Of a DNA stretch of 50,782 bases, positions 1-50,782 are shown piece by piece. Below the pieces are notes generated by a model. The model searched no databases. It was given only the letters and a program-made list of their open reading frames with translations, and was not told where the DNA came from. The position numbers were made by a program, and so were the translations under genes. The stretch spans positions 1 to 50,782 of the forward strand of contig CAMDHE010000017.1 in the NCBI GenBank assembly GCA_945898095.1, in the 5' to 3' direction. The stretch is from Roseateles toxinivorans. GTDB lineage: Bacteria; Pseudomonadota; Gammaproteobacteria; Burkholderiales; Burkholderiaceae_C. How positions within the stretch are numbered: position 1 is the stretch's first letter; every line of letters starts with the position of its first letter.

Positions 1-1253
1 TTGACGACGATGTCGATGCCCTGCACGCGGAGCGCCGCGCTGCGCCCGAGCTCCGCTTTCGGCTCGCCCTGGGCGAACAGCGCCTGGCGCGCGTCGTCGC
101 GCAGGCACAGCACCTCCGCCTGCACGTCGAGCGGGCGCCCCGACATTGCGCTCACTTTGCCGCCCAGGCGCAGGCTTATCTGCGCGCCGACACCGGCGCG
201 GTGCGCGAAGTCGACCGCGATTGGGTCCCAAAGCATGCCTAAGGCGGCGTCTTGCACGCCGCGTTCGAGCAGCGCTTCAAGCACGAAAGTCGAGTCTCCC
301 GCAGCGCCGCCACCGGGGTTGTCGCCGCTGTCGGCGAACACGACCGGCCCCATGCCGACATCGTCGGCGCGCAGGGCATCGTCGAGTGCCGCTTGCAGCC
401 CAAGCGGCGTCGTCGTCGCCAGTGCCGCATCGATGAACTGTTGCGCCAGCGCCGCGCCCAGCGCGTTGAGCTCTGTTGCTGCCCCATCGCTGGTCAGCAC
501 CAGCATGGCGCCGGTGTGCGGGGTGTCGCCCATCGGGAAGCCGTGGAAAGCCGAAATCGACAGGACGCCCGGGGTGTGCTGCGCGTCGCGCAGCCGATCG
601 ACGAAGGCCTTCATCGGCCCGTCGACCGTGCGGTAGATGCCCACCAGAGGGATGCGCCAGGCCCGCGTGTGCGGCTGCGCGCGGCCGGCCAGCGCCGCCT
701 GCATCAAGCCGAAGACATGTTGGGCCCGCTCTTCGTAGTCGGTGTGCGGGTACTCCAGACAGCCGACGCAGAACGTGGCGTGGCGCAGCATCGCCGACGT
801 GATGTTGGCGTGCAGGTCGAGCAGAATCGCCACCGGCACTGTCGGCCCGACACGCTCGCGCACGGCGGCCAGCAAGTCCCCTTCCACGTCGTCGCAGCCC
901 TGGGCAATCTGCGCGCCATGCATGAAGAGGAACACCATGTCCAGCGGCAACGCGCGCTCGAGGTCGACAAGTAATTCGTTCTTGAGCACCGCGTAGCTTG
1001 GCGCTGACAGCGCAGCGCTCGGGCCGGTGTGCGAGTACGGGCCGGCCTGCAACTGCCAGCCGGCTTCCAGGCACATGCGCCCGAAGTGGCCGTAGCCTAG
1101 CGTGTCGATGTGGGACGCCTCTACGTAGCGTCCGTCGACCGGCCGCACGCTGGCGGCGGCGAAGCTCGCGGCGTCTGTGGGAATCGGCGAGAACGTGTTC
1201 GTCTCATGCACAAGCCCGCCGACGAAGGCGCGCAGGGTCGGGGGGGGAGTCAT
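1..1253 (-). CDS. M81 family metallopeptidase (MlrC-like), 3' end cut by window edge
   Basis: Reading the minus strand from ATG at 1253 gives an open frame to base 1, about 417 residues of an expected 500 or so. The N-terminus carries LVHETNTFSP and, further on, FLFMHGAQIAQGCDDVEGD and LLDLHAN, the conserved blocks of the M81/DUF1485 fold whose His and Asp residues bind zinc; MlrC, which opens linearised microcystin, is the named member. The product aligns along its whole length with the intact gene at 20087-21604, so the two are paralogues. The substrate is unknown; family members cut amide bonds of small peptides. There is no signal peptide, so it should be cytoplasmic. It is divergent from the enolase-family gene across only 42 bp that contain a two-box operator. 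Confidence 0.88.
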   Translation of the reverse strand, partial: MTPPPTLRAFVGGLVHETNTFSPIPTDAASFAAASVRPVDGRYVEASHIDTLGYGHFGRMCLEAGWQLQAGPYSHTGPSAALSAPSYAVLKNELLVDLERALPLDMVFLFMHGAQIAQGCDDVEGDLLAAVRERVGPTVPVAILLDLHANITSAMLRHATFCVGCLEYPHTDYEERAQHVFGLMQAALAGRAQPHTRAWRIPLVGIYRTVDGPMKAFVDRLRDAQHTPGVLSISAFHGFPMGDTPHTGAMLVLTSDGAATELNALGAALAQQFIDAALATTTPLGLQAALDDALRADDVGMGPVVFADSGDNPGGGAAGDSTFVLEALLERGVQDAALGMLWDPIAVDFAHRAGVGAQISLRLGGKVSAMSGRPLDVQAEVLCLRDDARQALFAQGEPKAELGRSAALRVQGIDIVV

Positions 1254-1271
1254 GAAATAATCCTCTCTTGC

Positions 1272-1288
1272 GTCGACATTAAGTATAC
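1272..1288 (-). promoter_or_regulatory. Two-box GTnnAC element, copy 1
   Basis: On the minus strand the sequence reads GTATACTTAATGTCGAC. Both boxes (GTATAC and GTCGAC) match GTnnAC and their G residues are 11 bp apart, about one helical turn. TATACT inside it is also a good sigma-70 -10 hexamer, so a bound protein would block RNA polymerase. It lies 19 bases before the M81 start and 8 bases before the divergent enolase-family start, so it could control both. Confidence 0.6.
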
Positions 1289-1295
1289 TTTAATC

Positions 1296-2396
1296 ATGAA
1301 AATCGAAGCCATCGAGACCCGCGTCGTGCGCAAGGCGTTCGCCAAGGCACAGTGGAACCCACGCACACGTTGGAACGAGAAGGTTGTGGTGCTTGTGCTG
1401 CTGCGCGTGCAGGGCGGGCTGCTCGGTCTGGGCGAAGCGTATTGCGATGGGGGCGCACCTGAGTCGGTGCAGGCCATCATCGAGCGCGACTTTGCGCCCT
1501 TGGTGGTGGGGCGCAGCCTGTTCGATCTCGGCGCCCTGTCATCGTCACTGCGCGAGACCATGATCGTCAGCAGCAAGGGCGGCGCGGCCTGGGCTGCCAT
1601 GAGCGCTATCGACATTGCCCTCTGGGACGCTCTAGGCCAGGCGCTCGGCCAACCCGTCTGCACACTGCTCGGCGCGCAGCGCCGCCAAGTGCCCGCCTAC
1701 GCCAGCGCGGGCCTCTATGGCCAGGGCAAGACGATCGACGACCTGGTTGCAGAAATGAAGGGCTATGTCGATTTAGGCTTTCGTGGCGTCAAGCTGAAGA
1801 TCGGCGGCGTGCCAATCGCCGAAGATCTGGCGCGCGTGGCTGCCGTGCGCGAGGCCATCGGTCCCGGCGTGCGCCTGTTGGTAGACGCGCTGTACGCCTA
1901 CAGCGTGCCCGAAGCGCTGCGCGTGGCGCATGCGCTGGAGCGCTACGACATCGGTTTTCTCGAGGCGCCGGTGGCGCCAGACAACATCCCGGGCCTGGCC
2001 CGCGTAGCCGCGGCCAGCCCGGTGCCATTGGCGGGCAACGAGTTCGCCTACGGACTCGAAACCTTCACGCGGATCATCGAGTCGAACGCTGTGGCGGTGG
2101 CGCACTTGGACGCGATCCTTTGCGGCGGTATCAGCGAGGGGCTGCGGATCTCGGCGCTGGCCGCGTCGCGTCACGTGCCCGTATCGTTCCACGCCGCCTC
2201 GTCGGTGGTGTGCTTCGCCGCCAACTTGCAGCTCGCGGCAGCGGCACCCAACGTCGATTCGATCGAGTTCCACATGCTGCATCGCATGCTGTTTGACGAC
2301 TTGGCACAAGGTCGTTTCAAGCTCGTAGACGGTTGTGTCGAAGTGCCCGAGCAGCCGGGGCTCGGCCTGGACAACCACGCCTTAACCGCCACCTGA
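1296..2396 (+). CDS. Mandelate racemase/muconate lactonizing enzyme family protein
   Basis: A 366-residue enolase-superfamily enzyme; such proteins abstract a proton next to a carboxylate and then racemise, dehydrate or cycloisomerise. Visible landmarks are the KLKIG motif (KxK base), the metal ligands Asp in LLVDALYAY, Glu in FLEAPVAP and Glu in AGNEFAYG, and an Asp (HLDAILCGG) with a His (SFHAASS) as in the mandelate racemase subgroup. I chose ATG 1296 (MKIEAIETRVV), the normal family N-terminus, rather than the longer in-frame start inside the divergent gene. It is followed 18 bp later by a Bug solute-binding protein, so the pair probably imports and converts a carboxylate or sugar acid. 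The exact substrate cannot be read from the sequence. Confidence 0.85.
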   Translation: MKIEAIETRVVRKAFAKAQWNPRTRWNEKVVVLVLLRVQGGLLGLGEAYCDGGAPESVQAIIERDFAPLVVGRSLFDLGALSSSLRETMIVSSKGGAAWAAMSAIDIALWDALGQALGQPVCTLLGAQRRQVPAYASAGLYGQGKTIDDLVAEMKGYVDLGFRGVKLKIGGVPIAEDLARVAAVREAIGPGVRLLVDALYAYSVPEALRVAHALERYDIGFLEAPVAPDNIPGLARVAAASPVPLAGNEFAYGLETFTRIIESNAVAVAHLDAILCGGISEGLRISALAASRHVPVSFHAASSVVCFAANLQLAAAAPNVDSIEFHMLHRMLFDDLAQGRFKLVDGCVEVPEQPGLGLDNHALTAT

Positions 2397-2414
2397 ACCC
2401 AAGGAGTCTTGCCC

Positions 2415-3383
2415 ATGTACCCGATCCTGCGCGCCGTCCTGGCGCTGTCGTTGGCCTCGCTCCTGTCATTGCCGGCCGCGGCGCAAACCTACCCATCGCG
2501 CACTGTCACCATCATCAATCCGTATGCGCCTGGCGGCGGAGTCGACCCCGTGGCGCGTTTGGTCGCGGCCAAGCTCAGCGAGCGACTGGGGCAGCAGTTC
2601 ATTGTCGAAAACAAGGTGGGTGTCGCTGGCATGCTTGGCGCCGACTTCGTGGCCAAATCCAAGCCCGACGGCTACACACTCATGATGTCGGCTTCCAACG
2701 ACGTCGCCATCAACCAGCATCTCTACAAGAACATCCGCTACAACGCCGAGCGCGACTTCGCGCCCATCACGCAGATCGTGCAGTTGCCGATGGTGCTGGT
2801 GGTGAACCCGAAAGTGACCGCGAACTCGTTGCGAGAGTTCGTCGCACTGGCCAAGGCCAAGCCCGGCGCGCTGACCTATGCCTCGCCAGGCAACGGCACC
2901 TTGCAACATCTGATTGCAGCGCAGTTGCAGAGCCTGGCCGGGATCCAGATGCTGCACATCCCCTACAAAGAACGTCTGGTCATCGATCTGATCGGTGGCC
3001 AGGTGGATGCCGCCTTTCTCGGCGCACCCGTGGTCGCGCAGTTCGTCAAGGACGGAAAACTGCGCGCGCTGGCGGTGACAAGCGCGCAGCGTATGTCCAG
3101 CGCGCCTGACCTGCCCACTGCAGCCGAGCAGGGGCTGGCTGGCCTGCAGGTCACGCAATGGTTTGGCGCCTACGCACCCGCGGGCACGCCGGACGCCATC
3201 GTGCGGCAACTGCAGCGCGAGATCGCTGCCGTGCTTGCCCAACCCGAGGTGCGGGACAACCTCGCGGCGCAAGGCGCGCAGCCGGTGGGCAGCACGCCGG
3301 AGGTCTTCGCGCGCTTCCTCAAGAGCGAGATAGAGCGCTTTGGCGTGCTGGTCAAGCAGTCCGGCGCCACGGTCGAACAGTAG
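2415..3383 (+). CDS. Bug family tripartite tricarboxylate transporter substrate-binding protein
   Basis: A 322-residue periplasmic binding protein of the TctC/Bug family. An N-terminal signal peptide (about residues 1-24, ending LPAAAQTYPSR) is followed by the family block NPYAPGGGVDPVARL, DGYTLMM and HIPYKE, which form the carboxylate-binding cleft. An AAGGAG ribosome site at 2401-2406 stands 8 bases before ATG 2415. No TctA/TctB membrane subunits are present in the window; orphan Bug proteins are common in Burkholderiales and use a distant membrane pair or act as sensors. The stop codon overlaps a GTG that opens a decayed TcuA-like gene, suggesting the ancestral operon handled a tricarboxylate-like compound. 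Confidence 0.9.
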   Translation: MYPILRAVLALSLASLLSLPAAAQTYPSRTVTIINPYAPGGGVDPVARLVAAKLSERLGQQFIVENKVGVAGMLGADFVAKSKPDGYTLMMSASNDVAINQHLYKNIRYNAERDFAPITQIVQLPMVLVVNPKVTANSLREFVALAKAKPGALTYASPGNGTLQHLIAAQLQSLAGIQMLHIPYKERLVIDLIGGQVDAAFLGAPVVAQFVKDGKLRALAVTSAQRMSSAPDLPTAAEQGLAGLQVTQWFGAYAPAGTPDAIVRQLQREIAAVLAQPEVRDNLAAQGAQPVGSTPEVFARFLKSEIERFGVLVKQSGATVEQ

Positions 3384-3620
3384 TGCTCGATGACCTGGTC
3401 ATCGGCGGCGGCAATGCCGCGCTGATGGCTCGCGATGCAGCGCATCGGTTTTACTGCTGGCGGCCGCGCCGGTCGAGTGGCGCGGCGGCGATGCCAAGCA
3501 CGCGCGCAAGCTGCGTTGTATGCACGACGCGCCACCAGACGTATTGACCGACGCCTACCCGGCAGAAGAGTTCTGGCAGGACTTGCTCACGGTGACGGGC
3601 GGGCAGACCGACGCGGCCTG
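3383..3620 (+). pseudogene. Remnant of FAD-dependent tricarballylate dehydrogenase (TcuA-like)
   Basis: GTG at 3383 overlaps the upstream TAG and opens VLDDLVIGGGNAALMARD, an FAD-binding N-terminus. The frame is then lost. After a deletion and frame change the sequence resumes with APVEWRGGDAKHARKLRC, then MHDAPPDVLTDAYPAEEFW and VTGGQTD, blocks I recognise from TcuA-type dehydrogenases. The remaining roughly 300 residues are missing. The overlap with the Bug stop shows it was translationally coupled to that gene. It cannot make a functional enzyme. Confidence 0.75.
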
Positions 3621-3689
3621 TGGCTACAGGCCGGCGCTGGCAACGATCAACGGGGCAGTGCCTTGGTTTTTGTTTACCGCGGGCACTCC

Positions 3690-3706
3690 GTATACTATTT
3701 GTATGC
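3690..3706 (+). promoter_or_regulatory. Two-box GTnnAC element, copy 2
   Basis: The site reads GTATACTATTTGTATGC. Box 1 is perfect and box 2 (GTATGC) has one change; their spacing is 11 bp. TATACT at 3691-3696 is a likely -10 hexamer, 58 bases before the ALDH remnant start at 3754, so this is probably the promoter of the ALDH remnant, NTF2-like, MFS, glucosidase, Gfo/Idh operon. Confidence 0.55.
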
Positions 3707-3712
3707 GTAAAG

Positions 3713-3727
3713 CCGACACTGTGTCGG
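3713..3727. repeat. Perfect 7-1-7 inverted repeat in the operon leader
   Basis: CCGACAC and GTGTCGG flank a single T. It lies just after the two-box element and 26 bases before the start codon at 3754. It could be a second operator or a small leader hairpin; there is no T-run, so it is not a normal terminator. Confidence 0.4.
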
Positions 3728-3753
3728 TCTTGGCCTCTTCAAGGGAGTGAGAC

Positions 3754-3927
3754 ATGGCCATCAAGTCCTACTGGCAAAACTGGTTTGCCGGTGGCATCGA
3801 AACGCCGTTTGGTGGTGTTCGCCAGTCGGGCTATGGGCGAGACAAGGGCCAGGAGGCGGTGCTGAGCTACATCCGCACCAAGAACGTCGGCGTGCGGATC
3901 GTCAACGTCGATCCGTCCAAGTCCTGA
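3754..3927 (+). pseudogene. Internally deleted aldehyde dehydrogenase remnant
   Basis: A 57-codon frame with AGGGAG ribosome site and ATG start encodes MAIKSYWQN joined directly to the extreme C-terminus of an aldehyde dehydrogenase: WFAGGIETPFGGVRQSGYG and YIRTKNVGVRI. Normal ALDHs have about 480-500 residues, so over 400 are gone, including the catalytic Cys and Glu. The frame across the junction is intact. The gene leads an operon of intact genes, so the small frame may still serve to pass ribosomes and transcripts on. That it came from one ALDH with a deleted middle is inference; the N-terminal nine residues are too few to prove it. Confidence 0.7.
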
Positions 3928-3936
3928 GCCTGCGCC

Positions 3937-4437
3937 ATGGCTTTTTCTCTGCAACAACTGCAAGACCGAGCCGACATCGAGATGGTGCTGATCCAGTACT
4001 GCCGCTTTATCGACCGCGTGGACCTTGACGCGCTGGCGGCCTTGTTCACCACCGATTGTTTTGTCGAGTACGGCCCTGATGCCAACTTCTCCAGCCAGGG
4101 CCGCGCCAAGCTGCGGCGCGATCTGGAGCGTATGTGGCGCTACCGCCGCACAGCGCATCAGATGTCCAACATCGAAGTCAGCTTCAAGGGCGCCGACGAG
4201 GCCCACGTGTTGAGTTCGGTGATCGCCTGGCACGAGCGCCCTGAAGATCAGAACCGCGAAGTGGTGGTGCTGTACGGCCGTTACGACGACACCTTGGTGC
4301 GCACGCCGCAGGGTTGGAACATCCGCCGCCGCAAGCTGATGAATGCGGGCGGCGACCGTGTGTTCGAATCGACCATCTTTCCCTGCGAACGCATGCCGGC
4401 GCCCGCAGGTTGGGCCTGGCCGCCGCAAACGGCCTGA
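3937..4437 (+). CDS. SnoaL/NTF2-like family protein
   Basis: A 166-residue protein with the pattern of the SnoaL-like NTF2 fold: LQDRADIEMVLIQYCRFID, then DLDALAALFTTDCFVEYG, then a beta-rich C-terminal half ending in GWNIRRRKLMNAGGD. Members include small dehydratases, isomerases and the beta subunits of ring-hydroxylating dioxygenases; the cone-shaped pocket binds small hydrophobic substrates. Start ATG 3937 follows the ALDH remnant stop by 9 bases. No partner large dioxygenase subunit is nearby, so a stand-alone dehydratase or isomerase is more likely. No precise reaction can be assigned. Confidence 0.72.
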   Translation: MAFSLQQLQDRADIEMVLIQYCRFIDRVDLDALAALFTTDCFVEYGPDANFSSQGRAKLRRDLERMWRYRRTAHQMSNIEVSFKGADEAHVLSSVIAWHERPEDQNREVVVLYGRYDDTLVRTPQGWNIRRRKLMNAGGDRVFESTIFPCERMPAPAGWAWPPQTA

Positions 4438-4490
4438 CGTTCCACGCAACCCTGCGCCAGGGCCAATTCACTCCATCACGAAGGCAGACT

Positions 4491-5729
4491 TTGAGCAATT
4501 CAACTCTCGCGGCTTCACCCGACAAGGTTGCACTGCAGGTCAAGCCCATCGATAGCGTGGGCTATGTTCTGTCTGTGCAAACACTGCTGTTGTTCGCGGC
4601 CATTCCTGGGCTGATCGGCCCGGTGTGGTGGGGCGCCGTGGTCAAAGAACGTGGCTACGACATTGTCGCGCTGGGCACCATGCAGACGGTGAACGCAGTG
4701 GCGGGCTTTGTGGTGGGCACCTTGCTGGCCGTGAGCTTGCAGCGCTTGGATCGTCGGGTGGTCATGGTGGTGGCGGCGCTGTTGATGTTGGCGGCCGAGG
4801 TGGCCACCACCTGCACCACCTCGCTGCCCTCGTTTTACGCCGTGCGCGCCGTGCAGGCAACCTCGATGGGGGTGATCACGATTCTGGGCGTTGTCTACCT
4901 GGGCTACACCGCGTCACCCACCAAGGCCTACGCCTGGTACGGAACGCTGCAAACCCTGATGCAGTCTCTGGCGCTGTTGGGGCTGCCGGTGCTGGCCAAG
5001 TCTTTCGGCTTCAACGGCGTGCAATGGGCCCTTGCGGCCACCGCCGGGTTGATTGCGCTGCTGTGCCTGCGCATGCCACGCAAGGCGCCATTGATGGCTG
5101 CAGCAAATACCGGCACGGCAGCATCGGGGGCTGACGCTGAAACGCGCAAAACACCCCCCATTCCCTGGTTGCCCGCCATACCAGCCATCTTCGCCATCTT
5201 TGCCTTCAACTTCTACACCACCGACTTCTTCGTCTACTCCGAGCGCTTTGGCAATGCCCGCAACATCGACGCCGAGACCATTGGCCTGGTCCTGGGCTTG
5301 ACCACAGCCGTGGGCCTGCCGGCATCGCTGTTTGTGTCTTGGTTGGGCGAACGCATCGGCCTGTTTTGGCCGGTGCTCATCGGCGCGGTTTTTGGCGTAC
5401 TGTCGGCCGCGCTGCTGCTGTTGCCGCAGCTCGGCCTGCAGGGCTACTGGGTCGCCATGGGCGTGTTCAGTCTGGTGTGGAGCTTTGTCTACCCCTTCAT
5501 GCTGTCACTCTTCATGAAGATCGACCCACTGGGCCGTTTGACCGTGGCTACACAACCCATCCGCATGGCGCTCAATGTGGGCATGGCGGCCCTCACAACC
5601 GGTGCGACCGTCTGGTGGGGGCTGCCCGCAGTGGCCTGGCTGGCAGGTGCGGGCATCATGCTGTGTCCGCTGGCCGTATGGCTGGCGTTGCGGCTGAACG
5701 CGCGCCATCTGAGAGCGCAGGCTGCCTGA
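4491..5729 (+). CDS. MFS transporter
   Basis: A 412-residue, twelve-helix major facilitator protein. Two six-helix halves are separated by a polar loop at about residues 205-225 (near GTAASGADAETRK). A charged signature, LQRLDRRVVM, follows helix 2 as in other MFS proteins. The best start is TTG 4491 with AAGG at 4481-4484; no ATG gives a sensible N-terminus. It is followed by an alpha-glucosidase and a Gfo/Idh enzyme, so sugar or glycoside uptake is the likely role, but MFS substrates cannot be read from sequence. Confidence 0.85.
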   Translation: MSNSTLAASPDKVALQVKPIDSVGYVLSVQTLLLFAAIPGLIGPVWWGAVVKERGYDIVALGTMQTVNAVAGFVVGTLLAVSLQRLDRRVVMVVAALLMLAAEVATTCTTSLPSFYAVRAVQATSMGVITILGVVYLGYTASPTKAYAWYGTLQTLMQSLALLGLPVLAKSFGFNGVQWALAATAGLIALLCLRMPRKAPLMAAANTGTAASGADAETRKTPPIPWLPAIPAIFAIFAFNFYTTDFFVYSERFGNARNIDAETIGLVLGLTTAVGLPASLFVSWLGERIGLFWPVLIGAVFGVLSAALLLLPQLGLQGYWVAMGVFSLVWSFVYPFMLSLFMKIDPLGRLTVATQPIRMALNVGMAALTTGATVWWGLPAVAWLAGAGIMLCPLAVWLALRLNARHLRAQAA

Positions 5730-5764
5730 CCCGTGGGACTGATGACTTTGAAGGACTCTCCGCC

Positions 5765-7396
5765 GTGAACACCACTATGCCCGCAACGCCCTGGTGGCAA
5801 GGCGCCACGATCTACCAGATCTACCCGCTCTCTTTCGCCGACAGCAATGGCGACGGCATCGGCGACCTGCGCGGGGTCATCAACCACCTGGACCATGTTG
5901 CCCGCCTGGGTGTGGACGCCATCTGGCTCTGCCCCTTCCACGAAACACCGCTGCTGGACTGCGGCTACGACACCACCAACGCCAAGGCGGTAGACCCGCG
6001 CTTCGGCCAGCTGTCAGACTTCCATGATCTGGTGCGCGAAGCCCATGCCCGCGGCCTGAAGGTCATCGTCGACCAGGTCTATACCTACACCCACGAGCAC
6101 CACCCGTGGTTCACGGCCAGCCGCGCTAGCCGCCAAGGTGACAAACAGGACTGGTATGTGTGGGCGGATGCCAAGGCCGACGGCTCGGCGCCGAACAACT
6201 GGCTGTCGATTTTTGGCGGCCCGGCCTGGGAATGGGACTGCACGCGCCGCCAGTACTACATGACCACGTTCTTGCCCGGCATGCCGCACCTGGACGGCAA
6301 CCACCCCGAGGTGCGGCGCGAACTGCTGGACGTGGCGCGCTTCTGGTTCGACCAAGGCGCCGACGGCCTGCGGCTGGACGTCATCAACCTGCTGGCGCTA
6401 GACCCGCAGCTGCGCAGCAACCCCGCCGTAGCGGGCAGCGATCCGAAAGACATGCCGTTGGTGCCGATCTATGCCCAGCAGATGCTTTACGACGGCGCGC
6501 AGCCGCAGAACCTGGAGTTCATCGCCTCCTTGCGCGCACTGGCCGACACCTACCGCAAGGACACGGGTGGCAGCTTCCTGCTGGGCGAGGTGTCCAACCC
6601 CGACGTGATTGCCGAAGGCCGCCACTACAGCCAGGGCAGCGAGCGCCTGCACAGCTGCTACCACGTGCTGGCAGGTTATGGCGCCGCCTTTTCTGCAGCC
6701 GCATTGCGCGCCGACCTGGAAAGCTGGAACGACGACACCGGCTGGCCGACCTGGAGCTTCGGCAACCACGACACGATGCGTCCAATGACCCGCCTGGCCG
6801 GCCCCAACCCACCGCGCGAACTGGGCGCACTGCTGGTGGCGATCTTGGCCTGTCTGCGCGGCACCGTGCTGCTGTACCAGGGCGATGAGTTGGGGCTGCC
6901 CTGTGGCCAGGTACCTTACGACAAGCTGCGCGACCCGGCCACCAAACGTTTCTTCGGCCACTACATGCAGCGCGACGGCGCGCGCACGCCCATGCCGTGG
7001 TGGGGCAGTGAAGCGCAGGCGGGTTTTTCCAGCGCTGCAACGACCTGGCTGCCCTTGGGCGTGGGCCACGCTGCGTTGGCCGTGGATGTGCAGGAAGGGG
7101 AAGCCGGTTCGACCCTGCGGCAAAGCCGCGAACTGCTGGCCCTGCGACGGGCACAGCCGGCCCTGCGCGCAGGCACGCTGCACTTCATCGACAGCCCCGA
7201 GCCCGTGTTGGCCTTCGAACGCCGCCTGGGCAGCACGCGGCTGGCTTGCGCCTTCAACCTCAGCCCCGCACCCGCAGCACTGCCTTCCGCCTGGCCCGCG
7301 GCCTCAGCATCGCTGCTGGGCATGCCGCACCCCAATGGCCTCCTGCCTGCGTGGAGCTACGCAGTGCTGCGGCTTCCTGATGTACGTAGTGGCTAA
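5765..7396 (+). CDS. GH13 family alpha-glucosidase
   Basis: A 543-residue cytoplasmic glycoside hydrolase. The opening WWQGATIYQIYPLSFADSN and DGIGDLRGV are typical of oligosaccharide-cleaving GH13 enzymes. The catalytic nucleophile Asp is in GLRLDVINLL, the acid/base Glu in FLLGEVSNPD and the transition-state Asp in FGNHDTMR. GTG 5765 is the start, with AAGGA at 5751-5755. Odd feature: region I, normally DxVxNHTS or DxVxSHTS, reads DQVYTYTHEHHPWF, so the conserved His that contacts the substrate at subsite -1 appears to be Tyr. It lies between an MFS transporter and a Gfo/Idh enzyme and probably splits an imported alpha-glucoside. Confidence 0.88.
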   Translation: MNTTMPATPWWQGATIYQIYPLSFADSNGDGIGDLRGVINHLDHVARLGVDAIWLCPFHETPLLDCGYDTTNAKAVDPRFGQLSDFHDLVREAHARGLKVIVDQVYTYTHEHHPWFTASRASRQGDKQDWYVWADAKADGSAPNNWLSIFGGPAWEWDCTRRQYYMTTFLPGMPHLDGNHPEVRRELLDVARFWFDQGADGLRLDVINLLALDPQLRSNPAVAGSDPKDMPLVPIYAQQMLYDGAQPQNLEFIASLRALADTYRKDTGGSFLLGEVSNPDVIAEGRHYSQGSERLHSCYHVLAGYGAAFSAAALRADLESWNDDTGWPTWSFGNHDTMRPMTRLAGPNPPRELGALLVAILACLRGTVLLYQGDELGLPCGQVPYDKLRDPATKRFFGHYMQRDGARTPMPWWGSEAQAGFSSAATTWLPLGVGHAALAVDVQEGEAGSTLRQSRELLALRRAQPALRAGTLHFIDSPEPVLAFERRLGSTRLACAFNLSPAPAALPSAWPAASASLLGMPHPNGLLPAWSYAVLRLPDVRSG

Positions 7397-7412
7397 GGCC
7401 GGCCCGGCGGCA

Positions 7413-8387
7413 ATGCGCATGGGCCTGATCGGCGCTTCAGTCATTGCGCCCTGGGCCATCGTCGAACCCGCCAAACACCGCAAGCACGTGCAATTGCAAG
7501 CGGTGGCCGCACGCGACCCCGCGCGCGCGGCACGCTTTGCCGCCGAATACGGCGTGGCCCATGTCGCAGCCAGCTACGCCGACCTGGTGACACGCGACGA
7601 CATCGATGTGGTCTACATCGCCCTGCCCGCGTCCGAAAACCAACGCTGGGTGGTGGCCGCACTGCAAGCCGGCAAGGCGGTGCTGTGCGAAAAACCGCTG
7701 GCCGTAACCACCAGGCAAATCACGGTCATGTTCGATGCGGCCGAGGCCGCGCAGCGCCCGCTGTGGGAAGCCATGCATTACCGCCACCACCCGGCGATGC
7801 AGTTGTTTTTGGACACCGTGCGCGGCGGCGCGATCGGCACATTGCAGCGAGTGGAGGCCCGCTTCGTCGGCCACCTGCCCAACAAGCCGGGCGAAATCCG
7901 CTGGCAAGCCGCACTCGGTGGCGGCGCGACGATGGACCTGGGCTGCTATGCACTCCACGCCTTGCGCAACTTGCTGGGCGACCCACTGCGGGTGGTGTCG
8001 GCCCGGGCGCAGTTCGACGCCGGCATCGATGCCGCGCTCAGCGCCGACCTGGTCAGCGCCGGCGGCATTCCAGCGCACATGGCCTGCTCGTTTCTCGAAG
8101 CCGAGCACCGCTCGCAACTGCTGGCCTTCGGCAGCCACGGCAGCCTGCGCTTCGACAACTTCACCTCGCCCACTTGGCGCGGGCAGCTGCTGCTGGAGCA
8201 GAACGGTAGCCGCCGGTCACTGCCCATCACCCCAAGTTCGACCTATGCCATGCAGCTCGACTTTGTCAGCCGGCACTGGCTGGCGCCGCCCGAGAAGCAG
8301 CATCGCGTCGACAGCCTGGCCAACATGGCGCTGATCGAAGACGTGCTGCGGGCGGCAGGTTTGAGTTCACCGGACACGGCATCATGA
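7413..8387 (+). CDS. Gfo/Idh/MocA family oxidoreductase
   Basis: A 324-residue NAD(P)-dependent dehydrogenase of the glucose-fructose oxidoreductase/inositol dehydrogenase family. The N-terminal Rossmann fold starts MRMGLIGASVIAPWA; the EKPLAVT motif holds the conserved Lys-Pro pair; WEAMHYRHHPAM and GGGATMDLGCYALH belong to the C-terminal substrate domain. I chose ATG 7413 because it puts the glycine motif at the usual distance; ATG 7380, overlapping the glucosidase stop, is the alternative. Its place after a glucosidase suggests it oxidises a sugar or cyclitol released by that enzyme. Confidence 0.85.
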   Translation: MRMGLIGASVIAPWAIVEPAKHRKHVQLQAVAARDPARAARFAAEYGVAHVAASYADLVTRDDIDVVYIALPASENQRWVVAALQAGKAVLCEKPLAVTTRQITVMFDAAEAAQRPLWEAMHYRHHPAMQLFLDTVRGGAIGTLQRVEARFVGHLPNKPGEIRWQAALGGGATMDLGCYALHALRNLLGDPLRVVSARAQFDAGIDAALSADLVSAGGIPAHMACSFLEAEHRSQLLAFGSHGSLRFDNFTSPTWRGQLLLEQNGSRRSLPITPSSTYAMQLDFVSRHWLAPPEKQHRVDSLANMALIEDVLRAAGLSSPDTAS

Positions 8388-8611
8388 CCGAGCCCTCGAA
8401 CGCAGCATGATTGCGGCCGCAGCGGTTCTGACGAGGTCGAAGCAGGCGAATCTGGCCGAGTGGCAGCAGACCCCCGTTGGCGTGCTCGCCGGCCTGGCCA
8501 GGCGCTCAGTTGGCAAGGACGCTACGACCTTCACGCGCCAAGTCCGGCACCGCCGAAGTCGGTAGGCGATCCACTCGGCATGCCCAGCTTACGCACACCC
8601 ATGGAATGTTT

Positions 8612-8628
8612 GTATACTTATTGTCGCG
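8612..8628 (+). promoter_or_regulatory. Two-box GTnnAC element, copy 3
   Basis: The site reads GTATACTTATTGTCGCG: box 1 perfect, box 2 GTCGCG with the final AC changed, spacing 11 bp. TATACT at 8613-8618 can serve as -10. It lies 54 bases before the start of the aminotransferase remnant and is the only promoter-like sequence I see for the operon that runs to 16747. Confidence 0.55.
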
Positions 8629-8665
8629 TCAACGCACACAAACTCAGCACCTCGTCAGAACCCCG

Positions 8666-9055
8666 ATGACCGCCTCTGCCTTCCGTGACATTGCCATCGA
8701 ATGCTTCTTCACGCCGAAGCGGCTGGCCATCATCACCCTACCTCCGGGCGCCTTCGAGTCCACAAGCCGCGAGTTCGGCAGGGTGTTCAAGACGGCGGAC
8801 CACAGCACCACCTATGGCGGCAAGAACCAGCTCGGCATCGCCGCCGGCCGTGCGATGCTCGACATCGTGAAGAAAGAGAGCCTCGAAGACGCCGCCAAAG
8901 AACGTGGCGCGCAATTCATGGCCGGCCTGAGCGCACATGGCAACAACTTGCGCATCACGCCGCCACTGGTGATCAAGCCCGGGCAAGTGGAGCGTGCGCT
9001 GGCCGCTCTGGGTGAAGTTTTTGCCCGTGTAGTGCCGGCTTCGAAAACGGCATGA
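8666..9055 (+). pseudogene. Internally deleted class III aminotransferase remnant
   Basis: ATG 8666 opens a 129-codon frame. Its second half is the small domain of a PLP-dependent class III aminotransferase: HSTTYGGKNQLGIAAGRAM, LEDAAKERGAQFMAGL and LRITPPLVIKPGQVE. The large PLP-binding domain with the Schiff-base lysine is missing, so about 300 residues are gone. The N-terminal MTASAFRDIAIECFFTPKR may be the original start. Like the ALDH remnant it keeps a promoter-like element, a start and an in-frame C-terminus and it leads an operon of intact genes. The intact class III aminotransferase at 31968-33401 is clearly diverged from it. Confidence 0.7.
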
Positions 9056-9071
9056 CGGCTGCACGATAGCC

Positions 9072-10844
9072 ATGACAAAAATCGACCGCCTTTTTCTCAA
9101 CGGCCTTCTTTGGACCGGCGACGCGTCCCAGCCCGAAGCCGAGGCGCTGGCCGTGGGCGGCGAGATTATCGTGGCCGTGGGCAGCACGGCGCAGATGCGC
9201 GCGCTGGCCGGGCCGGGCGTGGAAGCGATAGACCTCGAAGGGCGCAGGGTGGTGCCCGGTTTCATCGACGCGCACTGGCACTTCTTGCCCGACTCGCGGG
9301 CCCGCTTTTTCATGGCCGATTCGCTGGCCGAGTTCCAGCGCCGGCTGAAAGCTTTGGCCGAGGCCGACCCCGGCGGCGGCTGGATCATCGACAGCGGCTG
9401 GGCTTACACCGACTTTCCTGACCACACACCGCACAGCCGCCACATCGACAGCGTGGTCGCCAACCGGCCCGTGTGGCTGACCGGCCGCGACGGGCACATG
9501 ATCTTGCTCAACAGCTTGGCGCTGCAGACTCTGCAGATCAGCGCGCACAGCGGCAACACAGCCAGTGACTGTGCCGTGCGCGACGCCCAGGGTCGGTTGA
9601 CAGGCGAGTTGCGCGGCATGGTGCCGCTCGAAGAACTCAGGTCCAAGCTGCCGCCGCTCAGCGCTAGCCAACTGGACGGTTTGCTGCGCGAGATCCAGGC
9701 CGAGGCCAATGCCTTTGGTATCACCAGCGTGCACAACCTGGACGAAGCCTTGGGCGACAACCTGCTGTGCCTGCAGCGTGCGCGCCAGCAAGGCTGGCTG
9801 GGGCTGAGGGTGCAACAGGCGCACCGCTTGTTGCCCGAGCCTGATGCAGCCCGCCTGGCGCTGTTGGACGAGCGCCGGCGCAGCACAGCGGGCGACATGA
9901 TGTTCAGCTTTAGCGGGCTGAAAGGCTGGCTCGATGGCACCATCGACGCCCGCACCGCCTACATGCGCGAGGCCCTGACAGACGGAAGCGCCGGACGGCC
10001 GTATTGGGACGGCCAGCAACTCAACGACACGGTGGCCTTGATGGACCGCCTGGGCTGGCAGGTGATGCTGCACGCCACGGGCGACGGCTCGATTGGCCAA
10101 GCCATCGTCGCCTATGAACACGCTGCACGGGTCAACGGCCCACGAGCCATCAACGCACGCCGCCACCGCATCGAACACATCGATGTCCCCAGCAACCAGG
10201 ACCTGTCGCGCTGTGCTCTTGCCGGCATCATGGCCAGCAGCCAGCCCAACTTCGCCTACCCCGACGACACTGTGCTGCACAACTACAGCAGCCTGCTCGG
10301 CAGCGAACGCACCACACGTGCCCAGTCTTATCGAGCCATTGACGAAGCCGGTGTGCGCCAGTGTTTCTCCAGCGACTACCCGGTGTCATCCATGGACGTG
10401 CTGCGATCGATTCACACTGCGGTGGAGCGACAACTCAGGGGCCATGACGGCGCAGAGCCCTGGATGCCACATCAACGCATCGGTGCCGAAGCCGCACTAC
10501 GCCACTTCACAGTCGACGGCGCCTATGCCGCGTTCCAAGACCATCGCAAGGGGCGGTTGGCGCGCGGCTTGCTGGCCGACATGACCGTGCTCAGCGACGA
10601 CATCCTCGACGACCCGCAACGTCGGCTTCTTGATAGCCACGTGCTGATGACGGTTCTCGGTGGCCGCATCGTGCACCAGACTACGCGCGCGGCAGCCGCG
10701 ACGCGTGCTCAGGCCACGTCGCCAATGCTGCGGCCACGCAGTGCCTGCCCGGCCTGTCGCAGCGTGAGCCTCGATCCTTTTCAACTGGCCGCGCGCGCCC
10801 ATCACAGCGCGGGTAATGCCAGCGCTTGGCGTCGCTACGCCTGA
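9072..10844 (+). CDS. Amidohydrolase family protein (YtcJ-like, Amidohydro_3)
   Basis: A 590-residue metal-dependent hydrolase. The strand-1 HxH motif is in GFIDAHWHF; GRDGHMILLN follows; the probable carboxylated Lys is in FSGLKGWLDGT; further His ligands are in LHATGDG and RHRIEHID, and the catalytic Asp in FSSDYPVSSMD. Relatives hydrolyse N-substituted formamides and other amides or imides. About 50 residues after HQTTRAAA extend past the usual end of the family and look unstructured and Arg/Ala/Ser-rich (including CPACR). It is followed by DadA-like oxidase and CocE-like hydrolase genes in the same operon, suggesting a pathway that breaks amides and then oxidises the amine or amino acid. 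Confidence 0.85.
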   Translation: MTKIDRLFLNGLLWTGDASQPEAEALAVGGEIIVAVGSTAQMRALAGPGVEAIDLEGRRVVPGFIDAHWHFLPDSRARFFMADSLAEFQRRLKALAEADPGGGWIIDSGWAYTDFPDHTPHSRHIDSVVANRPVWLTGRDGHMILLNSLALQTLQISAHSGNTASDCAVRDAQGRLTGELRGMVPLEELRSKLPPLSASQLDGLLREIQAEANAFGITSVHNLDEALGDNLLCLQRARQQGWLGLRVQQAHRLLPEPDAARLALLDERRRSTAGDMMFSFSGLKGWLDGTIDARTAYMREALTDGSAGRPYWDGQQLNDTVALMDRLGWQVMLHATGDGSIGQAIVAYEHAARVNGPRAINARRHRIEHIDVPSNQDLSRCALAGIMASSQPNFAYPDDTVLHNYSSLLGSERTTRAQSYRAIDEAGVRQCFSSDYPVSSMDVLRSIHTAVERQLRGHDGAEPWMPHQRIGAEAALRHFTVDGAYAAFQDHRKGRLARGLLADMTVLSDDILDDPQRRLLDSHVLMTVLGGRIVHQTTRAAAATRAQATSPMLRPRSACPACRSVSLDPFQLAARAHHSAGNASAWRRYA

Positions 10845-10876
10845 TCTCACCCAACCCTGAACGGAGAATCCCTGCG

Positions 10877-12157
10877 ATGCATGTAGCCGTTATCGGTGCC
10901 GGACTGGCCGGATTGTCCGCAGCACATTACCTGTGTGCTGGCGGCGCCGAGGTCAGCATCTTCGAGCGCGAAGTCGAGGTCGGGTTGATGACGAGCTCGC
11001 GCAATGGCTCGCTGCTGCACCCGAGCATGGTCGAGCCGTGGAACGAGCCGGGCGTCCTGGGCACGCTGCTGCGCAACCTGGGCAACAGCGACGCGGCAAT
11101 GCTGTTGCGCCTGCATGCGTTGCCGGGATTGATTGGCTGGGGAATGCGCTTCGTGCGCGAGTCGTCCAGCAAGCGCTTCCATGCCAACACGCTGGCCAAC
11201 GTGGCGCTGGCGCGGCACAGCCTGGCCCTGATGAAAACGCTCGGCGATGAGGGTGTTCAGTACCACGCTTACCGGCGTGGTTCGCTGGTCGTATTGCGCA
11301 GCGCCGAGGCGTTGGCCAAGGCGCGGCAATGGCGCGAGTGGCTGGCGCCCCACGGCGTGCCATTCTCGCTGCTAAGCCGCGATGAACTGGTGGCGCTCGA
11401 ACCTGCGCTGGCGCCGATTGCCGGTGAGCTGATCGGCGCCACGCACCAGCGCGACGACGAAGGCGGTGACCCCCAGCGCTTTGCCGAGGCGTTGGCCGCA
11501 ACGCTTCAAGCGCGTGGCGTGACGCTGCATCTGGGTCAGGCAATCGAACGCATCACGCTGAACAGCGGCCGTGTCAGCGGCTTGCAACTGGCCGACGGCA
11601 GTCAGCCACGCTTTGACGCCGTGGTGCTGGCCGCCGCCGCATGGAGCGCACCGCTGGCCGCCACCGCTGGTCTATCGGTGCCGGTCAAGCCCGTCAAGGG
11701 TTATTCGCTAACGTTGCCGCGCCAGGGCGCCGATGGCACGGACCGTGCCCCGCGCACGCCGGTGGTCGACCCGTCGCTGCACATGGCCGTGATACCAGTT
11801 GGCGACGATCGCGTGCGCGTGGCCGGCACGGCCGAGTTCACCGGCTTCGACCTGAGCATCCGGCCTGAGCGTGTGGCCAACCTGACGCGGCTGGTGACCC
11901 AGCTCTACCCGCAGTACATGGCCGCCCTGCCCGCCAACGCGGCCGAGCCATGGACAGGGCTGCGCCCGATGTCGCCCGACGGCGTAGCCTTGATCGGCGC
12001 CACGCGCGTGCCCGGTCTGTACCTCAACACCGGCCAGGGGCACACGGGTTGGACCGTGGCCGCGGCCTCGGGGCAACTGCTGGCCTGTGCTGTGTTGAAT
12101 CAGAGCGCATCGATCGATGCACGACCCTATTCGCCACGCCGATTTGCCGGCCTCTGA
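10877..12157 (+). CDS. FAD-dependent D-amino acid dehydrogenase family protein (DadA-like)
   Basis: A 426-residue DAO-superfamily flavoprotein. MHVAVIGAGLAGLSAAHYL is the FAD-binding beta-alpha-beta unit, SIFEREVEVGLMTSSRNG aligns with the DadA block after the dinucleotide fold, and the C-terminal GLRPMSPDGVALIGATRV and NTGQGHTGWTVAAASG are the second FAD-contact region shared with DadA. It should oxidise a D-amino acid or secondary amine to a keto acid and pass electrons to the respiratory chain. GGAG at 10863-10866 precedes ATG 10877. Specificity is unknown. Confidence 0.86.
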   Translation: MHVAVIGAGLAGLSAAHYLCAGGAEVSIFEREVEVGLMTSSRNGSLLHPSMVEPWNEPGVLGTLLRNLGNSDAAMLLRLHALPGLIGWGMRFVRESSSKRFHANTLANVALARHSLALMKTLGDEGVQYHAYRRGSLVVLRSAEALAKARQWREWLAPHGVPFSLLSRDELVALEPALAPIAGELIGATHQRDDEGGDPQRFAEALAATLQARGVTLHLGQAIERITLNSGRVSGLQLADGSQPRFDAVVLAAAAWSAPLAATAGLSVPVKPVKGYSLTLPRQGADGTDRAPRTPVVDPSLHMAVIPVGDDRVRVAGTAEFTGFDLSIRPERVANLTRLVTQLYPQYMAALPANAAEPWTGLRPMSPDGVALIGATRVPGLYLNTGQGHTGWTVAAASGQLLACAVLNQSASIDARPYSPRRFAGL

Positions 12158-12169
12158 AAGTAGCTTCGC

Positions 12170-13900
12170 ATGAGCCCCCTACCTGCCCTGCGTGAACTCA
12201 GCGCCGTTCGCATTCCGTTGCGTGACGGCATCGAACTGGTCGGCGACTGCTTCATCGGCGAAGTCGCGCTGCCGATGCCAGCGATCCTCGAACTTACGCC
12301 CTATGGCCGCGGCCGCGATCGGCAGAACTTCAGCGGCGAGGCAGCCTACTGGGTCCGCCACGGTTACGCCTTCGTGATCGTCGAGTGTCGCGGCAGCGGT
12401 GACTCGCAGGGCGAGCTCCGCTTCGCCGTTGGCGACGGGGGCGACGGCGACGACGGTTACGACGTGGTTGAGTGGATCGCGCGCCAGCCCTGGTGCAATG
12501 GCCGTGTCGGCATGCGTGGCGCCTCCTACTCCGGCACCAACCAGTGGCAGGTGGCGCGCCAGCGACCACCGAGCCTGAAGGCCATCGTGCCCAACGCCAC
12601 CGGCTATGGCGCCGACGACGTGGTCTACGACGGGGGCATCTTCCATTTCAATTGGGCGCTGGCTTGGCCGATGAACGTGCCCGGATCGGGTGTGTCGTTG
12701 ACGGCATCGCCACGATGGGCCGCCGGCATCGGACAGCAGCCCTTGCGCGAGGCCGATGTCGCCGTCATCGGCCAGCCCTCGCGCTTGTATCGCCACTTCC
12801 TCGACCACCCTCCGAGCGACCGTGCGTACTGGGCCGCGTCGCACTACAGCGCCGAGGACTACGCCGCACTGCAGGTGCCGGCGCTGGCCTTCACCGGTTG
12901 GTTCGACGGTACGCTGCGCGGCACGCTGGCACATGATCGCGGTGCGCGCGCGGCCAGCCGCTATCCGGTGCACTTGATCGTCGGTCCGTGGGACCATTCG
13001 CCCTGCTCCGAGGGTGGCTACAGCTACCTCGATGGCAAGCCGGTGGACCAGATCGGCGACGCGCTGCTGCCGCCGCAGGCCTTCCTGCCGGGCCTGGCGA
13101 TCACGCGCAGCTTCTACGATGCTTACCTCAAGGGGGCTGGGTACTTTGAGCAGCCCCCGGTGCAGCTCTACATAACGGGTAGCGAACGCTGGATCCACGC
13201 CGACGCCTGGCCGCCTGCCGCGTCAGAGCCGCGCAACTTGTACCTGCACAGCGCCGGCCGCGCCAACGGGCTCCGAGGCGACGGCCGGCTGGACTGGGCC
13301 GCTCCGCAGGCCGAGCCAGCCGACACCTACCTCTACGACCCTGCGCAGCCGGCGTTCAACACCCTGTCCGATCTGCCCGGCGCACCGCCCATGCTGCCGC
13401 ACCACCGCGTTGACATGGCACCGCTGATCGACCGGCCCGACGCACTGGTCTACCTGAGCGACGCGCTGGCCGACCCGCTGACTGTCGTCGGCGACGTGAT
13501 GCTTTTGCTGCACATCCGCAGCGACGCCCCCGACACCGACTTCATTGCCCGGCTCGAAGACCTGGCGCCAGATGGGCGCGCGCAACGCCTCGGTTCGCGC
13601 GAGGTCGCACAGGCGCAGGTGCGCTGGCGTGAAGGTTTCGAGCGCGAGGTGTTCCTGCGACCCGGCGAAGTGGCCAGCTTGAACTTGCGCTTCGGTGGCA
13701 TCGGCCACAGCTTCCTTGCCGGTCACCGGCTACGCCTGAGCGTGACCAGCAGCGCCTACCCGCGCATGGCGCCCAACCCGAACACTGGCGGGCCGATTGC
13801 CGACGACACGCAGCCGCCGCGCGTCGCGCGGCAGGAAGTGCTGCATGAAGCCGCCTGGGCCTCGCACCTGGTTCTGCCGTGCCTGACGCTGCCGGCTTGA
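12170..13900 (+). CDS. CocE/NonD family hydrolase
   Basis: A 576-residue alpha/beta hydrolase of the X-Pro dipeptidyl-peptidase/cocaine esterase family, which includes alpha-amino acid ester hydrolases and glutaryl-type acylases. The catalytic Ser is in RGASYSGTNQW, the Asp in TGWFDGTLRGTL and the His in VGPWDHSPC; the N-terminal block ELTPYGRGRD and the C-terminal jelly-roll end AGHRLRLSVTSSAYPR are typical. There is no signal peptide. It is a paralogue of 21601-23328. It starts 12 bases after the DadA-like stop, and its end overlaps the DMT transporter. Confidence 0.88.
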   Translation: MSPLPALRELSAVRIPLRDGIELVGDCFIGEVALPMPAILELTPYGRGRDRQNFSGEAAYWVRHGYAFVIVECRGSGDSQGELRFAVGDGGDGDDGYDVVEWIARQPWCNGRVGMRGASYSGTNQWQVARQRPPSLKAIVPNATGYGADDVVYDGGIFHFNWALAWPMNVPGSGVSLTASPRWAAGIGQQPLREADVAVIGQPSRLYRHFLDHPPSDRAYWAASHYSAEDYAALQVPALAFTGWFDGTLRGTLAHDRGARAASRYPVHLIVGPWDHSPCSEGGYSYLDGKPVDQIGDALLPPQAFLPGLAITRSFYDAYLKGAGYFEQPPVQLYITGSERWIHADAWPPAASEPRNLYLHSAGRANGLRGDGRLDWAAPQAEPADTYLYDPAQPAFNTLSDLPGAPPMLPHHRVDMAPLIDRPDALVYLSDALADPLTVVGDVMLLLHIRSDAPDTDFIARLEDLAPDGRAQRLGSREVAQAQVRWREGFEREVFLRPGEVASLNLRFGGIGHSFLAGHRLRLSVTSSAYPRMAPNPNTGGPIADDTQPPRVARQEVLHEAAWASHLVLPCLTLPA

Positions 13901-14874
13901 TCGCCGAACTTGCCCCGAGCGCTGCGGTGGCCACGCTCGCGCCGCTTGCACCGCGCAATTGGACCGGACCGCTGTGGGCGGTGCTCGCGGCGCTGGTCTG
14001 GTCGGGCATCCTGATCGTGCTCGCGCGCCTGGTGGGAACGATCACGCCGCCTACGTTGGCCTGCGTGCGCTTCTCCTTCGCCGCGCTCGTGCTCGGCGCG
14101 TGGTTGGCCGCCCGCGGCCAGTTGCCGCATCTGAAGGCACTGACGCTACGCGAACGCGCACTGCTTGCGCTGGCCGCGCTGGGGTTGGCTGCTAACTATG
14201 TGTTCAGCATGATGGCGCTCAGCTATCTAACACCGGCCGAGGCGAGCGTGCTGTCGCAGATGAACGGCATGGCGCTACTGGCCTGTGGGGTGCTGTTGCT
14301 GCGCGAGCGTTTGAGTCGGGCGCAAGCCTTCGGCCTGGTGATCTTCGTCTGTGGGTTGATGCTGTTCCTCGGGCCTCGTCTGCTCGGCTCGGCCTTCGAT
14401 GTTCGCTTTCTGACCGGCAGCGCGCTGGTCGCGATCGGCGCCGTGACTTGGGCTGCCTACGCCGTCGTTCAGCGGGTGACGCAAAACCGGTTGTCGAGCC
14501 TGCAGATACTGTGGCTGGTGTGCTGTGGATCGGCCCTGGCGTTGTTGCCCTTGTCTTCGGCCGCAGGCTTCGAGCGGCTCGATGCGGGTGGCTGGATTGC
14601 CCTGGCCCTGGCGAGTGCCAGCACGGTCGTGGCCTACGGCGCCTTTGCACTGGCGCTGCAGCATTGGTCGCTCACAGGCACCACCACCGTCACCTCATCC
14701 ACACCCGTGTTGACCTGGCTCCTGTCGTGGGCTGCCGCGGCGGGCGGCGTGGCCGGTGTTGCTGTTCCGCAGGTCGGCACGCTGGGCATCGTCGGTGCAC
14801 TGTTGGTCACCGCCGGCTGCATCGTCACCTCGCTCGGCCAAGCGCCGCCGCAGGTGTCAAACTCCGCCACATGA
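13879..14874 (+). CDS. DMT superfamily (EamA) transporter
   Basis: A 331-residue membrane protein with ten predicted helices in two EamA repeats, e.g. LWAVLAALVWSGILIVLAR near residues 30-50 and TPVLTWLLSW near 280. The motif YLTPAEASVLSQMNG is the conserved helix-4 region of the first repeat. GTG 13879 overlaps the CocE stop by 22 bases; TTG 13897 is an alternative start. Members usually export amino acids or metabolites, so it may remove a product or toxic intermediate of the pathway. Confidence 0.85.
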   Translation: MPDAAGLIAELAPSAAVATLAPLAPRNWTGPLWAVLAALVWSGILIVLARLVGTITPPTLACVRFSFAALVLGAWLAARGQLPHLKALTLRERALLALAALGLAANYVFSMMALSYLTPAEASVLSQMNGMALLACGVLLLRERLSRAQAFGLVIFVCGLMLFLGPRLLGSAFDVRFLTGSALVAIGAVTWAAYAVVQRVTQNRLSSLQILWLVCCGSALALLPLSSAAGFERLDAGGWIALALASASTVVAYGAFALALQHWSLTGTTTVTSSTPVLTWLLSWAAAAGGVAGVAVPQVGTLGIVGALLVTAGCIVTSLGQAPPQVSNSAT

Positions 14875-15314
14875 CCACCAATGCCACCGGCAAGTCCTTT
14901 GCTGAGCGCGTCTTCTATGCCGTGCTCTACGAAGCCGTGGCCATCATGCTTTGCGCGCCGGTGGCCGCCTGGGCAATGAACAACTCGCTGCCGAAGATGG
15001 GCGCGCTGACGCTGTCATTCTCAGCCATTGCAATGATTTGGAACGTGGTCTTCAACTTGCTCTTTGATCGCGCACAGCGGCGTTGGCGATTCGAGCGCAC
15101 TTTCGGCGTGCGCTTGGTGCACGGCGCTGTCTTCGAGTTCGGCATGTTTGCCATGTGCATTCCGCTGGCCGCCTGGTGGCTGAGCATCACACTGTGGCAG
15201 GCTGCCCTGCTCGACGGCGCCCTGCTGCTGTTCTTCTTGCCCTACACCGTGGCCTTTAATTGGGTCTACGACGTGCTGCGCGAGCGCCGGGTGGCGCGGG
15301 CATTGGTGCGATGA
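14871..15314 (+). CDS. PACE family multidrug/biocide efflux transporter
   Basis: A 147-residue, four-helix membrane protein with two bacterial transmembrane pair repeats, the exact size of PACE proteins such as AceI. The first repeat has ERVFYAVLYEAVAIML with the membrane Glu of the family, then SFSAIAMIWNVVFNLLFD; the second has RLVHGAVFEFGMFAMCIP and VAFNWVYDVLRER. PACE proteins are proton-driven exporters of amphipathic cations and some polyamines (AceI homologues export cadaverine and putrescine). ATGA overlap couples it to the DMT gene. Polyamine or guanidino-compound export would fit this island. Confidence 0.85.
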   Translation: MTTNATGKSFAERVFYAVLYEAVAIMLCAPVAAWAMNNSLPKMGALTLSFSAIAMIWNVVFNLLFDRAQRRWRFERTFGVRLVHGAVFEFGMFAMCIPLAAWWLSITLWQAALLDGALLLFFLPYTVAFNWVYDVLRERRVARALVR

Positions 15315-15763
15315 GCCGCCGAGCATTGCTGTCCGCAGCGGCGCTCTTGGCGGTTGTGCTGTCCGCGAGCGCCTGCCCGCCACTGCCCGCGGCAACGGCC
15401 GCGCAAGTGAACGAGGCCGTAGCGGCCGTAGACGATGCGATTCGGCGCAGCCATCGTGCAGTGCTCGAGAACCTGGTGGCGCCGGATTTCGAGCAGGTGT
15501 TGGGCAACGGCGAGCGGGTCGATCGGCGCCGTTTCGTCGAGGCCCTGACGACTGGGCCGGCGGCTCAGTTCAACGTGAGTCGCCTGCGGCTCTGCGGCTG
15601 GCATGACACCGCCATTGTCACGTTCGACGCCGAGTTTGTCGTTGGTGACGAGGCCACCCGGCGCTCGGTATCAACCTTCATCGTCAACATCTACCGCCGT
15701 CAACCGCTGCAAGGCGAACCACGCTGGCAACTAGCTTTCGAGCAGATCGGCGTTCGCCGCTAA
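15311..15763 (+). CDS. Exported NTF2-like (DUF4440-type) protein
   Basis: A 150-residue protein with a signal peptide (RRALLSAAALLAVVLSASA) and an NTF2-like domain: VNEAVAAVDDAIRRSHRAV, then LVAPDFEQVLGNGERVDRR, then a beta-rich C-terminus ending WQLAFEQIG. The pattern matches DUF4440/SnoaL-like periplasmic proteins of unknown role. ATGA overlap with the PACE stop shows translational coupling. The Cys after SASA could suggest a lipoprotein, but the -3 residue does not fit a lipobox. Confidence 0.7.
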   Translation: MSRRALLSAAALLAVVLSASACPPLPAATAAQVNEAVAAVDDAIRRSHRAVLENLVAPDFEQVLGNGERVDRRRFVEALTTGPAAQFNVSRLRLCGWHDTAIVTFDAEFVVGDEATRRSVSTFIVNIYRRQPLQGEPRWQLAFEQIGVRR

Positions 15764-15778
15764 GCCCGCACAACCGCC

Positions 15779-16747
15779 ATGAACGACGTCTATCACTACC
15801 CTCCCGTCGAACCTTTTCGCACCGGCTGGCTGGAGCCCGGCGATGGGCACCGCGTGTTCTTCGAGGAGTCGGGGCGCCCGGACGGTCTGCCAGTGCTGGA
15901 ACTGCACGGCGGCCCAGGCGCCGGCACGGTGCCCGAGTACCGACGGCTGTTCGACCCGACGCGTTACCGCATCGTCGCCTTCGACCAGCGTGGCTGCGGC
16001 CGCTCACTGCCGGCGTGCGAGACCGTGAACAATACGACCGCACACCTGGTGGCCGACATCGAGCGCCTGCGCATGCGGCTCGGCATCGAGCGCTGGGTGA
16101 TCACCGGCTGGTCCTGGGGCACGACGCTGGCTTTGGTCTACGCACAGGCTAACCCGGACCGCGTGCTGGCGCTGGTGTTGCGCGGCGCGTGGACGGCCAC
16201 GCGCGAGGAGGCCGACTGGTTCGAGAGCGGCATGGAGCGTTTCTTCCCCGACACGCTCGATCGCTTGCAGACGCGCCTGCCGGGCGTGGCGCCCGAGGAG
16301 ACCTTGAGCGCGTTGTTCGCGATCGCCAGCGATGCGCAACAGAGCGCACAGGCGCGCGAGGCCGCAGCCCGCGACTACAGCCGCTTCGAACTGTGGGCCT
16401 GCTACCTGGAAGCCACGCCCGAACAGATCGAAGCCGAGCTGGATAGCGGGCCCCAGTTGCCCATCGCGATGATCAGCGCGCACTACTGGGCCCACCGCTG
16501 GTTCCTCGACGAGGGGCAAATTTGGACCCACCTGCCAAGCATCGTGCACCTGCCGTGCACGCTGATCCACGGCCGCTACGACGTGGTCACCGTGCCGCGT
16601 ACCAGCCACCGGCTGCACAAGGCGTGGCCGGGCAGCGAACTGGTGATCGTGCCGCGCTCAGGACACATGTCCAGCGAGCCAGAGATGGTCTCGGCCATCA
16701 CCGCGACCATGGACCAGCTTGCACAGCGCCTGGGCGCGCCGGACTGA
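15779..16747 (+). CDS. pip: Proline iminopeptidase (S33 family)
   Basis: A 322-residue cytoplasmic alpha/beta hydrolase that removes N-terminal proline from peptides. The oxyanion motif is LELHGGPGAG, followed by FDQRGCGRS; the nucleophile elbow is TGWSWGTTLAL, where most members have GGSWG; the Asp is in HGRYDVV and the His in SGHMSSEP. Length and motif order match bacterial Pip. It is the last gene of the plus-strand operon and meets the sulfatase operon tail to tail across 15 bases. Confidence 0.88.
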   Translation: MNDVYHYPPVEPFRTGWLEPGDGHRVFFEESGRPDGLPVLELHGGPGAGTVPEYRRLFDPTRYRIVAFDQRGCGRSLPACETVNNTTAHLVADIERLRMRLGIERWVITGWSWGTTLALVYAQANPDRVLALVLRGAWTATREEADWFESGMERFFPDTLDRLQTRLPGVAPEETLSALFAIASDAQQSAQAREAAARDYSRFELWACYLEATPEQIEAELDSGPQLPIAMISAHYWAHRWFLDEGQIWTHLPSIVHLPCTLIHGRYDVVTVPRTSHRLHKAWPGSELVIVPRSGHMSSEPEMVSAITATMDQLAQRLGAPD

Positions 16748-16762
16748 AATGACGCGGCCCGC

Positions 16763-18094
16763 TCAGGGCGGTGCGGCGCGAGCCTGCTGCGGGCGCGGCT
16801 GCGCAGCCATGACGGTGGCGAGCCGAGTGCGCGCCTGCGCAGCCTGGGCGTCGAGCGCCTCAAGCTTCAGGGGCGAGCGCTCCAGTGGGTCGCTCTCGCG
16901 GTCGAAGAACCGGCCGTCGGCATACAGCTTCCAGCGTGCATCGAAGGCGTAGACCTCGTACGGATCGAACGACGAGGATCGGTAGGCGTGGTAGATCGCG
17001 TCGCGCACGGCCGGAGTTTGACCTGCCATCAGCGGGCGCAGAGAAACGCCGTCGATCATGGCCGATGCCTTGGGGCTGCCGGTGGCATCCACCAGCGTGG
17101 GGAGGATGTCGGCGATGTCAACGAGCGCGGGGCTGCGTGAGCCCGCCTTCGCGACGCCGGGCCCCGCCACGATGAACGGCACGCGCGTGCCTGCGTCCGT
17201 GGTGAGACCCTTGCCGCCGCGCATCGGTTGGCCATTGCGCCGCGTCGTGATCGACGGGTGCGTGCCGTTGTCGGCCGTGAACAGGATCAGCGTGTTCTCT
17301 CGCAGCCCCAGCGCGTCGAGGCGGTCGAGCACACTGCCGACGAGACGGTCCAGGTAGCGGACCATGCCCGCGAAGCGCTGGGCGCGGTCGGCGGGGCCGG
17401 GCATGTCCGGCGTCAGCACGAAGGGGTCGTGCGGCAGCAGCATCGAGTAGAAGGCGAAGAACGGCACGTCGCGGTGGCGACCGATGAAATCCAGCACCGC
17501 ATCGTTGACCAGATCTGGCCCGAAGACGCGGTCCTCAACCGTCTCAAGCACACCGTTTCGCCACAGCGTCGGACCCCAGTAGCGCGAACCGACGTCTTCG
17601 TCTTGGATCTGCCATGCGAGGTACTCGTCGAAGCCGGCCGCCGCAGGGCTGGCACCTATCAGGCGGCGGTCCAGACCCCGGCCGAGCTGCCACTTGCCGG
17701 CCAGCAGCGTGCGGTAGCCGCCGCGTCGCAGCAACTGCGCTACGGTCGACTCCTTCTCGTCCAGGTGGCCGAAGTCGCGGTAATTGCGGCCACTGTCGCG
17801 GCCGGTGAGGATGCGCACTCGCGACGGCGTGCACAGGGGCATAGCGTGGGCGTTGTCAACCTGCAGGCCGGAAGCCGCCAATGCCGACAGGCGCGGCGTT
17901 TCGATCTCGCTGCCGTAGGAGCCGATGGCCTCGATGCCGAGATCGTCTGCCACGATCAGCACCACATTGGGTGGTCGCGCAGGCGCAGGCGCGCGCGACT
18001 CGCCGGCAGCGCCGGCACAGGCCAGCACCATGGCAAGTGCCGGCAAGACCTGTCGCCTCATGAAGCCCTGGCCGATCGACACAACGTGAAGCAC
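16763..18094 (-). CDS. Sulfatase, exported (CTPSR type)
   Basis: A 443-residue type I sulfatase. The Cys that is converted to formylglycine is in MPLCTPSRVRILTGR; the metal-binding Asp pair is in LIVADDLG near the start and the second metal site in LFTADNGTHPS; GKWQLGRG and GGKGLTTDAGTRVP are substrate-site blocks. A signal peptide (MRRQVLPALAMVLACAGAAG) indicates export. I chose GTG 18094 because GGAGG at 18104-18108 (plus strand CCTCC) is ideally spaced; ATG 18061 at the signal peptide is the alternative. It should release sulfate from an organic sulfate ester. No formylglycine-generating enzyme lies in the window. Confidence 0.85.
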   Translation of the reverse strand: MLHVVSIGQGFMRRQVLPALAMVLACAGAAGESRAPAPARPPNVVLIVADDLGIEAIGSYGSEIETPRLSALAASGLQVDNAHAMPLCTPSRVRILTGRDSGRNYRDFGHLDEKESTVAQLLRRGGYRTLLAGKWQLGRGLDRRLIGASPAAAGFDEYLAWQIQDEDVGSRYWGPTLWRNGVLETVEDRVFGPDLVNDAVLDFIGRHRDVPFFAFYSMLLPHDPFVLTPDMPGPADRAQRFAGMVRYLDRLVGSVLDRLDALGLRENTLILFTADNGTHPSITTRRNGQPMRGGKGLTTDAGTRVPFIVAGPGVAKAGSRSPALVDIADILPTLVDATGSPKASAMIDGVSLRPLMAGQTPAVRDAIYHAYRSSSFDPYEVYAFDARWKLYADGRFFDRESDPLERSPLKLEALDAQAAQARTRLATVMAAQPRPQQARAAPP

Positions 18095-18108
18095 GAGACT
18101 GATCCTCC

Positions 18109-18486
18109 TCAAAGACAGAATACATGATGGCGAAAATATCCGGGGGCCGTTGCGCTTCGATGCGTCGGCGGCCTGTCTGCCTGCCCGCTGGCCTTGCGCG
18201 CTCGTGCTGTGCCTGATGGCAACGGGATCTCGCTTGGCTGGCGCGCGTCTTGGCAATGTGCCAACAGTCCTTTGGCCTGATCGATCCAGCGCCGGATCAT
18301 GGCCTGCTCGAGAGGACCGGCACCGATCACGGCGATGCGTTTCACGTTATTCAACGAAGGCGGCCAGCCCGAAGCCGAAGCGCGCTGCATAGCGCGCCGG
18401 GTGACATAGGACGCGGCGCGAAACAGGAACAGCAGTGCCGAAGGCGCGGCAAACGCTGTCAGCTGGACGACGGTGAGGTGCTGCAT
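18109..18486 (-). CDS. Unrecognised small frame between the two sulfatases
   Basis: A 125-codon frame fills the 400-bp gap between the sulfatase genes on the same strand. It starts MQHLTVVQLTAFAAP with one hydrophobic stretch (SALLFLFRAAS), then has KRIAVIGAGPLEQAM, which resembles a Rossmann nucleotide-binding start but lacks the third glycine, and ends in a basic low-complexity tail. It could be a fused remnant of two genes. I do not recognise a family and would not assign a function. Confidence 0.25.
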   Translation of the reverse strand: MQHLTVVQLTAFAAPSALLFLFRAASYVTRRAMQRASASGWPPSLNNVKRIAVIGAGPLEQAMIRRWIDQAKGLLAHCQDARQPSEIPLPSGTARARKASGQADRPPTHRSATAPGYFRHHVFCL

Positions 18487-18502
18487 TTTCAGCCGGACCA
18501 CA

Positions 18503-20038
18503 TCACCGAGGCTGCGCTGCCGCGTCGAGTGCGAAACGGCGATACGCCTCGGCCGGGGCATCGGTGCTGCGCATTAACTCGGTGATTCGCTGCTGTAGCC
18601 GTGCCACGACCTCGGGCGCGTCGATGGGGTTCTGCTGCAGTGGATCGTTGTGCAGGTCGTACAGGCGCGAGTGGCAGTCGATCTGCACCTCGGGCAAGGT
18701 GAAGAAGTGGATCGGCGACTTCTCGTCGCAGGGGACCTTGAGCGTGCGCAGGCCGCGCGTGAAGTCGAACGGGTCGGCCAGCTCGGCGCCCGACAACTCC
18801 GCGATGCTGAAGCGGCTGTCCATGTGGGTCGGCATCAGCGTGTAGTTGTAGAGATCCGTGCCCGGCATCTGCGGCGGGTAGTGGAAGTAGGTGTAGCGGC
18901 CGTCGGTGATGTTCACCGCACAACCGTGCATGCCGTAGAGACCGACGTCGCGCAATCCGGCCTGCGGGTCGGCGAGCAAGGGTAGCAACGAATGCCCCTG
19001 CACCTCGGGCGGCGGAGCAACACCGAACAGATCGAGCAGCGTCGGCGCGAGGTCGATCGTCTGCGTCAGGGCTTCGCGCCGCTGGCCGGCCTGCGCGGCA
19101 TGCGCCGGATGCCAGACCATCAACGGAATGTGCGCCACCTCGTTGTAGACCGGCATGATGATCTTGCCCCACAGGTCCTTCTCGCCGAGCAGGAAGCCGT
19201 GGTCGGTGCTAACGATGAGTACGGTGTCGCGCCACAGGTCATGCCGATCGAAAGCGTCGAGCAGGCGCCCGAGCTGGAAATCGCAGTGCGCGAGCGTGGC
19301 GGCGTAGTTGGCGCGCAGTTCGGCCACCTCCGCCGGGGCCTCGGAGACCGGGCCGTACTGCGGCCAATCGAGGATCGGCCCGCGGTAGGTGGTGGGATAG
19401 TCGTCGCGCCATGTTGCCGGCGCGTCGAAGGGCTCGTGCGGATCGAAGGTCTCGATCTGCAGGCACCAGTTGTCAGCCTGCCGGTTGCGTTCGATGAACT
19501 CGAGACCGGCGGAGAAGGTCTGCGCAGCCGGGTAGTCCTGCGGGGTTTGGATCGACTCGCGGTTGACGAGGTTGCGCCGGTAAGCATGGCGGCGCGACGC
19601 GTTGACCTGCGAGCGGTGGAAGTGCTCGAGCCACGACGCTTCGTCGGGTGCCACGACGCCCCGCCAGGCGTCGCCTTCCTGACCCCGGATGAACTCGGTG
19701 CTGTCGTAGCGGGTGTGATAGGTCGCGCCGCCGTCCTCCCAGTAATGTGCGTGGTCCGTGACCAGGTGGCAGTACGTTCCGCGCTGCTCGCCCAGCAGTT
19801 CCGGCCAGGCATGGTCGAACGGTTCGAGCGGGCCCCACGACCGGTGCAGAAAGTTGTAGCGCCCGGTCATCATCTCGCGGCGCGCAGGGATGCAGGGCAG
19901 GCTGCCGACGTAGTGGTTGTCGAACACGACCGACCGGAGGGCAAGATGGTCGAAGTTCGGTGTCTTGACGGTCGTGCCGCCATAACAGCCGAGGGAACGG
20001 CGGTTGAGTGTGTCGAACAGGGCGAATACCACTCGCAT
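18503..20038 (-). CDS. Sulfatase, cytoplasmic (CIPAR type)
   Basis: A 511-residue sulfatase-superfamily hydrolase. The formylglycine site is SLPCIPARREMMTGR (CxPxR); metal ligands are FALFDTLNRRS near the start and STDHGFLLGEKDLWGK further on. There is no signal peptide, unlike its neighbour, so one enzyme may act outside and one inside the cell. Arylsulfatases, choline sulfatases and phosphonate monoester hydrolases share these motifs, so a phosphoester substrate is possible. It starts 48 bases after the M81 gene in the TonB, CocE, M81, sulfatase, sulfatase operon. Confidence 0.86.
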   Translation of the reverse strand: MRVVFALFDTLNRRSLGCYGGTTVKTPNFDHLALRSVVFDNHYVGSLPCIPARREMMTGRYNFLHRSWGPLEPFDHAWPELLGEQRGTYCHLVTDHAHYWEDGGATYHTRYDSTEFIRGQEGDAWRGVVAPDEASWLEHFHRSQVNASRRHAYRRNLVNRESIQTPQDYPAAQTFSAGLEFIERNRQADNWCLQIETFDPHEPFDAPATWRDDYPTTYRGPILDWPQYGPVSEAPAEVAELRANYAATLAHCDFQLGRLLDAFDRHDLWRDTVLIVSTDHGFLLGEKDLWGKIIMPVYNEVAHIPLMVWHPAHAAQAGQRREALTQTIDLAPTLLDLFGVAPPPEVQGHSLLPLLADPQAGLRDVGLYGMHGCAVNITDGRYTYFHYPPQMPGTDLYNYTLMPTHMDSRFSIAELSGAELADPFDFTRGLRTLKVPCDEKSPIHFFTLPEVQIDCHSRLYDLHNDPLQQNPIDAPEVVARLQQRITELMRSTDAPAEAYRRFALDAAAQPR

Positions 20039-20086
20039 GGTCGTCTCTCCTTTTGCGGGATCACGCCGGAGCGATGATGGCAGTCT

Positions 20087-21604
20087 TCATGAGTCCGCCC
20101 TTCGTGGGTCGAATTGCCCCAGCGGGGTGGCCATCGGCATGAAACCGGTGTCCAGCGGGTAGATGGGGCGGCGCAGCTGCCGATACGGAATGCGCCGTGG
20201 GTCCAGGCACAGGCTGCCCGGGCTGTCGCAGAACACGACGTGGCCTGCCACGCCCTTGAAGCCGTTGACAAAGTGCGTTGACGACTTGACGACGACCAGG
20301 CGCGACGCAGACAGGTCGATCCCGTGCTCGGTGAAGCAGCGCGGCTCCCAGACCTGCGTGCGTTCGCTGGCGAGCACGACATCGACACCCTGTACACGCA
20401 GCCACGCACTGCGGCCGATAGGATCCATGGGCTCGCCCTGGCCGAAGCGTGCCTGGCGCACGTCCGAACGCACGCACATCACCTCGGCATCGACATCGAG
20501 GGGCGGCCCCGACATCTCGCTGACCTTGCCGCCGATGCGCAGGCGCAGTTGCGCTCCAGCGCCGGCGCGGTGTGCAAAGTCCACCGCCACGGGATCCCAG
20601 AGCATGCCGAAGGCAGCGCGCTCGACCCGGCGCTGTAACAGTTCCTGCAACAGCCACGTGGAGTCCCCGGCGCAGCCACCGCCGGGGTTGTCTCCGCTAT
20701 CGGCCATCACGACAGGCCAGCGGTCGCAGGCCAGCGCCTCGTCGAAGGCCTCGTCCACGCTGCCCGGCCTGGGCGCGCGCAACGCAGCATCGATGAAGGC
20801 GCCGCTCAGCCGCTCACCGATCGCCTGAGCGTCTGCAGCATGGTCACGCTCAGCCGTGACGATCAGGCTGGCCGACGTGTGCACGGTGTCGCCGAGCGGG
20901 AAACCGTGGAACGCCGAGATCGTCAACATCCCCGGTTCGGCCTGTGCGCGACGCAGTGTCTCGACGAAGGCCTGCATCGGTCCTTCGGTGGTGCGGAAGA
21001 TGCCCAGCAGCGGAATCCGCCAAGCCAGGGTCAGCGGCCGGATTTCGCCGCGTGCCGCCCGGTCCAGCAGCGTGTAGACGTGCTGCGTACGCTCGGGATA
21101 GTCGGTGTGCGGGTACTCGAGGCAGGCGACGACAAACGTCGCGTTCTCGATCATGCGCGCCGTTAGATTGCCGTGCAGGTCGAGTTCGAGTGCGATCGGC
21201 ACTTGCGGACCGACAACAGCCCTCACGGCTTCGACAAGGTCGCCCTCGACGTCGTCGCAGCCCTGGGCGATCTGCGCACCGTGCATGAACAGGAACACCC
21301 GGTCCACCGGCAGCGCGCGGCGCAAGTCATCCAGGATCTCGGCCCGGAAGGCAGCGTGGTCTCGCGCCTGCAGCGGCGCGCTCGGCGCGGCCAGGGCGTA
21401 CAGGCCCGCCCGCACCTCGATACCCTGCGCCTGGCACAAGGTTGCGAACTGGCCGTAGCCCATCGTGTCGATGGCGACGGGCCGGTAGGGCGCACCTGCG
21501 CCGTGCACGGTCTCGGCGGCAAAGCTCTGCAGGTTCGTCGGTATGGGCGAGAACGAGTTCGTCTCGTGCACCAGGCCGGCGACGAAGGCGCGCGGAGTAC
21601 TCAT
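20087..21604 (-). CDS. M81 family metallopeptidase (MlrC-like)
   Basis: A complete 505-residue M81 protein. LVHETNSFSP, FLFMHGAQIAQGCDDVEGD, ALELDLHGN and CLEYPHTDYPERT are the conserved metal-site blocks; DSGDNPGGGCAGDST lies before the MlrC C-terminal domain. No signal peptide is present. ATG 21604 overlaps the CocE stop by four bases (ATGA), so the two are translationally coupled. It is closely similar to the partial gene at 1-1253. Known relatives cut small linear or cyclic peptides; pairing with a CocE-type hydrolase suggests stepwise cleavage of an amide- or ester-containing compound. Confidence 0.9.
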   Translation of the reverse strand: MSTPRAFVAGLVHETNSFSPIPTNLQSFAAETVHGAGAPYRPVAIDTMGYGQFATLCQAQGIEVRAGLYALAAPSAPLQARDHAAFRAEILDDLRRALPVDRVFLFMHGAQIAQGCDDVEGDLVEAVRAVVGPQVPIALELDLHGNLTARMIENATFVVACLEYPHTDYPERTQHVYTLLDRAARGEIRPLTLAWRIPLLGIFRTTEGPMQAFVETLRRAQAEPGMLTISAFHGFPLGDTVHTSASLIVTAERDHAADAQAIGERLSGAFIDAALRAPRPGSVDEAFDEALACDRWPVVMADSGDNPGGGCAGDSTWLLQELLQRRVERAAFGMLWDPVAVDFAHRAGAGAQLRLRIGGKVSEMSGPPLDVDAEVMCVRSDVRQARFGQGEPMDPIGRSAWLRVQGVDVVLASERTQVWEPRCFTEHGIDLSASRLVVVKSSTHFVNGFKGVAGHVVFCDSPGSLCLDPRRIPYRQLRRPIYPLDTGFMPMATPLGQFDPRRADS

Positions 21605-23328
21605 GCCTCGGTGGGTGGAAGCGAGACCACGGGCAACTCGAGCCAGGATGGGCGCGCGCCGTCGTGGAACACGCGCTGGCGGGCCACCCGGGGCTCTGCT
21701 GTACTGGTGGTTACTGGCTCGCCCGTGCCAGGGTTGGGAAAGGCCTCCGGGTACGCGCTGCTGCACACGCTCAGGCGCAGCCGATGACCGGCCATGAAGG
21801 TGTGCCCGATGCCCCCCAGGTCCAGCATCAGCGCGACCGCGACTCCAGGCACATAGGATTCCTCGGCCGATGGACCGCCGCGCGCCCGCAACCGCCGCCG
21901 CGCCGCGCCGTGCGAGCCCAGGCGCATGCCGCGTCCGTCCGGCGCCACGTCTTCGAGCCGGCAGAAGAAGTCGGCATCCAGGGCATCGCTTGCAGCGACG
22001 AGGTGCAGAACCACATTGCCGACGACGGACAAGTCCGTGAATAACGGCGAGCTCACGTAGACCAGCACATCGGTTCTGTCGAGTAACGGGGCCAGATCGC
22101 GCGGCCACTCGCGCAGCGAACGCATCTTGCCCGTCGCGTCCGGCAGCCGTGACGGCACGGGAAGCAAGGGGTCGTGCACGAACTCGTCGGCCGTCTCGTG
22201 CGCCGGTACGGCCCAGGCGAGCGTGCCGTCGCCGCGCAGTCCGTTGGCCTGCCCACCGCTGTGCAGGTAAAGCGCGCGCTGATCGGCCGCGGGAGGTGGA
22301 TAGTCTTCGGCCTCGAACCAGCGGTTCGAACCGGTGATGAACAAGCGCGCGCCCGGCGCCCTGAAAGTCGGCCCGCCCTTCAGATGTTGGTCGAAGAAGG
22401 TGCAGATCATCTCCCGGGCAGCGACGAATCCGTGCGCGGGAATGGCAAGGTCTCCCAGCGGTGAAACCGCTTGCCCTGTCAGGTAGTCATGCCCACCGTC
22501 GGGTGCGCCGATGTGGTCCCATGGCCCGACCACCAGGTACTGGGTGTCACGTGCCACTGAGTGAAGGCGCATCCCCTGGAAGTGCGCCAAGGTGCCGGCT
22601 AGACAACCGTCCTGCCAACCGGTGAGCGCCAGCGAGGGAACGTCGATGCTGGCGTGGTCAGTGGCAGCGAATGCCTGGGGGTGCACCGCGCCATCGCCGC
22701 GAGAGTACGCAGCCATCTGACGGAAGCCAGGACTGGCCTTCCCGAGCAAGTACTCGTCGACCGTGATCATCGGCCGATGGGCCAAGAGTGCGTCCCAGTC
22801 GAGGTCTGGCGGCAAAACGGGGTGACCTTCACGCGATCTCGAGCCCCAGGTCAACGAGTGCTCGAACATGAAGATGCCGCCGAACCAGGTGATCTCGTCA
22901 CGGATGTTCGCCGTGCTGGCGCTGGGAGAGATCACCTTGAGATGAGCCGGACGGTCCAGCGCCGCGCACCATGGGTTGGTGCCGGTGTAGGAGGAGCCCC
23001 GCATGCCGATGCCGCCACCGCAGAACGGCTGTTCGGCCAGCCATTCGATCACGTCGAAGCAGTCCGCTCGCTCGTGCACGAAAGCCTCGAACTCACCTTG
23101 CGAATCACCTTTGCCCCGACAGTCGGCAACGGCCACTGCATAGCCACGCGAAAGCCAGAAGGCCGCCTCGTTACGGAAGTTCATGCCGTCTGGGCCGCGT
23201 CCGTACGGAGTTACCTCCAGCACCAGCGGGCGCGCGACGTCTCGATCCGGTGTGAACACGTCGGCCGCCAGCGTAATGCCGTCGCGCAGTGGGACGCGGA
23301 CGGTGAAGAACGGCGGTGACGCTTCCAT
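21601..23328 (-). CDS. CocE/NonD family hydrolase
   Basis: A 575-residue alpha/beta hydrolase, paralogue of 12170-13900. The Ser is in RGSSYTGTNPW, the Asp in TGWQDGCLAGTL and the His in VGPWDHIGAP; EVTPYGRGPDG and AGHRLRLSVCSSAYPE mark the ends of the family. Both copies lack a signal peptide. It lies directly downstream of the TonB receptor and is coupled to the M81 gene, so it probably acts on what the receptor imports. Confidence 0.88.
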   Translation of the reverse strand: MEASPPFFTVRVPLRDGITLAADVFTPDRDVARPLVLEVTPYGRGPDGMNFRNEAAFWLSRGYAVAVADCRGKGDSQGEFEAFVHERADCFDVIEWLAEQPFCGGGIGMRGSSYTGTNPWCAALDRPAHLKVISPSASTANIRDEITWFGGIFMFEHSLTWGSRSREGHPVLPPDLDWDALLAHRPMITVDEYLLGKASPGFRQMAAYSRGDGAVHPQAFAATDHASIDVPSLALTGWQDGCLAGTLAHFQGMRLHSVARDTQYLVVGPWDHIGAPDGGHDYLTGQAVSPLGDLAIPAHGFVAAREMICTFFDQHLKGGPTFRAPGARLFITGSNRWFEAEDYPPPAADQRALYLHSGGQANGLRGDGTLAWAVPAHETADEFVHDPLLPVPSRLPDATGKMRSLREWPRDLAPLLDRTDVLVYVSSPLFTDLSVVGNVVLHLVAASDALDADFFCRLEDVAPDGRGMRLGSHGAARRRLRARGGPSAEESYVPGVAVALMLDLGGIGHTFMAGHRLRLSVCSSAYPEAFPNPGTGEPVTTSTAEPRVARQRVFHDGARPSWLELPVVSLPPTEA

Positions 23329-23433
23329 GCTCGACGCGCTTAGAGATGGTTCAGATTAGAAGAAACATCGAAACGGACCGCTGGGCGCCGACTGCCTTTG
23401 TCAAGGAGGCAGATCGGCAGCAAGAACCGTGGG

Positions 23434-25701
23434 TCAGAAATTAAGTGACGCACCGAGCCTCAACTTGCGCGGCTCGCCCACGAAAACCGGCGTCGGTGCC
23501 GCACCGATCGCACTGGCGGGCCGCGAAAGGTACTGATTGTCGAACGCGTTGTTCAAGGCCGCAAAAAGCTTCCAGCCACCACCTGGCGCAGTCCAGGCGA
23601 CGTTGAAGTTGAACAGTTCCACCGACGGCCGTAGTACCGTATTCTGAAGGTCCTGGTACATCTCGTCCTTGAAGTTGTAGTCGCCGGCGACCACTGTCTG
23701 GCCACCCAGAAGGGCGAAGCGGTAGGACAAGCCCAGCGACGCGCTGAGCTTGGGCGCCAGGATCGGCTTGGCGCCAGCGGGCAACCCGACCGCGGGATCG
23801 ACTTTCGTGATCTTGCCGTCGAGGTAACTCACCGAAGCGTCGACGCGAAGGCCATTGCCCGGTGCAAACGCGGCATTCAGGTCCACCCCCTTCAGGGTGC
23901 TGCTGCCAACATTGCCGTCGACAAATCGGTAGGTCACAGGGTCGGTGAAGGCGAACAACTGGTCCATGTACTTGTTCTGGAACACCGCCGCGTTCAGCGC
24001 CAACCGGCCTCCCATCAACGTATTCTTCACCCCCACTTCGATCGAGTCCAACTTCTCGGGCTTCAGCTTGGGCAACGAGAAGTTGCCTGGCCCGTAGTAG
24101 AGCTGGTCGAAGTAGTTATCCTGACCGATGTAGCCACCCACCGCACCAGAGCGGAAGCCGGTCGCAGCGCGCGCATAAGCCATCGACTGCTTGTCGATCT
24201 GGAACTTTGCTGCCAGATCGCCGGTGGTGCCGCTCCAAGTGAAGTCGCCGGTGGCGACCGAGCGGCAGATCGGCGCGCCGGCAACAGTCGAGCAGTTCGG
24301 CACCGCCGCTGCAGGTGCTGCCTGGCCCCAGACGTGATCCTGGGTCTGCTTCTTGGACTCCTGGTTGGCACGAGCGCCGACCGTGAAGGTAAGCGCTTTG
24401 GCGGCTTTCCAGTCTACCGAGCCATAAATCGCCTTGGCGTCGCCGTCTTGCTTCAACTTGAAGTCGTCATAGGCGCGTTGGCCAGCATAGACCGACAGCA
24501 GGTTGTTGCCGAAGCGGGTTTCCGTGACCTTGGTGTTGTTGTAGTACAGGCCGACGCGCCAATCGAAGACGCCGGGGTCGAGCGCCGAGAGTGTCAACTC
24601 CTGCGAGAACGCCTTGCTGTCCTGGAACACGTTGATGCGGCCTGACGGCACCGTCACGATGCTGAGCTCAACGTCATTGACCTGGCCGGCTTCGTAAGTG
24701 GTGTAACCGGTGATCGAGCGCAGGCGCAGGCCGGCGATGGCGGTGTCGAGCTTGACCGCCAGGTTGCTGTCCTTGCGGTCGTAGTTGATGCCCTGATCGA
24801 TCGCCGTCTGACGCCACTGGACACCCTCGGTGCGCGCCTTCGCTGAGTTGAGATAGCGCGGCTGGAACGGTGCCAACGATGTGTCTTTGCTGGCCTGGAA
24901 CGTCACGTCCAGCCGCGTGTCGCTGTCAAAGTTGTTCACGTAGCGAATGCGCCCGGCGCCGTACTCGTCAGTACCTACCGTGCGAATCGGGCTGGACGCA
25001 ACGACATTCTGGATGTAGCCGTCGTCCTTGTAGGTCGATACGGCGACGCGCAGCCCGCTGGACTGTGAGAGTGGGACGTTCAAGTGCCCATCAACACCGC
25101 GACCGCCAAAGGAGCCGAAGGTGACCGCGCCTGAGCCGCCGAACTTGGGGCCGGGTGCGTTCGAGACGATGTCAATCACGCCAGAGACCGCGTTGCGGCC
25201 GTACAGCGTGCCTTGCGGGCCGTACAGTGTGTCGATGCGCGAGACATCGAACAGGCGACCCAGCGCAGCGCCAGATTGCGGCACATAGATGCCGTCAAGG
25301 TGTACGGCCACCGTCGACTCGTCGCCGGTGAATCCACGTGTGCTGGATGCACCCCGGATGCCCATGAGTGCGCCGTCGAAGCCCTGGTTGCCCAGGACCA
25401 GACCGGGGATCTTGTACTCGATTCCCTTGACATCAACGACACCCTGCGCCTGCAGTTCAGCGCCCGAGAGGACACTGACGGTGGACGGGATGTCCTGCGT
25501 GGACTCGAGCTTCTTGCGCACCCCGGTGATGACCACGATGCCCAGCGTCGACGTGTCGGCCGCCGGCTGGGTCGACTGTGCCACTGCGCCGGTGCTACCG
25601 ATCGCCAAGCCAGTGCCGACCATCAGCAGAAGTAGTGCCCCGCGGCGGGACGCCGGGCGCTGCTTGGGGGTCGGGGTCGAGCGGTAGTAGGTGCGTTTCA
25701 T
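23434..25701 (-). CDS. TonB-dependent outer membrane receptor
   Basis: A 755-residue receptor. A signal peptide (LLLLMVGTGLAIG, cleavage after AVA) is followed by a short TonB-box-like stretch (LGIVVITGVRKK), the plug domain (STVSVLSGAEL, YGPQGTLYGRNAVSGVIDI) and a beta-barrel ending in LRLGASLNF with the terminal Phe needed for outer membrane assembly. The GGAGAATCC ribosome site precedes ATG 25701. It resembles the large group of receptors for organic compounds rather than siderophore receptors with FecA-type extensions, but substrate class cannot be fixed. It is the first gene of the minus-strand operon down to 16763. Confidence 0.9.
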   Translation of the reverse strand: MKRTYYRSTPTPKQRPASRRGALLLLMVGTGLAIGSTGAVAQSTQPAADTSTLGIVVITGVRKKLESTQDIPSTVSVLSGAELQAQGVVDVKGIEYKIPGLVLGNQGFDGALMGIRGASSTRGFTGDESTVAVHLDGIYVPQSGAALGRLFDVSRIDTLYGPQGTLYGRNAVSGVIDIVSNAPGPKFGGSGAVTFGSFGGRGVDGHLNVPLSQSSGLRVAVSTYKDDGYIQNVVASSPIRTVGTDEYGAGRIRYVNNFDSDTRLDVTFQASKDTSLAPFQPRYLNSAKARTEGVQWRQTAIDQGINYDRKDSNLAVKLDTAIAGLRLRSITGYTTYEAGQVNDVELSIVTVPSGRINVFQDSKAFSQELTLSALDPGVFDWRVGLYYNNTKVTETRFGNNLLSVYAGQRAYDDFKLKQDGDAKAIYGSVDWKAAKALTFTVGARANQESKKQTQDHVWGQAAPAAAVPNCSTVAGAPICRSVATGDFTWSGTTGDLAAKFQIDKQSMAYARAATGFRSGAVGGYIGQDNYFDQLYYGPGNFSLPKLKPEKLDSIEVGVKNTLMGGRLALNAAVFQNKYMDQLFAFTDPVTYRFVDGNVGSSTLKGVDLNAAFAPGNGLRVDASVSYLDGKITKVDPAVGLPAGAKPILAPKLSASLGLSYRFALLGGQTVVAGDYNFKDEMYQDLQNTVLRPSVELFNFNVAWTAPGGGWKLFAALNNAFDNQYLSRPASAIGAAPTPVFVGEPRKLRLGASLNF

Positions 25702-25740
25702 GGATTCTCCATCGTGGGCGAGGGGGTGGATAGTCAGATC

Positions 25741-25757
25741 GTGCACAGTCAGTATAC
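25741..25757 (-). promoter_or_regulatory. Two-box GTnnAC element, copy 4
   Basis: On the minus strand it reads GTATACTGACTGTGCAC; both boxes fit GTnnAC perfectly and are 11 bp apart. TATACT can be the -10 hexamer of the TonB receptor promoter, 40 to 56 bases before its start codon. Confidence 0.6.
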
Positions 25758-25893
25758 AAAAGATACACAAACTAATCCATAACAAACACACTGGTGAAAA
25801 CACGGGTGTGCCGCTGCGCGGATAGCCAACGCCGCGCCCGTTGCTGAATGAAAGAGCGGAGCAGAGGCGCGGGCTTGGCGGGCAGGCGGCCTG

Positions 25894-26190
25894 TCATCCG
25901 GCGTTGCGTGGCAACCACAACCGGTGCGTTCGTGGGTCGTCTGAGTCGATCCTGCTGTACGCAAATTGTGCACAGCTTATGCCGGCGACTCGGCTGGGAA
26001 AGGCCTCGGCGTGGGCCGCCCCCAGGCGCACGAGTGCCAACGCAGCCAGGCTGCCACCGCCGACGAGCAGGATCGTCACCAAGGACAACCACTGCACGCT
26101 GGAGGTGTCGGTAAGGCCGAGCACCATCTGCACGCCGCTGCTGGCAATCAAGGGCAGCGCGCACAGGTTGGCTTCGGGCAGACGTTTCAC
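25894..26190 (-). pseudogene. Probable membrane-protein remnant
   Basis: Directly after the FAD enzyme stop, the same strand encodes KRLPEANLCALPLIASSG, VQMVLGLTDTSS and LVTILLVGGGSLAALALVR, two hydrophobic helices that look like the C-terminus of a transporter. There is no plausible start (only an internal GTG) and the tail ISCAQFAYSRIDSDDP does not look native. I read it as a decayed permease end; the family is not certain (amino acid/polyamine antiporter is one option). The rest of 25,758-26,254 shows no gene. Confidence 0.4.
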
Positions 26191-26254
26191 GATCAGGGCC
26201 TCAGCAAGTTGTGCCGCAGGGGCTGTCTGCGGCGCAGTACCCTGGGGCGAAGGA

Positions 26255-27628
26255 TCAGGCGGTCAATACCGCGCCATCGGCCATCAGCCGCTGGCGCACG
26301 GCGGCGGGGGCAATTTCGCGCACCCCCAGGCGGTCTTGCACGGCCAGCACGGCGGCATGGCCGATAGCGTGGCCGTAGGAGAAGCACTGCGCCGTCACCC
26401 GCGCCGAGGCCATGGCTTCATGCTCGGCCGACAGGCAGCGCCCGGCCGCGAGCAGGCCCTCGCCCTGGGGCGGGATGAAGCAGCCCAGGGGGATGTCGTA
26501 GTAGTCGTCGTAAAGCCACGACAGGCGCGGCTTGTTGCCACTGTGCAGTTCGATCGGCCAGGGCGAGCGCGCAATGCCATCGGCGCGCTTGGTGCCCTTG
26601 ACCACGTCGTCGTTGCTGAGCGTTTGCAGGCCGACGATCTGGCGCGACTGGCGGATGCCGACCTGCACGCCGGTATCGAGCAGGTAGGACTGCTCGCAGC
26701 CTGTCAGGTGGTCGCGGAAGAAGCGCGCGTAGTCGCGGGCCTGGCGCCGACCCAGCGTCTCGGCCCGCGACAGTTCTGTAGCCACCAGCGGGTGCAGTTC
26801 AGCGCCGCCGGGCTCCATGATGCGGGTGCAGTTGCACAGCAACTCACCGGCGCGTGGGGTCGGGAACAGGAAGATCTTGTGCCGCGGCAGCCAGTACTGG
26901 CCGATCTCGTTGGCCTGGGCCAGCGCCGTCGACACGGACGCCGGCAAGATCGAATCAGGGCCGTAACTGCCGAGAAACCGCGCCACATCCACGCCGGCGA
27001 TGCGGAAAATCATGGTCGGGTTCTGCACCCGGCCCTGGTCGCCGACAGTGGTGGCCAGGCCGGCCATCGCAAACAGGTCGGCGTCGCCGCTGGCGTCCAC
27101 CGTCAGCTTGGCGCGCACCTCGAAGCGGCCCTGCTTGGTGTTGACCAGTGCGCCTTCTACACGTTCGCCCCCTTCAACCAAGGCGGCAATGACTTGCGCG
27201 TGGTACAGCACCCGCACGCCCGCTTCGGCGAGCAAGTCGTCGGCCGCGACACGCCACGCAAAGGGTTCGTGCACCAGCGTGTACGTGTCGCCGTAGCGCA
27301 CGGGTTCGGTCAGTCCACCGTGGCGCTGCATGGCCGCTATGAACCGGTCGACAAAACCATGCACGACCTTTTCAGGTCCGCCCGCCGCGCCGGGGCGCGC
27401 CAGGTACAGGCCGCACACCGTGCCTGAGAAGCCTGCCACCGCGGCACCACCGCAGAAGCCGTAGCGCTCGAGCAGCAGCACGTCCAGGCCCTGCCGGGCA
27501 GCGGTGCAGGCAGCCGCCAGGCCGGCAGCGCCGCCGCCCACCACGAGCACGTCGCAGTCGAGGCGGCCCTGAGGCCGGCGGTCAAGCGCCAAAGGTGACG
27601 CGGCTACGGACGACGAGCTGGGGGCCAT
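26255..27628 (-). CDS. FAD-dependent oxidoreductase (FAD_oxidored family)
   Basis: A 457-residue flavoprotein. The dinucleotide fold is DVLVVGGGAAGLAAACTAAR; ERYGFCGGAAVAG follows with the Cys-Gly-Gly common in this family; LTVDASGDADLFAMAG and the C-terminal LLAAGRCLSAEHEAMASAR are signature blocks. Members oxidise diverse substrates and are often found in sugar or aromatic catabolic loci; the reaction cannot be predicted. A 25-residue polar N-terminal extension precedes the FAD fold, so a later start is possible, though no better codon is visible. It is divergent from the serine hydrolase genes and shares the operator at 27689-27705. Confidence 0.85.
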   Translation of the reverse strand: MAPSSSSVAASPLALDRRPQGRLDCDVLVVGGGAAGLAAACTAARQGLDVLLLERYGFCGGAAVAGFSGTVCGLYLARPGAAGGPEKVVHGFVDRFIAAMQRHGGLTEPVRYGDTYTLVHEPFAWRVAADDLLAEAGVRVLYHAQVIAALVEGGERVEGALVNTKQGRFEVRAKLTVDASGDADLFAMAGLATTVGDQGRVQNPTMIFRIAGVDVARFLGSYGPDSILPASVSTALAQANEIGQYWLPRHKIFLFPTPRAGELLCNCTRIMEPGGAELHPLVATELSRAETLGRRQARDYARFFRDHLTGCEQSYLLDTGVQVGIRQSRQIVGLQTLSNDDVVKGTKRADGIARSPWPIELHSGNKPRLSWLYDDYYDIPLGCFIPPQGEGLLAAGRCLSAEHEAMASARVTAQCFSYGHAIGHAAVLAVQDRLGVREIAPAAVRQRLMADGAVLTA

Positions 27629-27688
27629 GATGGGGACTCCGCGGTTGTCGACGGGCGCTCAATGCTCACCGCCGAAGCGTCAATTCTA

Positions 27689-27705
27689 GTATGCTATTTG
27701 TACAC
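27689..27705 (+). promoter_or_regulatory. Two-box GTnnAC element, copy 5
   Basis: The site reads GTATGCTATTTGTACAC: box 1 has one change (GTATGC), box 2 is perfect, spacing 11 bp. It lies between the divergent FAD oxidoreductase (start 27628) and the serine hydrolase remnant (start 27731), so it may serve both. Confidence 0.55.
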
Positions 27706-27730
27706 ATCAACACAAACTGCGTCGACTAAA

Positions 27731-28205
27731 GTGAACCTTGACCTCTGCCACCCTCGACGCCGCCACTTCATCGCTCGCACCGCCCGGGCTGTAACCGGCT
27801 TCGCGCTGCCCTCGCTGCTGACGCACAGCGCGTGGGCCCAGGCAGACTCCGCTGCTTCAGCCGCAAGGCCTCGAGCGGCAAGCCGCGGGGCCAGCACGCT
27901 GCAAAGCCTCGTCGACCGGCGGCGCTTGCCAGGCATGGCACTGCGCGTGGCGCGCCACGGCGCCATACTCGACGGGTCGGTGGGCCATCACCGTCACGAC
28001 CTTGGTGCGCTCTTTTTTCGGCCACCAAGCCGATGACCAGCGCCGTCTTGTTCACGCTGTTCGAAGAGGGCAGGTGGCTGTTCAGCGACCCGATCACCCG
28101 CCTTCTGCCCGAAGGGCCGACCTCAAGGTGGCCGGCACCGGCAAACCTCCGAAACGCCCGATCAGCATGTTCGACCCCCTGATCTATCAGGCACTCAAGG
28201 ACTGA
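27731..28205 (+). pseudogene. Decayed Tat-exported serine hydrolase (beta-lactamase fold), tandem copy of the next gene
   Basis: GTG 27731 opens a probable Tat signal (PRRRHFIARTARAV, then TGFALPSLLTHSAWAQ). The following text matches the intact neighbour: LVDRRRLPGMALRVARHG, then after a frameshift ATKPMTSAVLFTLFEEGRW, then after another frame change VAGTGKPPKRPISMFD. MFD is joined directly to PLIYQALKD and a stop, which is the last part of the intact protein. The junction lies at TTCGA (28170-28174), a five-base match that occurs at both ends of the missing 768-bp segment in the intact copy. Product cannot be functional. Confidence 0.85.
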
Positions 28206-28241
28206 GACCACGATCTCCCACAGCACTCTCAAAGGCAGCCC

Positions 28242-29426
28242 ATGACCTCTGTTCGATCCCCAGACGCCGCTGCCCTGCACGCAGCCGGCCTGATTCCCGA
28301 GCGTGCCACGCGCATTGCCGGCGCGATACAAAGGCTGGTCGAACAGCGCCGCCTCCCCGGCCTGGCGCTACGCGTTGCGCGCCGCGGCATCGTGCTCGAC
28401 TGGTCGGCCGGCCACCACACCACAGCCAGCAGTCCGGCGACCGACGCCACGACCTTCATGCGCTTTTACTCGGCGACCAAGCCGATGACCAGCGCCGTGT
28501 TGTTCACTTTCTTCGAAGAGGGCCGCTGGCTGTTCAGCGACCCGATCACACGCTTTTTGCCCGAGCTGTTGAATCTGAAGGTTGCGGGCACCGGCGAGCC
28601 GCCGCAGCGCCCGATCACGATGTTCGATCTGCTGACGCACACCGCCGGCTTCGGCTACGGCATCGACGAAGCGCACGAGGTCGACCGGCAGTACGCACAA
28701 GTGCCGGTAATGGATTACTCGCAACCGATCCAAACCCTGCTCGCCCGCGTCGCCACCCTGCCCTTGGTACAGGAACCGGGCTTCGGTTTCCACTACAGCG
28801 TGGCGCACGATCTGCAAGGCTTGATTGCCGAACGCCTGGGCGGCAAGCCGCTCGACGTCTTGATGCGCGAGCGCTTGTTCGAGCCTGCCGGCATGAAGAC
28901 CGCAACCTTCGGTCTGACGCCACAGGATCTGGCGAACTTCGCGCCGGTGCATCGTCACGACGCCGAAGGTCACTGCCAACCGGTGGAGTCGGCCCCTGGG
29001 CTGACCTATGCGTGGCAAGTCAGCCCGGCACCGTGCCTGCTCTCGGGCGGCGGTGGTGTACTTGGCACTCTCGAAGACGAGTACCGCTTCCTGCGCTTGA
29101 TGGCTGGCTGCGGCAGCATTGACGGCATTCGTGTGCTGGCGCCCGCCACGGTGAAGCTGATGACGGGCAAGGCGCTGGACGTCATGCAGCCAGGTGCTGC
29201 CAGCACGCCAGGCTGGTTCACGCTCACCACGGATCCGGTGCCGATGGGCTCCTGCGCCTCACCTGGCACCTTGTTCACTGCCGGCGCTGGCGGCAATTGG
29301 GGCTGGATCGATGGCCCGCGTGATCTGATCGTCGTCGGCATGATGAGCGTGCTGAACTGGTTCGATGCCTCCGACTCACCGAGTTGGATATTCGACCCCT
29401 TGATTTACCAGGCGCTCGAGGACTGA
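28242..29426 (+). CDS. Serine hydrolase, class C beta-lactamase family (S12-like)
   Basis: A 394-residue serine hydrolase. The SxxK nucleophile is in FYSATKPMTS, the YxN-like element is FHYSVAHDL, DLLTHTAGFGYG is the family signature and GAGGNWGWIDGP replaces the KTG/HxG strand. Relatives include esterases, D-aminopeptidases and MlrB-like peptidases as well as true beta-lactamases, so resistance should not be assumed. There is no signal peptide, whereas the decayed copy upstream has one. AAGG precedes ATG 28242. The ureohydrolase follows after a permease remnant. Confidence 0.86.
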   Translation: MTSVRSPDAAALHAAGLIPERATRIAGAIQRLVEQRRLPGLALRVARRGIVLDWSAGHHTTASSPATDATTFMRFYSATKPMTSAVLFTFFEEGRWLFSDPITRFLPELLNLKVAGTGEPPQRPITMFDLLTHTAGFGYGIDEAHEVDRQYAQVPVMDYSQPIQTLLARVATLPLVQEPGFGFHYSVAHDLQGLIAERLGGKPLDVLMRERLFEPAGMKTATFGLTPQDLANFAPVHRHDAEGHCQPVESAPGLTYAWQVSPAPCLLSGGGGVLGTLEDEYRFLRLMAGCGSIDGIRVLAPATVKLMTGKALDVMQPGAASTPGWFTLTTDPVPMGSCASPGTLFTAGAGGNWGWIDGPRDLIVVGMMSVLNWFDASDSPSWIFDPLIYQALED

Positions 29427-29430
29427 CGGA

Positions 29431-29574
29431 TTGTTCCTCGCCGGGTCTACGCATCTCACGCTGCCGCGCCAGATGTTCACCGGCATCCGCGAGAACATCA
29501 ACCCGGCGATCGCGGCCCTGGCCACGCTGCTGATCGTGTTCACCACGTCCCTTATGCTATCGCTAGAATTTTTA
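29431..29574 (+). pseudogene. C-terminal remnant of a polyamine-type ABC permease (PotC-like)
   Basis: A 48-codon stretch, FLAGSTHLTLPRQMFTGI then RENINPAIAALATLLIVFT, matches the last periplasmic loop and last helix of spermidine/putrescine permeases. Nothing of the upstream 200 residues remains. It runs out of frame into the leader of the ureohydrolase gene. Its position fits an ancestral import-plus-hydrolysis operon for a guanidino or polyamine compound. Confidence 0.7.
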
Positions 29575-29587
29575 GGGGGCGCAGACA

Positions 29588-30538
29588 ATGAACAAGGGCA
29601 AGAACCAACCGCTGTCAGGCAACGCGATGCCGCGCTTCGGCGGCATCGCAAGCATGATGCGGCTACCGCTGGCCGATTCGGCGCAAGGCCTGGACGCGGC
29701 CTTCATCGGCGTGCCACTGGACATCGGCACGTCGCACCGCCCCGGCGCGCGCTTCGGCCCGCGCCAGATCCGCGCCGAATCGGCGCTGATTCGGCCCTAC
29801 AACATGGCCACCGGCGCAGCGCCTTTCGACACGTTGCAGGTGGCCGACCTCGGTGATGTGCCGATCAATACCTACTCCATCGCCAAGTCGGTCGAGATCA
29901 TCCAAGCCTTCTACGAACCGGTGCTGGCGGCCGGCTGCCGCCCGTTGACACTCGGCGGTGATCACACGATCGCGCTGCCGATACTGCGCGCCCTGAAGGC
30001 GCGGTATGGGCCGGTTGCGTTGGTGCATGTGGACGCGCATGCCGATGTCAACGAGGCCATGTTCGGCGAGTCGATCGCGCATGGCACGCCCTTTCGGCGC
30101 GCCGTCGAAGAAGGCCTGCTACAAAACGAGCGCGTGTTCCAGATCGGCCTGCGCGGCACCGGCTATGCGGTCGACGACTTCGACTGGCCACGCTCACAGG
30201 GATTCACCCTCGTGCCGGCACACGAAGTCTGGCACCAGTCGCTTGCGCCCCTGATGGTCCGTGTGCGCGAGGTGATCGGCTCGGCGCCTTGCTACCTGAG
30301 TTTCGATATCGACGGTATCGACCCGGCCTTCGCCGGCGGCACCGGCACGCCCGAGATCGGTGGGCTGACCGTGCCACAGGCGCTGGAGATCGTGCGCGGC
30401 TGCCGCGGGCTGAACCTGGTCGGCGCCGACCTGGTGGAAGTCTCCCCACCCTACGATCCGAGCGGCAACACCGCGCTACTGGGCGCCAACCTGCTTTACG
30501 AAATGCTCTGCGTGCTGCCGGGCGTGGCGCACCGTTGA
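29588..30538 (+). CDS. speB: Agmatinase/guanidinobutyrase family ureohydrolase
   Basis: A 316-residue binuclear manganese enzyme that removes urea from a guanidino group. Metal ligands are seen in LGGDHTIALP, VHVDAHADVN and SFDIDGIDPAFAGGTGTPE. The N-terminus (GNAMPRFGGIASMMRLP) and the block GDVPINTYSIAKSV resemble guanidinobutyrase/guanidinopropionase-type enzymes more than E. coli agmatinase, so 4-guanidinobutyrate is a likely substrate; this is from memory of family sequences, not a search. AGGGGGC precedes ATG 29588. The adjacent polyamine permease remnant supports a guanidino-compound role. Confidence 0.88.
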   Translation: MNKGKNQPLSGNAMPRFGGIASMMRLPLADSAQGLDAAFIGVPLDIGTSHRPGARFGPRQIRAESALIRPYNMATGAAPFDTLQVADLGDVPINTYSIAKSVEIIQAFYEPVLAAGCRPLTLGGDHTIALPILRALKARYGPVALVHVDAHADVNEAMFGESIAHGTPFRRAVEEGLLQNERVFQIGLRGTGYAVDDFDWPRSQGFTLVPAHEVWHQSLAPLMVRVREVIGSAPCYLSFDIDGIDPAFAGGTGTPEIGGLTVPQALEIVRGCRGLNLVGADLVEVSPPYDPSGNTALLGANLLYEMLCVLPGVAHR

Positions 30539-30719
30539 GCGCTTGAAGCGATTCAGTTCGCGCTCTCGCGGTCTGTATCCGAACAGCGTTGCGGTCGTCG
30601 ACGAAAAGCACCTCCAGATCCGATCCTGACCGACCTGCCCGTCAGCAACCAGCGCCAAAGGCGCGTGCACCAGCCGATGCGCTGCTCGGCGCCCAACGCC
30701 AGCGAGAGGGGCAAAGCCT

Positions 30720-31484
30720 TCAGCGTTCCCTGCTGCCGCCCAGCTTCATGCCGCCTGTGGGCCGCGATCCGAATTCGCGCAGGAAGCGGTTGCGCAAAAC
30801 ATCCAGATCGCGCGCGCCGGCCAGTTCGGCTGCTGCGAGATCCTGTTTTTCGATCGCCGCGACGATGCCGTTGTGCTCCGCGAAGTCCGATGTGGCGGGA
30901 CGGTCACCCTCGAAGAACGCACTCAGGCGGAAGAGCCTCTGGCCCTGGTCGAGCAACTGCCCCAGCCAGGCCGTGTAGGTCGGGTTGCCGCCGGCTTCAG
31001 CAATCAACATGTGGAATTCGCGGTTCTCCCGCAACTGGACCACCGGGTCCTTATCCTTCAAGAAGCGTCCGATCTGCTTGGCCTTGGCGACAATGGCCTT
31101 GAGTTCCGCATCGGTGCGGTACATCGCCGCCAGGCGGCAACTCACGCGGTACATCAGTTCCAGCGCATCGAGAAATCCTGGCACCTGGGCGATGTCGAAA
31201 GGTGTCACCACAGGGCTGCGATTGGGCAAGGTCTGGATCAGGCCTTCGGCCGACAAGCGAATCAGCGCCTCGCGCACGGGCGACCGAGAGAGTTCGAAAC
31301 GGCGGCCGAGCTCACTCTCGTCGAGCAGTGTTCCAGGCGCGATCTTCAGGTTCAGGATGTCGGCGCGTAGCGCGTCGTACACCGCGCTGGCACCCGTCCC
31401 ACGCGCCCGCGTCGGGGGTGGCTTGGCCGTGAGGACCCGTTTGGTCCCGGTGGTACGACCAGCCGTCGTCTTGCTCGCTGCCAT
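30720..31484 (-). CDS. GntR family transcriptional regulator (FCD domain)
   Basis: A 254-residue regulator. After a basic tail of about 30 residues comes the winged helix (SAVYDALRADILNLKIAPG, ESELGRRFELSRSPVREAL, EGLIQTLPNRSPVV), then an all-helical FCD ligand domain with probable metal-binding residues in REFHMLIAEAGG and AEHNGIVAAIE. FCD regulators bind TnGTnnACnA-type palindromes and are released by an organic acid. GGAGG fixes ATG 31484. It is the only regulator in the first 37 kb and a weak copy of the two-box element lies just upstream, so it is my candidate for the island regulator. Confidence 0.9.
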   Translation of the reverse strand: MAASKTTAGRTTGTKRVLTAKPPPTRARGTGASAVYDALRADILNLKIAPGTLLDESELGRRFELSRSPVREALIRLSAEGLIQTLPNRSPVVTPFDIAQVPGFLDALELMYRVSCRLAAMYRTDAELKAIVAKAKQIGRFLKDKDPVVQLRENREFHMLIAEAGGNPTYTAWLGQLLDQGQRLFRLSAFFEGDRPATSDFAEHNGIVAAIEKQDLAAAELAGARDLDVLRNRFLREFGSRPTGGMKLGGSRER

Positions 31485-31515
31485 TCTTGCCTCCGCGCTG
31501 TCTTGGATGGCAAGT

Positions 31516-31532
31516 GTATGCGTGATGTCCAA
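31516..31532 (+). promoter_or_regulatory. Two-box GTnnAC element, weak copy 6, upstream of gntR
   Basis: The plus strand reads GTATGCGTGATGTCCAA. Box 1 has one change and box 2 (GTCCAA) one change; the 11-bp spacing is kept. It lies 32 bases before the gntR start and could give autoregulation. On its own it would not be convincing. Confidence 0.35.
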
Positions 31533-31552
31533 AGCTGCAGGCACAGCAACTT

Positions 31553-31960
31553 TCAGTCCGCGCGCCGCTGCGCAAGGCCGATGCGCTGCGCCGGACTGCC
31601 TTCCTCAGCCATTGGCCACAGGTCTGCCATCATGAAACCTTCGGGGAAAGGGTCGTCGTCTTCGAGCACGTATTGGCAGTGGGCGGTGATCCATTCGGCG
31701 TCCATCAGAGCCAACACCCGGCCGCTGGGGATGTGCGTCGCCAACAGCTGCGCCTGTATCAAGGGCGCACCTGGCGCGGGCTTGGCAGCAACATTGAGCC
31801 ACTTCACAACGGCGCGCGGGTGCATGGCCTTTTTATGGATGAATCCGGCATCGCCGCGCTGAAGGCTTTCGACAGCGCGGGCCATCGCAGCCAGCAGCTC
31901 AGCTGGCGTCAAACCCAAGGCGCGGATGTCTTCGTTGCTGACCTGCGCAATCGCTGCCAT
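31553..31960 (-). pseudogene. Truncated ornithine cyclodeaminase/mu-crystallin-type gene
   Basis: A 135-codon frame whose first 90 residues match the N-terminus of the ornithine cyclodeaminase family: SNEDIRALGLTPAELLAAM, then HPRAVVKWLNVAAKP, then SGRVLALMDAEWITAH. After that residue the family would continue with the NAD-binding domain, but here it switches to YVLEDDDPFPEGFMMADLWP and ends. Normal length is about 310-340 residues. It lies 8 bases after the aminotransferase and before gntR, so a deletion has probably removed the Rossmann half while keeping the frame open. Confidence 0.6.
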
Positions 31961-31967
31961 GGCCCGA

Positions 31968-33401
31968 TCAACGACCGTACGTCACACCCATCGCTTTTAG
32001 CTCGCCCATGGTGCTGACGATGCCCTGACGCAGCGTATCGACAACGAAGTCGACGTTGTCCCGCGTCAGCACGAAGGCGGGTGACATGATGTTCAGATGC
32101 ACGATGGAACGCACGATCAGGCCCAGCTTCTCGCAGTGGTTGGAAACCAGTTTGCCGACGTTCACGGCGTCGGGCAGTGTCTGCTTGGTCTGGCGGTCAG
32201 CGACGAACTCCACACACATCATCAGCTTGCGCCCGCGCACATTGCCAACGATGGGTAGGTCTTCCAGTTCGTGCAGGCGGCGCTCGAAGTAGCTGCCGAC
32301 ATCGTGCACATTACCCATCAGGTTCTCGCGCTCGACGATCTCCAGCGCCTTGAGCGAAGCCGCGCAGCACACCGGATGGCCCGAGTAGGTGTAGCCATGG
32401 CCGAAAAAGCGGTCGGGGTCGCCCTCGCTGATGACCTTGTAGATGCGGTCGGAGAACAGGCAGGCACCCAGTGGCAGGTAGCCCGAGGTCAGGCCCTTGG
32501 CGCAGGTGATGATGTCGGGCACGATGCCGAACTCGCCTTGCGAAGCGAACCAGTGGCCCAGCCGCCCGAAGGCGGTGACCACCTCGTCGGCGACATAGAG
32601 CACGTCGTACTTCTTGCACAGCGCATAGGTTCGTTGGTTGTAGCCCTCGGGCGGCACGATCACGCCGCCGGCGCCCATGATGGGCTCAGCGAAGAAGGCG
32701 CTCACCTTGTCGGGCCCGACGGCCAGAATCTTCTTCTCCAGTTCATCAACCAAAAAGTCGCAGAACTGGCCTTCGGTCATGCCCTCGGGCGCACGGTAGT
32801 GGTTGGGGCAACTGACGAAGTGCACGTTCTCTTCGAGGTACTCGTGCTCAGGAATGCGGTCCTTGCCGGTCAGCGACGCGGCCATGTAGGTGCTGCCGTG
32901 GAACCCCTGCAATCGCGCGATGAAGTGGCGCTTGGCCGGCAGGCCGCGGCAGCGCTGGTAGAAGTGCGCCAACCGCACTGCGCTGTCGATGGCCGTACTG
33001 CCGCCGCAGGTGAACATGACGCGGTTGATGTCGCCAGGGGCCAGTTGGGCCAGCCGCTGCGACAACTCCGCCGCGCGGGCATTGCCCATGTCCACAAAAG
33101 GATTGGCATAGGCCAGGCGCGACACCTGCTCGGCGATGGTGTCGGCCATCTCCTTGCGGCCCAGGCCGATGTTGGTGCACCAAAGGCCACCCACCGCATC
33201 GAAATAGCGGCGGCCCTGGATGTCGGTGATGTAGCAGCCCTCGCCGCGGTCGATCAGCAGCGCCCCCTCGGTCTTGAAGGAATCAAAGTGCTGCCAGGGA
33301 TGCAGGTGATGCCGGCGATCGGCCTCCCAAAGGGCCTGTGCGACGGGGGCCTGGGGCATGGCCGGGCTGCCATGCGCCGAGGGTACGGTTGCGGGATTCA
33401 T
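31968..33401 (-). CDS. Class III aminotransferase (omega-aminotransferase type)
   Basis: A 477-residue PLP enzyme. RYFDAVGGLWCTNIGLG, VMFTCGGSTAIDSAVR, FAEPIMGAGGVIVPPEGY and VLYVADEVVTAFGR are conserved blocks, with the PLP lysine in ITCAKGLTSGYLPLGA. Relatives move the amino group from beta-alanine, putrescine-like diamines or other omega-amino compounds to pyruvate. Near a ureohydrolase it could transaminate the amine left after urea removal. It is the first gene of the minus operon aminotransferase, cyclodeaminase remnant, gntR. Confidence 0.88.
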   Translation of the reverse strand: MNPATVPSAHGSPAMPQAPVAQALWEADRRHHLHPWQHFDSFKTEGALLIDRGEGCYITDIQGRRYFDAVGGLWCTNIGLGRKEMADTIAEQVSRLAYANPFVDMGNARAAELSQRLAQLAPGDINRVMFTCGGSTAIDSAVRLAHFYQRCRGLPAKRHFIARLQGFHGSTYMAASLTGKDRIPEHEYLEENVHFVSCPNHYRAPEGMTEGQFCDFLVDELEKKILAVGPDKVSAFFAEPIMGAGGVIVPPEGYNQRTYALCKKYDVLYVADEVVTAFGRLGHWFASQGEFGIVPDIITCAKGLTSGYLPLGACLFSDRIYKVISEGDPDRFFGHGYTYSGHPVCCAASLKALEIVERENLMGNVHDVGSYFERRLHELEDLPIVGNVRGRKLMMCVEFVADRQTKQTLPDAVNVGKLVSNHCEKLGLIVRSIVHLNIMSPAFVLTRDNVDFVVDTLRQGIVSTMGELKAMGVTYGR

Positions 33402-33444
33402 GTCTAACCTCCGAGTTTCGGCGAGCCCGAAATGTCAAATTTTT

Positions 33445-33461
33445 GTACACATTTAGTATAC
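33445..33461 (-). promoter_or_regulatory. Two-box GTnnAC element, copy 7
   Basis: On the minus strand it reads GTATACTAAATGTGTAC; both boxes fit GTnnAC and are 11 bp apart. It lies 44 to 60 bases before the aminotransferase start, with TATACT as possible -10. Confidence 0.6.
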
Positions 33462-33464
33462 AGT

Positions 33465-33776
33465 AGATCGTCAGTTCAAGGGGGCAACTTCTTGGAAGTA
33501 CGAGGCCGCAACTCTGCCGGCGCTGCCGGAAAAACTCGCAGTGCGACTGGGCAGCATCTACTCGTCGCTCTGGCGGCCGCAGCGTCAGAACAGGCACTGC
33601 CCCAGCACGGGGTGCTTTCGCCTGCAATCTCCGGATCAGTAGCCGCGATGCGCCTGCATCTGGGTGCTGGTCGCGGTGATTGTCATGGTCGCGCGGGGGT
33701 GGCGCCCGGTGTCTGCCGAGACCTCGCCGCGCTTACGGCTACGCACCGGCTGGCGCCGCGGCACCCACAACACGCC
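33465..33776. other. Intergenic stretch, no gene recognised
   Basis: This part of the gap between the divergent aminotransferase and EthD genes has open frames on both strands, but none has a ribosome site, a conserved motif or a convincing start. It may be decayed coding sequence, as elsewhere in the island. Confidence 0.5.
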
Positions 33777-33794
33777 TTGAATTGGTTTGTTACC

Positions 33795-33811
33795 GCATAC
33801 AATTGGTCGAC
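33795..33811 (+). promoter_or_regulatory. Two-box GTnnAC element, copy 8
   Basis: The site reads GCATACAATTGGTCGAC: box 1 has one change (GCATAC), box 2 is perfect, spacing 11 bp. TACAAT inside it is a good -10, with TTGAAT at 33777-33782 as a loose -35. It lies 29 to 45 bases before the EthD gene. Confidence 0.5.
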
Positions 33812-33839
33812 AATGTGTTGCTCCAAGGAGGCATACAGA

Positions 33840-34187
33840 ATGATCAAGGTGATGTGGTTCCTCAAGCGCGCTGAGCATCTCAGCTTGGCCGAGTTCCGCG
33901 ACTGGTGGCTGAACCACCACGCCGCCGACATCGCGGCCGACCAGAAGCCGTATCTCAAGCGCTACAAGGTCGACGTGCGCATCGCCGACGACTCGGCGTT
34001 CAGCGTGGGGCGCCCCGGCACCGACAGCCCCTGGGACGGCATTGCTGAGCAGTGGTTTGCGAGCATAGAAGACTACACCGCTGTCTACGGCCGGGCCGTG
34101 CGGCCCACGCGTGCCGACACGCTGGAGCACACCAGTCGCTTCGAGCGCCTGGTGGTCGAAGAGCACGACATTCCTGTCGACCGTTAA
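33840..34187 (+). CDS. EthD domain-containing protein
   Basis: A 115-residue ferredoxin-like alpha-beta barrel protein. MIKVMWFLKRAEHLSLAEF and RDWWLNHHAAD are the EthD start, with the usual His pair, and the C-terminal part AEQWFASIEDY closes the domain. EthD proteins assist ether or aromatic oxidation and some cyclise polyketides; the role here is unknown. AAGGAGG precedes ATG 33840. The SDR gene starts 8 bases later, so they form an operon. Confidence 0.8.
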   Translation: MIKVMWFLKRAEHLSLAEFRDWWLNHHAADIAADQKPYLKRYKVDVRIADDSAFSVGRPGTDSPWDGIAEQWFASIEDYTAVYGRAVRPTRADTLEHTSRFERLVVEEHDIPVDR

Positions 34188-34195
34188 GGCTCAGC

Positions 34196-35014
34196 ATGTC
34201 GAAGGCAAGCCCACAGAACGCACCCGGGCGTGTCGTCATCACCGGCGGCTCCGGCGGCATCGGCCGCGAGATCGTGGCCCGCTTTCTCGACGAGGGCTGC
34301 CATGTCGTGAACCTCGATCGCCTGGCCCCGGCTGAGCCGCCCATGCCAGGCTGCGATTTTGTGGCGGTCGATCTTCTCGACGTGGCCGCCATTCGCGCTG
34401 CCTTTGCGCAGATCGATAGCCATTTCGATGGCCAGGCGCCCGACGTGCTGGTGTGTGGTGCCGCCATCGGCATGACCCACCATGCGCTCGAGGTGCAGCC
34501 CGAGGATATGGACCGGGTGATGGGCATCAACGTGCGCGGCACGTTCTTCTGCGCCCAGGAAGCGGCCTTTCGCATGCGCCGCGCCAATGCCGGCCGCATC
34601 GTGGTTATCACCTCGCTGTGCGCCCACCAGGCCTGGGCCCAAGAGCCGCTTTACAACATCAGCAAGGCGGCGCAGCACGGTATGGTGCAAACGCTGGCGG
34701 TCGAATTGGCGCCCTTTAACATCCAGGTCAACGCAGTCGCCCCGGGCGTGGTGGAAGTGAAGAGCCAGGGCATGTCGGGCAACCGCGCCCGTCCGGAGAT
34801 CCTGCAGCACTATCACGACATCATTCCGGCGCGGCGATTTTGCACACCGCAGGAAGTCGCCGAGGCGATCTGGATGCTTGGCAAGGTCACCTACATGACC
34901 GGCCAGGCGATCACCATCGACGGCGGCGTGATGGCCAATGGCCTGGCCTACATCGGTTCGCTGCGTGACGATGTGCTGGCGCGCCTGGAGTCGAAGTTCC
35001 CGACTTCGACATAG
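34196..35014 (+). CDS. SDR family NAD(P)-dependent oxidoreductase
   Basis: A 272-residue short-chain dehydrogenase. The cofactor motif is ITGGSGGIGREI, the catalytic Ser is in VVITSLCAHQ and the Tyr/Lys pair in YNISKAAQHGM; DGGVMANG closes the fold. An Asp at the end of strand 2 (VVNLDRLAP) favours NAD over NADP. It shares an operon with EthD and converges with the FAD dehydrogenase across four bases. The substrate is an unknown alcohol or ketone. Confidence 0.87.
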   Translation: MSKASPQNAPGRVVITGGSGGIGREIVARFLDEGCHVVNLDRLAPAEPPMPGCDFVAVDLLDVAAIRAAFAQIDSHFDGQAPDVLVCGAAIGMTHHALEVQPEDMDRVMGINVRGTFFCAQEAAFRMRRANAGRIVVITSLCAHQAWAQEPLYNISKAAQHGMVQTLAVELAPFNIQVNAVAPGVVEVKSQGMSGNRARPEILQHYHDIIPARRFCTPQEVAEAIWMLGKVTYMTGQAITIDGGVMANGLAYIGSLRDDVLARLESKFPTST

Positions 35015-35018
35015 CCAC

Positions 35019-36722
35019 TCAGTCGGTCGCCACGGCCCTGCCGGCCAGATAGCCGAAGGTCAGGCCCGAACCGACCGTGATGCCGGCGCCGGGATAGGCG
35101 CCGCCCATTGCGCTGGCCATCTCGGTGCCGGCGGCGTAAAGCCCCGGTATTGGCGTCTGGTCTGGGCCGAGCACCCGGGCGCACGCATCGGTGCGCAAGC
35201 CGACAAAGGTGCCCAGATCGCCTGGCACAAGGCGAACGGCGTAGAACGGCCCATCGCGCAGCGGCGCGACGCATGGGTTGGGCTTGTGATCAGGGTCGCC
35301 GTTGGTGCACTGGTAGGCGTCACCACCCTTGTCGAAGGCGGGGTCCTGGCCTGCCTCGGCGTGGCGATTGAACTCCAAGACTGTCTGCTGCAAGCCAGCA
35401 GCGTCGATGCCGAGGCGCTGCGCCAACCCACCCAGGCTGTCGGCGCGCACCAAGTAGCCTGAGCGCAGGTGGGGCTCGAGCCGCCCCGGGAACGGCGGCG
35501 CCACGCCCAGGCCGTAACGCCGCTGCGCACGGTGGTCGGCGAGCAGGTAGACCTCGGCCTTCGGATCCCCGGCACAAGCGCGCAACATCGCCGGCACGAA
35601 CAAGTGGTAAGTGGTGGCCTCGCTGACGAAGCGCTGGCCTCGTCGATCGACGGCAATGATGCCCGGCTTGGCGCGGTCGCCGAAGTGCGGGAACGGCACG
35701 ATGCCGCGCGGTGTGGGCACCAGCGAGGTCGGCGCCCAAGCGGCCTGCTGCTGCACACTGGTTTCCAGCGAGGCACCCACGGCCAGGGCCATCGCGATGC
35801 CATCGCCTGTGTTTGACGACGCAGTCAGCGAGTGGTGCGCCTGGCCCGCGCCGACGTGGCGATAGTGCGCACGTGTCAACTCCGGGCTGGCGGGGAAGCC
35901 GCCACTGGCCAGGACGACGCCGCAGCGCGCGCGCATTTCTTCGATCTGACCATCGGCACGCTCGACACGAACGCCGACGACGCGCCCGCCCTCCCTCAGC
36001 AAGGCCACAGCGCGGGCCTGGGTCTCGACCGCGACGCCGCGACTTTCCAAGGCCAGCAACAGCCCCGCGATGACGCCGTTGCCCCCGCCAATGGCCGTGC
36101 CGCGTGGAAAGCCGCGCAGGCGATCGACCAGGTAGCGCACAACACGCTGACCGACCACCCAGGTCGAGCGCAGCGAACGGCCGACGCGGTAGTAGTGCGG
36201 CAGGTCAGCCCCATTGATGCTCATCCCGCCCAGGATCATGGTCGTCTCCAGCGGCGGACGCAGCGTGCGAAAGCGTGCGCCCAGGCGCCGGCCGTCGAAA
36301 GCGTTCGGCGACAGCGCGCGCGCACCTCGCGTGGCGCCGGGCAAGTCCGGGTGATAGTCGATCGAGCCGGCGGTCAGCGTCCAGCGCACCGCCGTGTGGT
36401 CCTCGACAAAGGCGAGGGCTTCAGCCGCAGTCTCGACATAGGCCTGCGCAAGCGCCGCGCGGTGATGGACGCCGGCGGCGGCTCGCAGATAGCGCAGCGC
36501 TGCTGCGGGGGAGTCGACTACCCCGGCCGCCCGGGCCTGCCGGCTGCCCGGCACCCAGACCATGGCCTCGGAGTGGGCAGTCGTGCCGCCGAGCAGTGCG
36601 ACCTTTTCCAACACCCGGACCCTCAATCCGCAGTGCGCTGCCGACAGCGCCGCGACCAAGCCCCCGATGCCTGAGCCGATCACGATCACATCATCTTCCG
36701 GGGGGAGTGCGGGTTTGCGCAT
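35019..36722 (-). CDS. FAD-binding dehydrogenase (fumarate reductase/3-ketosteroid dehydrogenase-like)
   Basis: A 567-residue flavoprotein with the FAD motif DVIVIGSGIGGLVAALSAA, then EKVALLGGTTAHSEAMVWVP and a C-terminal YAAGTEMASAMGGAYPGAG with GSGLTFGYLAGR. The two-domain layout matches the FAD_binding_2 group, which puts in or removes a C=C bond next to a carbonyl. The start at 36722 is the only one that places the FAD motif near the N-terminus. A weak copy of the two-box element lies upstream. Confidence 0.87.
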   Translation of the reverse strand: MRKPALPPEDDVIVIGSGIGGLVAALSAAHCGLRVRVLEKVALLGGTTAHSEAMVWVPGSRQARAAGVVDSPAAALRYLRAAAGVHHRAALAQAYVETAAEALAFVEDHTAVRWTLTAGSIDYHPDLPGATRGARALSPNAFDGRRLGARFRTLRPPLETTMILGGMSINGADLPHYYRVGRSLRSTWVVGQRVVRYLVDRLRGFPRGTAIGGGNGVIAGLLLALESRGVAVETQARAVALLREGGRVVGVRVERADGQIEEMRARCGVVLASGGFPASPELTRAHYRHVGAGQAHHSLTASSNTGDGIAMALAVGASLETSVQQQAAWAPTSLVPTPRGIVPFPHFGDRAKPGIIAVDRRGQRFVSEATTYHLFVPAMLRACAGDPKAEVYLLADHRAQRRYGLGVAPPFPGRLEPHLRSGYLVRADSLGGLAQRLGIDAAGLQQTVLEFNRHAEAGQDPAFDKGGDAYQCTNGDPDHKPNPCVAPLRDGPFYAVRLVPGDLGTFVGLRTDACARVLGPDQTPIPGLYAAGTEMASAMGGAYPGAGITVGSGLTFGYLAGRAVATD

Positions 36723-36743
36723 GGCGTGCAGGATCGGCTCAGA

Positions 36744-36760
36744 GTGAGCCTTTAGTGTAC
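36744..36760 (-). promoter_or_regulatory. Two-box GTnnAC element, weak copy 9
   Basis: On the minus strand it reads GTACACTAAAGGCTCAC. Box 1 (GTACAC) fits; box 2 (GCTCAC) has one change; spacing is 11 bp. It lies 22 to 38 bases before the FAD dehydrogenase start. Confidence 0.4.
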
Positions 36761-36834
36761 AATATGTCCACAAGAATTTCAACTCCAACCGATGGCCGCA
36801 TGCACCTCGCGACCCGGCGCCGCGCCCTCGAGGT

Positions 36835-36903
36835 GTGCACCACCTAAGCCTGACCGTGCCCGACAGGGCACAGGTGACACGGTTCTTCATCGATCTCCTA
36901 GCC
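36835..36903 (+). pseudogene. N-terminal remnant of a VOC/glyoxalase-fold protein
   Basis: Twenty-three codons, VHHLSLTVPDRAQVTRFF then IDLLA, match the first strand and helix of VOC-family proteins, including the first metal-binding His. The frame then loses similarity and ends at a stop. There is no start codon in place. It marks the edge of the decayed island. Confidence 0.5.
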
Positions 36904-36965
36904 AGGTGTGAAGGTACAAGACCTGGTTCCACCACGCCTGGATTGCTGCACACGGCGTGACCACG

Positions 36966-37002
36966 ACCTGCAATTTGAAGAAATTTTCTTCAAATTGCAG
37001 GT
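36966..37002. repeat. Perfect 37-bp palindrome upstream of the DUF4143 ATPase
   Basis: Two 18-base arms starting ACCTGCAATTTG are exact reverse complements around a single central T. On the plus strand the right arm runs into TTTTTT, so it has the form of a rho-independent terminator. It ends only 19 bases before ATG 37022, which also suits an operator or recombination site. Confidence 0.8.
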
Positions 37003-37021
37003 TTTTTGCTACCATCGACGC

Positions 37022-38194
37022 ATGATTGAACGAAACATTGCGCCGGTGCTGCGGCGGCTGGCCAGCCAATATCCGGTGCTTACCCTCACCGGGCCACGTC
37101 AGAGCGGCAAGACCACTTTGGCCAAAGCGATATTTTTTGACAAGCCTTACCTGACGCTGGAAGACCCTGACACGCGCCGCTTTGCAAGCGACGATCCACG
37201 CGGATTTTTGGCCCAATATGCCCAGGGCGCCATCCTTGACGAGATCCAGCGCGTACCAGAGCTGGCCTCCTATTTACAGGGCATGGTTGATGCCGACCCA
37301 CGGCCAGGCCGCTTCATCCTGACCGGCAGCCACCAGTTTGAACTGATGACCCAGGTGTCGCAGTCATTGGCGGGGCGGACCGCCGTGCTGCGCTTGTTGC
37401 CCTTCACGCTTGGCGAAGTGCAACGCCTCGCCGGGCCGGGCGCAAGCAGCGAACTCGGGCCATGCCTGTTGACTGGCTTTTATCCACGCATCCATGACCA
37501 AGGCCTCAACCCATCGCAAGCGCTGGCTGATTACTTTGCGACTTATGTGCAGCGCGATTTGCGTCAACTCGCGGCAGTGCACGACCTGCAGCGCTTTGAG
37601 CGCTTTGTGCGCCTGTGCGCCGGGCGCACCGGACAGTTGCTCAACCTGAGCAGTCTGGGCAACGACGCCGGGGTTTCGCATGCCACGGCCCGCGCCTGGA
37701 TTGATTTGCTGCAGACCAGTTACATCCTGCATTTGCTCCCACCCTGGTTCAGCAACTCCGGCAAACGTCTGGTGAAGGCGCCCAAACTTTATTTTTACGA
37801 TGTCGGCCTGGCCTGCTGGCTATTGGGTCTGCGCAGTGCACAGCAGGTCACACGCGACCCGCTGTGGGGCAGCCTGTTTGAAAACTTCGTCATCATGGAG
37901 GCCATGAAAGATCGACTCAATGCCGGTGAAACGGCAGAGATGTACTTCTATCGCGACTCTGAAGGCAACGAGGTCGACTTGTTGCTGCCCACCGGCGGCA
38001 AGATGCATGCGATCGAAATCAAGGCCGGCGCGACCGTCAACCCGGACTATTTCAAGGGCTTGAAGACCTTCGCTGCGCATCAGCCTGCGGCCTTTGCAAG
38101 TGGTTGCGTGGTGTTTGGTGGAACTCAAGGCCAGGCTCGCAGTGATTGGCCGGTTCATTCCTGGTTGCAATTGCAGGCCAAACCAGCGGCTTGA
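37022..38194 (+). CDS. ATP-binding protein with AAA_14 and DUF4143 domains
   Basis: A 390-residue protein. Residues 1-180 form an AAA ATPase with Walker A TGPRQSGKTTLAKA, Walker B GAILDEIQRVPEL and sensor ILTGSHQFELM. Residues 200-390 are DUF4143, with a winged-helix-like middle (LGNDAGVSHATARAWIDLL) and a C-terminal nuclease-like strand pair NEVDLLL and HAIEIKAG, which has the D...ExK spacing of PD-(D/E)XK folds. The family is very common and of unknown function; defence or mobile-element roles have been suggested. It stands alone behind the 37-bp palindrome. Confidence 0.88.
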   Translation: MIERNIAPVLRRLASQYPVLTLTGPRQSGKTTLAKAIFFDKPYLTLEDPDTRRFASDDPRGFLAQYAQGAILDEIQRVPELASYLQGMVDADPRPGRFILTGSHQFELMTQVSQSLAGRTAVLRLLPFTLGEVQRLAGPGASSELGPCLLTGFYPRIHDQGLNPSQALADYFATYVQRDLRQLAAVHDLQRFERFVRLCAGRTGQLLNLSSLGNDAGVSHATARAWIDLLQTSYILHLLPPWFSNSGKRLVKAPKLYFYDVGLACWLLGLRSAQQVTRDPLWGSLFENFVIMEAMKDRLNAGETAEMYFYRDSEGNEVDLLLPTGGKMHAIEIKAGATVNPDYFKGLKTFAAHQPAAFASGCVVFGGTQGQARSDWPVHSWLQLQAKPAA

Positions 38195-39637
<1,443 letters not shown>

Positions 39638-39650
39638 CTAGGGTCCCTAG
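39638..39650. terminator. Small inverted repeat between convergent purB and GNAT genes
   Basis: CTAGGG and CCCTAG flank one T and overlap the end of the GNAT gene directly after the purB stop. It may act as a weak bidirectional terminator, but it lacks a T-run. Confidence 0.3.
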
Positions 39651-40156
39651 GCCTCAGACGCAAACATCCGCGTCAGCCGCGTTTCGCCCGCCAGCGTCTG
39701 CAGCCCCTGGTCGAGCATGCCGATGCTTTGCAGCACGCGCTCTGAAGCCAGGTTGTCGGGCCCGATGATCGCCAGGATGCGGGGCAGCTGGAGCTGCTGA
39801 TGACCATGGCGCAGGCAGGCTGCCGCCGCCTCGCATGCGAAACCCTGGTTGCGGTGCAGCGGCAAGAAGCCATAGCCGAGATCGACCGCCGGCAGGCTGG
39901 CGCGCTTGAACAGGCCGCACATGCCGATCAAGACGCCGCTGTCGAGCTTTTCAACCGCCCAGAAGCCATGCCCCAAGCGCCGTTGCGGTTCGAACAAGCG
40001 TTGCTCCATCCAGGCCAGGGCCTGCTCGCGGTCGCGCACGCCCGGGTCGTTGATATGCCGGTGCCAGTCCTGGTCGTTGACCAACTCGAGAATGAACTCG
40101 ACATCAGCAGGGCTGAATTCGCGCAGCCGCAGCCGTTCGGTTCGCAGGATCTCCAT
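39647..40156 (-). CDS. GNAT family N-acetyltransferase (RimJ/RimL type)
   Basis: A 169-residue acetyltransferase. [20 protein letters not shown] is the Acetyltransf_3 start, [16 protein letters not shown] the central strand pair and [18 protein letters not shown] the acetyl-CoA loop; [15 protein letters not shown] is the C-terminal block. Such enzymes acetylate N-termini of ribosomal proteins or small amines. ATG 40156 with GGAAG upstream is preferred to TTG 40174. Confidence 0.88.
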
Positions 40157-40212
40157 CGCTTCTTCCACTGCCAATCAAAGGCTGGACAATAGCGCAAACA
40201 AGGGACGAAAAA

Positions 40213-41037
40213 ATGAATTTCATCGAGCATCTGCAAGGCGCACAAGATCGCAACGACTCGCTGCTTTGCGTCGGGTTGGATCCCGAGCCGGCCAATTTCC
40301 CTGGCGCCTGGAAAGGCGATGCCAGCCGCATTTTTGACTTTTGCGCGGCCATCGTCGACGCGACCCATGACCTGGTCAGCGCGTTCAAGCCGCAGATTGC
40401 CTACTTCGCCGCGCACCGCGCTGAAGCGCAGCTCGAGCAGCTGATCGCGCATATCAAGCGGGTGGCGCCGGCCGTGCCGGTGATCCTCGACGCCAAGCGT
40501 GGCGACATCGGCGCCACTGCCGAGCAATACGCGAAAGAGGCTTTTCTGCGCTACCAGGCCGACGCGGTGACCTTGTCGCCCTTCATGGGCTTTGATTCGA
40601 TCGAGCCCTATCTGCGCTACCCGGACAAGGGCGCGATCCTGCTGTGCCGCACCTCGAACAAGGGCGGCAGCGATTTGCAGAACCAGCGCTTTGCCGACCT
40701 GCCGGGCCAGCCGATGCTTTACGAGCATCTGGCGCAGTTGGCACAGGGTTCGTGGAACAAGAACGGCCAGCTCTGCCTGGTCGTCGGTGCCACCTTCCCG
40801 GCTGAGATTGCCCGTGTGCGCGAACTGGCACCGACCCTGCCTTTGCTGATCCCTGGCATCGGTGCGCAGGGCGGCGACGCCGAAGCCACCGTCAAGGCCG
40901 GTTGGCGGCCCGGTGGCACCATCATGGTCAGCAGTTCGCGCGCGATCCTCTATGCCAGCCAGGGCGAAGACTTTGCCGCTGCCGCCCGCCGCGTTGCGCT
41001 GCAGACGCGCGATCAGCTGAATCTGGCCAAGGGCTGA
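40213..41037 (+). CDS. pyrF: Orotidine-5'-phosphate decarboxylase (type 2)
   Basis: A 274-residue enzyme that makes [16 protein letters not shown] and [14 protein letters not shown] are the type 2 (bacterial long form) blocks, and [20 protein letters not shown] carries the catalytic Lys-Asp pair. [13 protein letters not shown] and [15 protein letters not shown] bind the phosphate. It is divergent from the GNAT gene and convergent with the molybdenum hydroxylase pair. Confidence 0.96.
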
Positions 41038-41059
41038 TCCGACAGCCTGAGGAATCTGC

Positions 41060-43321
41060 TCAGCCCAAAGGCAGGCTGCGCAATCTCTCCCCGGTCAGGG
41101 CGAACCAGGCGTTGGCCAAGGCGGGTGCAACCGGCGGCGTGCCGGGTTCGCCGGCGCCGCTGGGCGGGTTGTCGCTGGCGACCAGATGGGTTTCGATCAG
41201 CGGCGTTTGGGCCAGCGTCAGCAGCGGGTAATCGTTGAAATTGCGCTGCTGCACGACCCCGCCCTTGATGTCGATGCGACCGTAAAGCGCGGCGCTGAGC
41301 CCGAAGATCACCGCGCTTTCGATCTGCTGGCTGACCAAGCCCGGGTTGACGACGATGCCGCAGTCGATCGCGCAGACGACGCGGTGCACGCGGGGCTTGC
41401 CGGCCAGGCTCGAAACTTCGATCACCTGCGCGACCACGCTGCCGAAGCTGGCGTGCAGCGCCAAACCGCGGGCCCGGCCCTGCGGCAACGCTTTACCCCA
41501 GCCAGCCTGGTCGGTCGCCAGCTTCAGCACCGCCGCATAGCGCGGCAGGCCTTGCAGCAAGTTCATCCGGTAGGTCAGCGGGTCGGCGCCGGCGGCAGCA
41601 GCCAGTTCGTCGATGAAGCTTTCGCTGAAAAAGGCATTCTGCGAATGGCCGACCGAGCGCCAGAAGCCGACCGGCACGCCGCTGTGCGTGGCCAGATGGG
41701 CGATGCGCTGGTTCGGCACTGCATAAGGCTGGTCGAACAGACCTTCAGCGGCTGCTTTGTCAGGAAAATCGACCGGGCTGGCCAGCGCCGGCAGCGCCCG
41801 CTCGAACCAGCGCGGCGCGATCGCGTCACCGGCGCTGCCGATCTGCAGGGCCAGCGGCCGGCCCTGTTCGTCAAGCCCGGCCTGCATAAAGGCGGCGGCG
41901 GCCGGGCGGTAGAAATCGTTGCTCATGTCGTCTTCGCGCGACCAGAGTATTTGCACCGGCGCGCCGCCCATGGCCATCGCCACCGAGACCGCCTGGCCGA
42001 CGAAATCAATCTCCAGCCGCCGGCCGAAACCGCCGCCCAGATAAGTGACATGCACGGTCACTGCCTCAGGCGCCACGCCGGCAATGCGCGCCGCCAATTC
42101 ACGCGCCAGACCCGGCACCTGGGTTGGCGCCCAGATCTCGACCTTGCCGCCCTTGACCTGGGCGGTGCAATTCATCGGCTCGAGCGTGGCATGGGCCAGA
42201 TAGGGCGCGCTGTAGAAGGCATCGATCTTTTGCGGTGCCTTGGCCAGCGCCTTGACCACATGGCCCTGGCTATGGAAGCTGTCGCCCTCTTCGGCGGCAA
42301 GACGTGCCGCGGCGGCCAGCGCGGTCGCGATTTTGGCGGTGTCGAGCGCTGTGCTCGGGTGCCAGTCAACGTCGATTTCGCGGGCGGCGCGCAAAGCCTG
42401 CCAGCTGTTGTTGGCGACGATGGCCAAGGCCGGCTGACCGCCCGCGAAGGCGGCCAGCTGGATGATCTGCAGGACACCGGGCTGCTGCAGCGCATTCGGC
42501 GGAATATAGGCCGGCCTGCCGCCATGGCTGGGGGCATGCCGGATCGCAGCAAACAGCAGGCCCGGCAGGCGGATGTCGATGCCGAAGCGCGCCCGGCCGT
42601 TGACCTTGTCAGCCAGGTCGATGCGCGCGGCCGCGCTGCCGATTTGCTGCCAATCGGCCGCCGGTTTCAGCTGCAATTCACCTGTGGGTGTGGCCGCCGC
42701 CTGCTTGGCCAGCTCGCCGAAATGGGCGCCGGCCCCCGAGGCGTGGCTGATGCGGCCATCCCGCATCTGCAGTTCAGCCAGCGGTAGATGCCAGCGCAAG
42801 GAGGCCGCGCCAAGCAGTCGCTGGCGTGCCGTGGCCGCGGCCCAGCGCAAGGGCTCCCAGGCATCGGCGATGCTGCTGCTGCCGCCGGTGACATTGATGC
42901 CGAGTTCGCGCGCCAGTTTGGCGAAGGTCCAGCGGCCGAGCTTGACTTGCAGGCTTTCCTGGCCCGGTTCAGCATCGCGCGGCTGGGCGGCCAGCCCGCC
43001 GACGAACATCGCGACATTGCCGTAAATCGATTCATGGCCGGCAGCGATCAGGCGGATCGCGCCTGGTGCCAGGTTCAGTTCTTCGGCCACCAGTTGCGCC
43101 AGCGCCGTGTGCACGCCCTGACCCATTTCGCTGCGCGGCATCGCCAGCAGCACTTGACCATCAGCAGCGATCTTGATCCAGCCATTCAGGGCGATGTCAC
43201 CCGCCGCGTTTGCCAGCAGCTCGGCCTTGCCGATGCGGCTGCGCGGCGGCAAGGCGCCCCAGCCGACCAGCAGCGCGCCAGCCGTTCCCAGGCCCGACAG
43301 CAGCAGCGTACGGCGTCTCAC
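41060..43321 (-). CDS. Molybdopterin-binding oxidoreductase large subunit (IorB-like)
   Basis: A 753-residue xanthine-dehydrogenase-family subunit in the single-protein arrangement of isoquinoline 1-oxidoreductase IorB or aldehyde dehydrogenases of this type. A Tat-like start ([15 protein letters not shown]) predicts export with cofactor. [33 protein letters not shown] and [12 protein letters not shown] bind the molybdenum cofactor and [16 protein letters not shown] holds the catalytic Glu. GTG 43321 overlaps the stop of the iron-sulfur gene (GTGA). The substrate is probably an N-heterocycle or aldehyde. Confidence 0.9.
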
Positions 43322-43791
43322 TTCTTGCCGCCTCGCATTTCGGCTGCCGCTGCCTTGATCGCGATCTTCACGCGTGGGTAGGTGCCGCAGCGGCATAAGT
43401 TGCTGATCGCGGCGTCGATGTCGGCATCGCTGGGTTTGGGCTGGCGCGCCAGCAGCGCGGCCGCGGCCATCAGCATGCCGCTCTGGCAATAGCCGCATTG
43501 CGGTACTTGCGCGGCGGTCCAGGCGCGCTGCAGCGGATGCGGCCTGGCCTGGGTGCCCAGCGCTTCAATGGTGGTGATCGACTTGCCCTGCACCGCCGCC
43601 AGCGGCGTGACGCAGGAACGCACCGGTTGGCCGTCGACATGGACCGTGCAGGCGCCGCAAGCAGCGATGCCGCAGCCGAATTTGGTGCCGGTCAGATTGA
43701 GGCCGTCGCGCAAGGCCCAGAGCAAGGGCATCTCCGGGTCGATGGCATGTTCTGGCAGTTGCTGCAGTTGACCGTTGACCTTGATTTTCAT
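43318..43791 (-). CDS. (2Fe-2S)-binding small subunit (IorA-like)
   Basis: A 157-residue electron-transfer subunit. The plant-type cluster is in [20 protein letters not shown] and RSCVTP, and the second cluster in QCGYCQSGM and [10 protein letters not shown], the standard two-cluster layout. It passes electrons from the molybdenum subunit to cytochromes. I chose ATG 43791 ([11 protein letters not shown]); ATG 43815 adds eight residues. No cytochrome subunit or MobA-like chaperone is adjacent. Confidence 0.92.
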
Positions 43792-43870
43792 TCCTGGCTC
43801 TGGCTGGTTTGACATCCTGTCGGGCGCAGCATAGCCGAGCCAGCGGCGGCGGCCAGCGACAATCGACGCC

Positions 43871-44521
43871 ATGCAACCTGTCACCGACTCCCGCGCGATC
43901 GTCAGCCTGCCCGCAGCGGGGGCGGCGGATCTGCTGTTCATCCTGCTGCATGGTGCCGGCGGTCAGGCTGCCGACATGGCGCCGCTGAGCAGCGCGCTGC
44001 GCGAGCAATATCCGCAAGCCGCCTTGGTCGGCTTGAACGGCCCGCTGGTTCAAGCCGCCGGCTTTGCCTGGTTTGACAAGGCGCTGCCGGCCGCGCTGCC
44101 CGACTTCAATGCCCGTATCCGCGCTTGGGCCAGGCATTTCGACTTGTCTTGGGAGCGAGTTGCTCTGGCCGGTTTTGCGCAAGGCGCCACGCTGGCCTTG
44201 GAAGCGGTGCAGTTCGAGCCGCAATTGGCCGGTCGGGTACTCGCGTTAGCGGGTACTTACATCGCGCTGCCGCAGCATGCGCCAAAGGATGTGAGCCTGC
44301 ATCTGCTGCACGGTATCCAGGACGAAGTCGTGCCCTACCCAGCGGTGGTCGCCGCTGCGCGCGCGCTGGTGCCGCTGGGTGCCGATGTCACCGCCGACAT
44401 CCTGCCCGGCGTTGGCCATCAGCTGCATCCGCTATTGATCGAGAAGGCGCTGGCCCAGCTGCGCACCTTTTTGCCCGGGCGGCTCTGGCGCGAAGCGATG
44501 CTCGCCGCGCCCAAGTCATAG
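43871..44521 (+). CDS. Phospholipase/carboxylesterase-family protein lacking the catalytic Ser
   Basis: A 216-residue alpha/beta hydrolase of the carboxylesterase/YpfH group. [17 protein letters not shown] is the oxyanion strand. The Asp ([13 protein letters not shown]) and His (GVGHQLHPL) of the triad are in place. The nucleophile elbow, which should read GFSQGA, reads [12 protein letters not shown]: the Ser codon is Ala (GCG instead of TCG, one base change). As written it cannot work as a normal serine esterase. It may be a binding pseudo-enzyme, a recent mutation, or a sequence error. Confidence 0.85.
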
Positions 44522-44544
44522 GGATGCTCTGAGCGACTCCGGCC

Positions 44545-46245
44545 TTATTCGAGCAGCAACTCGGTCCGCACCGTACCGGCACGTTCAGCGCTGGCCTTGA
44601 GTGACAGCTTGGTGCCTTTGGGCGCCTTGATGACCCATTCGCCAACCGCCCGGTCAGCGGTGACTTCACGGTTCGGCAGAAAAGCCAGTTGTGAGCTCTT
44701 CGGGCCATGGCCCTCGAGCTGCGGGCCTTCCATGCGCGGCTTGCCGCTGATCAGGCTGGCGCTGCCGTCGGCAGGCAGATCGATCTCGAAGATCACGCCG
44801 CGCACGACCTTGCGCTCGAGCGCCCGTTTGGTCACATAGGCCGGCAGATAGCCGCTATTGGCCACGGCGAGGCGGACGCGCCAGCTGTCGTCGCCAAGCG
44901 CTTCGACCTCGGTGCGCAGCAGCTCCAGCTTGGGCAGGCTCAGCGCGATCTGGTTCATCCAGCCTGGAAAGCGCGCCGCTTCGCGCTCGCGCAGATTCGG
45001 TGGCGGGTTGCGCCAGTAATTTAGCTTGTCCCAGCCGCCGATCTCGACCGCGCCGAGTTGCGGATGCATGAACGGTGTCCATTCGATATGGGCCTGGCCG
45101 CCGCATTGCTCGTCGCTCCATTTCAGCAGCTTCAGATCGTCCTCGACCGGATGGTCGCGGTACCAGTCGACCCATTTATAGCCTTCGATGCCGGCTTCCT
45201 TGTTCGGTGCCCAGAGCTCAACCACCCAGAACAGCGCGCCGAGATGCTCATAGACCCAGTCCTGCGTGCCGGTGATCACTTCCTTCGGGTGGTATTTGAA
45301 GTCATGCCAGATGCTGATGGCCGGATAGCCACTGTGCTTTTCGCCCAGCGCCGAAAAACGCTTGTAGGCCCACAGGTCCTCGGGAATCATGTCGTCGTCG
45401 CTATGCCCGCCCATCGGCCGCAGGATCACGCCGCTGTGGGTGTGATAGCTGATCGCAGCGCCGATGTTCTTGTGCGCGACGATGAACTCGACCATCGCCC
45501 GCACCTCGGGCTCGCTGGTCGGGAAAGCGCCGGCGCCGACCTGCTGGTATTCCTGGCGCCAGTCGCTGGGGAAATTGCGGTTCAGGTCAAGGCCTTCGCG
45601 GTCCTTGTTGATGCGTATCGTGATGCCGTCATGGTTCTTGATGAAGCCTTCGGGCAGCAGCCGGTAATAGTCGCCGCCGAATTCACCCGGCTCGCGCGCC
45701 ACCATCAGGCGTGGCTCGCCGGGGTATTTCTTGTACGTGCCATGCGGGTCGGGCACACGCATGCTGAGGATGCGGCCGTCGCCATCGACATCCTCGACCG
45801 TCAGACCATCCACCGGTTCCTCGTCATAGGGATAGGGCTTGGTTGACGAACGGATATGGCGCGGCCGGTCGGCCAGGGCCAGCTCGGCGCCATCCGGGTT
45901 CAGGCGCGGCACCATATAGATGGTGCGCGAATCAAGCAGATAAGTGATCTGCGGATCGACGCCGTAACCCTGCATCAACTGGTGCAGGTAGTACAGGCAG
46001 GTGGTCGAGGCGGTCAGCTCGGCGGCGTGGATATTGCCGTCGACCCAGAAGGCCGGCTTGTCGACATCGGCGCCGGTGGCCTGGTTGGTCAGCACCAGCA
46101 TCCAGATCTCGCGGCCTTCGTAGCTCTTGCCGATCGATTGCATCTGCACCAGACCGGGCCTGGCTGCGGCATAGTCGCGCAGCAAATCGGTCAAAGGTTC
46201 GTAACGGTAAAACTGGTCAAATTGTGGATGCGGGAGGTTTGTCAT
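44545..46245 (-). CDS. M14 family zinc carboxypeptidase
   Basis: A 566-residue metallopeptidase. Zinc ligands are His and Glu in VDGNIHAAELTAS and His in AISYHTHSGV; the general base Glu is in FWVVELWAPN. The Arg-rich substrate pocket includes YMVPRLNPDGAE and LDLNRNFPSDW. There is no signal peptide, unusual for digestive M14 members. A beta-rich C-terminal domain of about 150 residues follows. ATG 46245 (MTNLPHPQFDQF) is chosen over an upstream GTG. Confidence 0.9.
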   Translation of the reverse strand: MTNLPHPQFDQFYRYEPLTDLLRDYAAARPGLVQMQSIGKSYEGREIWMLVLTNQATGADVDKPAFWVDGNIHAAELTASTTCLYYLHQLMQGYGVDPQITYLLDSRTIYMVPRLNPDGAELALADRPRHIRSSTKPYPYDEEPVDGLTVEDVDGDGRILSMRVPDPHGTYKKYPGEPRLMVAREPGEFGGDYYRLLPEGFIKNHDGITIRINKDREGLDLNRNFPSDWRQEYQQVGAGAFPTSEPEVRAMVEFIVAHKNIGAAISYHTHSGVILRPMGGHSDDDMIPEDLWAYKRFSALGEKHSGYPAISIWHDFKYHPKEVITGTQDWVYEHLGALFWVVELWAPNKEAGIEGYKWVDWYRDHPVEDDLKLLKWSDEQCGGQAHIEWTPFMHPQLGAVEIGGWDKLNYWRNPPPNLREREAARFPGWMNQIALSLPKLELLRTEVEALGDDSWRVRLAVANSGYLPAYVTKRALERKVVRGVIFEIDLPADGSASLISGKPRMEGPQLEGHGPKSSQLAFLPNREVTADRAVGEWVIKAPKGTKLSLKASAERAGTVRTELLLE

Positions 46246-46481
46246 GGGTTTGTCCGGTTGCCCGGCGATTGTGACCAATCTGCCGAGGTCCTGCTGCGGC
46301 GCTACTTGCCAGTAGAGGCTGAGTACCTGATGAAACTGGGTTTACAGCCACTTTGGCATGCTGTTCTCCGTGGCGAAGGCCCGCATTCGATCGCCAATGG
46401 CGTGGCGCTGTTTTCGAAGTTTTATGGTCAGCGATTCAACAGCGGCGGCGCTGGCTTCACGCGGGGTTTGCCTCGGCCGCG

Positions 46482-46796
46482 CTAACCCAAGCCGCGAGGG
46501 CTTATGCAGAGCATCTCCTGTTCAATCAGCGCCTCATGATCACCCACATTCACCGGGATGATCTGCCCGTCCTGAATCAGCAACTCGAGCGTGATGCGGT
46601 AGGACAAATTGATGGAGACCGAGTGCAGGCCGTCCAGCCGGCCGCGCAAAGGGTGCAGACGCAGCGCCGGATGCGCAGGGTTGGCTTCGAGAAGCTGGAG
46701 TGTTTTCAGGTACTGCTGTCGCAACTCGGGGTGACGTTTCAGGAAACGCGCGGCCCGAACGTTGTATTGCGCGGTAAAGACCAGCGCGAAAGCCAT
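46482..46796 (-). CDS. RelE/ParE-superfamily toxin
   Basis: A 104-residue protein with the YafQ/RelE layout: an N-terminal helix pair (AARFLKRHPELRQQY), then HPLRGRLDGLHSVSINLSYR and ITLELLIQDGQIIPVNVGDH. The Arg in SYRI is the usual RNA-contacting residue. Its ATG overlaps the antitoxin stop (TAATG), the normal coupled arrangement. The toxin frame is intact while the antitoxin frame is broken. Confidence 0.8.
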   Translation of the reverse strand: MAFALVFTAQYNVRAARFLKRHPELRQQYLKTLQLLEANPAHPALRLHPLRGRLDGLHSVSINLSYRITLELLIQDGQIIPVNVGDHEALIEQEMLCISPRGLG

Positions 46797-47051
46797 TACA
46801 TCGCGTCCAGCCGCGCCAGGTGGGCTTCGGCCGACTCTTGCACGCTGAGACCTGCCGCCAGGTCGACGCGGGTCTGCGCCAAAGCGGCGCTCAGTTCACA
46901 TTCGCGCAGATAGTGGTACTGCGCCATACCCATCACCACAAACTTTTTTTTTGCCACGGACCGACACAACCGCTTCGGGCGCGCTGCTCAGGGCAAGCTC
47001 GATGGCCGAGATGCCTTTGGTTTTAAGGTCGTTGGCGCTGATATGTGACAT
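46796..47051 (-). pseudogene. Phd/YefM-type antitoxin with a +1 frameshift in an A9 run
   Basis: ATG 47051 starts MSHISANDLKTKGISAIE, then EAVVSVRGKKK. On the minus strand nine A residues (plus-strand T run 46944-46952) follow; with eight A the frame continues KFVVMGMAQYHYLRECE and then LAAGLSVQESAEAHLARL to a TAA that overlaps the toxin start. As written it ends early out of frame. Explanations are a homopolymer error, a true inactivation, or polymerase slippage that restores some full-length antitoxin. Corrected length is 84 residues. Confidence 0.75.
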
Positions 47052-47086
47052 GGCGGACTCCGGGAGCGTGGTCAAGCAGGATTTCA

Positions 47087-47122
47087 ATCATCCGATGAAT
47101 CGTGCGATTGATCGTGCGATGA
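47087..47122. repeat. Three 12-bp tandem repeats upstream of the toxin-antitoxin operon
   Basis: The plus strand reads ATCATCCGATGA, ATCGTGCGATTG and ATCGTGCGATGA back to back. Each unit holds an ATCnnnCGAT half-palindrome (ATCG-TG-CGAT in two of them). The array sits 36 bases before the antitoxin start and is well placed as an autoregulatory operator. Confidence 0.6.
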
Positions 47123-47238
47123 ACATAGTTTGAGGTAAAGGCGGTGCGGAGCAGGTCTGCGACCAAGGGTGGTGCTGCGCCTGACGGGAGTAGCAGTAGC
47201 TTTACAGCGATTCACATCGAGCGTATTATTTCTTCTAG

Positions 47239-47261
47239 CGGAATGCTATTCCGTTTAACGG
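47239..47261. promoter_or_regulatory. Overlapping palindromes, probable IclR operator
   Basis: CGGAATGCTATTCCG (47239-47253) is a perfect 6-3-6 palindrome, and CCGTT-T-AACGG (47251-47261) a perfect 5-1-5 palindrome that shares its last bases. GGAAT-n3-ATTCC type sites are usual for IclR regulators. They end 8 bases before the iclR start, so binding should shut off its own gene. Confidence 0.6.
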
Positions 47262-47269
47262 GAAATTAG

Positions 47270-48118
47270 ATGCCTGAAGCCACTAACCAACCGGGATCCA
47301 CGCGCGCAGCCAACGGCCGTCCATTGTTGTCAACGGATCGGGCCCCGAGCCCCGTCAGCCGCGCTGTCGCCCTGCTCAAGCTCTTGGTGGAAGCCGGCGA
47401 GCCGCTGGGTGTCACACAACTGGCGGGCCTGGTCGACCTGCCGACCTCGACCGTGCATCGGCTGCTGCAGTTGCTCCGGGCGGAGGGCTTGGTCGTCTCA
47501 CTGGAATCGCGCACTTATGGAATCGGTCCTGAGCTGCAGCGCATCTCGGGAATCGTGGTTGGCGGCATGAAACTTCCTGAACTTGCCGCCCCATTCGTCA
47601 AGGGCATCGCACACAAATTCGACGAGACGGTTCTCTTCGGCGAATACATGCGCACGCATGGCTCCCTCATGTTCACCGTGCGGGCCGATGGCGCACAGCT
47701 GCTTAAGTACGAGATCGAAATGTTTCGGCCCCTGTCACTTCTCTGGGGCGCTTCCGGCAAAGCGGTGCTCGCCTATCTCGACGAAAGTGAGATCGGCGCG
47801 ATTCTCGAAAACGAATCGCCGTCCCCGGGCAAAAAACAGCCGCTGCCCAAGCTCTGTGCGCTGCTCGAAACCCTCGCTGAAGTACGCCGCAATGGGTATG
47901 CCGTCACGCAAAGTGAAAAGTTGCCCGGGGCCCGAGGTATTGCCGCGCCTGTCTTCAATGCAGCCGGCGTGGTCGGAAGCATCTGCCTCACATCGCCCGA
48001 AATGCGAACACCAAATATCGGCGTCGTCAAGATTGCCCGGGAAGTGATGCGGCAAGCCCGTGAACTGTCGCGCAGTCTGGGCGCGCCGCTGCAAGGGAAG
48101 CCGGCCGACGTGCTTTAG
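47270..48118 (+). CDS. IclR family transcriptional regulator
   Basis: A 282-residue regulator. The winged helix (SRAVALLKLLVEAGEPLGV, VTQLAGLVDLPTSTVHRLL, SRTYGIGPELQRI) is followed by the GAF-like effector domain (LLWGASGKAVLAYLDESE, GYAVTQSEKLPGARGIAAPV). These proteins usually control a nearby catabolic operon in response to a small organic acid. The dioxygenase, SDR and Bug genes downstream on the same strand are its likely targets. Confidence 0.92.
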   Translation: MPEATNQPGSTRAANGRPLLSTDRAPSPVSRAVALLKLLVEAGEPLGVTQLAGLVDLPTSTVHRLLQLLRAEGLVVSLESRTYGIGPELQRISGIVVGGMKLPELAAPFVKGIAHKFDETVLFGEYMRTHGSLMFTVRADGAQLLKYEIEMFRPLSLLWGASGKAVLAYLDESEIGAILENESPSPGKKQPLPKLCALLETLAEVRRNGYAVTQSEKLPGARGIAAPVFNAAGVVGSICLTSPEMRTPNIGVVKIAREVMRQARELSRSLGAPLQGKPADVL

Positions 48119-48201
48119 CAAGAAAGGCCAAGCCTCTCTCTGGAAGTTTGTGGAAGAGTGGCCTGCGCTTTCGCAGGCGTGAACATCAAAGGAGACCCGA
48201 C

Positions 48202-49068
48202 TTGAAAGTGATCACGCACGATGCCGCGCTCGGCGCGGATGTCTACGGACTGGATTTGACAAAGCCCCTCAGCGGGGACGTTGTGGACGAACTGCGCAAA
48301 CTCTTTCATGAGCGCGGGGTGGTGGCAATTCGCGGCCAAAACCTGACCCCGCTTCAACAAGTGGCGTTCGGCCGCTATTTCGGCAGTCCGGAAGAGCATT
48401 TCCTCAGCAAGTTCCTCGTCCCAGGCCGGCCTGAGCTGCTGGTCGTGTCGAACGTCATCGAGAACGGAAGGCAGATCGGCCTCATCGATGCCGGCAACGA
48501 ATGGCACACGGACCTCTCCTATGCCGAACGGCCCACCTATCTGTCGATGCTCTACGCATTGGAAGTGCCGCAAGCGGACGGCAAGTCGCTTGGCGACACG
48601 CAATTCGTCAGCACTGCGGCAGCGTACGAGTCCCTCGACGAAGCAAGCAAGCAGAAGCTGAAGGGCAAGACCGCAATTCACAGCTACGCGGCGCGCACGC
48701 GGGCGAGGGCGGCTGCCAACAGCGCGCGCCCGATGCCATCGAAGGAAGAACTCGACAAGGTGCCCGATGTGGAGCACCCCATCGTGCGGCATCACCCATA
48801 CACGGGACGCGGCTGCATCTTCATCAACAAGGCGTACACGACCGAAATCCGGGGCATGGCAGAGAGTGAATCCAGCGCAGAACTCGAGTTCCTCGTTTCC
48901 CATATTTCCCAACCCCGCCACTTCTTCCGGCATAACTGGCAGCCGGGCGATCTGCTGGTATGGGACAACACGCAAACGCAGCACCTGGCGACGCATGACT
49001 ACAGCGCGGACCAGCGCAGGCGCATGCACCGGGTGAGCCTCAAGGGCACCGTCCCCTATGAGCAATAG
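48202..49068 (+). CDS. TauD/TfdA family Fe(II)/2-oxoglutarate dioxygenase
   Basis: A 288-residue non-heme iron oxygenase. The iron-binding HxD is in GNEWHTDLSYAERP and the distal His with the 2-oxoglutarate Arg in RRRMHRVSLKG; VVAIRGQNLTPLQQVAFGRY and WDNTQTQHLATHDYS are family blocks. Such enzymes hydroxylate taurine, phenoxyacetates, alkyl sulfates or similar compounds and so release sulfite, aldehyde or phenol. Start TTG 48202 is fixed by AAAGGAG upstream. The SDR gene overlaps its 3' end. Confidence 0.9.
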   Translation: MKVITHDAALGADVYGLDLTKPLSGDVVDELRKLFHERGVVAIRGQNLTPLQQVAFGRYFGSPEEHFLSKFLVPGRPELLVVSNVIENGRQIGLIDAGNEWHTDLSYAERPTYLSMLYALEVPQADGKSLGDTQFVSTAAAYESLDEASKQKLKGKTAIHSYAARTRARAAANSARPMPSKEELDKVPDVEHPIVRHHPYTGRGCIFINKAYTTEIRGMAESESSAELEFLVSHISQPRHFFRHNWQPGDLLVWDNTQTQHLATHDYSADQRRRMHRVSLKGTVPYEQ

Positions 49069-49888
49069 ACCTATGGCTCACAGTCCGTTTCACCTCGAAG
49101 GCCGCGTCGCGGTCGTTACCGGCGGCGCGAAAAATATCGGCCGCAGCATCGCGCTGGCACTCGCACGCGATGCTCGCGCTATTCCCGTGATCCTCTACGG
49201 CTCCGATACCGACGCCGCCTCCAAGATGGTGGCGGAACTTGAGGAACTAGGCATCAGTGGGGGCGCATACCAAGTCGACATCAAGGATGTCGCCGCGGTG
49301 CGGGAAGTCATCGTGCAGGTGGAGAGGGACTTCGGCCGGATTGACATCCTCGTCAACAACGCGGCGGTCAGGCCTTCCCAGAAGATCAGCGAGATCACGC
49401 TGGAAGATTGGGATGCAGTGATCGCCACCAACTTGCGGGCTCCTTTTTTCCTTAGCCAGGCGGTCCTGCCCGGAATGGTGAAACGCGGCTGGGGCCGCAT
49501 CATCAACATCGGCGGGCTTGATGCGTATTGGGGCAAGCCGCGCAGGGCGCATAACGTCAGCGCGAAACTGGGACTCGCCGGGCTCAGCCGAGCCATGGCC
49601 AATGAAGTCGCCCGGTTCGGGGTCACGGTGAACGTGGTCGTTCCCGGTACGACCGATACCTACCGCCACAGCCCGGAGTGGTATCCGGAAATCGACAGGT
49701 TCTACGAAGAGCGCAAGCAGCGCATCCCCATGGGACGGCTCGGGCGGGCGGAGGAAGTAAGCCAAGCCTGCCTGTTCCTGGCGAGCGAGCAAGCCTCCTA
49801 CACGACGGGCCAGGAGCTGTTCGTCAGCGGCGGCGCGTTTCCGATGGTGCGGCAACCCGCGGACGAATACCCGGCAGATGAATTCTGA
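49058..49888 (+). CDS. Atypical SDR family protein
   Basis: A 276-residue short-chain dehydrogenase fold with a normal cofactor site (VTGGAKNIGRSIA, VNNAAVRPSQKI). The usual catalytic Ser and Tyr are not found: where YxxxK is expected the sequence is AHNVSAKLGLAG (Asn four before Lys), and INIGGLDAYWG has Gly at the Ser position. ATG 49058 overlaps the dioxygenase stop; ATG 49073 is an alternative. It may be a divergent reductase or a non-catalytic partner. It could act on the dioxygenase product. Confidence 0.85.
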   Translation: MSNRPMAHSPFHLEGRVAVVTGGAKNIGRSIALALARDARAIPVILYGSDTDAASKMVAELEELGISGGAYQVDIKDVAAVREVIVQVERDFGRIDILVNNAAVRPSQKISEITLEDWDAVIATNLRAPFFLSQAVLPGMVKRGWGRIINIGGLDAYWGKPRRAHNVSAKLGLAGLSRAMANEVARFGVTVNVVVPGTTDTYRHSPEWYPEIDRFYEERKQRIPMGRLGRAEEVSQACLFLASEQASYTTGQELFVSGGAFPMVRQPADEYPADEF

Positions 49889-49936
49889 AGGGCGGCCAGC
49901 GCACCTCTGATCCACAAACGAACTGGAGAGACAACC

Positions 49937-50782
49937 TTGAACAGCCATTTCCTTACACGCCGCCGCCTGGTCATGTCGACCGTCGCCGCCTGTTGTGCTC
50001 ATATGGACCTCGCACATTCGCAGGACTACCCTTCGCGAACGGTCAAGGTGATCGTTCCTTTCCCGGCGGGCGGAGGAACAGACAAGATCACGCGTGTCGT
50101 GACCGAGCGACTCGCACAGGCATTGAAACAGCCCTTCGTGATCGACAACCGGGGCGGCGCAAGCGCGAACATCGGCGCAGCGCTGGTTGCGAAATCGCCA
50201 GCTGATGGACACACTATTCTCGTGGGGGCGCCGAACCACACGGCCAACATCAGCCTTTACCAGAACCTCGGATACGACATCCTGGTCGACTTGGTGCCGG
50301 TCACCATGCTGGCCGCCACGCCGCTGATGCTGGTTGTACATCCCTCGCTCGGTATCAAGGACCTGCGCCAGCTCATCGACTATGCGAAGAAGAACCCCGA
50401 CAAGCTGGCATACGCATCGAACGGAGCGGGCAGTGCGCCGCACCTTGCGGCGGAGATGTTCTGCCAGCAGACCGGAACACGGATGACACACATCCCTTAT
50501 CGGGGAAGCGCGCCGGCGGTGCTCGCAGCACTGACGGGAGAAGTGCAAGTCATGTTCGGCAGCGTGCCGTCGGTGCACGAGTTCGTCAAAGTGAACAAGC
50601 TCATCGCCCTCGGCGTCACGAGCGGCCAACGCACTCCCCTCGTTCCGGAAGTGCCCACTCTTTCGGCGGCCGGCCTGCCCGGGTACGAGATGCTCACTTG
50701 GTACGGCTTCTTCGTACCGAAGGGAACCCCTCCTGAAGTGATCCGCCGTCTGTATGAAAGCACGCACGAGGTTCTCGAGGAC
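49937..50782 (+). CDS. Bug family tripartite tricarboxylate transporter substrate-binding protein, 3' end cut
   Basis: An open frame of 282 codons to the window end. The start TTG 49937 follows GGAGA; the signal region (TRRRLVMSTVAACC) has a Tat-like arginine run, then QDYPSRTVKVIVPFPAGGGT, NRGGASANIGAALVAKSPAD and HIPYRGSAP, the Bug landmarks. About 40 residues are missing. It closes the IclR, dioxygenase, SDR operon as the likely substrate receptor. Confidence 0.9.
   Translation, partial: MNSHFLTRRRLVMSTVAACCAHMDLAHSQDYPSRTVKVIVPFPAGGGTDKITRVVTERLAQALKQPFVIDNRGGASANIGAALVAKSPADGHTILVGAPNHTANISLYQNLGYDILVDLVPVTMLAATPLMLVVHPSLGIKDLRQLIDYAKKNPDKLAYASNGAGSAPHLAAEMFCQQTGTRMTHIPYRGSAPAVLAALTGEVQVMFGSVPSVHEFVKVNKLIALGVTSGQRTPLVPEVPTLSAAGLPGYEMLTWYGFFVPKGTPPEVIRRLYESTHEVLED

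Follow-up and report, generated by a model that had tools for sequence, protein, structure and literature searches.

The window analyzed here, a 50,782-nucleotide stretch of a Roseateles toxinivorans contig, contains a gene cluster that is probably catabolic. Its GntR regulator gene (30720–31484, minus strand; start ATG at 31484 picked by comparison with L024) scores above the Pfam cut-offs for both PF00392 (59.5 bits, cut-off 27) and PF07729 (61.2 bits, cut-off 24.3), which places the protein in the FCD subfamily, and it lies in a run presumed to begin with a class III aminotransferase gene (31968–33401, minus; PF00202). Further presumed targets encode an enolase-superfamily (MR_MLE) enzyme (1296–2396, plus; PF13378, PF02746), a TonB-dependent receptor (23434–25701, minus; PF00593, PF07715), an FAD-dependent oxidoreductase (26255–27628, minus; PF12831), an EthD-domain protein and a short-chain dehydrogenase (33840–35014, plus; PF07110, PF13561; EthD ATG at 33840) and an FAD_binding_2 dehydrogenase (35019–36722, minus; PF00890; start ATG at 36722). 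The TonB-receptor gene is followed on the same strand by S15, MlrC and sulfatase genes. Two distant genomes, G470 and G471, carry related clusters with FCD GntR regulators 77% and 75% identical to that of the window, and sites like those described below precede many of the same genes there; in G470 an 89% homologue of the class III aminotransferase adjoins gntR, and the FAD-dependent oxidoreductase has an 88% homologue.

A sequence-only reading of this DNA had listed nine sites in which two GTnnAC boxes lie 11 bp apart, and all nine positions contain the sequences it gave, including the three it called exact (1272, 25741 and 33445), each of which matches the pattern GTATACTnnnTGTnnAC without mismatch. 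The operator GTATACTTAATGTCGAC (1272–1288, minus) occupies the divergon of MlrC-family and enolase-superfamily genes, and an identical 17-mer lies in G470 (C6:94450), there too between enolase and MlrC-family genes. GTATACTATTTGTATGC (3690–3706, plus; one mismatch) precedes an aldehyde dehydrogenase remnant and a SnoaL-MFS-GH13-Gfo/Idh run and shares 16 of 17 letters with a G470 site (C6:92251) ahead of the MFS homologue. GTATACTTATTGTCGCG (8612–8628, plus; two mismatches) precedes an aminotransferase remnant and an Amidohydro_3-DAO-S15-EamA run; it scores 16.1 on a matrix made solely from G470 and G471 sites, and no orthologous site was found in the clusters of those two genomes. Upstream of the TonB-receptor gene lies GTATACTGACTGTGCAC (25741–25757, minus), with a possible third box, GTGTAT, 11 bp beyond the pair (25758–25768, minus; register 25752, matrix score 16.4), and the TonB homologues of G470 and G471 are also preceded by sites. 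GTATGCTATTTGTACAC (27689–27705, plus; one mismatch) lies between the FAD oxidoreductase gene and a remnant of a beta-lactamase-fold hydrolase gene and agrees at 16 of 17 letters with a G470 site between the homologous genes (C6:80354). Several sites thus precede gene remnants, and rearrangement has therefore occurred.

The remaining sites surround the regulator gene. A weak operator upstream of gntR (31516–31532, plus; three mismatches) matches the site upstream of the G470 gntR (C6:78281), which has two exact boxes, at 13 of 17 letters. The operator before the class III aminotransferase gene, GTATACTAAATGTGTAC (33445–33461, minus), which has gntR downstream on the same strand, and that before the EthD and short-chain dehydrogenase genes, GCATACAATTGGTCGAC (33795–33811, plus; three mismatches), each share 15 of 17 letters with their G470 counterparts ahead of the aminotransferase (C6:76785) and EthD (C6:76707) homologues. 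The last site, placed at 36744 by the sequence-only reading, is present, but its register is better set 11 bp further on: the 36744 register has three mismatches, whereas the pair at 36755–36771 has two, with both GTnnAC boxes exact, and agrees at 15 of 17 letters with a G471 site preceding the homologue (C21:195431). Taken together, these positions (36744–36771, minus) may make up an array of three boxes in front of the FAD_binding_2 gene, an appearance shared with 25741–25768.

The pattern is concentrated in the island, as had been proposed. A scan of the 4.7-Mb genome for GTATACTnnnTGTnnAC with at most one mismatch returned five places, all on the window's contig, and with at most two mismatches 7 of 53 matches fell on that contig, which makes up 1.1% of the genome, although counts for a pattern derived from the same sites are optimistic if taken alone. 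Within the window, matches with at most two mismatches end before 36.8 kb. In 40 random sequences generated from first-order dinucleotide frequencies, there were no matches with zero or one mismatch (five observed) and 0.45 two-mismatch matches per sequence (two observed). The spacing of the boxes peaks at 11 bp in island intergenic DNA, where exact GTnnAC pairs number four at 11 bp and zero or one at other distances, and pairs with up to one mismatch number 11 at a distance of 11 bp, the next being eight at 22 bp; with two mismatches allowed the peak is almost gone (29 at distance 11 versus 28 at distance 9). The loose form GTnnAC-N5-GTnnAC showed no enrichment in the window's genome (25 places versus 52 for the reversed control), five of the 25 lying in the window and one of these (16544) being intragenic, and the corresponding counts were 62 versus 59 in G470 and 50 versus 35 in G471. 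A genome-wide regulon was rejected, as the loose pair pattern is without clear genome-wide enrichment in any of the three genomes. Among 147 other relatives, an exact site was present in only three, one apiece, and the regulator's best relatives there are at most 38% identical. The statement that the sites precede most operons of the island is fair if same-strand runs are taken as operons, but the 246-bp gap before 16763–18256 and the 161-bp gap before 29588–30538 were searched and hold no site.

Conservation upstream of orthologous genes is present in both related clusters. Over eight orthologous site pairs, 117 of 136 site letters are identical compared with 117 of 400 flank letters, and at the five open positions of the pattern 31 of 40 letters agree, where non-orthologous pairings average 1.48 of five; the G470 and G471 sites were located with the window consensus, and therefore only their places and their open letters are independent. 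A matrix built from 12 G470 and G471 sites picked out nine places in the window at a score of at least 13, all nine intergenic, whereas 1000 column-permuted matrices gave an average of 0.34 and a maximum of five intergenic places, and at a score of 12 it returned 16 places with 11 intergenic, all by a custom gene table in which remnants without a clear frame were scored as intergenic. Two start codons in that table deviate by 3 and 9 bases (36725 instead of 36722, and 33831 instead of 33840), and no site is shifted as a result. The G471 sites are weaker, the TonB site there retaining only 10 of 17 letters and none of the five open ones. Outside the clusters, matches with zero or one mismatch number one in G470 and two in G471. 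Neither of the two refuting outcomes named with the sequence-only reading was observed, and the claim of a cluster-specific two-box operator is supported by its concentration on the contig and its conservation at orthologous genes.

The same architecture recurs at the genes of related regulators. GTnnAC boxes, an FCD-type GT-Nx-AC operator form, precede both the presumed targets and the homologues' own genes. Upstream of the gntR genes of homologues 39–47% identical to the window's protein, within 400 bp, 17 of 22 loci contain 28 GTCGAC sites, and 17 of these 28 have, 11 bp away, a partner GTnnAC box with no more than a single mismatch, compared with at most eight at other distances between 7 and 33 bp. 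A half-box comparison (GTAT/GTCG), framed after the clade site list had been seen and therefore secondary to the GTnnAC test, gave 19 of 28 at 11 bp and none at 7–10 or 12 bp. Five of the 22 loci lack a usable GTCGAC upstream of gntR (L036, L046, L048, L057 and L051), yet L051, with only 58 bp upstream, shows GTATTTGTCCTGTCGAC. Only 11 of 24 clade loci combine an exact box with a second box, carrying no more than a single mismatch, 11 bp away; the clade loci are not independent, L040, L051 and L054–L056 being alike and L037, L038 and L058 being alike. Near-duplicates were left out of the clade (L042, L043, L053) and of the distant group (L023); L052 (39.4%) was first grouped as distant and later with the clade, and L059 (36%) was assigned to the distant group. 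In searches for close relatives of the regulator, besides its own gene, one (42%) was found among 399 family genomes and none among 399 order genomes, 16 of 398 phylum genomes had a match (its own gene and 15 others at 37–49%), and plasmids yielded nothing at 60% identity or above.

We conclude that the island holds a predicted new regulon of a known regulator family, a phased-operator variant, and that the cluster's own GntR (30720–31484) is the likely binder of the two-box sites. It is the sole window regulator with a relative in both other clusters, in a search that used the window's regulators. Further evidence in its favor is the two-box architecture ahead of the genes of related regulators, the uncommon HTH wing that the clade members share, and a recognition helix that aligns with that of Atu1419. 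In the proposed mechanism, to which we assign a probability of roughly 80% as a whole on sequence grounds, each GTnnAC box would be the site of one GntR dimer, and two, at times three, dimers would occupy adjacent positions spanning the -10 and the start region. Boxes 11 bp apart would have neighboring dimers share one helix face, and these dimers would probably bind cooperatively. At six sites box 1 lies on the putative -10, which puts box 2 close to where transcription would start, and RNA polymerase would be blocked by a bound array; GntR would also repress its own gene, and release would come through a product of whatever compound the cluster is predicted to import and degrade. Such a predicted regulon gives the catabolic island a single regulator acting at some nine operator regions, and because the inducer should release the island GntR, the substrate becomes searchable. 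The predicted GntR structure (mean pLDDT 43.7) is too poor for judging a six-helix FCD domain or a tetramer of the Atu1419/VanR type.

In the strongest alternative, which we nonetheless consider doubtful, a single GTnnAC box is the site of a single dimer and box 2 is a helper read by the altered wing (NRS) or the RxRGxG arm, which would make a second dimer unnecessary. This would accommodate the distribution of these features, the HTH wing NR[SNT] being present in 24 of 24 clade members and the basic arm xx[RK]GxG in 21 of 24, with both absent from all 11 distant FCD regulators, and also the inequality of the boxes in the clade, where one is often stronger (GTCGAC) and its partner degenerate (GTATTT, GTATTC). 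Atu1419, according to excerpts of its description (PMC7797058), likewise binds a single palindrome. The secondary 22-bp peak in window intergenic DNA, however, better fits repeated dimer sites, and both boxes can be full GTnnAC, as at 33445, at 36755 and at L039 (GTCGACACGAAGTCGAC). The clade's NR[SNT] wing stands where the usual wing is glycine, and the basic RxRGxG arm sits ahead of helix 1.

A different regulator binding the operator in place of the cluster's GntR is highly improbable. An IclR gene at 47270–48118 is the available candidate, but no match with at most two mismatches lies past 36.8 kb and therefore none lies near it, a search of both other clusters found no relative of its protein (best E 2.1), and homologous GntR genes with different neighbors show the same upstream architecture; the IclR gene was accordingly rejected as the binder. 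We give almost no credence to the view that the pattern reflects just a shared -10 and coincidence, or that duplication multiplied a single promoter: a TATACT- or TATGCT-like -10 aimed at a gene coincides with box 1 at six sites (1272, 3690, 8612, 25741, 27689 and 33445) and several sites precede remnants, but the flanks of eight window sites are on average 29% identical (maximum 38%), for which promoter duplication was rejected, the genome beyond the contig has no match with zero or one mismatch, and orthologues preserve the second box together with its spacing and the open letters, so that a -10 is insufficient as sole explanation, as the sequence-only reading had argued. Two G471 sites (195431 and 202452) are without TATACT, and a sigma-70 promoter scan of one region found none.

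The array of dimers proposed above has partial parallels among known systems. In the excerpted description of Atu1419, a VanR-group FCD GntR of Agrobacterium fabrum (PMC7797058), the dimer binds ATGTATACAT with Arg45 reading G, a site overlaps the -10, and the protein acts as repressor of its own gene and of other genes of catabolism, whereas its single palindromes lie 190 bp apart and are joined by a tetramer loop. The recognition helix SRSPVR of the window GntR aligns with SRTPVR of Atu1419; the wings differ. E. coli NanR, an FCD GntR, binds cooperatively to two or three close repeats and is weakened by longer spacing, as given in excerpts of PMC8012715; close repeats also occur in the window, but those of NanR are GGTATA and its cooperativity requires a 32-residue N-terminal extension. 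About 33 residues precede the HTH of the window GntR, and candidate starts suggest shorter N-termini in many clade members that have the array. BusR resembles the proposal in its winged HTH and in two boxes at a fixed distance on one DNA face but differs in its 22-bp spacing, tetramer, coiled-coil ruler and RCK_C domain in place of FCD (PMC8517857, in part).

The window GntR is akin to the HypR-type GntR regulators of hydroxyproline and proline utilization (PMC5343134, in part), whose boxes have 2 nt between GT and AC according to excerpts of PMC4494728. It is 41% identical to the GntR of L040, which sits between proline racemase and DHDPS genes. It is also 43% identical to a GntR on S. meliloti pSymB that adjoins a DHDPS gene, was located by tblastn and is encoded by what we take to be the published hypR; GTATTTCTTTTGTCGAC lies upstream of that gene and GTCGACAAATAAAATAC between it and the DHDPS gene, and the degenerate two-box pattern matches three further places in a 49-kb pSymB stretch. 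The window genes that were searched include no hyp gene (epimerase, DHDPS-like deaminase, intact proline racemase), although one 135-aa ORF matches proline racemase below threshold (E 0.014), and the presumed targets are other enzymes; with the kinship present and the hyp genes absent, the regulator is regarded as a HypR relative and is not classed as HypR. The S. coelicolor HypR motif CTNTGC(A/C)ATGTCAC, as given in an excerpt of PMC6608401, does not resemble the window operator. A tentative extension, which we hold to be possible rather than probable, is that a HypR-like FCD GntR subfamily with the NR[SNT] wing and RxRGxG arm reads phased 11-bp arrays, neighboring dimers forming a row along one promoter face, and that these features evolved for packing. 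The wing signature of one GntR subfamily is in this way tied to a fixed 11-bp operator spacing, and specificity and cooperativity in the very large GntR family therefore become directly testable.

The description of the regulon as undescribed holds insofar as a literature search, with RegPrecise outside its scope, returned nothing on the motif or regulon among the matches listed, but HypR-like kin and, in bulk, additional boxes are known. Suvorova et al. (2015), in the excerpted text of PMC4494728, report weaker boxes 7–12 nt from the GntR palindrome center in 23 groups; those are weak half-boxes considered in bulk, whereas here the second box keeps to a single fixed distance, can itself be a full palindrome and accompanies one protein subfamily.

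We consider it probable, at roughly 80% on sequence grounds, that the nine two-box sites of the window (starting at 1272, 3690, 8612, 25741, 27689, 31516, 33445, 33795 and 36744; two GTnnAC boxes 11 bp apart) are operators of the island's own FCD-type GntR regulator (30720..31484, minus strand), acting in repression by phased dimers. All nine sites of the sequence-only reading were found at their positions. At 0–1 mismatch the pattern GTATACTnnnTGTnnAC, with five letters left open, matches five of them, and in a scan of the 4.7-Mb genome these are the sole five such rows, 5/5 falling in the window, which is the complete contig C17 (50,782 bases); 40 random sequences of equal dinucleotide content held none. 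The corresponding binomial figure of 1.5e-10 is optimistic because the motif derives from these very sites. Among GTnnAC pairs in island intergenic DNA, distance 11 is the peak and 22 comes second at 0 or 1 mismatch, and the distance-11 peak nearly vanishes with two mismatches allowed. The sites precede about nine gene runs or divergons, as had been proposed for most operons, but two gaps (before 16763-18256 and before 29588-30538) carry no site, and the proposed distance of 8-60 bases to a start codon becomes 7 to 60 bases in most cases, not all. Past 36.8 kb the window holds no match at ≤2 mismatches. A further 11-bp pair, GTACGCAAATTGTGCAC, lies in the TonB/FAD oxidoreductase intergenic region (25957-25973; matrix score 12.3) and is a possible extra site.

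Searching GTDB species with the GntR protein as query gave two close relatives, L024 (77%) and L025 (75%), both in clusters that have many genes in common with the island, in the distant genomes G470 and G471, respectively. With cluster borders set afterwards, the 22-kb G470 cluster contains 3/4 genome rows at 0–1 mismatch and 6/46 at up to 2 mismatches (0.14/46 expected), and the 16-kb G471 cluster 1/3 and 6/34 rows, the latter in 5 places versus 0.09 places expected. Conservation upstream of orthologous genes was borne out: sites precede the homologues of enolase/MlrC (identical 17-mer), MFS, FAD oxidoreductase/hydrolase, aminotransferase, EthD, gntR itself and FAD_binding_2, and also of TonB, where the site is less alike; start codons in both genomes are unrefined match edges, and some of the G471 sites are covered by the 5' end of a mechanical ORF. 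Across eight orthologous site pairs (six with G470, two with G471; the G470 TonB site left out, 8612 without partner) 117/136 site letters are identical versus 117/400 flank letters, a comparison in which agreement at the specified letters is favoured by the site-finding method. The five open letters are free of this bias and agree at 31/40 positions in orthologues versus a mean of 1.48/5 between sites of different genes, which indicates that every promoter retains its own version of the site. A matrix built from G470 and G471 alone gave nine window places at score ≥13, 9/9 intergenic by a gene table that leaves 8.9% of the window non-coding, a result equalled by none of 1000 column-permuted matrices; at score 12, 5/16 places lie inside genes. 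Counting against the operator reading, the G471 sites are weaker and some strong pattern matches lie outside the clusters. Elsewhere in G471, outside its cluster, GTATACTACATGTATAC (G471:C41:16965-16981) is a perfectly palindromic form of the site and may be an additional target for the related regulator.

Of the window's own regulators, the only ones compared, GntR alone recurs in both related clusters; neither contains a relative of the IclR protein. More telling for GntR as the likely binder is the similar upstream architecture of its homologues. Among 22 loci encoding homologues of 39-47% identity with quite different neighbours, 17 carry GTCGAC within 400 bp upstream of the homologue's own gene (28 sites), and at 17/28 sites a GTnnAC box (≤1 mismatch) lies 11 bp away, the next highest counts being 8 (29 bp), 7 (25 bp) and 6 (8 and 27 bp). 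A half-box test (GTAT or GTCG), framed after the sites had been seen, found a partner 11 bp away at 19/28 sites (12 loci) and none at 7-10 or 12 bp; it also scored 8 at 29 bp and 7 at 25 bp, distances that resemble spacings between arrays. These counts are not independent, since some loci resemble one another. Five of the 22 loci have no usable GTCGAC upstream of gntR (L051 was scanned over 58 bp only), and an exact box with a partner (≤1 mismatch) at 11 bp occurs in only 11/24 clade loci. An earlier count over 21 clade loci also placed distance 11 highest (13 pairs in 9 loci; next 8), with 2 pairs in the distant FCD group, both in L052, later placed in the clade. On Sinorhizobium meliloti 1021 pSymB one such pair lies upstream of a 43% GntR and another between GntR and a DHDPS gene, ~9-13 kb from proline racemase genes, in what we take to be the hydroxyproline (hyp) region; the degenerate pattern has three other matches in the same 49 kb. 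The homologues of L035, L036 and L040 have DHDPS, proline racemase, phosphonate transport or hydantoinase genes in their vicinity, and GTAT/GGAT-type boxes occur nearby at 11 bp from GTCGAC; those of L036 precede neighbouring genes rather than gntR.

The clade also shares a protein signature: the wing motif NR[SNT] occurs in 24/24 members, L024 and L025 included, and xx[RK]GxG directly before helix 1 in 21/24; neither is present in any of 11 distant FCD regulators (29-38% identity). DNA contacts by wing residues His65 and Gly66 are described for FadR in PMC4494728, which also reports extra boxes near GntR sites in bulk. The window GntR keeps Arg at the recognition-helix position of Atu1419 Arg45, described in PMC7797058 as reading the G of GTATAC, and the one dimer per box given there for Atu1419 is the mode we propose here. 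Dimers on boxes 11 bp apart would resemble NanR bound to three close repeats (PMC8012715) and BusR reading a pair of boxes at fixed distance (PMC8517857); against this, NanR needs a long N-terminus, an extension that does not look general in the clade. The S. coelicolor HypR motif (PMC6608401) differs from the window operator and counts against the reading. The label "undescribed regulon" stands in part: regulator family, GTnnAC box and extra boxes are known, whereas among the matches listed the open-access literature holds no earlier report of the island's regulon, nor of what would be the second novelty, the link of one wing-signature subfamily to a fixed 11-bp phased array.

In the proposed mechanism one GntR dimer would occupy each GTnnAC box, the 11-bp spacing placing neighbouring dimers on the same DNA face. 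At six sites (1272, 3690, 8612, 25741, 27689, 33445) TATACT/TATGCT-like letters are directed toward a gene, which puts the first box on a plausible -10 and the second at the start region; binding there would repress by occlusion and entail autoregulation. The -10 assignment is tentative, as a consensus scan of one region gave no full sigma-70 promoter. The relatedness of GntR to HypR-like regulators suggests an inducer that resembles an amino acid or imino acid; hyp genes were not found in the window.

The stretch from 1 to ~36.8 kb looks like a catabolic island, encoding MlrC-family metallopeptidases, an enolase-superfamily enzyme, a TctC binding protein, SnoaL, MFS, a GH13-type enzyme, Gfo/Idh, Amidohydro_3, DAO, two S15/CocE hydrolases, EamA, sulfatases, a TonB receptor, FAD oxidoreductases, a beta-lactamase-fold hydrolase, an arginase-family enzyme, a class III aminotransferase, the FCD GntR regulator, EthD and SDR; beyond it lie AAA/DUF4143, an adenylosuccinate-lyase-type gene and others. 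The island looks rearranged, given likely gene remnants near operators: an aldehyde dehydrogenase C-terminus (3754-3927, PF00171), an aminotransferase fragment (8666-9055, PF00202 just below cut-off), a stretch resembling the 28242 hydrolase by eye (27662-28036, no Pfam match) and a 135-aa ORF (31553-31960) whose proline racemase match is below threshold. The island has a GH13 enzyme, whereas in G471 gntR is preceded by a GH38 alpha-mannosidase-type ORF (L025 6609-9860) that carries a site close to its 5' end; this hints at a glycosylated substrate.
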